This document shows, piece by piece, positions 1 to 41,603 of a DNA stretch of 41,603 nucleotides. Within the stretch, counting starts at the first letter, position 1, and the number at the start of each line of letters is the position of its first letter. The notes below the pieces were generated by a model that saw nothing but the letters and a program-made list of their open reading frames with translations, did not search any database and was not told the origin of the DNA. Source of the stretch: Chthoniobacterales bacterium (lineage in GTDB: Bacteria; Verrucomicrobiota; Verrucomicrobiia; Chthoniobacterales; UBA10450); NCBI GenBank assembly GCA_013815325.1, contig JACDGM010000031.1, forward strand, positions 1-41,603. The letters are read 5' to 3'. Both the position numbers and the translations under genes were made by a program.

Positions 1-333
1 TCTAATTTGGTCGGCGAGTTTTGTCAGAACGTTTCAATTCTCGCTCCGCAGTTCAAGGATCGAGCATTTAGCGAAGAAAGAGAATGGCGGCTGATCTCGG
101 TCCCGAAGAGCCTGCGGGAACCAGCTTGCGGCGTACGATGTGGCAAACGGTTCCTAATCCCATATTACACATTTCGATTGGAGCAGGGAGGCGAATTGAT
201 TGTTAACGAAGTCATCATTGGTCCCTCTGTCGATATGGATTTGGCTCGAGATGCAGCTAGCAGCCTACTAAGTTCACAGGGGGAGGCACGTTGGGCAGTC
301 AGCAACTCACGAATACCCTATCGCCAGCCGTGA
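1..333 (+). CDS. DUF2971-like protein, C-terminal part (5' end outside window)
   Basis: The reading frame is open from the first base, so the gene begins upstream of the window and only about 110 C-terminal residues are seen. The visible part has the pattern I associate with the end of DUF2971 proteins: a run FSEEREWRLI, then LIPYYTFRL, a strand-like VNEVIIGPSVD and a terminal SRIPYR. DUF2971 proteins are soluble, of unknown function, and common in accessory and defence-like islands. The TTG at position 7 is probably not a start, since codons upstream in frame are also open. The next gene (DUF2283) starts 17 bases after its stop, so the two may be co-transcribed. The family call comes from motif memory and is moderately secure. 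Confidence 0.65.
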   Translation, partial: SNLVGEFCQNVSILAPQFKDRAFSEEREWRLISVPKSLREPACGVRCGKRFLIPYYTFRLEQGGELIVNEVIIGPSVDMDLARDAASSLLSSQGEARWAVSNSRIPYRQP

Positions 334-350
334 CCGTCATTCGGGTTTCG

Positions 351-563
351 ATGAAGATCAGCTACGATGATGAGTGCGATGCGATGAGCATCACTTTCAA
401 AGACACCACGGTGACAGGCCAGCGAGTTGCCCAGGGTGTGGCGCTTGAGTTCGATGCCGAAGGCCATCTCGCCGGCATCGAGATTCTGGATGCGGTGCAG
501 CGATTCGGGACGGGCGAGACGCTACAGCAGGTACTGCTCGAAAACGTTGGATTGCGGAGATAA
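351..563 (+). CDS. DUF2283 domain protein
   Basis: A 70-residue protein beginning MKISYDDECDAMSITF, the hallmark N-terminus of DUF2283 proteins, which are small beta-rich proteins of unknown function often found in toxin-antitoxin or mobile contexts. The middle (VALEFDAEGHLAGIEILDA) matches the family pattern of a D-x-x-G turn followed by IEILDA. The frame is open upstream to a possible start at 291, but that would overlap the preceding gene, and the family normally starts at MKI, so ATG 351 is preferred. No obvious catalytic residues. It sits between a DUF2971 end and a palindrome at 595-645, inside the accessory zone that lacks the genome-wide TCGTTAGGC word. Confidence 0.8.
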   Translation: MKISYDDECDAMSITFKDTTVTGQRVAQGVALEFDAEGHLAGIEILDAVQRFGTGETLQQVLLENVGLRR

Positions 564-594
564 GGGTTCCGGTGCCTCCGAGCGGGCCACCTTC

Positions 595-645
595 AATCTC
601 GCTGCTCCTACTCTGCCCTGTGGCCAAGTGGAGTAGAGCGAGATT
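595..645. repeat. Imperfect inverted repeat after the DUF2283 gene
   Basis: AATCTCGCT...CTACTC on the left pairs with GAGTAG-AGCGAGATT on the right, leaving a loop of about 17 bases. It starts 32 bases after the DUF2283 stop and could fold as a transcript-end hairpin, although no T-run follows. GAATCTCGCTTTCC appears again near 674, so the arm may be part of a small repeat family. The rest of 564-1182 shows no convincing gene; around 780-885 it has T- and A-rich runs unlike the neighbourhood. Confidence 0.5.
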
Positions 646-1182
646 CTGAAGCAGACCTCGACCTCTTTTGGGGCCGAATCTCGCTTTCCGTCAAACGGCA
701 GTTATACCGAACCATTGGCGCCGAAAAGGCTCACTTTCTGCAAATTGACGACGGCAGAGAGCGGTTTGGCGGAAACGAATTCGCGCGAATTCGCAGAATT
801 AGATTTTTTTTTGAAAGGCAAAAGAGAGCGCTAATGAAATCCGCCTAAGCCTTCCACGTGGGAAAAATGTGATTTTTTTAAAACGCCACAGCAACAGGCC
901 AGCCAGTAGTGAGCCCAAAAGGTTCGCGAACGCATTGCTCCAAAACGGCGAGAAGGCCACGCCAAGATCATCTCGGATCAAAACAGCTGTCAAGTCGACT
1001 CCCTTGCGCCCGCCTTTTCAATTGTTGCGGTGCCGCGGTCCGGCTGACGGCTAGCGTCGCATGTCTACCTGCACCCTCTTCTCACCCGCTGAAACTCTGT
1101 CGTCCGCTTGTGTCGCTTGGCGTATGCTTTCCGGACGAAGCGTCCGGTGACGGAACTTCTCGCTACCGTTTTCTTGGCCATA

Positions 1183-1362
1183 TCAGTTTCCTTTCAGATA
1201 GCGCCGAACAGCATCGGCCGAAACTCCCACCTTGTTCACGGCATTGCGCAATTCCTGTTCGGTGCACCCGAATTCGTGGCACCACCAGCGAACTTCGTAA
1301 GGCTCGTGGATATTCACCTTACTGGCATCTTGCGGTCGGCGTTTAGTTAGATCGTCAGACAT
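1183..1362 (-). CDS. DUF3606 domain protein
   Basis: A 59-residue protein starting MSDDLTKRRPQDASKVNI and continuing with EVRWWCHEFGCTEQELRNAV and VGVSADAVRRYLKGN. This is the full DUF3606 pattern: a KRxxDxSxVN N-terminus and a small helical fold with xWxxxFGxxxxEL. Function is unknown; the family is common in soil Proteobacteria, Bacteroidetes and Verrucomicrobia. A longer frame is open to 1440, but ATG 1362 is chosen because it gives the family's usual start and has a purine-rich AAGGAAA just upstream. It stands alone: the sequence on either side (564-1182 and 1363-1563) contains nothing else that I can support as a gene. Confidence 0.85.
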   Translation of the reverse strand: MSDDLTKRRPQDASKVNIHEPYEVRWWCHEFGCTEQELRNAVNKVGVSADAVRRYLKGN

Positions 1363-1563
1363 ACTTGGTTTCCTTGATTGGTGAGGCGCACATCGCTCCT
1401 CATTACCATTTATGGACAAAAGAAGTGCTGATGTGTTCACTTAATTTGTGCTGAGCCGGCGAGGTTCTTCGCTGATGATGGCTGATCACGCATATCGAAT
1501 GGACGGAGGCGACATGGAATCCGGTGACGGGTTGCACGAAGATCAGCGCTGGCTGCAAGAATT

Positions 1564-1680
1564 GCTACGCGAAGCGGCTGGGCTGCGCTTGCAGGCGATG
1601 GGAAATCATCGGTATCGGCGGAGTTTCGCGTCACCTTGCATGAGGATACGGTCGATCCTGCGGGAGCTGAGAAGGAATTT
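1564..1680 (+). pseudogene. Decayed fragment of a DUF5131 (phage Gp37/Gp68-like) gene, copy 1
   Basis: In shifting frames this stretch reads as CYA-KRL, then [12 protein letters not shown], then [13 protein letters not shown]. These match the N-terminal part of DUF5131 proteins (CYAE...RLQAxGNxRYRNGFxVTLH), which are radical-SAM-like phage-associated proteins. At least two frame changes are needed, including a lost base in the CTGGCGCTGCG stretch that copy 2 keeps. No more of the domain follows; the next gene starts at 1717. A related copy lies at 2620-2770, so the two form imperfect direct repeats around the TonB-domain gene. Confidence 0.55.
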
Positions 1681-1716
1681 GGAAACCATGAAACCAGAAA
1701 TGATTTCCCTAGTCAC

Positions 1717-2556
1717 ATGAATGGCATTTTCGCCCTTGTTCTCTGTGTCATAGCTCGGATCAGGCCTGCGCGGGGCGGCGTCGCCTTGGTTCTGTTTGCT
1801 CTCTCTATGCCTGCTGGGTTGCTCGCGGCTCCGAAGACGTCGCCGCACGCTGGAGGCACTTCGATGAAGGCTCTCGCCGGCACATGGGAGCTTGCGGTCC
1901 CTGAGAAATGGGCCCAGATGCAGAGCGCATTCGTTGTGCTCGACGGCAATGGGACGTTTCGCCTGGTCGCGATCGGAGAGGTCGCTGGGGCGCCCGTCCG
2001 AGTGGGCATCGCGGGATCCTGGCAGCTGCAGGATCAAACCGTCTCCCTAAAGGTAAGCCAGAGCAGCGATCTGCGAAAGCTTGTCGGCCAAAGCGCCAGC
2101 TTGCGCATCGTTTCACTCAGCTCGTCCACCATCGTCCTACAGGACGAGGATGGGATTTCGGAATCGTTGCACCGGAGCCGGTTGCCGGCCTCGTTACCGC
2201 CTGAGCTCAACGGTCCGATCATTCTCCTGACCGGCCCGAGCGAACTGACTTTGTCCGCGCCACGGCCTGCGTTTCCCAGCGAAGCCGCGCAGCGGGACCT
2301 TCGCGGGTACGGGATCTTTCGTTTACACACCGATCTGCGGAACGGCGTGGTGAGGCGGGTGGAGATCGAGCGAAGCTCGGGGAACCCGATTCTCGATAAG
2401 TCGGCGGTGACGGCGTTTACCAAATGGTATTTCAAGGCTCCCTTGTTGCGCCAACTACAGCGCCGACGAGACCCTTCCAACACTTCCGGTGAGATTATAG
2501 TGAGAGTTCCGTGGTCCTTCCTCCATTCGGGACCCAGTAAACGCATAGGAGGTTGA
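1717..2556 (+). CDS. Secreted protein with TonB-type C-terminal domain
   Basis: About 279 residues from ATG 1717. The N-terminus has a basic/hydrophobic stretch ending in SMPAGLLAAPK, a likely signal peptide. The middle (GTWELAVPEKW..., GNGTFRLVAIGEV, SWQLQDQTVSL) looks like a beta-rich lipocalin/DUF-type module with repeated G-x-W strands. The last 90 residues (FRLHTDLRNGVVRRVEIERSSGNPILDKSAVTAFTKWYFKAP, split here only by description) follow the TonB C-terminal fold: G.V..V.I..SSG...LD..A..A...W.F. In this family the domain touches outer-membrane receptors or acts in stand-alone periplasmic proteins; no TonB N-terminal anchor or proline-rich spacer is present, so energy transduction is unlikely. 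The frame is open upstream to 1636, but that part is DUF5131 debris. Confidence 0.65.
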   Translation: MNGIFALVLCVIARIRPARGGVALVLFALSMPAGLLAAPKTSPHAGGTSMKALAGTWELAVPEKWAQMQSAFVVLDGNGTFRLVAIGEVAGAPVRVGIAGSWQLQDQTVSLKVSQSSDLRKLVGQSASLRIVSLSSSTIVLQDEDGISESLHRSRLPASLPPELNGPIILLTGPSELTLSAPRPAFPSEAAQRDLRGYGIFRLHTDLRNGVVRRVEIERSSGNPILDKSAVTAFTKWYFKAPLLRQLQRRRDPSNTSGEIIVRVPWSFLHSGPSKRIGG

Positions 2557-2619
2557 AACGCTCGCAGGCAACGGGTGCGGGATTTCCCTTGGCGTGTAAT
2601 GGTGGTCTTCATTCGAATC

Positions 2620-2770
2620 GCTACGCCGAGCGGCTGGCGCTGCGTTTGCAGGCGGCGGGGAATCATCGTTATCGGCGGGTTTCGGGTCACTTTGTATGAG
2701 GATGTGGTCGGATCTCACCGGCCGGCAGCTTGGCGGACGGACCTATGACGAGATGTCACAGGCAGCTTGA
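2620..2770 (+). pseudogene. Decayed DUF5131 gene, copy 2 (N- and C-terminal ends fused by deletion)
   Basis: Reads RYAERLALRLQAAGNHRYR, then after a one-base shift GFRVTLYEDVVG, then in a third frame GRQLGGRTYDEM followed by a stop at 2768-2770. The first two pieces match the DUF5131 N-terminus and the last matches the usual DUF5131 C-terminal end (GRxLDGRTWDEMP). The 200 or so residues normally between them are gone. It is closely related in DNA to the fragment at 1564-1665. I see no intact copy in the window. Confidence 0.6.
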
Positions 2771-2987
2771 GCCGATCCGATGAAGATCCGCGAGGTGCAA
2801 CCCGCGAGGAAACACCGGAGGCACAGCTCACTATCGACCTTGGCTTGAGGGCCTTCCTCAACGGCTCGGGGGTTTACAAAACTTCGGGACGTACTCCTCG
2901 AAATATTCCTGCACCTGTTCGGACAGACCGCCGAGCCGCAGACCGCGCATTTCGTTGTTCCAACGAATGAAGCTGGCCGCTCGGTGC

Positions 2988-3315
2988 CTAGGGAAACTTT
3001 CCGACGATCCATAATCGCGAACTTGGGGCTCCGGAAACTCTCCCACGGCGGAAGTTGGCAACTTTATCCCTCGGGAGACTTTCCGGCGCCGAAAGTTGGC
3101 AACTTTATGCCTCCGGAAAGTTTCCCATGCCGGAAGTTGCCAGGTTTGTGCCTCGGGAAAGTTCCCGACGGCAGATGTCTACCGGGCAGAGCCACCGGAA
3201 AGTTTCCGAAGCCGGTTTATGGCCGCTCTTTGCCTCGGGATAGTTTCGGAAGCTGGTTTATAACCGCTCTTGGCCTCGGCATAGTCGATCTGCCAACGAA
3301 GTTGGCAGGAGTTGT
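2988..3315. repeat. 41-bp tandem repeat array, eight diverged units, two palindromes per unit
   Basis: Anchors of the form CTC(C/G)GG occur at 2988 (as CTAGGG), 3029, 3070, 3111, 3152, 3193 (shifted form CCACCGG), 3234 and 3275, exactly 41 bases apart, while unit sequences differ by up to about 40%. A typical unit carries the palindrome GGAAAGTTTCC and about 20 bases later AAGTTGGCAACTT. Palindrome centres are therefore spaced about 20-21 bp along the array, close to two helical turns. 41 is not a multiple of three, and both strands contain only shadow frames, so it is non-coding. The preceding 2771-2987 shows no clear gene; a minus-strand stretch near 2868-2985 reads like a protein remnant (LGGLSEQVQEYFEEYVP) that I cannot place. 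Confidence 0.85.
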
Positions 3316-3397
3316 AGCGTGCGCTGTCCTCAGCGCAACCGACGTAGCGCCTGGCTGACACGCAGCGTGTTGTCCGCTGAGGACAGCGGACGCTACA
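3313..3397. repeat. Palindromic element with TGTAGCG/CGCTACA ends
   Basis: TGTAGCGTGCGCTGTCCTCAGCG on the left (written here only to describe: 23 bases, key ends TGTAGCG and GTCCTCAGCG) pairs with CGCTGAGGAC...GGACGCTACA on the right. It follows the 41-bp array directly and ends 25 bases before the stop of the minus-strand beta-barrel gene at 3423, so it may double as its transcript end. Similar TGTAG...CTACA palindromes lie at 21147-21242 and, in frame inside dnaE2, at 25046-25105. Confidence 0.7.
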
Positions 3398-3422
3398 CCG
3401 CTTTCCGAGACGCGCAGCGAAG

Positions 3423-4352
3423 CTAGAAATTCCCTTGCAGCACGACGGAGCCGTAGGCGCCGCCGCTTTCGTTGTGATAGCGGACGTCGGTGCGGTGATA
3501 ATCGAAGTTGCGATAGGGCACGTAGCCGCCCTCGATGCGAAGCGTGAGTGAGGAGGTTAATTTCCAATCGACACCGGCGCCGGTGCGCAATTCCTCGTAG
3601 CTCAACCAGGCGTTGTTCAAGCCGGTGTCGCTGTGGCTGTCGCCAAAACGGTCATCCACGCGAAAGGTGTTCGCCTTGATGTCAGCGCCGGCGAAAGCGG
3701 TGACGTTGCGGTTGAGCTGGTACTCGAGGCGGGGCGTCGGGAGCACGGCATCGAGGACCCATTTCGGAGCAAACTTCCAGCGGATCCCGCCCCCAGGGAG
3801 AACCGGATATTTCTGCTGCACGTTGACCCCGAGGCCGAAAACGAATTGCAGCGCCGGACTGTAGATGTAGGTGCCGCCGAGAACGAAGGGGACGTTGAAT
3901 TGGTCTGTGTCGAAGTGGTCGAAAGTGGTGCCGTAAAAGCCCGGCTGCGCTTCCAGCCTAACGAGAATAGAATCGGAGAACTGCGTGTCGAAGCCGACAA
4001 TGGCGTTGACCGCCTGGAGGGTGTTAGGCAGCTGTTGGCCGCTGTTGGAAAACCCGAAGGAATAACGCTCCAACTGCGCGCCGGCGCGGAGGATGCCGTA
4101 CTTGAGGCGCGGGGTGTAAACAAAACGGAGATTCGAGTAAAGCTCATCGAAGCCGTTCACCTCGCGCTGGCCGCGCGCGACGTCGGAGTCGCCGACGTAG
4201 GACTGTTCGATTGTGAATTCGCCTGAGAATCGATAGGGCGGCGACGTCACCGCCTCGGTTTCGCCGGCGGCTTCCTGATCGCTCCCGGCGAGCGCCACAA
4301 CGGCGAGCGCGACGAGAGCGACGGCGGCCGAAAATATCGAGCGCAGCGTCAT
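3423..4352 (-). CDS. DUF6268-like outer-membrane beta-barrel protein (copy A)
   Basis: A 309-residue secreted protein. The N-terminus MTLRSIFSAAVALVALAVV is a signal peptide with likely cleavage after VALA. The rest alternates short aromatic beta strands (FTIEQSYVG, LRFVYTPRLKYGILRAG, RYSFGFS, ILVRLEAQPGFYG, RLEYQLN) and ends in phenylalanine (VVLQGNF), the classical end of an outer-membrane barrel recognised by BAM. The pattern, with NTLQAVNAIVGFDTQFSD and LPGGGIRWKF, fits DUF6268-type barrels. It is a paralogue of the protein at 8708-9625, sharing length, order of motifs and the Y-R-x-x-x-x-F-H-R ending. Its start overlaps the stop of the upstream secreted-protein gene by 4 bases (ATGA), so the two are translationally coupled. 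Function unknown; perhaps a small pore or structural barrel. Confidence 0.75.
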   Translation of the reverse strand: MTLRSIFSAAVALVALAVVALAGSDQEAAGETEAVTSPPYRFSGEFTIEQSYVGDSDVARGQREVNGFDELYSNLRFVYTPRLKYGILRAGAQLERYSFGFSNSGQQLPNTLQAVNAIVGFDTQFSDSILVRLEAQPGFYGTTFDHFDTDQFNVPFVLGGTYIYSPALQFVFGLGVNVQQKYPVLPGGGIRWKFAPKWVLDAVLPTPRLEYQLNRNVTAFAGADIKANTFRVDDRFGDSHSDTGLNNAWLSYEELRTGAGVDWKLTSSLTLRIEGGYVPYRNFDYHRTDVRYHNESGGAYGSVVLQGNF

Positions 4353-5335
4353 CGCCCGGCCTCGCTCTTAAAGATGGCGACGGCCTTGGAAATATCTTTT
4401 TTCATGGCGCCTTCCGAAGCAATCCGCTCGACGCCGTGGAGCTCGCCTAACGACGTCGCGGAAATGAAATCACCGCGCCAGACGAGAGTGGATGGACGAC
4501 CGCCAATCTCGACCGGCCACATCTGATAGAGAGTGAGCGCGACGTAGTAACCGCCGCTCGCGTAGTAGAGCCCGTCGGCCGCCTGATAGCCGCCCGATGT
4601 TCCCCGGGTGTAGGAAGCGCCGAGGGTGAGCACGCCTTCGTCCTCAACCGAGAGCAGCTCCCAATAAAGATCTGGCTTGAGAGAGCCTTTGCCGCCGATC
4701 AATCCGGTCGCGACCAGGAAAGCGCTGAACTGTTTATTGACCGGGCTTTGTTGCCTAACGAGTCCTGAAATTTCTTTTCCCGGCTGCACCGCGGCGCTGG
4801 TGTGGTCGTAGGGGGCCTCGGCGCGCGCGCCGCCCGCGGCGAAATCCTGCGCACGCTGCGCCAGCACTTCGGTCCAGACACTGAAGACTGGCTTGCCGCC
4901 GGAAAATTTCTGCGCCTCCGCACGGCTCAGCTGCAGTTCCGGCGACATTTTTTCGGTCGCGGCGACCAGGGCTTTCACGGCTGAATTGCTGGGCGGGTTT
5001 GTGAGTTTGGAAAAATTCGCAGCCGACGGAGAGCTGGGCAAATCGGAGTGCAGATAAACCTTCAACTCGCGATGGGCTGTCGGGTCGAACCGTTTCATGG
5101 TTTGCACGACTTGCGTGGGAGCTCTCGGAATGACGAAGCAGCTTTGCACTGAAAGATAACGCGGTGTGCTCATCGCCGCCCCGGCCGCGGTTTTGACCTG
5201 GCCGTTGGCTAACTGGCTGAGATCGATCTTTCCGAAAACGGAGAAGCTCGCCATCTCGCTCACCGGATCGGCGAGCGCGGCGGCGGGGATGAGGGTGAGA
5301 AGAAGGATAAACCGAAGGAGCGTGGAAACTTTCAT
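4349..5335 (-). CDS. Secreted protein of unknown function (copy A), coupled to barrel protein A
   Basis: About 328 residues starting MKVSTLLRFILLLTLIPAAA, a clear signal peptide with likely cleavage after ALA. An upstream open stretch to 5455 is ignored because it would bury the signal peptide and enter the divergent promoter region. Conserved landmarks shared with the paralogue at 7638-8702: LSVQSCFVIPRAP, DPTAHRE, an LxRAEAQKFS block, WTEVLAQRAQDFAAGG, APYDHTSAAVQPG, LVRQQSP, YWELLSVEDEGVLTLGA, LTLYQMWPV and VWRGDFIS. The W-P-V and W-x-x-x-F-x-S blocks near the end suggest a beta-rich domain. I do not recognise the family. Pairing with an outer-membrane barrel, twice in this window, points to a periplasmic or surface partner of that barrel. 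It is divergent from the ABC exporter gene at 5491. Confidence 0.75.
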   Translation of the reverse strand: MKVSTLLRFILLLTLIPAAALADPVSEMASFSVFGKIDLSQLANGQVKTAAGAAMSTPRYLSVQSCFVIPRAPTQVVQTMKRFDPTAHRELKVYLHSDLPSSPSAANFSKLTNPPSNSAVKALVAATEKMSPELQLSRAEAQKFSGGKPVFSVWTEVLAQRAQDFAAGGARAEAPYDHTSAAVQPGKEISGLVRQQSPVNKQFSAFLVATGLIGGKGSLKPDLYWELLSVEDEGVLTLGASYTRGTSGGYQAADGLYYASGGYYVALTLYQMWPVEIGGRPSTLVWRGDFISATSLGELHGVERIASEGAMKKDISKAVAIFKSEAGR

Positions 5336-5388
5336 GGGTGAATATGGTGTCAACGCAGGAAGCCATTTCGACCACCTGCACCTGCACA

Positions 5389-5436
5389 TTAACTTGCACT
5401 TACTCTCTTTTCCGGGGGAGTCAGGGTGTAAGTTAA
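5389..5436. promoter_or_regulatory. Possible operator: 11-bp inverted repeat between divergent genes
   Basis: TTAACTTGCAC at 5389-5399 and GTGTAAGTTAA at 5426-5436 are inverted copies matching at 10 of 11 positions, with centres about 37 bp apart. They lie in the 155-bp gap between the minus-strand secreted-protein gene (start 5335) and the plus-strand ABC exporter gene (start 5491). Direct CCTGCAC/CTGCACA repeats overlap the left arm. The gap is less GC-rich than the genes, as expected for divergent promoters. That a regulator binds here is inference. Confidence 0.4.
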
Positions 5437-5490
5437 AGCGAAAGTGTATGAGCAAGGAAGAAGTGCAAACCCAGTTTGTTTACGCCCGGC

Positions 5491-6444
5491 ATGAGTGAGC
5501 CCATTGTCTCGAGCAACCGCCTAACGAAAGTATTCGGCGAAGTGGCCGCGGTGCGCGATCTCTCGTTCGGCATCGGCCGGGGCGAGATTTTCGGATTTCT
5601 TGGCGCAAACGGCGCCGGCAAAACGACGACGATGCGAATGCTCTGCGGATTACTGCGGCCGACGTCCGGCAAGGCTACGATCGTGGGCGGCGATATTTGG
5701 CGGGATCGCTACGCCGTGCGGGCGAGATTCGGTTATATGGCGCAGAAATTCAGCCTATATCCGGACCTGACCGTGCTGGAGAACATGCGATTTTTCGCGG
5801 GGGCCTATGGGGTTCCGCCAAATAAAATGGAAGCGCGTATCAACCAGCTTCTGGTGCAGATGGACTTGGCGGAAAAACATCATACGCCCGCAGGCGAGCT
5901 CTCGGGCGGAATGCGCCAGCTACTCGCCCTCGGCTGCGCGCTGGTGCACGAGCCGCCGCTGCTTTTTCTCGACGAACCGACCTCGGGCCTCGACCCGGTG
6001 CATCGCCAGCAGATGTGGGATCTGCTCTACGATCTGGGCGACAGCGGCATCACCATTTTTGTCACGACCCACTACATGGATGAAGCGGAACGCTGCACGG
6101 ACGTCGGCTTCATCGACAAAGGCCGGCTCCTGGCCAAGGCTTCGCCGCGTGCCTTGATGGAAACATTCAAGGCAAAGTTGCTCGAGCTCGACGTCAAACC
6201 GCTCATGCCCGCACTCGTTAGGCTGCGCGAGCTGCCGGGCGTGCTCGGCGTCTCGCTGCGTAGCGGCAGCCTCCGCATCTATGCTCCCGAGGCGGAAAAG
6301 TTTTTGGCAGAATGGCAGGAGCACTGGCCATTCGATGAGCTGCAACTGACCGGCCATCGTTGGGCGGAGCCGGACATGGAAGACGTTTTTACCGCCTACT
6401 CGCAAGGTTACGACTCGATGTTGAACAAGGCCGCGCTCGCATGA
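5491..6444 (+). CDS. ABC-2 type exporter, ATP-binding subunit
   Basis: A 317-residue nucleotide-binding subunit. Walker A GANGAGKTT is at about residues 38-46, the Q-loop in YMAQKFSLYPDLTVLEN near 82-98, the signature LSGGMRQ at 137-143, Walker B LLFLDEP at 157-163 with the D-loop SGLD, and the switch histidine in VTTHYMDEAE. This is the CcmA/YbhF class that powers ABC-2 permeases for drug, polysaccharide or lipid export. About 100 extra C-terminal residues follow the core, as in YbhF-like proteins. ATG 5491 is used rather than TTG 5476 because it begins directly before the conserved strand VSSNRLTKVFG. Its stop overlaps the start of the permease (ATGA). One exact TCGTTAGGC-type word lies at 5519 and another at 6216. 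Substrate cannot be told. Confidence 0.9.
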   Translation: MSEPIVSSNRLTKVFGEVAAVRDLSFGIGRGEIFGFLGANGAGKTTTMRMLCGLLRPTSGKATIVGGDIWRDRYAVRARFGYMAQKFSLYPDLTVLENMRFFAGAYGVPPNKMEARINQLLVQMDLAEKHHTPAGELSGGMRQLLALGCALVHEPPLLFLDEPTSGLDPVHRQQMWDLLYDLGDSGITIFVTTHYMDEAERCTDVGFIDKGRLLAKASPRALMETFKAKLLELDVKPLMPALVRLRELPGVLGVSLRSGSLRIYAPEAEKFLAEWQEHWPFDELQLTGHRWAEPDMEDVFTAYSQGYDSMLNKAALA

Positions 6445-7628
6445 GAGGTCGTTTTAGTCCTCAAGCGGTCGGGAGCGTCGCGAAGAAGGAGTTCATCCAT
6501 ATCTATCGCGATTGGCGCATCCTTGTCCTCCTGCTCATTTTGCCACCGCTCTTTACCCTTCTTTTCGGGCACGCCTTTCAAAGCACTTCCTCGCGCGACG
6601 TGCCGGCGCTGCTCGAGAACGCGGACCACTCGCCACTCAGTGATATGTTCGTTAGGGAATTGCTCAAGGCCACGGCTTTCAAGTGGAAGCAAGGCAACGC
6701 GACGAGCGGCCAGCCCGATCTGCTCCGCGCCGGCGTGCGGGCGGCGCTCATCATCCCGGCCGGTTGGGGCGCGAGCTTGAAGAATGGCGACCCGCTGCCG
6801 TTGCCGCTCTATCTCGACGGCTCCGATACAAATACGGCGAGCGAACTGAAAGGCCGGGTGCAGGAAAGTCTCGGTGAGTTTCAAAAACAACAGCGCGACG
6901 AAATGGTGGGATCATTGCCCGAAGGAGTAATCGACCTGGCGAAGAAGCTACCGGTGGAAGTGCGCAAGGAATTCGTTTCGTCGATGACGCAGTGGGACGT
7001 CAAAGCGCACGTGCTCTATAACCCGGAAGAGCGTTTTATCGACTACGTGGTGCCGGGCGTGATCGGGATCATCCTACAGCTTCTCACCGTCACCCTGACT
7101 GCCTGCACGATCGCGCGCGAACGGGAATCGGGCACGCTCTTCCAACTGATGGTGACCTCGCTCCGGCGCAACGAGATCGTGATCGGGAAAATCATCCCTT
7201 ACCTCGCAATCTCGATTCTGCTCATCCTCGTCGTGATGGTGGTGGCTGGCTGGCATTTTCACGTTGCCTTCCACCAACCGTTCATGCTCGGCGTGATCTG
7301 CCTCCTTTTTCTCCTTTTCTCGTTAGGCCTGGGTTTGCTGGTTTCCGCTTTCTCGCGCACGCAGACTCAGGCCATCCAGCTCTCGGTTTTCTTTTTGCTC
7401 CCGGTCTTTGTCTTATCGGGCGCGTTCGCTCCGCTGGAGCAGCTGCCGGCCGTTATCCGCTATCTCTCGGAATTTTTCCCGCTAACGCATTTTTGCCGGG
7501 CCTTTCGCCTTGTGAATCTCTATCGGGCCGGCTTCAGCTTTTACGCCGGCGACCTCCTATTTCTGCTCGTCGGAGCGATCGTGACGTTCTTCGGCGCGGC
7601 GCTCCTGCTGAAACGCATCCAGGAGTAG
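6441..7628 (+). CDS. ABC-2 type exporter, permease subunit
   Basis: 395 residues with the ABC-2 permease plan: a short cytoplasmic N-terminus (VAKKEFIHIYRDWRIL), a first membrane helix (LVLLLILPPLFTLLFG), a large extracytoplasmic domain of about 180 residues, then five C-terminal helices beginning FIDYVVPGVIGIILQLLTV. The helices contain RERESGTLFQLMVTSLRRNEIVIGKI, the coupling region typical of YbhS/YbhR-like permeases. GTG/ATG choice: ATG 6441 overlaps the ATPase stop, so the two are co-translated. The gene ends 9 bases before the convergent stop of the minus-strand gene at 7638. No membrane-fusion protein gene is adjacent, but outer-membrane barrels flank the pair on both sides, so a role in moving something to the envelope surface is plausible though unproven. 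Confidence 0.9.
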   Translation: MRGRFSPQAVGSVAKKEFIHIYRDWRILVLLLILPPLFTLLFGHAFQSTSSRDVPALLENADHSPLSDMFVRELLKATAFKWKQGNATSGQPDLLRAGVRAALIIPAGWGASLKNGDPLPLPLYLDGSDTNTASELKGRVQESLGEFQKQQRDEMVGSLPEGVIDLAKKLPVEVRKEFVSSMTQWDVKAHVLYNPEERFIDYVVPGVIGIILQLLTVTLTACTIARERESGTLFQLMVTSLRRNEIVIGKIIPYLAISILLILVVMVVAGWHFHVAFHQPFMLGVICLLFLLFSLGLGLLVSAFSRTQTQAIQLSVFFLLPVFVLSGAFAPLEQLPAVIRYLSEFFPLTHFCRAFRLVNLYRAGFSFYAGDLLFLLVGAIVTFFGAALLLKRIQE

Positions 7629-7637
7629 CTCTAGGTC

Positions 7638-8702
7638 TCAGCGGCGCTTTTCGAAGCCAGCGCGAAAGGCTTTGATCGTCCGGATCGTTTCCCCGGTCAT
7701 TTGTTTGCCGGCTATGTAACGATCTGCGCCGCCGAGATAACTCCGGAAGGGCGCCGAGACGAAGCCCACCTGCCAAACAACCGTGCCGCCGTCGACGGGC
7801 CAGAGTTGGAAAAGATCCAACACCATGAAATAAGTGTCCGTGGGATAATAAACACAGTCGACCAACTGCCAGGAGTCACTTGCCTTGCGCGCCGCAAAGA
7901 CACCAAGCTGCAACGTAGTGTGGCCGCGCACTTGCGCCGTTTCCCAATAGCCGACCGCTTCGTCAGCCGCCGCGGAACCGTTGGCAAGCAATGGCCGGGC
8001 ACCGAGGATCGGCCGAAAATGTTTTGCGGCGGCAGGGTTGAGAGTCAGCAATCCGCGAAACTCCGAGCCGGGCGAGATGGATTGGTCGGCGCCGTAGGGT
8101 GCGACGGCGGAGATGCCACCCCTGGCCAAATCCTCGCTGCGCCGGCGGAGAATTTCTCCCCAGACATGGCTCGCCTGAGCTTCCCGCGCTTGCGCCGAAG
8201 CAGCGCCCTTTTTGGGAACGCCTGTGCGTATTAGCTCGACCTCGGAGGCAGTGAGATGCAAATCGCCGCCGGCGGCGCCATCCGCAATTAAATAAGTGTG
8301 ATCGAGCAGCCAGCGGTCGTTAGTCACACTAGCTGTTAGTCGTAATTTCTGAAAAGCCTCGTGCGCTGAAGCCATTTCGTATTCGCGGTACAGCCGGGTC
8401 TCCATCCCGGGATGTTTCGTCGGATCCCAGTGCAATAACTTCGCGCCCACTGTCGCTACCGGGGCGGGGATGAAGTAGCAGGATTCCAGGGATATCCCGC
8501 GTGAAAAATCGCCATCCGCGCCGCGCTGGGTGACGATCTCGCCGCCCTTCAACCTGGCTACATCAATCGGCGGTAGCGGAGAGAGCGACTTCAGCTCTTC
8601 CAGGGGACCGGCCTGCGCCCAACCGATCACAAGCAAACCGACGACGAACCCGCCGAAGCTTTTGCCTAACGACGGCGGCAACGTCCGGGCAAAGCGATCC
8701 AC
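7638..8702 (-). CDS. Secreted protein of unknown function (copy B), paralogue of copy A
   Basis: 354 residues. An N-terminal hydrophobic segment (FGGFVVGLLVIGWAQAG) is a signal peptide with a long basic lead; cleavage is likely after AQA. Landmarks are shared with the protein at 4349-5335: ISLESCYFIPAPV, DPTKHPGMETRLY, LTASEVELIRTG, VWGEILRRRSEDLARGG, VAPYGADQSISPG, YWETAQVRGHTTLQLG, MVLDLFQLWPVDGG and VVWQVGFVSAPF. The similarity is clear by eye but modest, so duplication is old. It lies 5 bases downstream of barrel gene B and presumably in one transcript with it, but the order barrel-then-secreted is the reverse of pair A. Function unknown. One exact CGTTAGGC-type word is at 8664. Confidence 0.75.
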   Translation of the reverse strand: MDRFARTLPPSLGKSFGGFVVGLLVIGWAQAGPLEELKSLSPLPPIDVARLKGGEIVTQRGADGDFSRGISLESCYFIPAPVATVGAKLLHWDPTKHPGMETRLYREYEMASAHEAFQKLRLTASVTNDRWLLDHTYLIADGAAGGDLHLTASEVELIRTGVPKKGAASAQAREAQASHVWGEILRRRSEDLARGGISAVAPYGADQSISPGSEFRGLLTLNPAAAKHFRPILGARPLLANGSAAADEAVGYWETAQVRGHTTLQLGVFAARKASDSWQLVDCVYYPTDTYFMVLDLFQLWPVDGGTVVWQVGFVSAPFRSYLGGADRYIAGKQMTGETIRTIKAFRAGFEKRR

Positions 8703-8707
8703 TAGTT

Positions 8708-9625
8708 TTAGAAGGCCGCTTTGATCTCGAGACGCAGGAAGGGCGAAGGATCGGTCCGATAATTTTCGCCGGCGCGATGGAAAGCGAAATGCCGTTGAAT
8801 GGAGTAGCCAGCGCCGAGATCGACCGAAAGATTCTGCTTCAGGTTGTAAGCCACACCCACGCCCGCGCGGTAATCAGTAAAATCCACCTGTGCTCCGCTC
8901 AACTTGTGCGGCTCGATGCCTTTGTTCTCGTCAGTGCGAAAGGAGCCGCCGGCCAGCTCGCCACCGACGTAGAGGTCGAGATTTTTGGCGGGCGAATAAA
9001 CCACCCGCGGCTCCGGCAGCACCCCCAGGACCTTGACCTGTTCACACGGGTACCAAACCACGCCGGCGAGAGGCAGAACCGGTGAACCACCGCGCAGGAA
9101 GGCGGCGTAAGCGCCGACAAAGAGGTAAAGCTTGTCCGGTTGCAGGACAAAGATTCGGCCGAGCGTGATCGGTATATCGAAAGACGAAATATCGAAATCG
9201 TTCTGCGTGTAGAACCCCGGGCGAAACTGGATGAACGCGCCCACGTCCGATCCGCGCATCACGTCGATGCCAACCACGCCGGCCAGCGCTTGCAGATGAT
9301 TCGGCACGGGCGCGCTCGTGCTCCCGAAATCAAAACGGTCGTAGGAAACTCCCAAATGCAGGTAGGCAGCGCCCGTCAGATGCACCCGATGACCGTATTC
9401 GATTTCGTTCTGAATCTCGTCCTGCTTTCCGAAGCTGCCGCCGTGGTTCAGGTCGCTCTCGAAATCATAGCTATGCTCACTTTTGAAAATATCGAGCGGC
9501 ACCGCCTCGGGTTCGGCCGCGGTGGTGGTGGCAACAGCAGCATTGCTTTGCACTTCCGATCCAGCCCATGCGGGCGCGCCGAGAACCAGGACGAGGAATG
9601 GAATAAGGCGGAGAAGTTTTTTCAT
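8708..9625 (-). CDS. DUF6268-like outer-membrane beta-barrel protein (copy B)
   Basis: About 305 residues starting MKKLLRLIPFLVLVLGAPAWA, a textbook signal peptide. An upstream frame to 9664 is open but adds a non-signal lead, so ATG 9625 is chosen. The mature part is strand-rich (IEYGHRVHLTGAAYLHLGVSYDRFDFG, VGAFIQFRPGFYTQ, LYLFVGAYAAFL, DLYVGGELAGGSF) and ends LRLEIKAAF with a terminal phenylalanine for barrel assembly. It shares PNHLQALAGVVGIDV with PNTLQAVNAIVGFDT of copy A, and both put a GFY turn after a strand. Followed 5 bases later by its secreted partner gene at 8702. A GC-rich hairpin at 9680-9699 lies just upstream. Confidence 0.75.
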   Translation of the reverse strand: MKKLLRLIPFLVLVLGAPAWAGSEVQSNAAVATTTAAEPEAVPLDIFKSEHSYDFESDLNHGGSFGKQDEIQNEIEYGHRVHLTGAAYLHLGVSYDRFDFGSTSAPVPNHLQALAGVVGIDVMRGSDVGAFIQFRPGFYTQNDFDISSFDIPITLGRIFVLQPDKLYLFVGAYAAFLRGGSPVLPLAGVVWYPCEQVKVLGVLPEPRVVYSPAKNLDLYVGGELAGGSFRTDENKGIEPHKLSGAQVDFTDYRAGVGVAYNLKQNLSVDLGAGYSIQRHFAFHRAGENYRTDPSPFLRLEIKAAF

Positions 9626-9679
9626 GGTAACTGTCTGTTTAGCTGAATCGTGCGATGCGCACAAAGCGAATTTCCATTT

Positions 9680-9699
9680 CCCCGCAAATATTTACGGGG
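9680..9699 (-). terminator. Possible transcript-end hairpin after the HU gene
   Basis: On the minus strand, CCCCG and CGGGG arms enclose an AT-rich loop (TAAATATTTG) 24 bases after the HU stop. No long T-run follows, so it is a weak candidate for a factor-independent terminator; it also sits just upstream of the barrel B gene. Confidence 0.35.
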
Positions 9700-9722
9700 C
9701 CTTCGGGCTCGCGGCTGATTGG

Positions 9723-10106
9723 TTAGGCAGGAGCCGCTGTTCCTGCGTCCTCAGAAGAAGCGGCCAGTGGTCCGTTGCCATTTTCCCGGCGCCGCTCTGC
9801 GTCTTTCATTTCGCGAGAGAGCTTCTCCACCCGCTGGCGCATGACCTTGCCCGCTTTGAATTTCACCGTGGCGCGGGGCGGGATAACGAAACTACTGCCA
9901 GGCTGATTCGGGTTCCGTCCCACCCGCGGCTTGGTTAACCGAGGCTGGAAGACGCCGAAGTTGCGCAGCTCCACGGCGACGTTGCGCGCAAGGCTGTCGG
10001 TGATTTCATCTAAAGTCCGTTGGACAACCTCAAAAACCTGATGCTGCACCATGCCGGTTTGATTGCTAATGGCGACGACAATATCGCGCTTTGTCAGCTT
10101 GCTCAT
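9723..10106 (-). CDS. HU/IHF-family DNA-binding protein with C-terminal extension
   Basis: 127 residues. The first 95 follow the HU/IHF fold: MSKLTKRDIVVAISNQTGM helices, then VELRNFGVFQPRLTKPRVGRNPNQP, the DNA-inserting beta arm (GRNP...), and VIPPRATVKFKAGKVMRQRV. Members bend DNA and organise the nucleoid, or act at specific sites (IHF). About 30 extra residues at the C-terminus (KLSREMKDAERRRENGNGP and an Ala-rich end) are charged and probably disordered, longer than the usual 90-100 residues. It follows, at a 123-bp gap, the small coiled-coil gene at 10230-10664 on the same strand. The sequence does not decide between HU and IHF. Confidence 0.9.
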   Translation of the reverse strand: MSKLTKRDIVVAISNQTGMVQHQVFEVVQRTLDEITDSLARNVAVELRNFGVFQPRLTKPRVGRNPNQPGSSFVIPPRATVKFKAGKVMRQRVEKLSREMKDAERRRENGNGPLAASSEDAGTAAPA

Positions 10107-10229
10107 TCTGTAGAGGAATCGCAGCCCGGAAGGTGAGTGAGCGGATGAAGACCGAAATTAAACGGGCCGAACCGTAAAAGTGATGGCCGAGCGAACGGGT
10201 TCGCCCAGAGTGATTTCGGAGAAAAAGAA

Positions 10230-10664
10230 TCAATGACTTGCCGCTCGTTGTCTAAAGATCCGCGCCAGAGATTGCCCGAAGGCGGTGCGCGAACTGAGCG
10301 CTTTGCGGCGCGCTTTTAACTGGCCCTGGACAACGCTCAGTTTGGTGAAGACCGCGTTCCAATCGATCTCCAGGCGGCGCGCTTCATCGAGCGAGAGCTC
10401 GCGCACGCCCCGGATCGAGGTCGCGCGCTGGAGTACGTTCATCGCTTTGCTCGAGAGTGCCTCGACGAGGTTCAGCTCTTCGAAAACATGCTCGCTCTCC
10501 TGCAAAAGAATGCTGCGGATCTCGGTGAAACGACTTTCCTGATCGGCCGAGATGATCGGCTTCGCCTTGTCGAGAGCGTCGGTGATGAAACTGTGCAGCT
10601 TCTTCCAGCTCTCCGTTTGCAGGGTGAGGAGGCGGAGGTCGGTTTCCAAAGCGGGATCTCTCAT
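10230..10664 (-). CDS. Small helical protein of unknown function, coupled to the pseudo-receiver gene
   Basis: 144 residues, almost entirely predicted helix with heptad-like spacing (LRLLTLQTESWKKLHSFITDALDKAK; ESEHVFEELNLVEALSSKAMNVLQ) and a basic C-terminus (KARRKALSSRTAFGQSLARIFRQR). No signal peptide or membrane span. Its start overlaps the stop of the upstream receiver/DUF4388 gene by 4 bases (10661-10664), so the two products are probably made together and may interact. I do not recognise the family. Confidence 0.65.
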   Translation of the reverse strand: MRDPALETDLRLLTLQTESWKKLHSFITDALDKAKPIISADQESRFTEIRSILLQESEHVFEELNLVEALSSKAMNVLQRATSIRGVRELSLDEARRLEIDWNAVFTKLSVVQGQLKARRKALSSRTAFGQSLARIFRQRAASH

Positions 10665-11422
10665 GAGCGTTCCGTGAGGCGAATCAAATCCATTGTTTCA
10701 TCGAGCTTCTGCAGGTTATCGATAAGCAGGTGCGTCCATGGCCGAGTGACCGTTTGCACCTGACTGATGATGCCTTCTTCAAAATAAAATCGGCCTTGCC
10801 GCCACCGGAAAATCTCCGCGACAGCCTGTTCGCCTTCGAGCGTTCCATAGACGGCGTGGCGAACCATTCCGTGGTGCAAATAAATTTCGCTGTTCCCGCG
10901 TCCGGACTTGAAAGTAAAGCGGCCGCTCCTCTGCCCGAGGCAACTCATCTGCAGGATTTCGGCGGCGGGAAATTGATTAAGATTGCCGACGAGAGAATGG
11001 CAGGGATCGATGCCTTCGGCGGGCGTGCCCGATTTCCGAGTAAAAGACGAAACGATGGCGCGCAGGTGCTGCCGCAGCTGGCGCGTGGAAATATCGGTCG
11101 CGAGGAAGGAAATCTTTTGGTGTTCGGCCTGCTCCCGCAAAACGGCCTCGGCGTTTTCCGAGGTGAGGCAAAGAATTTCGAGCGAAGGGAAATGCTGGCG
11201 TGCGTTGGTCGCCTGTTCGAGCGCGATGGCGGGCTCCCCTTCCACGATGAACAAATCGAATCTTTCGCGCAGCAAAATGTAAACGGCTTCGGAAAGCGTG
11301 CGGACAATGCAATTCTCGACCTTCTCCATCTCATCAAAGAGCGAGAGAGCGATGTCCTGGAAAACAGGGTCCGAGTTCAGAATCAGCAATCTTGTTTCCA
11401 CAGGCGGTCGCAGGCGTCGCAT
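10661..11422 (-). CDS. Pseudo-receiver plus DUF4388 (PATAN-like) protein
   Basis: 253 residues. Residues about 9-125 look like a response-regulator receiver (RLLILNSDPVFQDIALSLF; FDLFIVEGEPAIALEQATNA; LEILCLTSENAEAVL), but the phosphoacceptor aspartate is replaced: the strand end reads FIVEG where VLLD is usual, and the late lysine is also absent. From about 145 on it is a DUF4388 domain: VGNLNQFPAAEILQMSCLGQRSG, RFTFKSGRGNSEIYLHHGMVRHAVYGTLEGEQAVAEIFRWRQGRFYFEEG given here in pieces. DUF4388/PATAN domains are found in signalling proteins for gliding, chemotaxis-like or surface behaviours. Co-translated with the helical protein downstream. Confidence 0.75.
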   Translation of the reverse strand: MRRLRPPVETRLLILNSDPVFQDIALSLFDEMEKVENCIVRTLSEAVYILLRERFDLFIVEGEPAIALEQATNARQHFPSLEILCLTSENAEAVLREQAEHQKISFLATDISTRQLRQHLRAIVSSFTRKSGTPAEGIDPCHSLVGNLNQFPAAEILQMSCLGQRSGRFTFKSGRGNSEIYLHHGMVRHAVYGTLEGEQAVAEIFRWRQGRFYFEEGIISQVQTVTRPWTHLLIDNLQKLDETMDLIRLTERS

Positions 11423-11497
11423 TTGGAGCAGAAAGCTTGCCGCTTGGGCACTTCTTCAACGCCCAGTGCTGGCCGGCCGACTCAGGCTAGGCTGGCT

Positions 11498-12463
11498 TTA
11501 AGATTTTGTTTTTCGCCACTCGCGCCGCGGCGGGGGCGCGGCGTAATGCATCGGCGCGATCTCGTGCGCCGTGCGGAAATGCACCTTCGCAAATTTCCGC
11601 AGCGCTTCCGGACCACTTTGCTCGACAATTTTACGCGCGGTTTCCTTGATGGGCTCGGAAACCCCACGACCGAGAGTCTGTCCAGACCGTTTCCCATTCC
11701 GCTCCAGCCAATCGATGAATGCTTCTCGCGCGAGAATCGACGCCGCGGCCACGGCGAGATCGGATTCCGCTTTTGTCCGCTGCTCGAGCTCGATGCCTTT
11801 GCCGTGCTGAAAGAGCGATTTCTCTATCACGCGCGCGTCGGCAAATTTGTCCGATAAAGCGCGCGGACAATCCGGCTTCCTGGCGAGGAGATTCTCGATC
11901 ACGCGCGCGTGGCCCCAGCCGAGGAGGCTGTTGAGATTGTCGAATTTCTCGTAGAGGTCGTTGTACTTTTCCGGGCCGATGAGGATGACTTCAAAAGCCA
12001 CGCCCGGCGTTTCCCGGATGATCTTCGCGAGCGCGTGAATCTTCGCGTCGGAGCCAATCCGTTTACTATCCTGAATTCCGTTTTCCAAAAATTTTCTCGC
12101 GATCTCACGGTCGGTGTAAGCGCCTGCGATCACGAGCGGCCCGAAAAAATCGCCCTTGCCGCTCTCGTCGATGCCGAAATGCGGTTCAAACATTTCCGGC
12201 GAGTGCACCTCTTCATAACCGAGCCGCGCCTCACGCAGAATCTTTGGCTCCAGTTCGAAGCTGACAAAATCGTCGATCCCTTTCCCCTGCAGCAGCACCT
12301 TCGGGCCTTTCTCGTAAACTGCGACGCTCAGCTTGTTCTTCTGCGCGAAAAAAGTCGTGTACGGCTTTGGGGAAAAGGCGAACCCGAGGTCGTCAAGCAA
12401 CTGCCGCAGCGCGGTCACCTGCGCGGGCGTGAGCGGAGCGGTGTAAGTCGTGAGCGCGGCCAC
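11498..12463 (-). CDS. rnhC: Ribonuclease HIII
   Basis: 321 residues. Removes RNA from RNA-DNA hybrids such as R-loops and primers. The N-terminal 80 residues form the substrate-binding TBP-like domain of RNase HIII, and the catalytic domain starts with the hallmark GIDESGKGDFFGPLV, with D99 and E100 as metal ligands; QDSKRIGSD and the later aspartates in DKFADARVIEKSL and TKAESDLAVAAASILAR complete the pattern. The start is GTG, overlapping the lexA stop by one base (TAGTG), so rnhC is translationally coupled to lexA and should be SOS-regulated by the operator upstream of lexA. Length fits the family. No TCGTTAGGC word lies in this gene. Confidence 0.95.
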   Translation of the reverse strand: MAALTTYTAPLTPAQVTALRQLLDDLGFAFSPKPYTTFFAQKNKLSVAVYEKGPKVLLQGKGIDDFVSFELEPKILREARLGYEEVHSPEMFEPHFGIDESGKGDFFGPLVIAGAYTDREIARKFLENGIQDSKRIGSDAKIHALAKIIRETPGVAFEVILIGPEKYNDLYEKFDNLNSLLGWGHARVIENLLARKPDCPRALSDKFADARVIEKSLFQHGKGIELEQRTKAESDLAVAAASILAREAFIDWLERNGKRSGQTLGRGVSEPIKETARKIVEQSGPEALRKFAKVHFRTAHEIAPMHYAAPPPRREWRKTKS

Positions 12464-13086
12464 TACGAAGTCGCGCCGCCGGCGGTCGATTGCTTGCGCA
12501 CGAGCGAAGTCATGACCCCTTGAACGCGCAACTCCCGCGCCGGCACCAGGTTCGGGTAGCGCGGATTTTCCGCCTTCAAATAAACCCGGCCGCGTTCCGT
12601 CACGTAGCGCTTCAGGGTGGTCTCACCGTCGATCAACGCCGCCACGATATCGCCGTTTTTCGCCGTCTGCCGATCTTCCAGAATCACAATATCTCCATCG
12701 AGAATGTGCGCGCCGATCATCGAGTCACCGCGCACACGCAAGGCAAAAGTGCGGGCGCTGCGCGAAGCATTCAGCGAATCGAGATCGAGCGTGACATGAC
12801 CTTCGATATTCTCCTCAGCGAGGGTCGACATACCCGCCGGGATTTCCCCATAAATGGGAATGTCGACCACTCGCGTTCTGGTTCCGGAGGTGACCAGCGC
12901 GCGGGCTTTCCGCGCGTGCCGCTGCAGCACGCCTTTCCGCTCGAGGGCGGCAAGGTACTGCATCACTGAAGTCTGGCTCGCAAAGCCGAAATGCTCCTGA
13001 ATTTCCCGCGTGCTTGGGGTGAGGCCGTTGGAACGCTGCTCGGCCTCGATGAAGCGCAGTATTTTTTTCTGCCCGGGAGTGAGCAT
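12463..13086 (-). CDS. lexA: LexA, SOS repressor
   Basis: 207 residues. N-terminal winged helix (LTPGQKKILRFIEAEQRSNG, STREIQEHFGFAS with recognition helix SQTSVMQYLAAL), then a peptidase S24 domain. Auto-cleavage site Ala84-Gly85 (GEIPAG), catalytic Ser122 (RGDSMIGAHI) and Lys159 (ETTLKRY) are all present, so RecA-stimulated self-cleavage should be intact. The motif GAACATGTTC lies 3 bases before the start codon, so lexA is self-regulated. Its stop overlaps the start of RNase HIII. Confidence 0.97.
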   Translation of the reverse strand: MLTPGQKKILRFIEAEQRSNGLTPSTREIQEHFGFASQTSVMQYLAALERKGVLQRHARKARALVTSGTRTRVVDIPIYGEIPAGMSTLAEENIEGHVTLDLDSLNASRSARTFALRVRGDSMIGAHILDGDIVILEDRQTAKNGDIVAALIDGETTLKRYVTERGRVYLKAENPRYPNLVPARELRVQGVMTSLVRKQSTAGGATS

Positions 13087-13088
13087 GT

Positions 13089-13098
13089 GAACATGTTC
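13089..13098. promoter_or_regulatory. LexA operator of lexA-rnhC
   Basis: Perfect palindrome GAACATGTTC beginning 3 bases upstream of the lexA ATG. The same word occurs twice before the mutagenesis cassette at 21256 and 21270, which supports the reading. The position so close to the start means repression by blocking an initiating or elongating polymerase, or a leaderless transcript. Confidence 0.8.
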
Positions 13099-13168
13099 GC
13101 AAAAACATGCGCGTGCGCAAATGGAAATGCTGACGGGCGACGCGCTTGTTCTAGACGCCTCTTCCTCG

Positions 13169-13711
13169 TTAGGCGACGCTTAAGCGGAATCGCCCCTCCT
13201 TCGTCCGCTCCAGCAATCTCGTCAGATAGGAGATCGAATCAGACAACTCGATCAACTTCCCGAGTTCGTTAGGCCCGGTGCTTTTCCAATCGGAATCAAT
13301 CTGCCGCAGCCGGGCAATTTCCGTCTCATAGTTAGCGCGCAATTCTTCTTCCAGCTTCTCCAGTTTTTCCTCCAGCCTTGTCCGCGCTGGAAGCAAGATG
13401 GCGTGCGCGAGTTTGCTCGTGGCATTCCCATTCTTATGCAGCCAACTTTCCGTTTCGCGCAGAATCGTCCCGGTGTTCCAGAAGAGATCGGCCACCGCAG
13501 CCGGTACGGGCCGCCCGGCAGCGAGATCCGCGCCTTCCAATATGAGAAGATGATGCAGGCGCAGTTTCGGGTCGCTCAGAACGCGGAAGGCCTCGTTCAG
13601 CTCCGCGCCCGGCGGCTCCGCGCGGCTGCGCGCGAAATGTTTTTCCTTCAGTCTTTCCGGATCAAGCCAGGGCCGTCGCGCTTCGCCGAAGAGCGCGAAG
13701 TGGTCCGTCAT
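13169..13711 (-). CDS. hscB: HscB-like co-chaperone of iron-sulfur assembly, J-domain lacking HPD
   Basis: 180 residues. N-terminal part resembles the HscB J-domain (HFALFGEARRPWLDPERLKEKHF, ELNEAFRVLSDPKLRLHHLLILEG) and the rest resembles the HscB C-terminal three-helix bundle (LRETESWLHK, ARTRLEEKLEKLEEELRANYE). In functional J-proteins an HPD triplet between helices II and III stimulates the Hsp70 partner HscA; here the place reads KHFARSRAEPPG, without HPD. So either it no longer stimulates an Hsp70 or acts only as scaffold binder. It overlaps the start of the IscA-like gene stop by 4 bases (13708-13711), which supports the iron-sulfur role. No HscA or IscU gene lies in the window. Confidence 0.7.
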   Translation of the reverse strand: MTDHFALFGEARRPWLDPERLKEKHFARSRAEPPGAELNEAFRVLSDPKLRLHHLLILEGADLAAGRPVPAAVADLFWNTGTILRETESWLHKNGNATSKLAHAILLPARTRLEEKLEKLEEELRANYETEIARLRQIDSDWKSTGPNELGKLIELSDSISYLTRLLERTKEGRFRLSVA

Positions 13712-14088
13712 GCCGAAAAGCTTTCGCCGCAGGAACAGTGCGCGACTGCGTTCGGGTTCGTGACTTTGAACCCGCCCTTTTGCAGGTCATCGCTGTAATC
13801 CAGCACCGATCCGCTCACGAAGAGTGCGCTCTTCGGATCGACCACGACGCGCACGTTGGCCGACTCCACCATGATGTCGCGATTGGCCGGACCATCGACC
13901 AAGTCCATTTTGTATTGCAATCCGGAACAGCCGCCGCCAATCACCGCCACGCGCAACGCACCATGGGCGCGGCCTTGTTTCTGTAGGAGCGACGTGAGCT
14001 TGCGCGAAGCGTCTTCCGTCACTTTGACCAGACGCTCGTTGCCGATTTTGAATTGGATTTCGCCGTTAGGCGCTGCGGCTGTGGGCAC
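13708..14088 (-). CDS. A-type iron-sulfur carrier (IscA/ErpA/HesB family)
   Basis: 126 residues. The three invariant cysteines are present: Cys54 in GGGCSGLQY and Cys118 and Cys120 in AHCSCGESF. They bind or pass on a [4Fe-4S] or [2Fe-2S] cluster to target enzymes. The core ITxxAxxKL-type helix is VTEDASRKLTSLL, and DYSDDLQKGGFKVTNPNA is the usual F.I.NPN segment. The gene lies 9 bases after dusB and overlaps the HscB-like gene by 4 bases, so the three are probably co-transcribed. Whether it is IscA, ErpA or SufA cannot be decided from the sequence alone, so no symbol is given. Confidence 0.9.
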   Translation of the reverse strand: MPTAAAPNGEIQFKIGNERLVKVTEDASRKLTSLLQKQGRAHGALRVAVIGGGCSGLQYKMDLVDGPANRDIMVESANVRVVVDPKSALFVSGSVLDYSDDLQKGGFKVTNPNAVAHCSCGESFSA

Positions 14089-14097
14089 AAAGGGAAT

Positions 14098-15081
14098 TTA
14101 CGCCGCTTCGAGGCAGGTTGCCAGATGCGCCTGCGCAATTTCCGTGATCTCGCCTAACGTCGAGACGTGCTGGAATTTTTCGCGCAGCATTTTGCTCGCC
14201 GGCATTCCCTTGGAATAAGCCATTAATCGGCCGCGCATCGAGCGCATGGCGAGGTCTTCGATGCCGCATTCCGCCACCGCCAGCTCGCAATGCCGCTGGA
14301 TCAATCCCCATTTTTCGGCCGGCTCTGGCGGCGGGACCAACTCACCGGTCGCGAGGTAACGTTTCGTCTGCGCGAAAATCCAGGGCGAGCTCATGGCCGC
14401 GCGTCCAATCATCGCGCCGGCGATCCCAGATTCATGGCGCCGCTGCGCCACGTCGGCCGCGCTGAAGAGATCCCCGTTGCCAATCACCGGAATGGAAACC
14501 GCGTTCACGACCTGCCCGATCACATCCCAATCGGCCGCGCCGGAATAACCCTGGGCGCGGGTGCGCCCATGCACTGCGATGGCGGCGATGCCTAACGATT
14601 CCAAAATCTTCGCCACCTGCGGCGCGTTGATCGTCCCCTCGTCCCAACCGGTGCGGATTTTGGCGGTGACCGGCAACGGGGCAACGGCCCTAACGACGGC
14701 TTCGACAACTTTGCCTAACGTCGGGCAATCCTTGAGCAGGGCGGAGCCGCCGTTTTTCGCGACCACCTTGTTCACCGGACAACCGAAATTGAGGTCGATA
14801 AAATCCGGCTCCACCCAATCGACCACCTGCCTCGCCGCTTCCGCCATGTGCTCCGCATTTCCGCCAAAAAGCTGCACCCCGATCGGTCGCTCGCTCGCGT
14901 CGAACGCGAGATAACCGCGCGTCCGTTCGTTCCGCCGAAAAACGCCTTCGGCGGAGACAAATTCCGTCACGAGCACATCGGCCCCGCGCTCTTTGCAGAG
15001 CTGGCGGAAGATCATGTCCGACACGCCCGCCATGGGCGCGAGGTAGAGGGGAAAGGAGCCGTTAGAGAACCACGGGAGCAT
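14098..15081 (-). CDS. dusB: tRNA-dihydrouridine synthase, DusB type
   Basis: 327 residues from ATG 15081; the frame continues to 15135, but the family begins with LYLAPMAGVSD shortly after a short lead. Reduces uridine to dihydrouridine in tRNA with FMN and NAD(P)H. Hallmarks: APMAGVSD (FMN binding), DFIDLNFGCPVNKVV with the catalytic Cys, KNGGSALLKD, VTAKIRTGWD, VHGRTRAQGYSG, PVIGNGDLFS and IGRAAMSSPWIF. Length is normal. Three exact GCCTAACG-type words (14152, 14590, 14713) lie within it, more than in most neighbours. Downstream genes are IscA-like and HscB-like; Dus enzymes use no cluster, so the link is probably only shared transcription. Confidence 0.93.
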   Translation of the reverse strand: MLPWFSNGSFPLYLAPMAGVSDMIFRQLCKERGADVLVTEFVSAEGVFRRNERTRGYLAFDASERPIGVQLFGGNAEHMAEAARQVVDWVEPDFIDLNFGCPVNKVVAKNGGSALLKDCPTLGKVVEAVVRAVAPLPVTAKIRTGWDEGTINAPQVAKILESLGIAAIAVHGRTRAQGYSGAADWDVIGQVVNAVSIPVIGNGDLFSAADVAQRRHESGIAGAMIGRAAMSSPWIFAQTKRYLATGELVPPPEPAEKWGLIQRHCELAVAECGIEDLAMRSMRGRLMAYSKGMPASKMLREKFQHVSTLGEITEIAQAHLATCLEAA

Positions 15082-15146
15082 GGGAGTTCTGTAGCGGCGT
15101 AAGGCGAGCGTCGCAAATGCCCACGGCGCGAGCACGCGCAGCTCTT

Positions 15147-15250
15147 GTCATCCTGAGCCTAGCGAAGGACCTCGCGAACCACCCCGCGGCTTCGCGCTCG
15201 CGGCGACGCATGTGGACTTGTCTGAGATCCTTCGCTTCTCTCGGGATGAC
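15147..15250. repeat. GTCATCC...GGATGAC inverted-repeat element, 104 bp
   Basis: Left end GTCATCCTGAGC...GCGAAGGACCTCG pairs with right end GAGATCCTTCGCT...CGGGATGAC. It lies between dusB (start 15081) and the 167-residue gene on the same strand. The ends are related to the 44-bp ends of the element at 25557-25937; the short middle contains no gene. Confidence 0.75.
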
Positions 15251-15273
15251 ATGCCAGCCGGAGAGGGCGCGCG

Positions 15274-15777
15274 CTACAAAACCTGCAGCAATTGCGAGAC
15301 CTCGCTTTGCACCGACTCCAATTCGCCGAGGTGCAGCTGCGGATCGGGGACGACGAAAACATCGCCGTTTTTTGTATGCTCGTAAATCAGAACGCGACCC
15401 TGATCGCCGCTCCCGGTCTGAATTTGTTTCATGATCCGTTTCCGCTCCAGCATCGCGGCGAGGACATAACAGGCGTTGGCGGTCGCGCGATCCGCCGCGG
15501 AGACGAGGCGGCGGAAAAGTTCCTCGGCGTTCTCTTTTGGTAATGGATCGGGCGGCGCCGCGGGCGGTGGCTCGAAACGCGACCGCCAAAAGGAGAACGG
15601 CAGCAGGTTATCGTTTCGCTGACCCCAGGCTTCTTCGCTCAAGTCCTGCCGTCGAAACCCATCGCCGTCGCGAAAAAGGAGCGTGTAAAAATTTTCTCCC
15701 GTTTCAAACGGCCGGCCCGAAATGGCGCACGCCTCCGCGCGATGTTGGATCGACCATTCTTCCGCGAGGGCATTCAT
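15274..15777 (-). CDS. Conserved-looking soluble protein of unknown function
   Basis: 167 residues. Starts MNALAEEWSIQHRAEACAISGRPFETGENFYTLLF, which contains a C-x-x-S-G-R-x-F motif like a reduced zinc-finger knuckle; the middle has Pro-rich spacer (EPPPAAPPDPLPKENAEELFRRLV) and the end is helical (LGELESVQSEVSQLLQVL). I recall similar proteins in Verrucomicrobia and Planctomycetes with no known role, but cannot name the family. Its start overlaps the LptF/G stop by 4 bases (ATGA), so it is coupled to lipopolysaccharide export genes. No signal peptide or membrane span. Confidence 0.65.
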   Translation of the reverse strand: MNALAEEWSIQHRAEACAISGRPFETGENFYTLLFRDGDGFRRQDLSEEAWGQRNDNLLPFSFWRSRFEPPPAAPPDPLPKENAEELFRRLVSAADRATANACYVLAAMLERKRIMKQIQTGSGDQGRVLIYEHTKNGDVFVVPDPQLHLGELESVQSEVSQLLQVL

Positions 15778-16922
15778 TGTGCGAGAAAATTACGCCAGAG
15801 CGTCGCCGGATTAAAGCTCGGGGCCTCGCGATTCGTCGCGCGCAGGCGGAGGAGGTAGAGCCCGATGATGAGAAAAATGAGATTCGGCGCCCAGGCGGCG
15901 GCGAGGGGCGAGATGCGGTCGCCCTCCCCGAGTGCGAGAAAAAGATGGGTCAGGAAATTCATCGAAAAAACGAGCACAATCGCGGCCGCGACACTCGAAA
16001 GAATCCCGCGGCGAGAAAAGCCGATCCCGAGCGGCGTCGCCATAATCGCGACGACGAAACAAGTCCAGGGAAGCGCCCAACGATACTCCAACTGCGTGCG
16101 GAAAGGCGCGAGGAGAGCCTCCGGAAAATCCGAGTTGAAGTGGAGGTATTCGCGCAGCTCGGAGATGCCGAGGAACTCCGGACGGACGTTCGCGCTGCTC
16201 AGCCGGTAGGGCGTTTCGCTCCAGCCATCGATCGTTAGGGCGCGCTCCATTTTCTCGCTCGTGATGTTGCCTGCCTGATCGTAGTTCACCACTTTCGCCT
16301 GCCCCAGCCGCCAGGTTTTGTGCGCCGGATCGAAGGAGGCTTCACTCGCGAGATAATTGCGCACGATATTTTGATCCTCATCCTGCTGCACGATTTGCAG
16401 GCCGCTGAATTGATTCGAGCCGGGGCGAAAACGCGCGATGAACCAGGTGCGATCATCGGTCCGGTTCCGGAAAACCTGTCCGTTGATCACGAGGTCGCGC
16501 GGCCCGCCACGGCTGATCTCGTCGAAGAAAACTTTTCTCGCCCGTTCGGCGTGCGCCGCGAGCGAGTAATTGAGAGCAAAGGTGACGCCTGTCGTGAGCA
16601 GGCCGATCAGGAGCAAGGGCAACGCGACACGCGGCACGCTCACGCCCGCCGTGAGCATGGAGACGATTTCGTTCGCGCGCGACATTCGGCCTAACGAAAA
16701 GAGAAGCGCGAGCAGGAGCGAGACGGGCAGGAGAACGACGAGGACCTCGGGAATTTGGCCGACGTAAAACTGCAGAACTCCGAGCAGCGGCGTGCGTTGA
16801 TCGAAGATTAGAGAGCTGTTGTCGCTGATATCGAATATCAGCCAAATCGCGAGGAAGCCGAGAATGCAGTAGGCAAAGGGCTGGAGAAAGTTTCGGATGA
16901 TGTAGCGGTCGAGAAGCCTCAT
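15774..16922 (-). CDS. LptF/LptG family lipopolysaccharide export permease
   Basis: 382 residues with the LptF/G layout: an N-terminal signature LLDRYIIRNFLQPFAYCILGF, three membrane helices, SRANEIVSMLTAGVSVPRVALPLL (the cytoplasmic coupling helix motif), a periplasmic beta-jellyroll region (about 130-280), and three C-terminal helices ending LIFLIIGLYLLRL. With LptB2 ATPase it extracts LPS from the inner membrane and feeds it to LptC-A-D. The partner permease and the ATPase are not in the window. F and G cannot be told apart by eye. The gene is divergent from dinG, with a 103-bp inverted-repeat element in between. Confidence 0.9.
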   Translation of the reverse strand: MRLLDRYIIRNFLQPFAYCILGFLAIWLIFDISDNSSLIFDQRTPLLGVLQFYVGQIPEVLVVLLPVSLLLALLFSLGRMSRANEIVSMLTAGVSVPRVALPLLLIGLLTTGVTFALNYSLAAHAERARKVFFDEISRGGPRDLVINGQVFRNRTDDRTWFIARFRPGSNQFSGLQIVQQDEDQNIVRNYLASEASFDPAHKTWRLGQAKVVNYDQAGNITSEKMERALTIDGWSETPYRLSSANVRPEFLGISELREYLHFNSDFPEALLAPFRTQLEYRWALPWTCFVVAIMATPLGIGFSRRGILSSVAAAIVLVFSMNFLTHLFLALGEGDRISPLAAAWAPNLIFLIIGLYLLRLRATNREAPSFNPATLWRNFLAQ

Positions 16923-16988
16923 GTAGGAAGGAAACCCGCAGTTGGAATAGCGAAACTCCTCGTTAGGCAGACGGCATCACGCCCATTT

Positions 16989-17091
16989 GTCATCCCGAGG
17001 GACCTCGCCAATGCAATTTGCGTCATCCGCGACGAAGCAAACGCGCATTCCAGCCGCGGGGTCCCTCGCCGTCTACGCGGCTCGGGATGAC
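16989..17091. repeat. GTCATCC...GGATGAC inverted-repeat element, 103 bp
   Basis: GTCATCCCGAGGGACCTCG at the left end and GTCCCTCG...GGCTCGGGATGAC at the right end, with a further GTCATCCGCGACGAAG in the middle. Located in the 213-bp gap between the divergent LptF/G and DinG-like genes. Same family as 15147-15250, 25557-25937 and 39082-39244. Confidence 0.75.
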
Positions 17092-17135
17092 AATCGGTTG
17101 CCACGACAAAGTTCCACTCGTTCATTCGGGCCGGC

Positions 17136-19118
17136 ATGATTGCTCTCAAAGATTCCTTCGGGAGCGACTTTGTCGAGCGGGTGCGGGCGATTTTTGCCGA
17201 GGATGGCCTGCTTGCGAAGGCGCGCAATTTCGAATATCGCCCACAGCAACAGGAGATGGCGACGGCAATCGCACGCGCGCTGGAGGAGGAGCGCCATCTC
17301 GTGGTCGAGGCCGGCACAGGCGTCGGCAAATCGCTCGCCTATCTCGTGCCCGCCACGCTCTACGCGATCGAGCAAAAGAAGAAGGCGATCATCTCCACGC
17401 AGACGATCAATTTGCAGGAACAGCTTCTGCACAAGGACATCCCGATCCTAAAAAAAATTCTGCCGATCGAGTTCGAGGCCGCGCTCATGAAAGGCCGTGG
17501 AAATTACGTTTGCCCGCGCCGGCTGGAACGCGCGCTCCAGCAGTCGAGCGAGCTCTTCAGCACGACGGAGCAGGCTGAACTCGTTAGGCTGGCGGAATGG
17601 GCGCGCACGACCACGGAGGGATCTCTCAGTGATCTCCCTATCGAGCCCGATCCAAAAATCTGGACGCAGGTTTGCAGTGAGGCGCACATCTGCACCGCGA
17701 AAACCTGCGGGCAAAATCCGCGCTGTTTTTTCCAGCAAGCGCGCAAGCGGTTGCTCGCGGCCGACGTGGTGGTGATGAATCACACCCTCCTCTTCATGCT
17801 TCTGGGCAACCCGGCGGAGCAGGAGGAACGCGAAGAAGGTTATCTTTTCCCTAACGACTTCATTATTTTCGATGAAGCGCACACCCTCGAACAAGTCGCC
17901 TCGCGCCAGATCGGCATCGGGATTTCGCAATACGGATTGCGCGCCACGATTCAGCGGCTCTACAACGCGCGGACGAAGAAGGGGCTCTTCACCGTCACGC
18001 GCGACGCCGCCGGCGTGACCCTGGCCGCAGCGCTCGCGGAGGAGACCGATCGCTTTTTCGCGGCGGTCGAGGAGCGCGCGAATTTCAAGAAAGGCCGTGA
18101 GTGCCGCGTGCGCGAAGCCGATTTCGTCGCCGACCAGATCACCGGTCGCCTAACAAGTCTGCAAGCGCGGATCGGTGAGGTGGTGCGCAAGACCGAGGAC
18201 GAACTTCTAAAAACGGAATTGCAGGAACTCGGACGCCGGATTTGCGAAGCACGCGAAGGGATCGCGATCTTCCTGCAACAAAGCGCGCAAGAACATGTCT
18301 ACTGGATCGAGCGAACCGGCAGAGCCGCCCAGAATCTCACGCTCAACGCCGCGCCTATCGATGTTGCGCCGGTCCTGCGCCGGATGCTTTTCCGGGACGG
18401 CTGCAGCAGCATCATGACGAGCGCCACGCTCGCGGTCGGCCGGCCCGATCTCGCTTATTTCCGCCGCCGGATCGGCGCCGACGAGGCGGAGCCGTTGCGG
18501 CTTGGCAGTCCGTTCGATTTCCAAAAGCAGATGAAGCTTTTCGTCGTGCGCAAAATGCCGGACCCGCGCGCCGAGGGCTACAACGAGGCGCTCGCGGAAT
18601 GGATTGCGCACTTCGTCGAGGACACGGAAGGCCGCGCGTTTGTCCTCTTCACTAGTTACCGCTCGATGCAGCAGCTCGCCGCCGAGATGGAACCGTTTTT
18701 CGTTAGGCAAAAAATGAACTTGCTCGTGCAGGGGAAAGGCGCGCCGCGCAGCCGCTTGCTCGAGCAGTTTAAAACCACGCCGCGCAGCGTCCTCTTCGGG
18801 ACGGATAGTTTTTGGATGGGCGTGGACGTGCCGGGTGATGCGCTCTCCAATGTCATCATTACGCGGCTGCCCTTCGCGGTGCCGGATCACCCGCTCGTCG
18901 AGGCGAAGCTGGAGTTGATTCAGGCGCGCGGGGGCGATGCATTCTCTGAGTATTCACTGCCCGAGGCGATCCTGAAATTGCGCCAAGGCGTCGGCCGCTT
19001 GATTCGCACCAAAAGCGACCACGGCATCGTCGTTATCCTCGACAATCGGATCGTGACCAAGACCTACGGACGCGCCTTTCTAAAAGCATTGCCGGAATGC
19101 CCGGTGAAGATTTTGTGA
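17136..19118 (+). CDS. DinG/YoaA-family ATP-dependent DNA helicase
   Basis: 660 residues, superfamily 2, XPD-like. Motif I AGTGVGKS (about 59-66), motif Ia STQTINLQEQL, a four-cysteine iron-sulfur region between NYVCPRR, HICTAKTCGQNPRCFF, motif II FIIFDEAHTLEQ (DEAH box), then the arch region, motif III-like SIMTSATL, and C-terminal motifs SFWMGVDVPGD and RQGVGRLIRTKSDHG. These enzymes unwind 5'-overhang DNA, D-loops and R-loops and act in repair; several are in SOS regulons, but no GAACATGTTC box is visible in front of this one. ATG 17136 is the first start in frame after the divergent promoter region. The next gene begins 42 bases later. Confidence 0.92.
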   Translation: MIALKDSFGSDFVERVRAIFAEDGLLAKARNFEYRPQQQEMATAIARALEEERHLVVEAGTGVGKSLAYLVPATLYAIEQKKKAIISTQTINLQEQLLHKDIPILKKILPIEFEAALMKGRGNYVCPRRLERALQQSSELFSTTEQAELVRLAEWARTTTEGSLSDLPIEPDPKIWTQVCSEAHICTAKTCGQNPRCFFQQARKRLLAADVVVMNHTLLFMLLGNPAEQEEREEGYLFPNDFIIFDEAHTLEQVASRQIGIGISQYGLRATIQRLYNARTKKGLFTVTRDAAGVTLAAALAEETDRFFAAVEERANFKKGRECRVREADFVADQITGRLTSLQARIGEVVRKTEDELLKTELQELGRRICEAREGIAIFLQQSAQEHVYWIERTGRAAQNLTLNAAPIDVAPVLRRMLFRDGCSSIMTSATLAVGRPDLAYFRRRIGADEAEPLRLGSPFDFQKQMKLFVVRKMPDPRAEGYNEALAEWIAHFVEDTEGRAFVLFTSYRSMQQLAAEMEPFFVRQKMNLLVQGKGAPRSRLLEQFKTTPRSVLFGTDSFWMGVDVPGDALSNVIITRLPFAVPDHPLVEAKLELIQARGGDAFSEYSLPEAILKLRQGVGRLIRTKSDHGIVVILDNRIVTKTYGRAFLKALPECPVKIL

Positions 19119-19160
19119 CGTGGGCTTGGCCGCGCCAACAGTTCGGCTACTTTTATCCAC

Positions 19161-21101
19161 GTGAAGCGTTACGACCTTGCGGTGGCGATTGCGCTGGCGG
19201 CGTTTCTCGCCGGTCTCGCGGTTGATCGTTACGCGCTTCCTCGCCCTCATCCGATCACCGCGCAAAACTCGCCGGCGCTCGCCTCGTTAGGCGAAGCTCG
19301 GGCGGCGTCTCGATCTTCCGCAGCCCCTGCGAGACGCCCGCCGCCGTCGGGATCGAAAGACGCGACTCCGGGTTCGGCTTCCATCGAGTCGGTCATCGCC
19401 GCGATCAAGAATGCGCTCGCGCTCTCCTCCGACCGACATGGTTACATGGAGTTGAGCAAGTTAATCGACGGGCTCGATCCGAAAAATGTCCGGCCGGTCA
19501 TCGAGGCGGTGCAGGCGCTGCCGAATCAGCGCAAGAAAATGATGCTCGTCTCGATGCTCTTTTCGCGCTGGGCGGAAGCCGATCCGCCAGCGGCTCTCGG
19601 TTATGCGCAGACTACCGGCACCTCGGCGGAGCGGAGCGTGATGGTGTCGGCGGCCGTACGCTCCTGGGCGGAGAAAGATGGCAACGCCGCCAAAGCCTGG
19701 GTGCTGCAGCTCGCGCCCGGCCAGGAGCGTGAGCGCGCCTTGCAATCAGTCGTCTCCGCGCTCTCGGAAAAAGATCCACAAGCTGCGCTCGGTCTGCTCC
19801 AGTCGCTGCCCGCGAGCAACTCCGGGCGAAATCTGTATTGGCCGATTTTTTCCAACTGGGCGAACAGCGACCCGGTCACGGCCGCAGCCCGCGCCGCGCA
19901 ATTGCCCGCCGGGGCGGCGCACGACCAGGCAGTGCAGGTGGTAGCCGCGACGTGGGCCAATCAAAACGCCGAGGCAGCGTTTGCCTGGGCGACTGCTTTG
20001 CCCCCTGGCCAGGGACGCAGCGGCGCCCTGCAAACCATCCTGGCCAACTGGGCGAACAGCGATCCGCAACGGGCCGCGGGAGTCATAGCTGAATTGCCCG
20101 CCGGCTCCGCGCGCGACCAGGCGGCGGCCAATGTCGCGCGCCGTTGGGCCCAAAATGATCCCGCCGCCGCGCTCGCCTGGACGCGCGCTTTACCGGCAGG
20201 CGAAGGCCAACAACGCGCGCTCCAAAGTGTGCTTTCCAGTTGGGCCGAAACCGAGCCGGCCGCGGCGGCAGATTATGTCGCGGCGCTTCCCGCCGGCCCG
20301 GCGCAGGAGGAGGCCGTGAAAGCGATCGCGCAACAACTCGCCATCTCCGACGTGCAGGCGGCGGTCAGTTGGGCGGAGAAACTCCCCGAAGGAGCGAGCC
20401 GGCAGAATGCGCTCAATCCTATCATCGCGCGCTGGAGCGAGACCGATCCGAGCGCGGCTGCTGATTTTACGATGAGCAACATCAACGGCGAAATGCGGCA
20501 GAGTCTTCTCGCCACGATCTCGCGCCAATGGGCGCAGAACGATCCCCAAGCCGCGCTCGAGTGGGCGCAAAATTTATCCGATCCCGCGGCGCGCACCTCC
20601 GTCCTGCCGAACATCATTTCCGCCGTGGCCGATAATGATCCAAGGGCCGCGGCCGAGATGATGACCCGGTTGTCGGGCCAGGCGCAGGCCGACTCCGCCA
20701 ATGTCGTGGTCACGCAATGGGCGGGGAGCGATCCGGCGGCGGCGGGTGCATGGGCGGCTTCTTTTCCGGAAGGGAAAACGCGCGAGGCGGCCCTGAAAGG
20801 TCTCATCCAACGTTGGGCCGGCAGCGATGCGAGCGCGGCGGCGGATTGGCTCGGTCATTTGGGGGACAGCCCTTCACGCGACCAAGCGGTGAGTGCGTTC
20901 ACCGAGCGCATTCGATCTTCCGATCCGCAGGCCGCAGTGCAATGGGCGGCGACGATTGGCGAAGTGGGCCTGCGCGAGAGTCAGACGGAATCGGTCGCGC
21001 GCTCCTGGCTCAAATCCGATCCGCGAAATGCTTCCGCCTGGATTGCAAATTCGGCGTTGCCTAACGACACCAAAACGCGCCTGCTGACTCCGAACGGCTA
21101 G
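19161..21101 (+). CDS. Secreted or membrane-anchored protein of about 14 tandem alpha-helical repeats
   Basis: 646 residues from a GTG start. The N-terminus (YDLAVAIALAAFLAGLAVD) is a membrane anchor or uncleaved signal, followed by a low-complexity Ser/Pro/Ala stretch to about residue 80. From there to the end runs a tandem repeat of about 36 residues with core W.....DP.AA..WA..LP.G..R..AL, for example WANSDPQRAAGVIAELPAG and WAQNDPAAALAWTRALPAG. The helix-turn-helix pattern resembles HEAT- or TPR-like solenoids, so it is probably a protein-binding scaffold in the periplasm. I recognise similar proteins from Verrucomicrobia only as uncharacterised. Neighbours (helicase, SOS cassette) give no functional hint. 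The exact TCGTTAGGC word occurs only at its edges (19285, 21059). Confidence 0.8.
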   Translation: MKRYDLAVAIALAAFLAGLAVDRYALPRPHPITAQNSPALASLGEARAASRSSAAPARRPPPSGSKDATPGSASIESVIAAIKNALALSSDRHGYMELSKLIDGLDPKNVRPVIEAVQALPNQRKKMMLVSMLFSRWAEADPPAALGYAQTTGTSAERSVMVSAAVRSWAEKDGNAAKAWVLQLAPGQERERALQSVVSALSEKDPQAALGLLQSLPASNSGRNLYWPIFSNWANSDPVTAAARAAQLPAGAAHDQAVQVVAATWANQNAEAAFAWATALPPGQGRSGALQTILANWANSDPQRAAGVIAELPAGSARDQAAANVARRWAQNDPAAALAWTRALPAGEGQQRALQSVLSSWAETEPAAAADYVAALPAGPAQEEAVKAIAQQLAISDVQAAVSWAEKLPEGASRQNALNPIIARWSETDPSAAADFTMSNINGEMRQSLLATISRQWAQNDPQAALEWAQNLSDPAARTSVLPNIISAVADNDPRAAAEMMTRLSGQAQADSANVVVTQWAGSDPAAAGAWAASFPEGKTREAALKGLIQRWAGSDASAAADWLGHLGDSPSRDQAVSAFTERIRSSDPQAAVQWAATIGEVGLRESQTESVARSWLKSDPRNASAWIANSALPNDTKTRLLTPNG

Positions 21102-21146
21102 GTGGTGGGAGTGCCGCTGAGCAAAACCAAACGGTTAACATAGGAG

Positions 21147-21242
21147 TGTAGAGGCGGGCGTGTTGCCCGTTGGGGAAACGTCGCCAACTCTCTCCTCGAA
21201 GCGAGCGCCTTCTCTTTGCGGCCGACACGGCCGCCGCTACAC
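21147..21242. repeat. TGTAG...CTACA palindromic element
   Basis: Left end TGTAGAGGCGGGCGTGTTGC and right end GGCCGACACGGCCGCCGCTACA read inward are imperfect inverted copies. It sits between the alpha-repeat gene and the LexA boxes of the mutagenesis cassette, where it could also end the upstream transcript. Confidence 0.55.
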
Positions 21243-21255
21243 TGCGTGATCGCTC

Positions 21256-21279
21256 GAACATGTTCTGTTGAACATGTTA
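21256..21279. promoter_or_regulatory. Two LexA operators of the imuB-like/dnaE2 cassette
   Basis: GAACATGTTC at 21256-21265 and GAACATGTTA at 21270-21279, start to start 14 bp apart, 24 bases before the start codon of the imuB-like gene. The first is identical to the box in front of lexA. Close tandem boxes suggest cooperative LexA binding and tight SOS control. Confidence 0.85.
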
Positions 21280-21302
21280 TTTTCCGGCTCTAATTTCAGG
21301 AC

Positions 21303-22211
21303 GTGAAGGATGAACGCGCCGCCGAGATTTCCCGCATCCTCGCTCTCCTTCACAAATGGGGCGTCCACACCCTCGGTGATCTCGCCGCCCTCGAGCGGGA
21401 CGAACTCGGGGCGCGGATCGGACCGGAAGCGGTCCGCCTTTGGGACCAGGCCACGGGAAAATCGATCCGCTTTTTACGACTCGTTAGGCCGGCAGAGCTT
21501 TTCGAGGAGCAGCTTGAATTTGAACACGAAATTGAAACCACCGAGCCGCTTCTCTTCGTCCTGCGAAGGTTTCTCGAGCAACTGAGTCGGCGGCTCGGAG
21601 CGCTCTACCTCGTCGCCCGCGAGCTCACCCTCCAGCTCACTTTTGCGGATAAATCCCGCTACCAGCACCAGTTTCAAATTTCCGATCCAACCCATTCGGT
21701 GGAGATTTTGTTTCGCCTCCTCCAGACGCATCTCGAGAATTTCCGCGCCGAACACCCCATCGTGGCGGTGGCGCTCACCGTCCAGCCTGCGAGGCCGGGG
21801 CAGCAACAATTCGATCTCTTCGAGACGCCGTTGCGCGACCCGGGCCGGCTGCACGAGACGCTCACCCGGCTCACGGGATTGTTAGGCGCGGAGCGGGTCG
21901 GGACGCCGGTTCGGGAAGATTCGCATCGGCCCGACGCCTTTCATCTCGAACCCTTTTCCTGGGAAATGGCGGAATCGCCTAACGACTTCGAGTCGCTGCT
22001 CGGCCCGGCCTTGCGCCGTTTCCGTCAGCCTTCTGCGCGACCTCTCGATTCCGCGGTGATAGGGCGGCAGGGGCCTTACCTCAGTTCGGGCGATTGGTGG
22101 GACAAAGAAAATTGGGCGCGGGCGGAATGGGATTTGCAGTTGGCCGCTGGCGCTCTCTGTCGCGCCCAAGAACAACCGAGCGGCTGGAAGCTCGAAGGAC
22201 TCTATGACTAG
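21303..22211 (+). CDS. ImuB-like protein lacking the N-terminal polymerase domain
   Basis: 302 residues from GTG 21303; an in-frame stop at 21291 excludes a longer start. It begins at what is normally the thumb/helix-hairpin-helix part of Y-family ImuB (ISRILALLHKWGVHTLGDLAALERDELGARIG, given in pieces), then LWDQATGKSIRFLRLVRP, a little-finger-like domain, a beta-clamp-binding motif QQFDLF (168-173) and the ImuB C-terminal region with YLSSGDWWDKENWARAEWD. The roughly 180-residue palm/fingers domain that precedes these in usual ImuB is missing; ImuB is catalytically dead anyway and serves as the clamp- and DnaE2-binding hub. Position behind LexA boxes and before dnaE2 supports the role. No ImuA gene is present. 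Confidence 0.8.
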   Translation: MKDERAAEISRILALLHKWGVHTLGDLAALERDELGARIGPEAVRLWDQATGKSIRFLRLVRPAELFEEQLEFEHEIETTEPLLFVLRRFLEQLSRRLGALYLVARELTLQLTFADKSRYQHQFQISDPTHSVEILFRLLQTHLENFRAEHPIVAVALTVQPARPGQQQFDLFETPLRDPGRLHETLTRLTGLLGAERVGTPVREDSHRPDAFHLEPFSWEMAESPNDFESLLGPALRRFRQPSARPLDSAVIGRQGPYLSSGDWWDKENWARAEWDLQLAAGALCRAQEQPSGWKLEGLYD

Positions 22212-22220
22212 GGCGAAGGC

Positions 22221-22277
22221 TTGGAGCGCAACGCTCTGTTGTCGCGAGACTCGCGCTGACAGAGCAACGCGCTCCAA
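22221..22277. repeat. Inverted repeat between the imuB-like gene and dnaE2
   Basis: TTGGAGCGC-AACGCTCTGTT pairs with ACAGAGCAACGCGCTCCAA around a small inner hairpin (GCGAGACTCGC). Arms pair almost completely, so it is a strong RNA hairpin 9 bases after the imuB-like stop and 33 bases before the dnaE2 start. It could reduce transcription into dnaE2 or protect the upstream RNA. Confidence 0.7.
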
Positions 22278-22310
22278 CGCGCGTACACCATCCGATGCCA
22301 TCGCCTAACG

Positions 22311-25300
22311 ATGAGCTCCTACGTCGAACTGCACGCTTGTAGCGCCTTCAGTTTTCTCCGTGGCGCTTCCTTTCCCGAACAACTGGCGGAGCGCGCAGCC
22401 GAGCTGGAATTGCCCGCCGTCGCCTTGCTCGATCGCAACGGCGTCTATGGCGCGCAACGTTTTTCCGTCGCCTGCCGGGAGCAGGGAGTGCGCCCGATCA
22501 CCGGTTCCAGCCTAACGATGGAAGATGGTGCAATCGTGCCGGTGCTGGTGGAAAATCGCACCGGTTACAAAAATCTTTGCGGGCTGCTCACCCAGGCGCA
22601 TCTGCGGAGCGAGAAAGGAAGTTGCGCGATTCGGTGGGAAGAGCTGTCGGAATTCAGTGAAGGGTTGATTGCTCTGCTGGGTAGCGCATGCGTCTCGCGT
22701 GCTGGCGACGGCGTTCCGCCGTCGCGAACTTTGCTTAAACCACACGCGCACCCTGCAATCGCACGCTTAAAGAAAAGTTCGTCGCGGTGGAACACCGCAA
22801 CCAGCACACGAGACGTGTGCGCTACCCTGAGCCTTGCCGATCACGCGCAGCATTTGCTCGACGTCTTTGGCCGCGAACGAGTCTATGTTGAACTGCAGCG
22901 TCATCTCGTTAGGGGCGAAGAACGAATCAATCGCCAGCTAAGCGATCTTGCGCAACACCACCGCTTGCCCCTCCTCGCGACGAACGGCGTGCAGCATGCC
23001 ACTTCATGCGGGCACGAGGCCCTCGATGTTTTCACCTGCATCCGCGAGCACACTCATCTCGACGCCGCCGGCACTCGCCTAACGAACAATGCGGAGCGCC
23101 ATCTGAAGAGCGCCGCGGAAATGCAGCAGCTCTTCCGCGATCGGCCCGAAGCTATTGCGAACACCATCCATCTCGCCGAGCGGCTCCAGTTTTCACTCGA
23201 AAACATCGGTTACGATTTCCCCGATTTCCCCGTGCCTGACGGGCAGAACATGAATTCATTTTTACGCACGATCGTGCTCTTCGGCGCACAGCAGCGTTAC
23301 GCATCGATCTCGAAAAAAGTGAAGCAGCAGCTCGAATTCGAATTGGCGCTGATCACTCGCCTCGGCTTTTCCGGTTATTTTTTGATCGTCTGGGACATCG
23401 TCAATTTCTGCCGCGAGCACGACATCATGGTGCAGGGCCGGGGCAGCGCCGCGAACAGCGCGGTCTGCTACTGCCTCGGAATCACCCCGGTCGATCCGGT
23501 GAGCAACAATCTCGTCTTCGAGCGTTTCCTGAGTGAAGGCCGCAAAGGCTGGCCCGATATCGATCTCGATCTGCCGAGCGGCGACCGGCGCGAAAAGGTC
23601 ATCCAGGAAGTTTATCGCCGCTACGGCAAACACGGCGCGGCCATGACCGCCAACGTCATTACCTACCGTGGGCGAAGCGCGGCGCGCGAGATCGGCAAAG
23701 CGCTCAATTTTGCGCCTAACATTCTCGATCGCTTTTCCCACCTCTTCGCCAACGGAGATTTCCCGCACACCCTCGAGCTCGAGGCGCAGATCGAGCAGTC
23801 GGGCTTGCCCCGGGCGCATTCGCGCATGCCCGCATTCGTTAGGCTGTATCGCGCGATCTACGGCTTGCCCCGCCACCTCGGGCAGCACTCCGGCGGGATG
23901 ATCATTTGCCAGGATAAATTGAGCTCCTTCGTGCCGCTGGAGAATGCCTCCATGCCCGGCCGCGTCGTCGCGCAATGGGACAAGGACGATTGCGAAGACC
24001 TCGGCATCGTGAAGGTCGACTTGTTAGGCCTGGGCATGATGTCGGTAATGCAGGACACCTTCACGCTCTGCCGTGAACGCGGACGGCCGCTCGATCTCGC
24101 GCATATCCCGAAGGACGACGCCGCCACTTTCGCGATGATGCAGCAGGCCGACACTATCGGCGTTTTTCAAATCGAGAGCCGCGCGCAAATGGCGACGCTC
24201 CCGCGGATGAAGCCGGCCTGTTTTTATGACGTCGTGATCGAGGTCGCGATCATTCGGCCCGGGCCAATCCAGGGCGACATGGTGCATCCCTATCTGGCGC
24301 GGCGCGCAGGGCGCGAGCCGGTTACTTATTTTGACGAGCGGCTAGAGCCGATCCTCGGGCGCACGTTAGGCGTGCCTTTGTTTCAGGAGCAAATGCTCAA
24401 GATTGCCATGATCATGGCCGACTTTTCCGGCGCGGAAGCGGAAGAGCTGCGGCGCGCCCTGAGCTTTCATCGCTCGGTCGAGCGGATGGAAAAAGTGAGC
24501 GTGAAACTGCGCGCCGGGATGGAGAAGAAGGGCGTCGCGCCGGAAGTGATCCTCAAGATCATCCAAGCGATCAGCTCATTTGCGCTTTACGGATTTCCAG
24601 AGTCGCACGCGATCAGTTTCGCGATTCTCGCTTATGGGAGCGCGTATCTGAAAGTGCATCGCGCGGCGGAGTTTTACGCCAGCCTGCTCAACAACCAGCC
24701 GATGGGATTTTATGCGCCGGCCACGCTCGTGAAAGACGCGCGGCGGCACGGCATTCGGATGCGGCCGGTCTGCGCGGCGACCTCGGAATGGCGTTGCCGT
24801 GTGGAATCGGATGAGACGGTGCGTTTGGGATTTTGCGTGGTCAACGGTCTGCGCCAGGAGCATGCGGAGGGGATCGTTAGGCAACGGCCCTTTGCTTCCC
24901 TCGCAGACTTAAAGGAACGGACCGGCCTAACGAAAGGCGAGCTGCGCACCCTTGCGGAAATCGGTGCCTTCAATTGTTTCGCGGAACATCGGCGCGCCGC
25001 GATGTGGCGGGTGGAAGAACCGGTGCCGGCCGCGCTCTGGGCTGATGTAGCGCGGGTGTCTTCACCCGTGAGTTTGAGCGACGCGGGTCAGAGACCCGCG
25101 CTACAGCCGATGACGCTGCCGGAGCGCGTGCAGGCCGATTACGAAGGGATGAACCTAACGACCGGGCCGCACCCGATGAAATTGCTCCGCGCGCAATTGC
25201 CTAACGTTTGGCGGGCAAGCGATCTTGGGCAGGCGCGGCACGGGGCGACGGTGCAGATCGCGGGCAATGTGATTTGCCGGCAACGGCCCGGGACGGCGAA

Positions 25301-25523
25301 AGGTTTCGTCTTCGTTAGTCTGGAGGATGAAACGGGCGTTTCCAATGCGATCGTGACCCCGGATTTATTCGAGCGGCTACGATTGATCATTACGGAAGAA
25401 CCGTTTCTGCTGATCGAAGGCGAGGTGCAAAACAGCGACAACGTGGTGCTGATCAAAGCGTGCAAAATCCGGCCGCTGGCGCATGAGCGCCTCGCCGGTA
25501 GCGAGTCGCACGACTTTCGTTAG
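22311..25523 (+). CDS. dnaE2: Error-prone DNA polymerase III alpha subunit DnaE2
   Basis: 1070 residues, SOS translesion polymerase. PHP domain at the N-terminus (ELHACSAFSFLRGASFPEQLA), where the second metal-binding His of the usual H-x-H is a Cys. Catalytic core: QGRGSAANSAVCYCLGITPV, PDIDLDLPSG with the two catalytic Asp, ANVITYRGRSAAREIGKAL, VKVDLLGLGMMSVMQ with the third Asp, and QTQ-like FQEQMLKIAMI. C-terminal helix-hairpin-helix (LKERTGLTKGELRTLAEIGAFN) and an OB-fold (VQIAGNVICRQRPGTAKGFVFV). Two palindromic elements lie in frame (residues about 123-173 and 912-932). Driven by the LexA boxes at 21256. The GCCTAACG word abuts the ATG, leaving no clear Shine-Dalgarno. The TAG stop lies in a CGTTAG sequence. 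Confidence 0.95.
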   Translation: MSSYVELHACSAFSFLRGASFPEQLAERAAELELPAVALLDRNGVYGAQRFSVACREQGVRPITGSSLTMEDGAIVPVLVENRTGYKNLCGLLTQAHLRSEKGSCAIRWEELSEFSEGLIALLGSACVSRAGDGVPPSRTLLKPHAHPAIARLKKSSSRWNTATSTRDVCATLSLADHAQHLLDVFGRERVYVELQRHLVRGEERINRQLSDLAQHHRLPLLATNGVQHATSCGHEALDVFTCIREHTHLDAAGTRLTNNAERHLKSAAEMQQLFRDRPEAIANTIHLAERLQFSLENIGYDFPDFPVPDGQNMNSFLRTIVLFGAQQRYASISKKVKQQLEFELALITRLGFSGYFLIVWDIVNFCREHDIMVQGRGSAANSAVCYCLGITPVDPVSNNLVFERFLSEGRKGWPDIDLDLPSGDRREKVIQEVYRRYGKHGAAMTANVITYRGRSAAREIGKALNFAPNILDRFSHLFANGDFPHTLELEAQIEQSGLPRAHSRMPAFVRLYRAIYGLPRHLGQHSGGMIICQDKLSSFVPLENASMPGRVVAQWDKDDCEDLGIVKVDLLGLGMMSVMQDTFTLCRERGRPLDLAHIPKDDAATFAMMQQADTIGVFQIESRAQMATLPRMKPACFYDVVIEVAIIRPGPIQGDMVHPYLARRAGREPVTYFDERLEPILGRTLGVPLFQEQMLKIAMIMADFSGAEAEELRRALSFHRSVERMEKVSVKLRAGMEKKGVAPEVILKIIQAISSFALYGFPESHAISFAILAYGSAYLKVHRAAEFYASLLNNQPMGFYAPATLVKDARRHGIRMRPVCAATSEWRCRVESDETVRLGFCVVNGLRQEHAEGIVRQRPFASLADLKERTGLTKGELRTLAEIGAFNCFAEHRRAAMWRVEEPVPAALWADVARVSSPVSLSDAGQRPALQPMTLPERVQADYEGMNLTTGPHPMKLLRAQLPNVWRASDLGQARHGATVQIAGNVICRQRPGTAKGFVFVSLEDETGVSNAIVTPDLFERLRLIITEEPFLLIEGEVQNSDNVVLIKACKIRPLAHERLAGSESHDFR
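22679..22828. repeat. 150-bp palindromic element inserted in frame in dnaE2
   Basis: Left arm GGGTAGCGCATGCGTCTCGC... through GGCGTTCCGCCGTCGCGAAC pairs with GTTCGTCGCGGTGGAACACC... through ACGTGTGCGCTACCC. Length 150 bp is a multiple of 3, so dnaE2 stays open and gains about 50 residues (SRAGDGVPPSRT, SSSRWNTATSTRD) in a spot of the PHP domain where other DnaE2 proteins have no such segment. Confidence 0.8.
25046..25105. repeat. 60-bp palindromic element in frame near the dnaE2 C-terminus
   Basis: TGTAGCGCGGGTGTCTTCAC and GGTCAGAGACCCGCGCTACA are inverted copies around GTGAGTTTGAGC. It encodes VARVSSPVSLSDAGQRPAL between the helix-hairpin-helix and the OB-fold linker. 60 bp keeps the frame. 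Ends match the TGTAGCG/CGCTACA palindrome at 3313-3397. Confidence 0.8.
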
Positions 25524-25556
25524 CGATTCGTTAGGCGGACCGCCGCATTAAACTTT

Positions 25557-25937
25557 TGTCATCCCGAGCCGGCGCAGCGCGGCGAGGGACCTCACAAGCG
25601 GCCAAACAACTTCACCGACAGATCGGTCCAGCGCGGATTCAATGTCTCAACCAGCGCGTTCTTTTTACTCCGACGCCAGCTTTTGATCTCTGGCTCGCGG
25701 GTGATCGCGTCATCGATTTGGTTGTAGGTTTCGTGATAGACCAGGACAGTGACACGGTATTTTTTTGTGAACCCTTTGCTGACTCCCATTCTGGTGCTCC
25801 CAAACGCGGCGCTCCAGATCTTTCGTTACGCCGGTGTAGAGGACCACTCCGGCTCTTGTTCGTCATCATGTAGATGTAGTAGGCCTTCAATGACGCTTGT
25901 GAGGTCCCTCGCCGCGCTGCGCCGGCTCGGGATGACA
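25557..25937. mobile_element. 381-bp element with perfect 44-bp terminal inverted repeats and a decayed GIY-YIG gene
   Basis: The 44 bases from TGTCATCCCGAGCCGGCGCA at 25557 to ...CCTCACAAGCG at 25600 recur exactly inverted at 25894-25937. The inside is almost filled by one minus-strand GIY-YIG endonuclease reading frame, now broken by frameshifts; its stop codon and the base pairs next to its start are in the ends. Perfect ends imply recent insertion or gene conversion. It fills most of the 25524-25948 gap. Shorter relatives lie at 15147, 16989 and 39082. Confidence 0.85.
25592..25890 (-). pseudogene. Frameshifted GIY-YIG endonuclease gene inside the element
   Basis: Read with two frame corrections, it gives KAYYIYMMTNKSRS, then VLYTGVTKDLERRVWEHQN, then GVSKGFTKKYRVTVLVYHE, then REPEIKSWRRSKKNALVETLNPRW. 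This is the complete small GIY-YIG family (GIY-YIG motif as YYIYMM...LYTGVT, catalytic Arg in LERRVWEH and Glu in TREPEIKSWRR). The first break is a lost base just after KSRS, the second lies around the EHQNG. The last 65 residues are intact in frame. Such proteins of 90-100 residues are typical of stand-alone GIY-YIG genes in soil bacteria. Confidence 0.8.
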
Positions 25938-25948
25938 ACGTTTTTTAG

Positions 25949-26170
25949 CTAGTGGCAGCCGCAGCCCGGCCCGCAACCGCCCACCGAACCCACGGAAGGC
26001 CCGGTGGATCCACCCACAACATGAACGCCGTAGCCGCCGGAGATGACCCGCTTGACCGCTTCGCCGGTCTCCGGATCGACCCGGAGCGGCTCGTCTTTCA
26101 TGCTCTGCTTGACCTCGAAACGGCGCGGCGGTTTCGCCGGATCGGTCGTCTCGTAAACGTAGATCGGCAT
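25949..26170 (-). CDS. FmdB-like small protein without the zinc-ribbon cysteines
   Basis: 73 residues from ATG 26170, starting MPIYVYETTD, the FmdB/CxxC regulatory-protein start, but where FmdB has a CPxCG knuckle this reads ETTDPAKPPRRFEVKQSMKD. The following RVDPETGEAVKRVISGGYGV matches the family's (L/V)RVI(S/T)GG segment, and the end is GGCGPGCGCH, a Cys-rich tail. The frame is open upstream to 26248 but enters the downstream end of the 6-phosphogluconate dehydrogenase gene. Function unclear; the family occurs beside varied metabolic genes. Ends 12 bases before the element at 25557-25937 and lies 6 bases after the gnd stop. Confidence 0.7.
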   Translation of the reverse strand: MPIYVYETTDPAKPPRRFEVKQSMKDEPLRVDPETGEAVKRVISGGYGVHVVGGSTGPSVGSVGGCGPGCGCH

Positions 26171-26175
26171 AACAA

Positions 26176-27654
26176 TTATTCGCCGGCCCGGCTGACCGGC
26201 TTTGGCGCCGCCGGCTCTCCTGTTGGATGTTTTTCCGGCTCCATCCATTCGGTGTGGAAAACGCCCGGCTTATCGACCCGCTCATAGGTGTGCGCTCCAA
26301 AGAAGTCGCGCTGCGCCTGGAGCAGGTTCGACGGGAGCCGCGCTTGCCGATAACTATCGAAGTAGCCTAACGACGCGCTGAAGGCCGGCACCGCCACGCC
26401 TTGCAGCACCGCGGTCGCCACCGCGATGCGCCAGTTGTGCTGCGTCTTCGCGATGATCCCGGTGAAGTAGGGATCGAGGAGCAAATTCTTCAGGCCGCGA
26501 TCGCGCGCGTAGGCTTCAACGATCCGATTGAGAAACTTAGCTCGAATAATGCAGCCGCCCCGCCAGATGGTGGCAATATCGCCGAAATTTAGGTTCCATT
26601 TAAACTCGATGCTCGCCGCGCCTAACAATTCCATCCCTTGTGCGTAGGAGACGATCTTCGACGCGTAAAGCGCGTCGCGCACCGCCGTGATGAGCTCGTC
26701 GCGCTTGCCGGTAAATTTCTCGACCTCGGGTTGGGGCAAAATCTCCGAGGCTTTGACGCGTTCCTCTTTACGCGAGGAAATGACGCGCGCTTCGACCGCA
26801 GCGTTGATCGTCGAAATGACGACCGATCGCTGGATCGCCGATTGCAAAGTCCAGATGCCGGTACCCTTTTGGCCCGCTTCGTCGAGAATTACGTCGACCA
26901 TCGGTTTGCCCGTCTCCGGATCGTGCTTGCGGAAAATCTGCGCGGTGATGTCGATTAGATAGCTGTCAAGATCGCCACGATTCCACTCCGTAAACATGTT
27001 AGCCAGTTCTTCACTCGTTAGGCCGAGGACGCTGCTCAAAATTGCGTAGGCTTCGCAGATCAACTGCATGTCGCCGTACTCGATGCCGTTGTGCACCATC
27101 TTGACGTAATGCCCGGCGCCGTCCGGTCCCATGTAACGGCAGCAGGGTTCGCCATCCACGACCGCGGCGATTCGGCGGAAGATTGGCGCGATGATTTCCC
27201 ACGATTCGCGCGAACCGCCGGGCATGAGGGAGGGACCTTTGAGCGCGCCTTCTTCGCCACCGGAAACGCCGCAACCGACGAAGTGGATTCCCTGCGCTTC
27301 CAGCTCTGTGCCGCGGCGCTGGGTGTCGGTGAAAAGCGAATTGCCGCCGTCGATGATGACGTCGCCCTTTTCGAGCAGCGGCACGAGTTGAGTGATGACG
27401 GCATCAACCGGCGGGCCGGCTTTCACCATGATCATGGCCTTGCGCGGCCGGGAAAGCGCGCCGACGAATTCCTCCATCGTTCGGGTCGGCTGAATGTTTT
27501 TCCCTTGGGCGCGATTGGCCGCGAACTTCTCCGTCACTGCCGTAGTTCGGTTGAAAACGGCAACGGTAAAGCCTTTCGACTCCATGTTGAGGACGAGATT
27601 TTCGCCCATCACCGCGAGCCCGATAAGGCCAATATCGCATTGATTCGTTTTCAT
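26176..27654 (-). CDS. gnd: 6-phosphogluconate dehydrogenase (decarboxylating)
   Basis: 492 residues, full length for the long (eukaryote/E. coli-type) enzyme. Oxidises and decarboxylates 6-phosphogluconate to ribulose 5-phosphate with NADP+ in the oxidative pentose phosphate pathway. NADP site IGLAVMGENL at the N-terminus, then VNRTTAVTEKF-like VFNRTTAVTEKF, GCGVSGGEEGALKGPSLMPGG, the catalytic lysine region GHYVKMVHNGIEYGDMQ, and GTGIWTLQSAI. The C-terminal tail (SASLGYFDSYRQARLPSNLLQAQRDFFGAHTYERVD, in pieces) is typical. A Shine-Dalgarno-like CAGGAGAT precedes the ATG. Divergent from moaE. Confidence 0.97.
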   Translation of the reverse strand: MKTNQCDIGLIGLAVMGENLVLNMESKGFTVAVFNRTTAVTEKFAANRAQGKNIQPTRTMEEFVGALSRPRKAMIMVKAGPPVDAVITQLVPLLEKGDVIIDGGNSLFTDTQRRGTELEAQGIHFVGCGVSGGEEGALKGPSLMPGGSRESWEIIAPIFRRIAAVVDGEPCCRYMGPDGAGHYVKMVHNGIEYGDMQLICEAYAILSSVLGLTSEELANMFTEWNRGDLDSYLIDITAQIFRKHDPETGKPMVDVILDEAGQKGTGIWTLQSAIQRSVVISTINAAVEARVISSRKEERVKASEILPQPEVEKFTGKRDELITAVRDALYASKIVSYAQGMELLGAASIEFKWNLNFGDIATIWRGGCIIRAKFLNRIVEAYARDRGLKNLLLDPYFTGIIAKTQHNWRIAVATAVLQGVAVPAFSASLGYFDSYRQARLPSNLLQAQRDFFGAHTYERVDKPGVFHTEWMEPEKHPTGEPAAPKPVSRAGE

Positions 27655-27718
27655 TTCCGGTATCTCCTGACTGACCGTGCCGCGGCGAAGGCTGCACCTT
27701 ACGGCGTCGGTGGAGCAG

Positions 27719-28165
27719 ATGGCAATTTGGAAATCGCAGATCCTCGTTACAACCGCGCCACTTCTCGCGCCGCCGGCTGATTGGAAAGCTTCGGCCGGAG
27801 CGGTGGTCGATTTTTGGGGTGTGGTGCGCGCGTTGGAAGAGGGGCGCGAGATTTCCGGGATCGAATACGAGGCACACGAGGCGATGGCGCAACATCAGAT
27901 GGAGACGCTGGCGGAAAAAGCGCGCGCGCAATTTCACCTCGAAGAAATCATTCTGCGACATCGCATCGGCTTTGTCGGCGCAGGCGAGGCGTCGCTTTTT
28001 TTGCGGGTCTCGAGCGCCCATCGAGGCGCGGCCTTCGCCGGGAGCGAGTGGATGATCGCCGAACTGAAAAAGAAAGTGCCGATCTGGAAACGGCCGCTTT
28101 TCGTTAGGCGAAAGCAGCAACGGGCGGCGCCCCATTCGGATCAACCGTTGGCCGCGCGCGAATGA
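27719..28165 (+). CDS. moaE: Molybdopterin synthase catalytic subunit MoaE
   Basis: About 148 residues. Inserts sulfur into precursor Z (cPMP) to form molybdopterin, using thiocarboxylated MoaD. Family marks: GAVVDFWGVVRALEEGREISGIEYEAH (in pieces), the HRIGFVGAGEASLFLRVSSAHRG core with conserved H-R-G, and the catalytic lysines in ELKKKVPIWK. ATG 27719 is chosen over TTG 27677 because it is preceded by GGAG and family proteins begin near here. MoaD is not adjacent. Its stop overlaps the pgsA start by 4 bases (ATGA), an odd partner for phospholipid synthesis. Divergent from gnd. Confidence 0.9.
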   Translation: MAIWKSQILVTTAPLLAPPADWKASAGAVVDFWGVVRALEEGREISGIEYEAHEAMAQHQMETLAEKARAQFHLEEIILRHRIGFVGAGEASLFLRVSSAHRGAAFAGSEWMIAELKKKVPIWKRPLFVRRKQQRAAPHSDQPLAARE

Positions 28166-28737
28166 ATTGGGCCAATCGTCTGACTCTGGGCCGGCTCGTC
28201 CTGACGGTTCTTTTCGTGATCGCGCTCAGCTCCAACTGGGCCTACGGCCGCACCGCCGCGCTCCTGCTTTTTTCCCTCGCCGGGGCGAGCGATTACCTCG
28301 ATGGCGAGATCGCCCGCCGCTATGGCATTATCACGAAATTTGGGAAGCTTATGGATCCGCTGGTCGACAAGGTCATGATGGCGGCGGCGTTCATCTGTCT
28401 GGTGCCAATCGGGGCCGTACCCGCCTGGGTGGCCACGATCGTGGTCGCGCGCGATTTTCTCATCACCGGCCTGCGGCTGCTCGCCTCCTCGGAGGGGGTT
28501 GTCCTGCCGGCGGAACGGTTGGGAAAACACAAGACCTCCTGGCAGATCGCGACGATCGCTTATCTGCTCGCGCTCCTCGCGACCATCGAAGTGTGGCCCG
28601 GCGCGAGCCAGCAGAGTTGGTGGCAAAACGCTTGGCGCTACGGCGGCGATGCGCTCCTCTGGATCACGATCGGCCTAACGATCTACTCGGGCCTCGCTTA
28701 TTTCTGGAGGCATCGATCCCTGGTGCGCGAGTCGTAG
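28162..28737 (+). CDS. pgsA: CDP-diacylglycerol-glycerol-3-phosphate 3-phosphatidyltransferase
   Basis: 191 residues. Makes phosphatidylglycerophosphate, the first step to phosphatidylglycerol and cardiolipin, in the inner membrane. The CDP-alcohol phosphatidyltransferase motif D-x2-D-G-x2-A-R-x8-G-x3-D-x3-D is present as DYLDGEIARRYGIITKFGKLMDPLVD (pieces), in the first hydrophobic hairpin; at least five membrane helices follow. N-terminus NWANRLTLGRLVLT is the family's NxxNxLTxxR. Start overlaps the moaE stop by 4 bases. Exact GCCTAACG at 28673. Confidence 0.92.
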   Translation: MNWANRLTLGRLVLTVLFVIALSSNWAYGRTAALLLFSLAGASDYLDGEIARRYGIITKFGKLMDPLVDKVMMAAAFICLVPIGAVPAWVATIVVARDFLITGLRLLASSEGVVLPAERLGKHKTSWQIATIAYLLALLATIEVWPGASQQSWWQNAWRYGGDALLWITIGLTIYSGLAYFWRHRSLVRES

Positions 28738-28847
28738 GACTTCTCGCGCTGCGGCTTCTTCTTCGTCACGGCGAGGGCCATCGCCGCGTGCGCGCCGCAC
28801 GCGCTCCCCAGAAATTTGCAATAGCGCAGAGGGAGCGACGCGGTCGG

Positions 28848-30011
28848 TCAGATAGCCGCGAGCGCTGTCCGCAAGTCGTCGCGGAGGTCTTCCACATCCT
28901 CGAGGCCGACCGAGAGCCTAACGAGCGACTCGGTGATGCCGAGCGCAATGCGTTGTTCTTCCGGGATTGCTCCGTGGGTCATGATCGGCGGATAATTTAC
29001 CAGGCTCTCGACTCCTCCCAAACTCTCGGCGAGCGAGAAGAGACGGGTGCTCTCGAGAAACCGTCGCGTGCCCGCGAGGTCGGTATCGAGGATGATGGTA
29101 ACCATGCCGCCGAAGCGCTCACCCATCTGTCGCTTCGCCAGCTCGTGCTGCGGATGGCTCGTTAGGCCAGGATAGCTGACCTTCCGCACCTTCGGTTCCT
29201 GCTCCAGCCATGCGGCGAGCGCGAACGCGTTTTCGCAATGCCGCTCCATCCGCAGCGCAAGTGTTTTCACGCCGCGCAGGGCGAGAAAGCTGTCGAAGGG
29301 CCCTGCGATCGCGCCGACCGAATTCTGGAGGAACTGCATACTGTCTCCGAGTGCACTGTTGTCGCCGACGACAGCGACACCGCCGACCATGTCGGAATGG
29401 CCGTTGAGATATTTGGTCGCGGAATGGATCACCAGGTCGAAGCCGAGTTCGAGCGGCCGCTGAATCCAGGGACTGGCGAAGGTGTTATCGGAAACGGAGA
29501 TCGCGTTGTGCTTGCGCGCGATCTTCGCGACCGCTTCCAGGTCGATCAGCTTGAGCAGCGGATTGCTCGGCGTTTCGACCCAGACCATGCGCGTGTTCGG
29601 CTGGATCGCCGCTTCGAGTTTCGACGCGTCCGTTAGGTCAAGGAAAGTGAAATCGAGATTGGCTGAGCGCCGCCGCACCTTTTCGAAGAGCCGGAACGTT
29701 CCGCCGTAAAGATCATCGCTCACGACCACGTGCGACCCACTGTCGATAGTTTCAAGCGCGGTGGACATCGCGGCTAACCCCGAGGCAAACGCCCAACCGC
29801 GCGTGCCGCTTTCGAGATCGGCGACGCAGCGCTCATAGGCGCTGCGCGTCGGATTGATCGAGCGCGCGTAGTCGTAGCCCTTGTGCCGGCCGGGACTTTC
29901 TTGCACGTAAGTGGAGGTTTGATAGATCGGCGTCATCACCGCGCCCGTGGAAGGGTCGGGTGATTGTCCGGCGTGAATCACGCGGGTGGCGAGATGGTGT
30001 TTCTTTTTCAT
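28848..30011 (-). CDS. PLP-dependent Cys/Met metabolism enzyme (cystathionine gamma-lyase or gamma-synthase)
   Basis: 387 residues of the MetB/MetC/CGL family. Key stretches: YDYARSINPTRSAYERCVADLE (family R-x-x-NPT and Y), SGLAAMSTAL, and the PLP lysine in HSATKYLNGHSDMVGG. Length and spacing are as usual. Next to cystathionine beta-synthase it is most likely cystathionine gamma-lyase, making cysteine from cystathionine in reverse transsulfuration; gamma-synthase or homocysteine lyase cannot be excluded from the sequence. The MKKK start is used because upstream is a repeat. The 110-bp gap to the cbs-type gene holds the inverted repeat at 30016-30111. In the 110 bases after its stop I see nothing. 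Confidence 0.85.
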   Translation of the reverse strand: MKKKHHLATRVIHAGQSPDPSTGAVMTPIYQTSTYVQESPGRHKGYDYARSINPTRSAYERCVADLESGTRGWAFASGLAAMSTALETIDSGSHVVVSDDLYGGTFRLFEKVRRRSANLDFTFLDLTDASKLEAAIQPNTRMVWVETPSNPLLKLIDLEAVAKIARKHNAISVSDNTFASPWIQRPLELGFDLVIHSATKYLNGHSDMVGGVAVVGDNSALGDSMQFLQNSVGAIAGPFDSFLALRGVKTLALRMERHCENAFALAAWLEQEPKVRKVSYPGLTSHPQHELAKRQMGERFGGMVTIILDTDLAGTRRFLESTRLFSLAESLGGVESLVNYPPIMTHGAIPEEQRIALGITESLVRLSVGLEDVEDLRDDLRTALAAI

Positions 30012-30015
30012 AAGA

Positions 30016-30111
30016 GAATCAGGAAGCCAGGAAATCAGGAAAAGGATTTAGGCGCGATGGGCTGCACTTATGGCACAGCAGCTTCTTCCTGCTTCCCTGC
30101 GTTCCTGATTC
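30016..30111. repeat. Inverted repeat between the transsulfuration genes
   Basis: GAATCAGGAAGCCAGGAAAT...CAGGAA on the left pairs with TTCCTGCTTCCCTGCGTTCC...TGATTC on the right, leaving about 45 bases between. It lies in the 110-bp gap between the two same-strand genes and may separate or modulate their transcripts. Purine/pyrimidine asymmetry of the arms is strong and unlike the GTCATCC family. Confidence 0.65.
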
Positions 30112-30121
30112 GACTTCTTCT

Positions 30122-31519
30122 TCATTTCGGCATGTGCAGCCGCAGGTAGGAGAGCAGATCGGTGCGCGTGATTAGACCGAGGAATTTATCGCCCTCCATC
30201 ACAATCGCGACCCGGCCGCGATCGAACACGCCTAACAAGTCGGAGATGTTCGCCGCGGGCGAGAGGGTTTCGAGCCGGTCGGTCATGGCCGACTGCACAA
30301 GGTCGTTGAATTTCGCCGGCTCGCGATGCACTTTCAGGAGGAGATCCGATTCATCGATAATCCCAACGGCGCGGCCTTCGCCATTGAGTACCGGCAATTG
30401 CGAGACATCGGCCGCACGCATCCGCTTGAACGCGGTCAGAACGGTGTCGTTAGGCCCGACGGAAATGACCTCGCCCCTTTCGTAGCGATGGGAGATGAGG
30501 TCGCGCAGGTCGCCTTTGCTCGGCCGCTCCACGAAGCCTTGTTCCGCCATCCAAAAATCGTTGTACATCTTCGAGAGATATTTATTCCCGGTGTCGCAGA
30601 CGAAGGTGACGACGCGCTTTCTTTCCGTCTGCTTCCGGCAATAACGGAGCGCGCCGCCGAGGAGCGTGCCGGTGGAGGAACCGCCCAAGATTCCTTCCCT
30701 CGCTAGAAGCTCGCGCGCGACTGCGAAGCTTTCCGTGTCGTCGATCTCAAAAGCGTCGCGCACGAGCGACATGTCGGCGTTGTCGGGGACAAAGTCCTCG
30801 CCGATTCCTTCAACGGCCCAACTCCCCGCTTCCTCCAACTGGCCTTTCTTGACCCACTCATAGAGAATGGAGCCAGTCGGGTCGGCCAGGATCATCTCGA
30901 GTTTCGGTTGCACTTTTTTAAAGAACCGGCCGAGACCGGTCAGTGTGCCGCCGGAGCCGACGCCGATCACCACCGCGTCGACGTCGTGATTCATCTGCTC
31001 CCAAATCTCCGGCCCGGTGCCGCGCTCATGGGCGAGAGGATTAGCCGGATTGCCGAACTGGTTGGCGTAAAAGGCGCCCGGAATTTCTGCGGTCAAGCGC
31101 GCGGCGACGTCCTGATAATATTCAGGATGCCCGCGCATCACGTCGCTCCTCGTTAGGCGAACTTCCGCCCCGAGCGCGCGGACGTGGGCGATTTTCTCCT
31201 GCGACATCTTGTCGGGGATGACGAGGATGATCCGGTAACCTTTCGCGCCCGCGATGAGAGCGAGGCCGAGGCCGGTGTTGCCCGCGGTCGCTTCGATCAC
31301 GGTGCCGCCGGGCTTAAGGTTTCCCTCGCGCTCCGCGGCCTCGATCATGGCGAGCGCGACGCGGTCCTTGATCGAGCCGGTCGGGTTCTGATTTTCCAAC
31401 TTCACGAAAAGCTGGCATGGCCCGGTATCCATCCGCGTGATCTCGACCAGCGGTGTGTTCCCGATGAGGGAGAGGATGGCGGGCGGTTTGTTAGGCGAAG
31501 TAGGCGGCGAGCTGGTCAT
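30122..31519 (-). CDS. cbs: Cystathionine beta-synthase with C-terminal CBS pair
   Basis: About 465 residues from ATG 31519 (an upstream frame to 31582 is less likely). Joins serine and homocysteine to cystathionine. PLP domain: IGNTPLVEI, the PLP lysine in ENQNPTGSIKDRVAL, EATAGNTGLGLALIAG, GVGSGGTLTGLGRFF, and the phosphate loop GGSSTGTLLG. After residue about 345 two CBS modules follow (SVGPNDTVLTAFKRMRAADVSQLPVL and MTDRLETLSPAANISDLLGVF), the regulatory nucleotide/AdoMet sensor. No haem-binding N-terminus of the animal enzyme. Paired with the gamma-lyase/synthase gene downstream on the same strand. Confidence 0.9.
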   Translation of the reverse strand: MTSSPPTSPNKPPAILSLIGNTPLVEITRMDTGPCQLFVKLENQNPTGSIKDRVALAMIEAAEREGNLKPGGTVIEATAGNTGLGLALIAGAKGYRIILVIPDKMSQEKIAHVRALGAEVRLTRSDVMRGHPEYYQDVAARLTAEIPGAFYANQFGNPANPLAHERGTGPEIWEQMNHDVDAVVIGVGSGGTLTGLGRFFKKVQPKLEMILADPTGSILYEWVKKGQLEEAGSWAVEGIGEDFVPDNADMSLVRDAFEIDDTESFAVARELLAREGILGGSSTGTLLGGALRYCRKQTERKRVVTFVCDTGNKYLSKMYNDFWMAEQGFVERPSKGDLRDLISHRYERGEVISVGPNDTVLTAFKRMRAADVSQLPVLNGEGRAVGIIDESDLLLKVHREPAKFNDLVQSAMTDRLETLSPAANISDLLGVFDRGRVAIVMEGDKFLGLITRTDLLSYLRLHMPK

Positions 31520-31614
31520 GCGAGTGGCGGCGGCAAAGAGCAGCCGCTCCGTTATGCGACCACCGTCGTTGGGCGGCGTCAAGCGCTGGCGGCGCGGCGC
31601 GGCTTGCGCTACGA

Positions 31615-32388
31615 ATGAACGCTTTGCACCGCTTCGTCACCTTCCTCCTCCTCGCGTGCGCGCCCTGCCTAACGAAGGCGCGCGCGGAAGATCCGCTTCA
31701 GGCGCAGAGCGAGGATTTGTTTCCGCTCCCACTCGACGGCGCGGTCACGCTCGAGAACGGCGGCGGCTCTTTCCACATCTTCGGCTGGTACGAGCCGCGC
31801 GTGCGGCTGGTGGCCTTGCGCAAGGCTTACACCGCGGCGCGCCTCGAGCAGATCCGCATCGAGAAAAAAGCTGAGCCCGCGGCGCTCGCCGTGCGCACGA
31901 TCATTCCGCCCGCGAAAGGTTTTTTCGCCGATCGCTCCGGCACCGTCGAATACACCGTCACGGTTCCGGAGACGGCGCATCTGAAGATCAAACTGGGGGC
32001 CGGCGAAATAACCCTCCAAGGTTTGCGCGGCGGTCGCGCCGAAATCGAGCTGACGAATGGCCGGATCATCGCGCTCAATTGTTACGCCCAAGTGCGGGCG
32101 CATTCCGTCAATGGTGTCGCGGAAGCCTTCTACGAATGGTGGGAAAATCTTCCGGCGAAGTTCGATTACGTGCTCCAACACGGGAGAATCGGGGCGCGTC
32201 TTCCGGCGACCGCGCAGTTCCGCGTCGATGCGCAGACCGCGAATGGCCGCATCGGCAATGGTTTCAATTTTACGCCCCAGACCGAGGGCGACGGTCAGTC
32301 GCTGGAAGCGGCGACGCGGAAGGACGCGCCGCTTGCGTTTCATTTCCGCACTGGCGGTGGCAATATCAGCATCGACAGCTTTCGTTAG
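31615..32388 (+). CDS. Secreted beta-helix-like protein (DUF4097-type)
   Basis: 257 residues with a signal peptide (MNALHRFVTFLLLACAPCL, cleavage near ARA). The mature part is beta-rich with repeating G-x-I/N-G-R turns: LENGGGSFHIFGWYE, KLGAGEITLQGLRGGRAEIELTNGRI, HSVNGVAEAFY, QTANGRIGNGFNF, TGGGNISIDSF. This is the spacing of DUF4097/DUF4098 adhesin-like beta-helices, which are exported but of unknown function. The stop TAG lies inside the exact TCGTTAGGC word at 32382-32390 (CGT TAG), so the signature word ends the gene. 18 bases before yajQ. Divergent from the cbs-type gene. Confidence 0.7.
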   Translation: MNALHRFVTFLLLACAPCLTKARAEDPLQAQSEDLFPLPLDGAVTLENGGGSFHIFGWYEPRVRLVALRKAYTAARLEQIRIEKKAEPAALAVRTIIPPAKGFFADRSGTVEYTVTVPETAHLKIKLGAGEITLQGLRGGRAEIELTNGRIIALNCYAQVRAHSVNGVAEAFYEWWENLPAKFDYVLQHGRIGARLPATAQFRVDAQTANGRIGNGFNFTPQTEGDGQSLEAATRKDAPLAFHFRTGGGNISIDSFR

Positions 32389-32406
32389 GCGCGGAAACAT
32401 CAAGGC

Positions 32407-32892
32407 ATGCCTTCGTTCGACATTGTTTCCGAAATTGACAAACAGGAGATCGACAACGCGCTTAACCAGGCACGCAAAGAGATCGCCACCCGCTTCGATT
32501 TCAAAGGCACCGTCGCCGAGATCGAACACGAGAAAGACAAGATCGTTCTCACCGCGGAGGACGCGTCGCGCCTGCGCGGGTTGCGCGAGATTGTGATCGG
32601 CAAACTTTCGAAGCGCGGAGTCGATCTGCGCAATGTCGAGCAACAAGAGCCGGCGATCTCGTCGATCGGACACGCGCGCCAGGAGCTGAAGATTCAGCAG
32701 GGGCTGGAAGGCGATAAGGCGAAGGAAATCATCCTGGCGATCAAAGGCGCCGGTTTCAAAGTACAGAACGCTCTGCAGGACCGGCAGATCCGCGTCACCG
32801 GCAAAAAGCGCGATGACCTCCAGGAAGTGATCGCCTTTGTGAAGAGCAAAGATTTTGGCGTGACGACCAATTTTCAGAACTTCCGGGACTAA
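32407..32892 (+). CDS. yajQ: YajQ-family nucleotide-binding protein
   Basis: 161 residues, exact family length. Begins MPSFDIVSEIDKQEIDNALNQA, then TRFDFKGTVAEIEHEKDKI, the RGVDLRNVEQQEPA-type segment (KRGVDLRNVE), and ends in VTTNFQNFRD. Both ferredoxin-like halves are present. In Xanthomonas the family binds cyclic di-GMP; in E. coli it binds nucleotides and tRNA. No direct partner is seen. Co-directional with the genes on either side. Confidence 0.95.
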   Translation: MPSFDIVSEIDKQEIDNALNQARKEIATRFDFKGTVAEIEHEKDKIVLTAEDASRLRGLREIVIGKLSKRGVDLRNVEQQEPAISSIGHARQELKIQQGLEGDKAKEIILAIKGAGFKVQNALQDRQIRVTGKKRDDLQEVIAFVKSKDFGVTTNFQNFRD

Positions 32893-32924
32893 CGAAAGAC
32901 TCCCAAGAACCCGCAAAACAAGTT

Positions 32925-33410
32925 ATGAGAAAAGTGAACCTCAGCGAAATCAACGAGGTCGAACGAAAATCGCCCAAGGGGAACTTCCACAAGTTTGTGA
33001 AAGACATCTCCGTCGCGCTTGGCCGGGATAAGGATTCACTCGATCTGGCGAAGCGGCATCCCTTTGACCTCGCCGTAGTGCGAATTCCCAAGGGCAAGAC
33101 TTACTGCCCCTATCACGCACACAGCGCGGAGACGGAATTGTATCTCGTCATCTCAGGCCGCGGCCGTGTCCGGGATCGCAACGGCAGCACGGAAGTGAGT
33201 GCGGGCGCCGCTTTCGTTTTTGCGCCGGGCGAGGCGCATCAGCTCGCCAACGCGGGCGAGGAAGATTTCGTCTATTACGTCATAGCCGATAATCCGCGCG
33301 GCGATTCCTGTTACTATCCCGACAGCCGCAAATTCGCCGTCGCCAAGGAGGGCTCCGAAGAAGTCATCACCAAAGCGGACGAGGCGGATTACTTCGAGGG
33401 GGAAGAGTAA
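32925..33410 (+). CDS. Cupin-domain protein
   Basis: 161 residues. The cupin core is at about 55-120: PKGKTYCPYHAHSAETELYLVISGRG carries motif 1 (H-x-H-x4-E as HAHSAETE) and FAPGEAHQLANAG carries motif 2 with its His. So a metal-binding single cupin. Flanking it are a charged N-terminus (VERKSPKGNFHKFVKDISVALGR) and a short C-terminus with YYVIADNPRGDSCYYPDS. Function cannot be told beyond a metal-dependent sugar- or small-molecule-binding fold; similar proteins are often annotated just as cupins. In line with yajQ and the next gene. Confidence 0.85.
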   Translation: MRKVNLSEINEVERKSPKGNFHKFVKDISVALGRDKDSLDLAKRHPFDLAVVRIPKGKTYCPYHAHSAETELYLVISGRGRVRDRNGSTEVSAGAAFVFAPGEAHQLANAGEEDFVYYVIADNPRGDSCYYPDSRKFAVAKEGSEEVITKADEADYFEGEE

Positions 33411-33453
33411 GAGCCCTCGCGAAGATTCGCTCGAGCCTTGGGGGAATCGCCCG

Positions 33454-33957
33454 ATGCCTAGCTTACAGATTCAACTAAAGCGCATGGCGGATGGATGCGC
33501 TGCGCTGACGTGCACGCGGGCGGATGGGACGGTGATCTGGCAACGGCAGTCGGGCCAGCGCGGGCTGGTATTTCCAACCCACGATCTGACTCATTACGTG
33601 GTGGAGACAGTTCTGGGATATCAGCATGGATTCTACGGTCTGCTCGCTGGCGGCTGGGAGTTTGGCGATTTCTCCGCGCCCTGGCCGCGCGGAGTGATCC
33701 CGCTCGCGGCGCGCGAAGCAGAGCTGGTGGTGGGAATTTTCGAGACGGAACGGCGAATGGGTGGCGGCTGGAGTGGGGCGGAACTGCGGGAGCAGGGGAA
33801 AACGTTCGCGGCGGCGCAAAAGCCGGGTCGCCCGCACGCCGACATGCCTGCGCTCACCGACGAGCAGGTAGAGAAAATCCACGCGTTACAAGAGGAAGTG
33901 CTGGCGCGTTGGGCGGCGACCAAACAGGGCGAGACGTTGGAATTAGTCTTCGCGTAA
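33454..33957 (+). CDS. Soluble protein of unknown function
   Basis: 167 residues. LQIQLKRMADGCAALTCTRADGTVIWQRQSGQRGLVFPTHDLTHYVVE (in pieces) starts with a strand-rich half with D-L-T-H-Y in the middle, followed by a GFYGLLAGGWEFGDFSAPWPRG turn rich in Gly/Trp and a helical C-terminus (TDEQVEKIHALQEEVLARWAATKQG). No signal peptide. I have seen similar proteins described only as hypothetical. Short gap (43 bp) after the cupin gene; shares orientation, probably the same transcription unit. Confidence 0.65.
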   Translation: MPSLQIQLKRMADGCAALTCTRADGTVIWQRQSGQRGLVFPTHDLTHYVVETVLGYQHGFYGLLAGGWEFGDFSAPWPRGVIPLAAREAELVVGIFETERRMGGGWSGAELREQGKTFAAAQKPGRPHADMPALTDEQVEKIHALQEEVLARWAATKQGETLELVFA

Positions 33958-34012
33958 CAGGCAGGCTCTTCGTTGTAGCTGGGGTCGGGCGCGTTGCTCC
34001 GTTTCGACAGCG

Positions 34013-36148
34013 ATGGTAATTAATTCGATGGATCGCCTGCGCCGTCTTGCACCTGCACTCTGGCTCGTCGCGCTGCTCGCGTGCCCGGCCGGTGTGCGAG
34101 CGCAAAAGTTTGACGGCAAGGAATTGGTCCAGGCCAGTCTGGTTTCCGATACGGCAACCGTGGTGCCCGGACAACCCTTCACAGCGGGTTTGCTCCTGAA
34201 GATGGCGCCCGGCTGGCACACTTATTGGCAGTATCCGGGTGATGCGGGCATCCCGACCGAGATCAAATGGAATCTGCCGTCGGGTTGGAAAGCGGCATCT
34301 ATTCAGTGGCCGATCCCGCTCAAATTAACCGAGCCGGGCGACATCCAGATTTACGGTTATCACGACGAGGTGCTGCTCATGATGCAGCTCACGCCGCCGG
34401 CCAAGATCGCGAAAAAATCTGTGCATCTCTCCGCGGACGTCGACTGGCTCGTCTGCGAAAAGGTCTGCATCCCTGGCAGCGGCAAGGTCCAGCTGGATCT
34501 GCCAGTTGGTGATTCGCCCGTGCCGGCGAATCAGGCGCTGTTCGAGAAATCTCGCGAACAACTGCCGCGGGCCTTGCCTAACGAGTCAGGCGCGGCGCTG
34601 CGCTGGAGCCGCACGGCGCAGAATTTTCGCCTAACGATCGTGGATAAGAATCTCGCGCGAAAGCCTTCGCTCGACTTTTTTCCCTTGCCCGAGACCGCGA
34701 CGGTGATCGGTCATCCGCGGCGCGAGCAGGCGAACGATGGCTCGGTTGTTTTTGCCATTCCCATCGAAGCGGCCGATCAGAGTTTGCAGTCGCTTGCTGG
34801 TTTCCTTGTCTTCGATCACCAAGCATGGTCGTTAGGCACGAACACTTCGGGCGCGCCCGCGGCCAAGGCCGCGTCCGTTTCGGCGCAATCAGGAGGACTC
34901 CTCAAGTTTCTCCTCTTCGGTTTCATCGGCGGATTCATTCTTAATCTCATGCCGTGCGTCCTACCGGTAATCTCGCTTAAAATTTTCGGTTTCATTCAGC
35001 ACGCCGGCGACGATCGCCGCAAGATTTTCGGCAATGGTCTCGCCTTTGCGGCGGGCATCTTCGCCTGGTTCATCGCCCTCGCGCTCCTCATGATCGGATT
35101 GAAGGCCGCGGGCCATCAAATCACCTGGGCGTTTCAATTTACCAACCCGTTTTTCGTCGTCGCGATGAGCGCGGTGGTGCTCGTCTTCGCGCTCAATCTC
35201 TTCGGCGTTTTCGAGATCACGCTCTCCGCCCGCGCCACCACCGGGTTGCTCGGCTGGAGCGCGCGCGAAGGTTACGTCGGCTCGTTTTCCCAGGGCGTTT
35301 TCGCGACTGTCCTCGCCACGCCCTGCACCGCGCCGTTTCTCGGGAGCGCGCTCGGTTTTGCCTTCGCGGCTTCGGCGGGCGTGATCCTGCTCATGTTCTT
35401 CGCGATCGCCGCGGGCATGAGCGCGCCTTATTTGCTGCTCACCGCGCAGCCCGCGTGGCTCCGTTTTCTGCCCCGACCCGGTGCCTGGATGGTGGCCGTA
35501 AAACAGTTCATGGGTTTCCTGCTCATCGCGACGCTCCTCTTTCTGCTTTGGGTACTCGGGGCGGAGCGCGGGCCGGAGGCAATGATCTGGACCTGCGCAT
35601 TCCTGCTCGCGCTCAGCTTGGCCTGCTGGATGAAAGGCTCATTCCTCGTGCCGGGTGTTTCGTTCGCCAGACGCTCTCTCGTCCTCGTCCTCATGCTCGT
35701 GCTCGTGATTGGCAGCGGTTATTATTTCATCGGCGAAAAATTCAGCGCCACCAAAACCGCCTCCCTTAGCCTAACGACAAGCGACTGGATTCCCTTCACT
35801 CCCGAGCGCCTGCAAAGCGAGCTCGCCCAGGGCCACACCGTCTTCCTCGATTTCACCGCCGCCTGGTGCATCACCTGTAAGTTCAACGAATCTTCCGTCC
35901 TCGAAAGCGCCGCGGTAAAAGGTGCTTTCGAGCGCGCCGGCGTGGTGAAAATGAAAGCCGATTGGACGAACGCCGATCCCGTGGTCACAAAAACTTTGCA
36001 ACAATTCGGGCGCGTCGGTGTCCCACTCTACGTGCTCTATCCGGCGGCGGCGCCCAACCAACCGATCGTCCTGCCGGAGCTGCTCACCCAGGCGCTCGTC
36101 CTGAATCACCTGCAAACCGCCGCGCCGAAAGTCGCGGCCGCTCCCTAA
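34013..36148 (+). CDS. DsbD/ScsB-like thiol:disulfide interchange protein
   Basis: 711 residues. Moves electrons from cytoplasm to periplasmic thiol proteins. Signal peptide (LRRLAPALWLVALLACPAG), an N-terminal DsbD-alpha-like domain with DWLVCEKVCIPG (Cys pair), then an eight-helix membrane domain with the two conserved cysteine motifs LNLMPCVLPVISLK and TPCTAPFLGSALGF, and a C-terminal thioredoxin domain (DFTAAWCITCKFNE, CxxC as CITC). All six cysteines are visible, so the relay looks complete. ATG 34013 is used; ATG 34028 is as likely. Exact signature words at 34576, 34629, 34830 and 35769. The following redoxin gene starts 5 bases after its stop. Confidence 0.9.
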   Translation: MVINSMDRLRRLAPALWLVALLACPAGVRAQKFDGKELVQASLVSDTATVVPGQPFTAGLLLKMAPGWHTYWQYPGDAGIPTEIKWNLPSGWKAASIQWPIPLKLTEPGDIQIYGYHDEVLLMMQLTPPAKIAKKSVHLSADVDWLVCEKVCIPGSGKVQLDLPVGDSPVPANQALFEKSREQLPRALPNESGAALRWSRTAQNFRLTIVDKNLARKPSLDFFPLPETATVIGHPRREQANDGSVVFAIPIEAADQSLQSLAGFLVFDHQAWSLGTNTSGAPAAKAASVSAQSGGLLKFLLFGFIGGFILNLMPCVLPVISLKIFGFIQHAGDDRRKIFGNGLAFAAGIFAWFIALALLMIGLKAAGHQITWAFQFTNPFFVVAMSAVVLVFALNLFGVFEITLSARATTGLLGWSAREGYVGSFSQGVFATVLATPCTAPFLGSALGFAFAASAGVILLMFFAIAAGMSAPYLLLTAQPAWLRFLPRPGAWMVAVKQFMGFLLIATLLFLLWVLGAERGPEAMIWTCAFLLALSLACWMKGSFLVPGVSFARRSLVLVLMLVLVIGSGYYFIGEKFSATKTASLSLTTSDWIPFTPERLQSELAQGHTVFLDFTAAWCITCKFNESSVLESAAVKGAFERAGVVKMKADWTNADPVVTKTLQQFGRVGVPLYVLYPAAAPNQPIVLPELLTQALVLNHLQTAAPKVAAAP

Positions 36149-36153
36149 AAAAC

Positions 36154-36765
36154 ATGAAAACAAAACTCCTGCTCGTCAGCCTAACGACAATCTGCGCCGG
36201 GGCGTTCTGCGCCGCCGAAGCGCCCAGGGTCGGCGCGCCCGCGCCCGGGTTTGCGCTCACCGATTCCCACGGCGAAGCGCGCTCGTTAGGCGAATTCAAG
36301 GGCAAATACGTCGTCCTCGAATGGTTCAACCCGGGCTGCCCCTTCGTGCAAAAGCACTACAAGAGCGAGAACATGCAGCAGCTGCAGAAACTGTTTACCG
36401 GCAAGGACGTGGTCTGGCTGACGATCGATTCGGGGGCGCCGGGAAATGAAGGCAGCCTCACGCCCGCGCAAGCGAACAGGCAGATTGTCGATTGGAAGAT
36501 GAACCCGACCGCATTGCTGCTCGATCCGGAGGGCAAAGTTGGGCACGAGTATGCGGCCACGAACACGCCCCACATGTTTGTCATCGATCCGGGCGGGAAG
36601 CTGCTTTATTCCGGTGCGATCGACAGCAAGCCGACGGCCGATCCAAACGACATCAAAAGCGCGACCAACTACGTAAAGGTCGCGCTCGATGAAGCGATGG
36701 CCGGCAAGCCGGTGACGACGCCGAACTCGCGCGCCTACGGGTGCTCGATCAAATATAGTCGTTAG
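36154..36765 (+). CDS. Thioredoxin-like redoxin (AhpC/TSA-Redoxin type), exported
   Basis: 203 residues from ATG 36154; signal peptide KLLLVSLTTICAGAFCAA. Family landmarks: GAPAPGFALTDSHGEARSLGEFKGKYVVLEWFNPGCPFVQKHY (in pieces), with the single active cysteine in PGCPFVQKHY, plus NTPHMFVIDPGG. One conserved Cys near the active site, and a second near the end in YGCSIKY. Likely partner and substrate of the DsbD-like reductase upstream (gap 5 bases). The exact TCGTTAGGC word spans its stop codon (CGT TAG). Role: peroxide or disulfide handling in the periplasm, not provable here. Confidence 0.85.
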   Translation: MKTKLLLVSLTTICAGAFCAAEAPRVGAPAPGFALTDSHGEARSLGEFKGKYVVLEWFNPGCPFVQKHYKSENMQQLQKLFTGKDVVWLTIDSGAPGNEGSLTPAQANRQIVDWKMNPTALLLDPEGKVGHEYAATNTPHMFVIDPGGKLLYSGAIDSKPTADPNDIKSATNYVKVALDEAMAGKPVTTPNSRAYGCSIKYSR

Positions 36766-36777
36766 GCCAGGCTTCGG

Positions 36778-36882
36778 ACGTAACGCCGTCCTGGCTGTCC
36801 AGCGAGCGGGCAGCCTGCCCGCAGAATCGTGCGAGCAGGCTGGAACCCCCTCGACCCGACAGGGTGGAAGCTGGTGTTACGT
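36778..36882. repeat. Inverted repeat at the convergent ends of the redoxin and SDR genes
   Basis: ACGTAAC at 36778 and GTTACGT at 36876-36882 are inverted, and the flanking sequences pair further but imperfectly; inside, GCGGGCAGCCTGCCCGC (36806-36822) is a perfect hairpin. Placed between two convergent genes, so it may end both transcripts. The right arm overlaps the stop of the SDR gene. Confidence 0.55.
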
Positions 36883-37674
36883 TTTCGCGCTGAAGCGGCT
36901 TGCGAGTCGCAGCACCGCGAGCGGCGTCAGCCTAACGATGGCCATCCCGATCTTCATCGCTACTCCGGGAACGACGATCGCTCGTCCCGCTTCAATCCCG
37001 CGCAGCGCCGCGGCGACCACCTCCTCGACCGACACATAAACCATCGCCGGGCCGAGCCTCGCGTCGCCCTGTTCTTCCCGCTGCGCGACTTCGGTGAACT
37101 CCGTGCGCACCGGCCCGGGGCAGAGCGCGGTCACGTCCACGCCGGCTCCGCGCAGCTCGCTCCGCAACGCTTCTGAAAAACTCGTGACGTAAGCTTTCGT
37201 CGCTGCATAGACGGCGAAATTCGCCATTGGCAGAAAGCTCGCCGAAGAGCTGACGTTCAGGATCGCGCCCCGCTTTTGCGCGATCATCGCCGGCAGCAGA
37301 CCGCGCGTCAGCCGCGTCAACGCCACCACGTTTACCAGCTGCATCCGGTCGAGCTTCTCCGGGTCCGCCGTGGCAAAGGCGCCGAGATCTCCGAGACCGG
37401 CGTTGTTGATGAGCAAATCGATCGCCGGCACTCGATCGTTAGCCCACGCGAGCAGTTCATCGACCTGATCGTGTTGCGCGAGATCGGTTTGCCGAATCTC
37501 GAGGCACAGTTGCGGATGCTGAGCGCGCAATTCCGCGCGCAATTCTTCCAACCGGTTTTGCCGTCGCGCTACGAGCAGCAACGTTGCCGCGCGGCCCGCC
37601 AGTTGTCGCGCAAACTCGCGGCCGATCCCGGCCGAAGCGCCCGTCACCAGTGCGTGACAGCCTTCCAGTCGCAT
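36877..37674 (-). CDS. SDR-family NAD(P)-dependent oxidoreductase
   Basis: 265 residues, a classical short-chain dehydrogenase/reductase. TGASAGIGREFA is the NAD(P) loop, DLLINNAGLGDLG is the NNAG motif, NVSSSASFLPMANFAVYAATKAYV (in pieces) includes catalytic Ser and Y-x-x-x-K (YAATK). LCPGPVRTEF follows the fold. A hydrophobic C-terminus (MKIGMAIVRLTPLAVLRLASRF) may tether it to the membrane. The substrate is not predictable. Convergent with the redoxin gene and 6 bases from the tesA-type gene on the same strand. Confidence 0.9.
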   Translation of the reverse strand: MRLEGCHALVTGASAGIGREFARQLAGRAATLLLVARRQNRLEELRAELRAQHPQLCLEIRQTDLAQHDQVDELLAWANDRVPAIDLLINNAGLGDLGAFATADPEKLDRMQLVNVVALTRLTRGLLPAMIAQKRGAILNVSSSASFLPMANFAVYAATKAYVTSFSEALRSELRGAGVDVTALCPGPVRTEFTEVAQREEQGDARLGPAMVYVSVEEVVAAALRGIEAGRAIVVPGVAMKIGMAIVRLTPLAVLRLASRFSAKT

Positions 37675-37680
37675 CTTCGC

Positions 37681-38307
37681 TCAGCCTTTCGTCAGCAACG
37701 GTTCGAGCACGACCCAGACGTCGTTGGCGACGATCTTATGTCCCGCTGGCGTCGGATGAATATGATCCGGTTGATTGAGATCGAGGTGCCCGCCCACGCC
37801 CTCGAGCAGGAAAGGAATCAACATCGCGTTGTTTTGTTTCGCGAGATCGGCGAAGACCGCGGCGAAAGAAGCCGCATAATCGCTCCCGAGGTTTGGCGGT
37901 ATTCGCATTCCCGCGATGACGACCTTCACCGCCGGATTGTTTGCTTTCACCCGGTCGATGATGGCTTGGAGATTGGTTTTCATCTGCGCGACGGGCAATC
38001 CGCGGAGCCCGTCGTTGGCGCCGAGCGCGAGCACGAGGACGTCGATTTTCTTCTGCAAAATCCAATCGAGCCGCGCGAGGCCACCCGCGCTCGTGTCGCC
38101 GCTCACGCCGGCATTGATGACTTCGAACGGGAGATTTTTTTCCCGGATCTTTTCCTGGATGAGCGCGGGGTAAGCCTGCTCCTGTTGCACGCCAAGTCCC
38201 GCGGTGAGGCTGTCGCCGAGGAATAGAATCGTTCCCCCGAAAGCCGGGAGCGCGCAGCAGAGCGCGAAAAGGGCGAAGAGGAAATTCCGCGGCGCCAAAT
38301 TCCTCAT
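37681..38307 (-). CDS. tesA: SGNH-family lipase/arylesterase, TesA-like
   Basis: 208 residues from ATG 38307, with a signal peptide (FLFALFALCCALPAFGG), so periplasmic. SGNH marks: block I ILFLGDSLTAGLG with Ser, block II Gly in NAGVSGDTSAGG, block III GANDGLRG with Asn, block V DHIHPTPAGH with Asp and His. TesA in E. coli is a thioesterase/protease I/lysophospholipase. It is divergent from the YbbA-like ATPase gene by 50 bp, with the ybbP-like permease after that, the exact arrangement of E. coli tesA-ybbA-ybbP, which supports the call. Confidence 0.9.
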   Translation of the reverse strand: MRNLAPRNFLFALFALCCALPAFGGTILFLGDSLTAGLGVQQEQAYPALIQEKIREKNLPFEVINAGVSGDTSAGGLARLDWILQKKIDVLVLALGANDGLRGLPVAQMKTNLQAIIDRVKANNPAVKVVIAGMRIPPNLGSDYAASFAAVFADLAKQNNAMLIPFLLEGVGGHLDLNQPDHIHPTPAGHKIVANDVWVVLEPLLTKG

Positions 38308-38357
38308 GCGCGTCCGGTTCCCATCGCGTAAGCAAGACGCGCCGCCAGCCCCCGTCA

Positions 38358-39032
38358 ATGAACTCGTTCCCGATTCTAAACGTTCGCGACCTAACGAAAA
38401 GCTACCCGACCGGCGCGGGCCGCCTGACGGTTCTGCGCGATGTTTCGTTCACCCTCGCAGAGGGGGCGACATGCTCGATTCTCGGCCCTTCCGGCAGCGG
38501 CAAAACCACCCTCCTCGGTCTCGCCGCCGGACTCGATCGGCCGACCTCTGGCTCCGTTTTGCTCAACGGCATCGCGCTCGCCGAGATCAGCGAGGACGAG
38601 CGTGCGCGCGTCCGCAAGGAGCACGTCGGTTTTGTTTTCCAAAATTTCCAGCTCCTCCCGACGCTGACCGCGCTCGAGAACGTGACCGTGCCGATGGAGT
38701 TGCGGGGCGATCGCAGTGCACGGACTCTCGCGCTCGAGCTGCTTCGCCGCGTCGGCCTGAGCGACCGGTCCGATCATTACCCGGCTCAGCTCTCCGGGGG
38801 TGAGCAACAGCGGATCGCGCTCGCGCGCGCCTTCATTAATCGCCCGAAGATTCTGTTTGCCGATGAACCGACGGGCAACCTCGACGCCGAAACGAGCCAA
38901 AGAGTGATCGACATCATGCTCGAATTGAATCGCACCGCCGGCACGGCGCTCGTCCTCGTGACGCACGATCCGGAAGTGGCGCGCCTAACGGAGCGGACGA
39001 TTCGCTTGCGCAGTGGCGAGATGATCGCATGA
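38358..39032 (+). CDS. ybbA: YbbA-like ABC transporter ATP-binding protein
   Basis: 224 residues, LolD/MacB/FtsE class. Walker A GPSGSGKTT, Q-loop VFQNFQLLPTL, signature LSGGEQQRIALARAF, Walker B ILFADEPTGNLD, and the switch His in VLVTHDPEV. N-terminal strand LTKSYPTGAGRLTVL is usual. Works with the large FtsX-like permease YbbP, encoded downstream after a 271-bp gap that contains a GTCATCC-type repeat element. Divergent from tesA. Stop TGA 39030-39032. Confidence 0.92.
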   Translation: MNSFPILNVRDLTKSYPTGAGRLTVLRDVSFTLAEGATCSILGPSGSGKTTLLGLAAGLDRPTSGSVLLNGIALAEISEDERARVRKEHVGFVFQNFQLLPTLTALENVTVPMELRGDRSARTLALELLRRVGLSDRSDHYPAQLSGGEQQRIALARAFINRPKILFADEPTGNLDAETSQRVIDIMLELNRTAGTALVLVTHDPEVARLTERTIRLRSGEMIA

Positions 39033-39081
39033 GAAATCCTCAGCCTAACGACGCGCCGGGCACGATGCGCCCACCTCATTT

Positions 39082-39244
39082 GTTACCCCGATGCGCCGGA
39101 GGACGGAGAGGGACCTCTCCCATGCAATCAACGTCTTCGGCTGAAGAGGAAACGCAGATTGCAGTTGGGAGGTTTGAAAGCCCGGCCTCGTCCGCTGCGC
39201 GGACTGCGTTACGGCTCTCCGCGCTTCGCCGGATCGGGATGACA
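39082..39244. repeat. GTTACCC...GGATGAC inverted-repeat element, about 163 bp
   Basis: Left end GTTACCCCGATGCGCCGG-AGGACGGAGAG is an imperfect inverted copy of GTTACGGCTCTCCGCGCTTCGCCGGATCGGGATGAC (in pieces) at the right. Same end family as 25557-25937. It lies between ybbA and ybbP, stretching a normally tight gene pair to 271 bp; the remaining part of the gap has nothing else. GCCTAACG occurs at 39043 just before it. Confidence 0.65.
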
Positions 39245-39303
39245 AGTCGAGGCGGGTCGGCAACAAGCGGAGTTTGCTCGGCAAGATCGCAAAATCATCC
39301 ACG

Positions 39304-41603
39304 ATGAACCGCCCCACCAACAACCTTTCCTTTATTCCTCGCATGGCGTGGCGCGACAGCCGGTCGAGCCGGCGCCGGCTTCTGCTTTTTTCCATCTCGA
39401 TTTCGTTAGGCGTGGCCGCGCTCGTCGCGATCGGGCTTTTTCGCGCGAGCCTTTCACAGGCGATCGACGACCAGGCGCGGGCGCTCCTCGGTGCGGACCT
39501 GGTCGTGGAAAGTTCGCGGCCTTTCACCGCGGAGCAGGAGCAAATGCTGCGTTCGTTAGGCGAAACTCAGGCGCGCGAGGTCCGCTTCCGCACCATGGCG
39601 CTCTTCCCGAAAACGGGCGGAACGCGGCTCGTGCACGTGCGCGCCTTGGGCGGGAATTTTCCTTTCTACGGCAAGATGGAGACGGCGCCGCCCGCCGCCG
39701 CGCAGAGCTTCCGCAACGGTGGGAAAGCGGTCCCCGAAGAGAGCCTGCTTCTGCAATTTCGAGTGAAGGCCGGAGATCCGATCAAGATCGGCGACGCAAC
39801 TTTCACAATCGCCGGCGCGCTCACGAAGATGCCGGGAGAAGCCTCGCCGGCCGCGAGCTTCGCTCCGCGCGTTTACATTCCGCTGCAAAATCTCGCGCAA
39901 ACGAACCTGCTTAAACCGGGGAGTCTCGCGCGCTATCTAAACTTCGTGAAGTTCGCGCCCGGCACCGATGTCGCGGCTGAAGTGGCGAAGCTCGCGCCGC
40001 AAATCGAGCACGCCGCGCTCGAATACGACACGGTCGCGAAACGGAAAAAGGACCTCGACGAAGCGCTCGATAATCTTTACCGGTTCCTCAATCTTGTCGG
40101 CTTCATCGCGCTCCTCCTCGGCGCCGTCGGGGTGGCGAGCGCGATCCAGGCGCACCTGCAACAGAAGGTGCGGACCGCGGCGGTGCTGCGCTGTCTTGGC
40201 GCCGCCGGAAGAATGACTGTGGCGATTTACCTTCTGCAGGCGATCGCGCTCGGTGTGGTCGGCGCGGCCGCAGGCGCGGCGCTTGGCCTAACGATGCACC
40301 AGCTTCTGCCCAGCACGCTGCAAAGATATATTCCGTTCACGCTCCCCACCGCGATCGCGTGGACGCCGGTTTTGCGCGGGATGGGGCTCGGCGTGGCCGT
40401 CTGCATTCTCTTCGCGCTCCCGCCGCTGCTCCGCCTCCGGAGGGTTTCTCCGTTGCTCACGCTTCGTGCCTCGGTCGACGAAAATTCCGGGCCGGTGTCA
40501 CCCGATTTTGCGGTCTGGGGCGTTTACTTTTTGATCGGGCTCAGCCTCACGGCGTTTGCGATTTCGCAGGCAGAAAGATGGAGCGACGGGCTCTTCATCG
40601 CGGGCGGTCTCGGCCTGGCCGTGCTGGTGCTGATGGCGGTGGCCAAGTTCTTGATTTTTCTGGTGCGCAAACTTCTCCCGCAGAGCTGGAGCTTCGTTCT
40701 CCGCCAGGGCCTGGCGAATCTCCATCGGCCAAACAACCGCACCTTGCTTCTCACATTGTCGTTAGGCTTGGGGACGTTCCTGCTCCTCACCATTTACCTG
40801 ACGCGCGATGTACTCCTGGCCCAGTTCACCTCGATCGACGCGCAGAGCCAGCCGAACATTTTTCTTTTCGACATTCAACCCGCTCAGACGAAGGCGGTCG
40901 CCGATCTCGTTAGGCAAACGGGACTACCGGTCATTCAGCAGGCGCCGATCGTAACCATGCGGCTGGTGGAAGTGAAAGGGCGCAAGTCGACGGACATCCT
41001 CAAGGATCCGCAGCGGAAAGCGCCGGAGTGGGAATTGGAACGGGAATATCGTTCGACCTATCGCGACGCCATGAGCGAGACGGAGAAGCTCACCGCGGGT
41101 CAGTGGATCGGCCATCTCGATTACCACCCGGGAGACACGGTTCCGGTCTCGGTGGAACAGGATATCGCGAAGGACCTTGGCCTAACGATTGGCGACAAGC
41201 TCGTTTTCGACGTCCAAGGCGTGCCGATCAAGGCGCGGGTGGCGAGCCTGCGCGAGGTCGATTGGAAACGCTTTCAAACCAATTTCTTCATCGTCTTTCC
41301 AACCGGTGTGCTGGAAAAAGCGCCAACTTTCAACGTGCTCGTGAGTCGCGTACCGACGCCGGCGGCCTCGGCGCGATTGCAGAATGCGGTCGTCGCAAAA
41401 TTTCCGAACGTTTCCGCGATTGATCTCACTTCCATCATTCAAACCGTCGATTCCATCCTAACGAAAGTAGCACTCGTCATCCGCCTCATGTCGCTCTTCG
41501 TCGTTGGGACTGGCTTGATCGTGCTCGGGAGCACGATCTGGAGCGGGCGTTATCAGCGGCTAAAGGAGAGTGTGCTCCTACGCACGTTAGGCGCGTCGCG
41601 GCT
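39304..41603 (+). CDS. ybbP: YbbP-like ABC transporter permease (3' end outside window)
   Basis: At least 766 residues, truncated by the window end. ATG 39304 begins MNRPTNNLSFIPRMAWRDSR, then a first membrane helix (LLLFSISISLGVAALVAI). A large extracytoplasmic MacB-core-like domain with DDQARALLGADLVVESSRPF follows, then three helices near 250-360, a further helical pair, then a second periplasmic domain and the start of the last helix group (IRLMSLFVVGTGLIVLG). This is the two-domain FtsX/YbbP architecture, suggested to extract hydrophobic molecules from the inner membrane. Seven exact signature words lie in it (39404, 39554, 40286, 40760, 40908, 41180, 41585), usually read as SLG, LVR or LT. 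Confidence 0.9.
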   Translation, partial: MNRPTNNLSFIPRMAWRDSRSSRRRLLLFSISISLGVAALVAIGLFRASLSQAIDDQARALLGADLVVESSRPFTAEQEQMLRSLGETQAREVRFRTMALFPKTGGTRLVHVRALGGNFPFYGKMETAPPAAAQSFRNGGKAVPEESLLLQFRVKAGDPIKIGDATFTIAGALTKMPGEASPAASFAPRVYIPLQNLAQTNLLKPGSLARYLNFVKFAPGTDVAAEVAKLAPQIEHAALEYDTVAKRKKDLDEALDNLYRFLNLVGFIALLLGAVGVASAIQAHLQQKVRTAAVLRCLGAAGRMTVAIYLLQAIALGVVGAAAGAALGLTMHQLLPSTLQRYIPFTLPTAIAWTPVLRGMGLGVAVCILFALPPLLRLRRVSPLLTLRASVDENSGPVSPDFAVWGVYFLIGLSLTAFAISQAERWSDGLFIAGGLGLAVLVLMAVAKFLIFLVRKLLPQSWSFVLRQGLANLHRPNNRTLLLTLSLGLGTFLLLTIYLTRDVLLAQFTSIDAQSQPNIFLFDIQPAQTKAVADLVRQTGLPVIQQAPIVTMRLVEVKGRKSTDILKDPQRKAPEWELEREYRSTYRDAMSETEKLTAGQWIGHLDYHPGDTVPVSVEQDIAKDLGLTIGDKLVFDVQGVPIKARVASLREVDWKRFQTNFFIVFPTGVLEKAPTFNVLVSRVPTPAASARLQNAVVAKFPNVSAIDLTSIIQTVDSILTKVALVIRLMSLFVVGTGLIVLGSTIWSGRYQRLKESVLLRTLGASR

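Follow-up and report, generated by a model that had tools for sequence, protein, structure and literature searches.

Why should one nine-letter word recur in exact form, and on both strands, throughout a stretch of verrucomicrobial DNA? The stretch considered here, called the window below, comprises positions 1 to 41,603 of contig JACDGM010000031.1 in assembly GCA_013815325.1 of a Chthoniobacterales bacterium (Verrucomicrobiota). It holds 50 exact copies of TCGTTAGGC (word A), both strands counted, against a mean of 0.16 and a maximum of 1 in 100 dinucleotide-preserving shuffles of the window, which bears out a sequence-only reading that had called a 9-base word over-represented on both strands. 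That reading listed 56 eight-base cores, 49 of them sharing the ninth base; the excess stands but the exact counts do not, as our recount gave 57 occurrences of the core CGTTAGGC with T as the ninth base in 50. The string TCGTTAGG occurs 58 times. Orientation was described as balanced (28/28 cores), and the same holds for the 9-mer at 25/25. Copies on the minus strand lie at 3956..3964, which is upstream of the start at 4445 given earlier, and at 4445..4453, 4753..4761, 5519..5527, 8664..8672, 14590..14598, 16689..16697, 21059..21067, 21977..21985, 22303..22311, 22510..22518, 23077..23085, 24925..24933, 26365..26373, 28673..28681, 28916..28924, 31667..31675, 34576..34584, 34629..34637, 35769..35777, 36179..36187, 36930..36938, 39043..39051, 40286..40294, and 41180..41188. 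Those on the plus strand lie at 6215..6223, 7320..7328, 13166..13174, 13266..13274, 16960..16968, 17581..17589, 18700..18708, 19284..19292, 21481..21489, 23836..23844, 24874..24882, 25528..25536, 27015..27023, 28101..28109, 29159..29167, 30447..30455, 31150..31158, 32382..32390, 34829..34837, 36283..36291, 36759..36767, 39403..39411, 39553..39561, 40759..40767, and 40907..40915. A gap of 4.5 kb spans lexA and the RNase HII gene.

The over-representation is real and genome-wide. Across the 4.15 Mb and 209 contigs of the same genome, word A occurs 2754 times (1323 + 1431 on the two strands), while the reversed word used as a control occurs 66 times (32 + 34). The enrichment is therefore not local, and copies spread over 209 contigs rule out local duplication as its source. 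A second-order Markov background predicted 1.6 copies in 252 kb where 200 were observed. On that 252 kb, the suggested check against background came out in favor of the word. Copy density in the window, at 1.2 per kb, exceeds the 0.66 per kb averaged over the genome.

Sister species also share most positions of word A, a test that had been proposed for orthologues. Of 123 pairwise comparisons at 73 sites with four congeners, 86 (70%) showed an identical word; other 9-mers in the same comparison were identical in 14,000 of 99,594 (14%). Counts, orientation, and conservation in orthologues together support the earlier suggestion of a recognition word used genome-wide, whether of DNA-uptake type or another. 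From these sequence comparisons we consider TCGTTAGGC to be a genome-wide word that likely serves as a DNA uptake sequence in one family of Chthoniobacterales.

That family includes Candidatus Udaeobacter. Among 83 of its genomes, word A ranged from 19 to 4605 copies and exceeded 30 in 82, with 1410–4605 in the four congeners; 130 genomes from the other families of the order had 0–30, so that counting in related genomes yielded the expected pattern. Family genomes with low counts were not above the reversed control (G145, for example, with 19 vs 56). The most enriched genomes of the family carry short exact words at about 1000 to several thousand copies, and the word differs between branches. 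The copy number of AAGATCGACA (word B) peaks in one clade at up to 4653, and CGTACTCA (word C) is conspicuous in one species alone, with 935 copies. One genome, G014, carries A and B together, both evenly spread and at high density (its two words have densities of 0.7 and 1.8 per kb). A, the reverse complement of B, and C have only CG in common; TCG is present in A, in B, and in 17 of 40 copies of C. The words follow phylogeny by clade in a single-gene tree in which g2, g9, and g10 were not placed. These different words in sister branches are the most informative part of the evidence. Outside the family, words were counted de novo over about 4–60 kb per genome, a scale at which sparse words would escape; the TGTTAG clusters of G038 were not a clean word, and candidates in L076, L098, and L112 proved to be local repeats. 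A scan of named genomes with the dnaE2 protein (80 loci, with one locus each for other orders or phyla) turned up few words and supplied the Udaeobacter anchor.

Inverted pairs serving as terminators are common among known uptake words without being essential. We did not find them to be frequent for word A: the starts of only 6 of 336 adjacent pairs lay within 45 bp in opposite orientation, and in 160 kb of G014 the inverted pairs within 60 bp numbered 0 for A and 8 for B. A close parallel is DUS of the Neisseriaceae, for which the receptor is the minor pilin ComP. Published work describes a word of about 10 letters at 943 to 5918 copies per genome, with dialects by clade that vary in a few letters flanking an invariant CTG inner core, and two dialects one letter apart in Simonsiella muelleri (PMC3630211). 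The family studied here resembles this system in word length, copy number, clade dialects, and the presence of one genome with two words. Conservation is similar as well, since a published account of DUS gives 71% of aligned copies as exactly conserved in all genomes (PMC2397512), next to our pairwise 70%. The family differs in belonging to another phylum, in words that share only CG, in the two words of G014 being unrelated, and in uptake and receptor being predicted. The same account places most DUS between genes, unlike word A, and finds them scarce in gained and lost regions (PMC2397512). USS of the Pasteurellaceae (predicted receptor ComN) is described as a core of nine letters, AAGTGCGGT, followed by flanks that are conserved less well, with types that retain GCGG (PMC12616744). 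Shared features are the core length of word A and some flank bias, seen as a weak purine preference at positions 11–12 of A and as biased flanks of B; the sequence is unrelated, and word A lacks long AT-rich flanks. Among the open-licence papers listed, titles and opening lines of abstracts reported no uptake words outside these two families, and those listed for word A itself were unrelated by title.

The words are likely passwords by which these bacteria would recognize and take up the DNA of kin. A retractile type IV pilus, with a putative minor pilin as its word-specific receptor, would bind free word-bearing DNA; PilT-family retraction would draw it in, ComEC would transfer one strand into the cell, and the resident allele would be swapped out by homologous recombination. 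Preferential uptake of word-bearing fragments would let the word build up and would preserve existing copies in place, and altered receptor specificity would start a new word. Such changes could account for sister branches with AAGATCGACA or CGTACTCA and for two words in one genome. A wider account, which we put forward tentatively as quite possible, has the whole family practicing self-recognizing natural transformation, with the password replaced outright and not letter by letter as in Neisseria. In this account TCGTTAGGC would be the old word, AAGATCGACA(A/T) would have arisen once in the Udaeobacter clade, and CGTACTC(A/G) in a single species; the bilingual genome has two unrelated words and would therefore probably have two receptors. 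If the words do act in uptake, they would be the first DNA uptake words outside Neisseriaceae and Pasteurellaceae; with this third instance, from a further phylum, such words would have arisen on at least three occasions. How they originate, spread, and are replaced would become testable in the series of sister genomes, whose words are old, new, private, or double. Frequent kin-biased gene exchange would also be implied for bacteria represented here chiefly by metagenome-assembled genomes.

We know of no transformable member of this family. Genes for the predicted machinery are widespread in it: searches of family genomes found ComEC in 35 of 37 and PilT-family genes in 24 of 24, and the genome of the window has a ComEC homologue and two adjoining PilT-family ATPases. 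Of 24 family genomes searched for ComEA-type HHH domains, 9 had matches above the cut-off; the genome of the window had sub-threshold matches only. The competence genes that had been suggested for checking are thus present but are not specific to word-bearing genomes: word-free families of the order carry ComEC and PilT-family genes as well, so these genes do not explain the distribution of the word. We identified no receptor in the roughly 12% of the genome that was read. A prepilin-motif scan of 21 PilT-family, ComEC, and ComEA-like loci returned unrelated proteins except at one locus of G016 (L193), which encodes two pilin-like proteins, and Pfam searches with ten neighboring proteins in the genome of the window found no pilus genes.

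Among the alternatives, a process like that behind HIP1 of cyanobacteria survives best, though we regard it as unlikely. Here a methyltransferase or sequence-biased repair would make and keep the word, which would have no role in uptake. HIP1 is likewise a very frequent short word, and one report describes its replacement by other words in some cyanobacteria and one-letter deviations that lean to the word ends (PMC4390886); one-letter deviants of word A also favor the ends (positions 1, 2, 8, and 9). The HIP words in that report are palindromes tied to methyltransferases (PMC4390886); none of A, B, and C is a palindrome. Word-poor DNA bears on the question too. A 31 kb low-GC polysaccharide (sugar-polymer) stretch has one copy of word A, and biased repair should act there as well, unless recent arrival explains the near absence; in the 12 kb of it compared with four congeners we found a single match, of 140 bases. 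This one island fits a scarcity of uptake words in acquired DNA, but word density tracks GC (rho 0.71), and not all word-poor stretches look foreign: several others have ordinary codon usage, and one such gap, over lexA and the RNase HII gene, lies in the window.

Thousands of dispersed exact copies conserved across species would also fit a binding site for a chromosome-organizing, replication, or recombination protein of the Chi, KOPS, or matS type. We judge this improbable. As far as is known, words of that type rarely differ wholly between sister genera. Neighboring copies had the same orientation in 162 of 336 adjacent pairs, which indicates no shared orientation, and strand totals were balanced (1323/1431), a balance to be read with the shortness of the contigs, a skew on contig L024 (3 vs 14), and a slight orientation bias with respect to genes (118 vs 158). 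We reject polar words such as Chi and KOPS on the mixed orientation seen on contigs.

It is very improbable that the copies are remnants of mobile elements or recombination sites such as integron attC boxes. The attC core, GTTAGGC, is contained in word A, and outside the family some copies form rows, mostly on one strand and with a spacing of about 500 bp (G038 C7, G075 C173), that resemble cassette arrays. Within the family, flanks carry almost no information past the word (a weak purine preference at positions 11–12), copies occupy every one of the four stop-free frames, and one island that looks acquired has few words. We reject integron boxes there on the flat flanks, the copies inside genes, and the mixed orientation.

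A by-product of codon or peptide usage can practically be dismissed, as 276 of 353 copies (78%) are coding but density is equally high in non-coding DNA (0.81 vs 0.73 per kb), and both frame counts and codon retention contradict such an origin. Word A is a feature of the DNA and not of the protein. Coding copies fall into the four stop-free frames at 82/76/59/59 and so encode SLG, VR, LT, and PN about equally, and the word imposes the rare codons TTA, AGG, and CTA; these persist inside words but elsewhere have mostly been lost. Between congeners, AGG was retained in 27 of 30 instances within words vs 8 of 53 outside and CTA in 28 of 37 vs 18 of 81, and third codon positions were identical in 299 of 341 cases in words vs 18,379 of 31,296 outside.

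Word A, TCGTTAGGC, occurs exactly 50 times in the window, 25 times on each strand, against a mean of 0.16 copies in 100 dinucleotide-preserving shuffles of the window. The genome holding the window (4.15 Mb in 209 contigs, 94% complete) contains 1323 + 1431 copies, compared with 32 + 34 for the same word read backwards, which served as the reversed control. These and all other whole-genome counts came from a search tool; sequence was read for about 12% of this genome. A second-order Markov model predicted 1.6 copies in a 252 kb sample, where 200 were found. The information is confined to the nine-letter block, the flanks of the own-genome copies being nearly flat apart from a weak purine preference at positions 11–12 (0.24 and 0.10 bits; all other flank positions ≤0.07 bits). 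One-letter variants occur chiefly at positions 1, 2, 8, and 9, with an almost invariant middle. The same 252 kb sample showed a roughly two-fold enrichment of GAGCAG/CTGCTC (333 vs 160 expected), possibly a Chi-like word, and the 12-mer TCGGGATGACAA with its neighbours occurred five times in the window, in several places.

Placement was analyzed in 472 kb of the genome using a home-made codon-model gene caller. Of 353 copies, 276 lay within genes, 54 were intergenic, and 23 fell at boundaries, corresponding to 0.73 copies per kb of genic sequence and 0.81 per kb of the rest. Two of the six reading frames carry a stop and were empty; the remaining four held 82, 76, 59, and 59 copies and yield four different peptides. 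Genic copies leaned mildly to the reversed orientation (158 vs 118), and 162 of 336 adjacent pairs shared an orientation. The rare codons TTA, AGG, and CTA lay in words in 12.3%, 16.5%, and 15.4% of cases, respectively.

We compared the genome with four other genomes of its genus (g1), in which aligned pieces were about 71–87% identical. In a first test, 55 of 88 words were kept exactly, versus 14.2% of all 9-mers. An enlarged test gave 86 exact matches among 123 word comparisons versus 14000 among 99594 9-mers, the comparisons being non-independent in these tests; it spanned 73 different sites, 63 of them kept in at least one congener, and included non-coding words (six of eight kept). Third codon positions were identical in 299 of 341 cases in words and 18379 of 31296 outside. 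Individual codons behaved likewise: AGG was kept in 27/30 cases in words versus 8/53 outside, CTA in 28/37 versus 18/81, and TTA in 14/18 versus 32/91, GGC being the only one of nine codons tested that showed no clear difference (p 0.054). Judging from these alignments, the constraint acts on the DNA word. Some of this conservation could also stem from parallel gain or from interspecies transfer.

Word-A density per 10 kb tracked GC content (Spearman 0.71, 39 bins). The largest word-poor stretch, at 5–36 kb of contig C55, held one word in 31 kb at a GC content of 0.54–0.56 and had codon scores about half the average. Six of eight genes tested in this island had family matches (two asparagine synthases, a glycosyltransferase, Wzz, DegT, and an oxidoreductase). 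A search with 12 kb of it, the one island covered by the congener comparison, found no match in three congeners and a single 140-base match in the fourth; positions 21.3–33.0 kb of the window were present, in pieces, in all four. Some other word-poor stretches had ordinary codon scores, and a 4.5 kb gap in the window (8.7–13.2 kb) covers lexA and an RNase HII gene. A roughly 150-bp dispersed repeat, with many copies and matches on both strands in all five g1 genomes, lies at about 22677–22838, in frame within dnaE2 (22311–25523) at approximately residues 123–176; several relatives do not have that stretch.

The nearest proteins of named source to this dnaE2 were mostly labelled Chthoniobacterales or Verrucomicrobiota. 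A single-gene dnaE2 tree (FastTree, support values not given) placed Candidatus Udaeobacter isolate AEW3 within the window's family, next to a genome of genus g5. In the separate tree of 25 family genomes and five others described below, g1 branched first among the placed family genomes, the remainder grouping with support 81. A word-A census covered 213 genomes of the order, one per species. The 83 family genomes had 19–4605 copies, all but one (G145, 19) exceeding 30, and the 130 genomes of other families had 0–30. Counts were highest in the five g1 genomes (1410–4605), G005 of g2 (2147), and G014 of g11 (1802); the remaining 76 had 19–587. In low-count family genomes the reversed control equalled or exceeded word A (G145, 56 vs 19; G016, 79 vs 60), an imperfect baseline given that word A contains stop triplets and its reversed form none. 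The better baseline is the other families, where word A is mostly far rarer than the reversed control.

De novo counting in relatives brought up word B, AAGATCGACA, with 103 occurrences across 60 kb of G014. Whole-genome counts were 74–4653 in g5, g6, g9, and g11–g14, 9–85 in other family genera, and 0–46 outside the family; the rich and poor ranges touch because g4 tops the poor genera. In a tree of 25 family genomes and five others, from which g2, g9, and g10 were absent, the placeable B-rich genera (g5, g6, g11–g14) formed one clade with support 100. G014 lies inside this clade and carries both words (A 1802, B 4653). Both were evenly spread over the 160 kb read (A 1–7 and B 4–14 per 5 kb, variance below the mean); B, and not A, was denser between genes (4.36 vs 1.57 per kb in genes). 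The extended form of word B is AAGATCGACA(A/T), its flanks are biased, and its one-letter variants are almost absent in G014. Word C, CGTACTC(A/G), came from G019 of g4, where CGTACTCA occurred 38 times in 89 kb and 935 times genome-wide, against 21–49 in ten g4 congeners, 9–76 in the rest of the family, and 0–126 outside it, a range that an 8-letter word may reach by chance. With CG as the alignment point, A reads TCG-TTAGGC, B (reversed) TCG-ATCTT, and C CG-TACTCR, T preceding the CG of C in 17 of 40 copies; a weak common anchor is possible from this alignment. CTCGGGATGA was also frequent among g4 genomes.

ComEC was found in 53 of 58 genomes; within the family the figure was 35 of 37, the two genomes without a match being 78–80% complete. 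The PilT family was present in 36 of 37 genomes searched, including all 24 family members among them. In the window's genome, two PilT-family ATPases that exceed the cut-off are encoded next to each other, and a ComEC homologue passes the cut-off of the ComEC N-terminal model but not the one set for the full ComEC/Rec2 equivalog. HHH_3 (ComEA-type) matches occurred in 20 of 37 genomes, over the cut-off in 17 (9 of 24 in the family), with sub-threshold matches only in the window's genome. The G003 match (L196:9699-10583) is a 294-residue protein with a nuclease-like part and a ComEA-like helix-hairpin-helix end, both below curated cut-offs. When 21 loci were scanned for prepilin motifs, word-A genomes yielded no convincing pilin, and the B-word genome G016 yielded two proteins whose N-termini are of the prepilin type, near a PilT-family gene (L193:837-1247 and L193:4583-5230). 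Competence-type genes also occur in word-free families; they would thus be required components rather than the cause of the word.

The combined pattern is that of the uptake words of Neisseriaceae (DUS) and Pasteurellaceae, and we regard these words as putative uptake words because they are exact, reach thousands of copies without shared orientation, are conserved at the DNA level, are scarce in one acquired-looking island, and are clade-specific in genomes with competence-type genes. PMC2397512 gives 71% exact conservation of DUS in alignments and describes DUS as lacking from gained and lost regions; copy numbers here match the 943–5918 given for DUS dialects in PMC3630211. Unlike the known uptake words, those of related genera here share almost nothing, and one genome (G014) holds two such dissimilar words. 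Under biased uptake, a changed receptor specificity would let a new word build up as its predecessor decays. Relative to other families, word A remains in residual excess in 82 of the 83 family genomes, which fits an ancestral word A, and we infer the order of replacement from a single gene tree in which some nodes are weak (41–65).

Outside the family, TCGTTAGGC stood in mostly same-strand rows at about 500 bp spacing in G038 (C7:94047-96651) and G075 (C173:4285-6254), as expected of integron cassette arrays. Parts of G038 (family f3; L144, L145, L146) also held dense both-strand clusters of TGTTAG, from which no clean longer word emerged. CGTACTCA had zero copies in 17 of the 213 genomes; in six of these, all outside the family (G079, G085, G087, G094, G042, G131), the reversed control had 52–128 copies, and the absence perhaps reflects GTAC avoidance through restriction. 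In a more distant Verrucomicrobium (L087, 70% GC), CCTCGACGA occurred nine times in 12.8 kb, dispersed on both strands.
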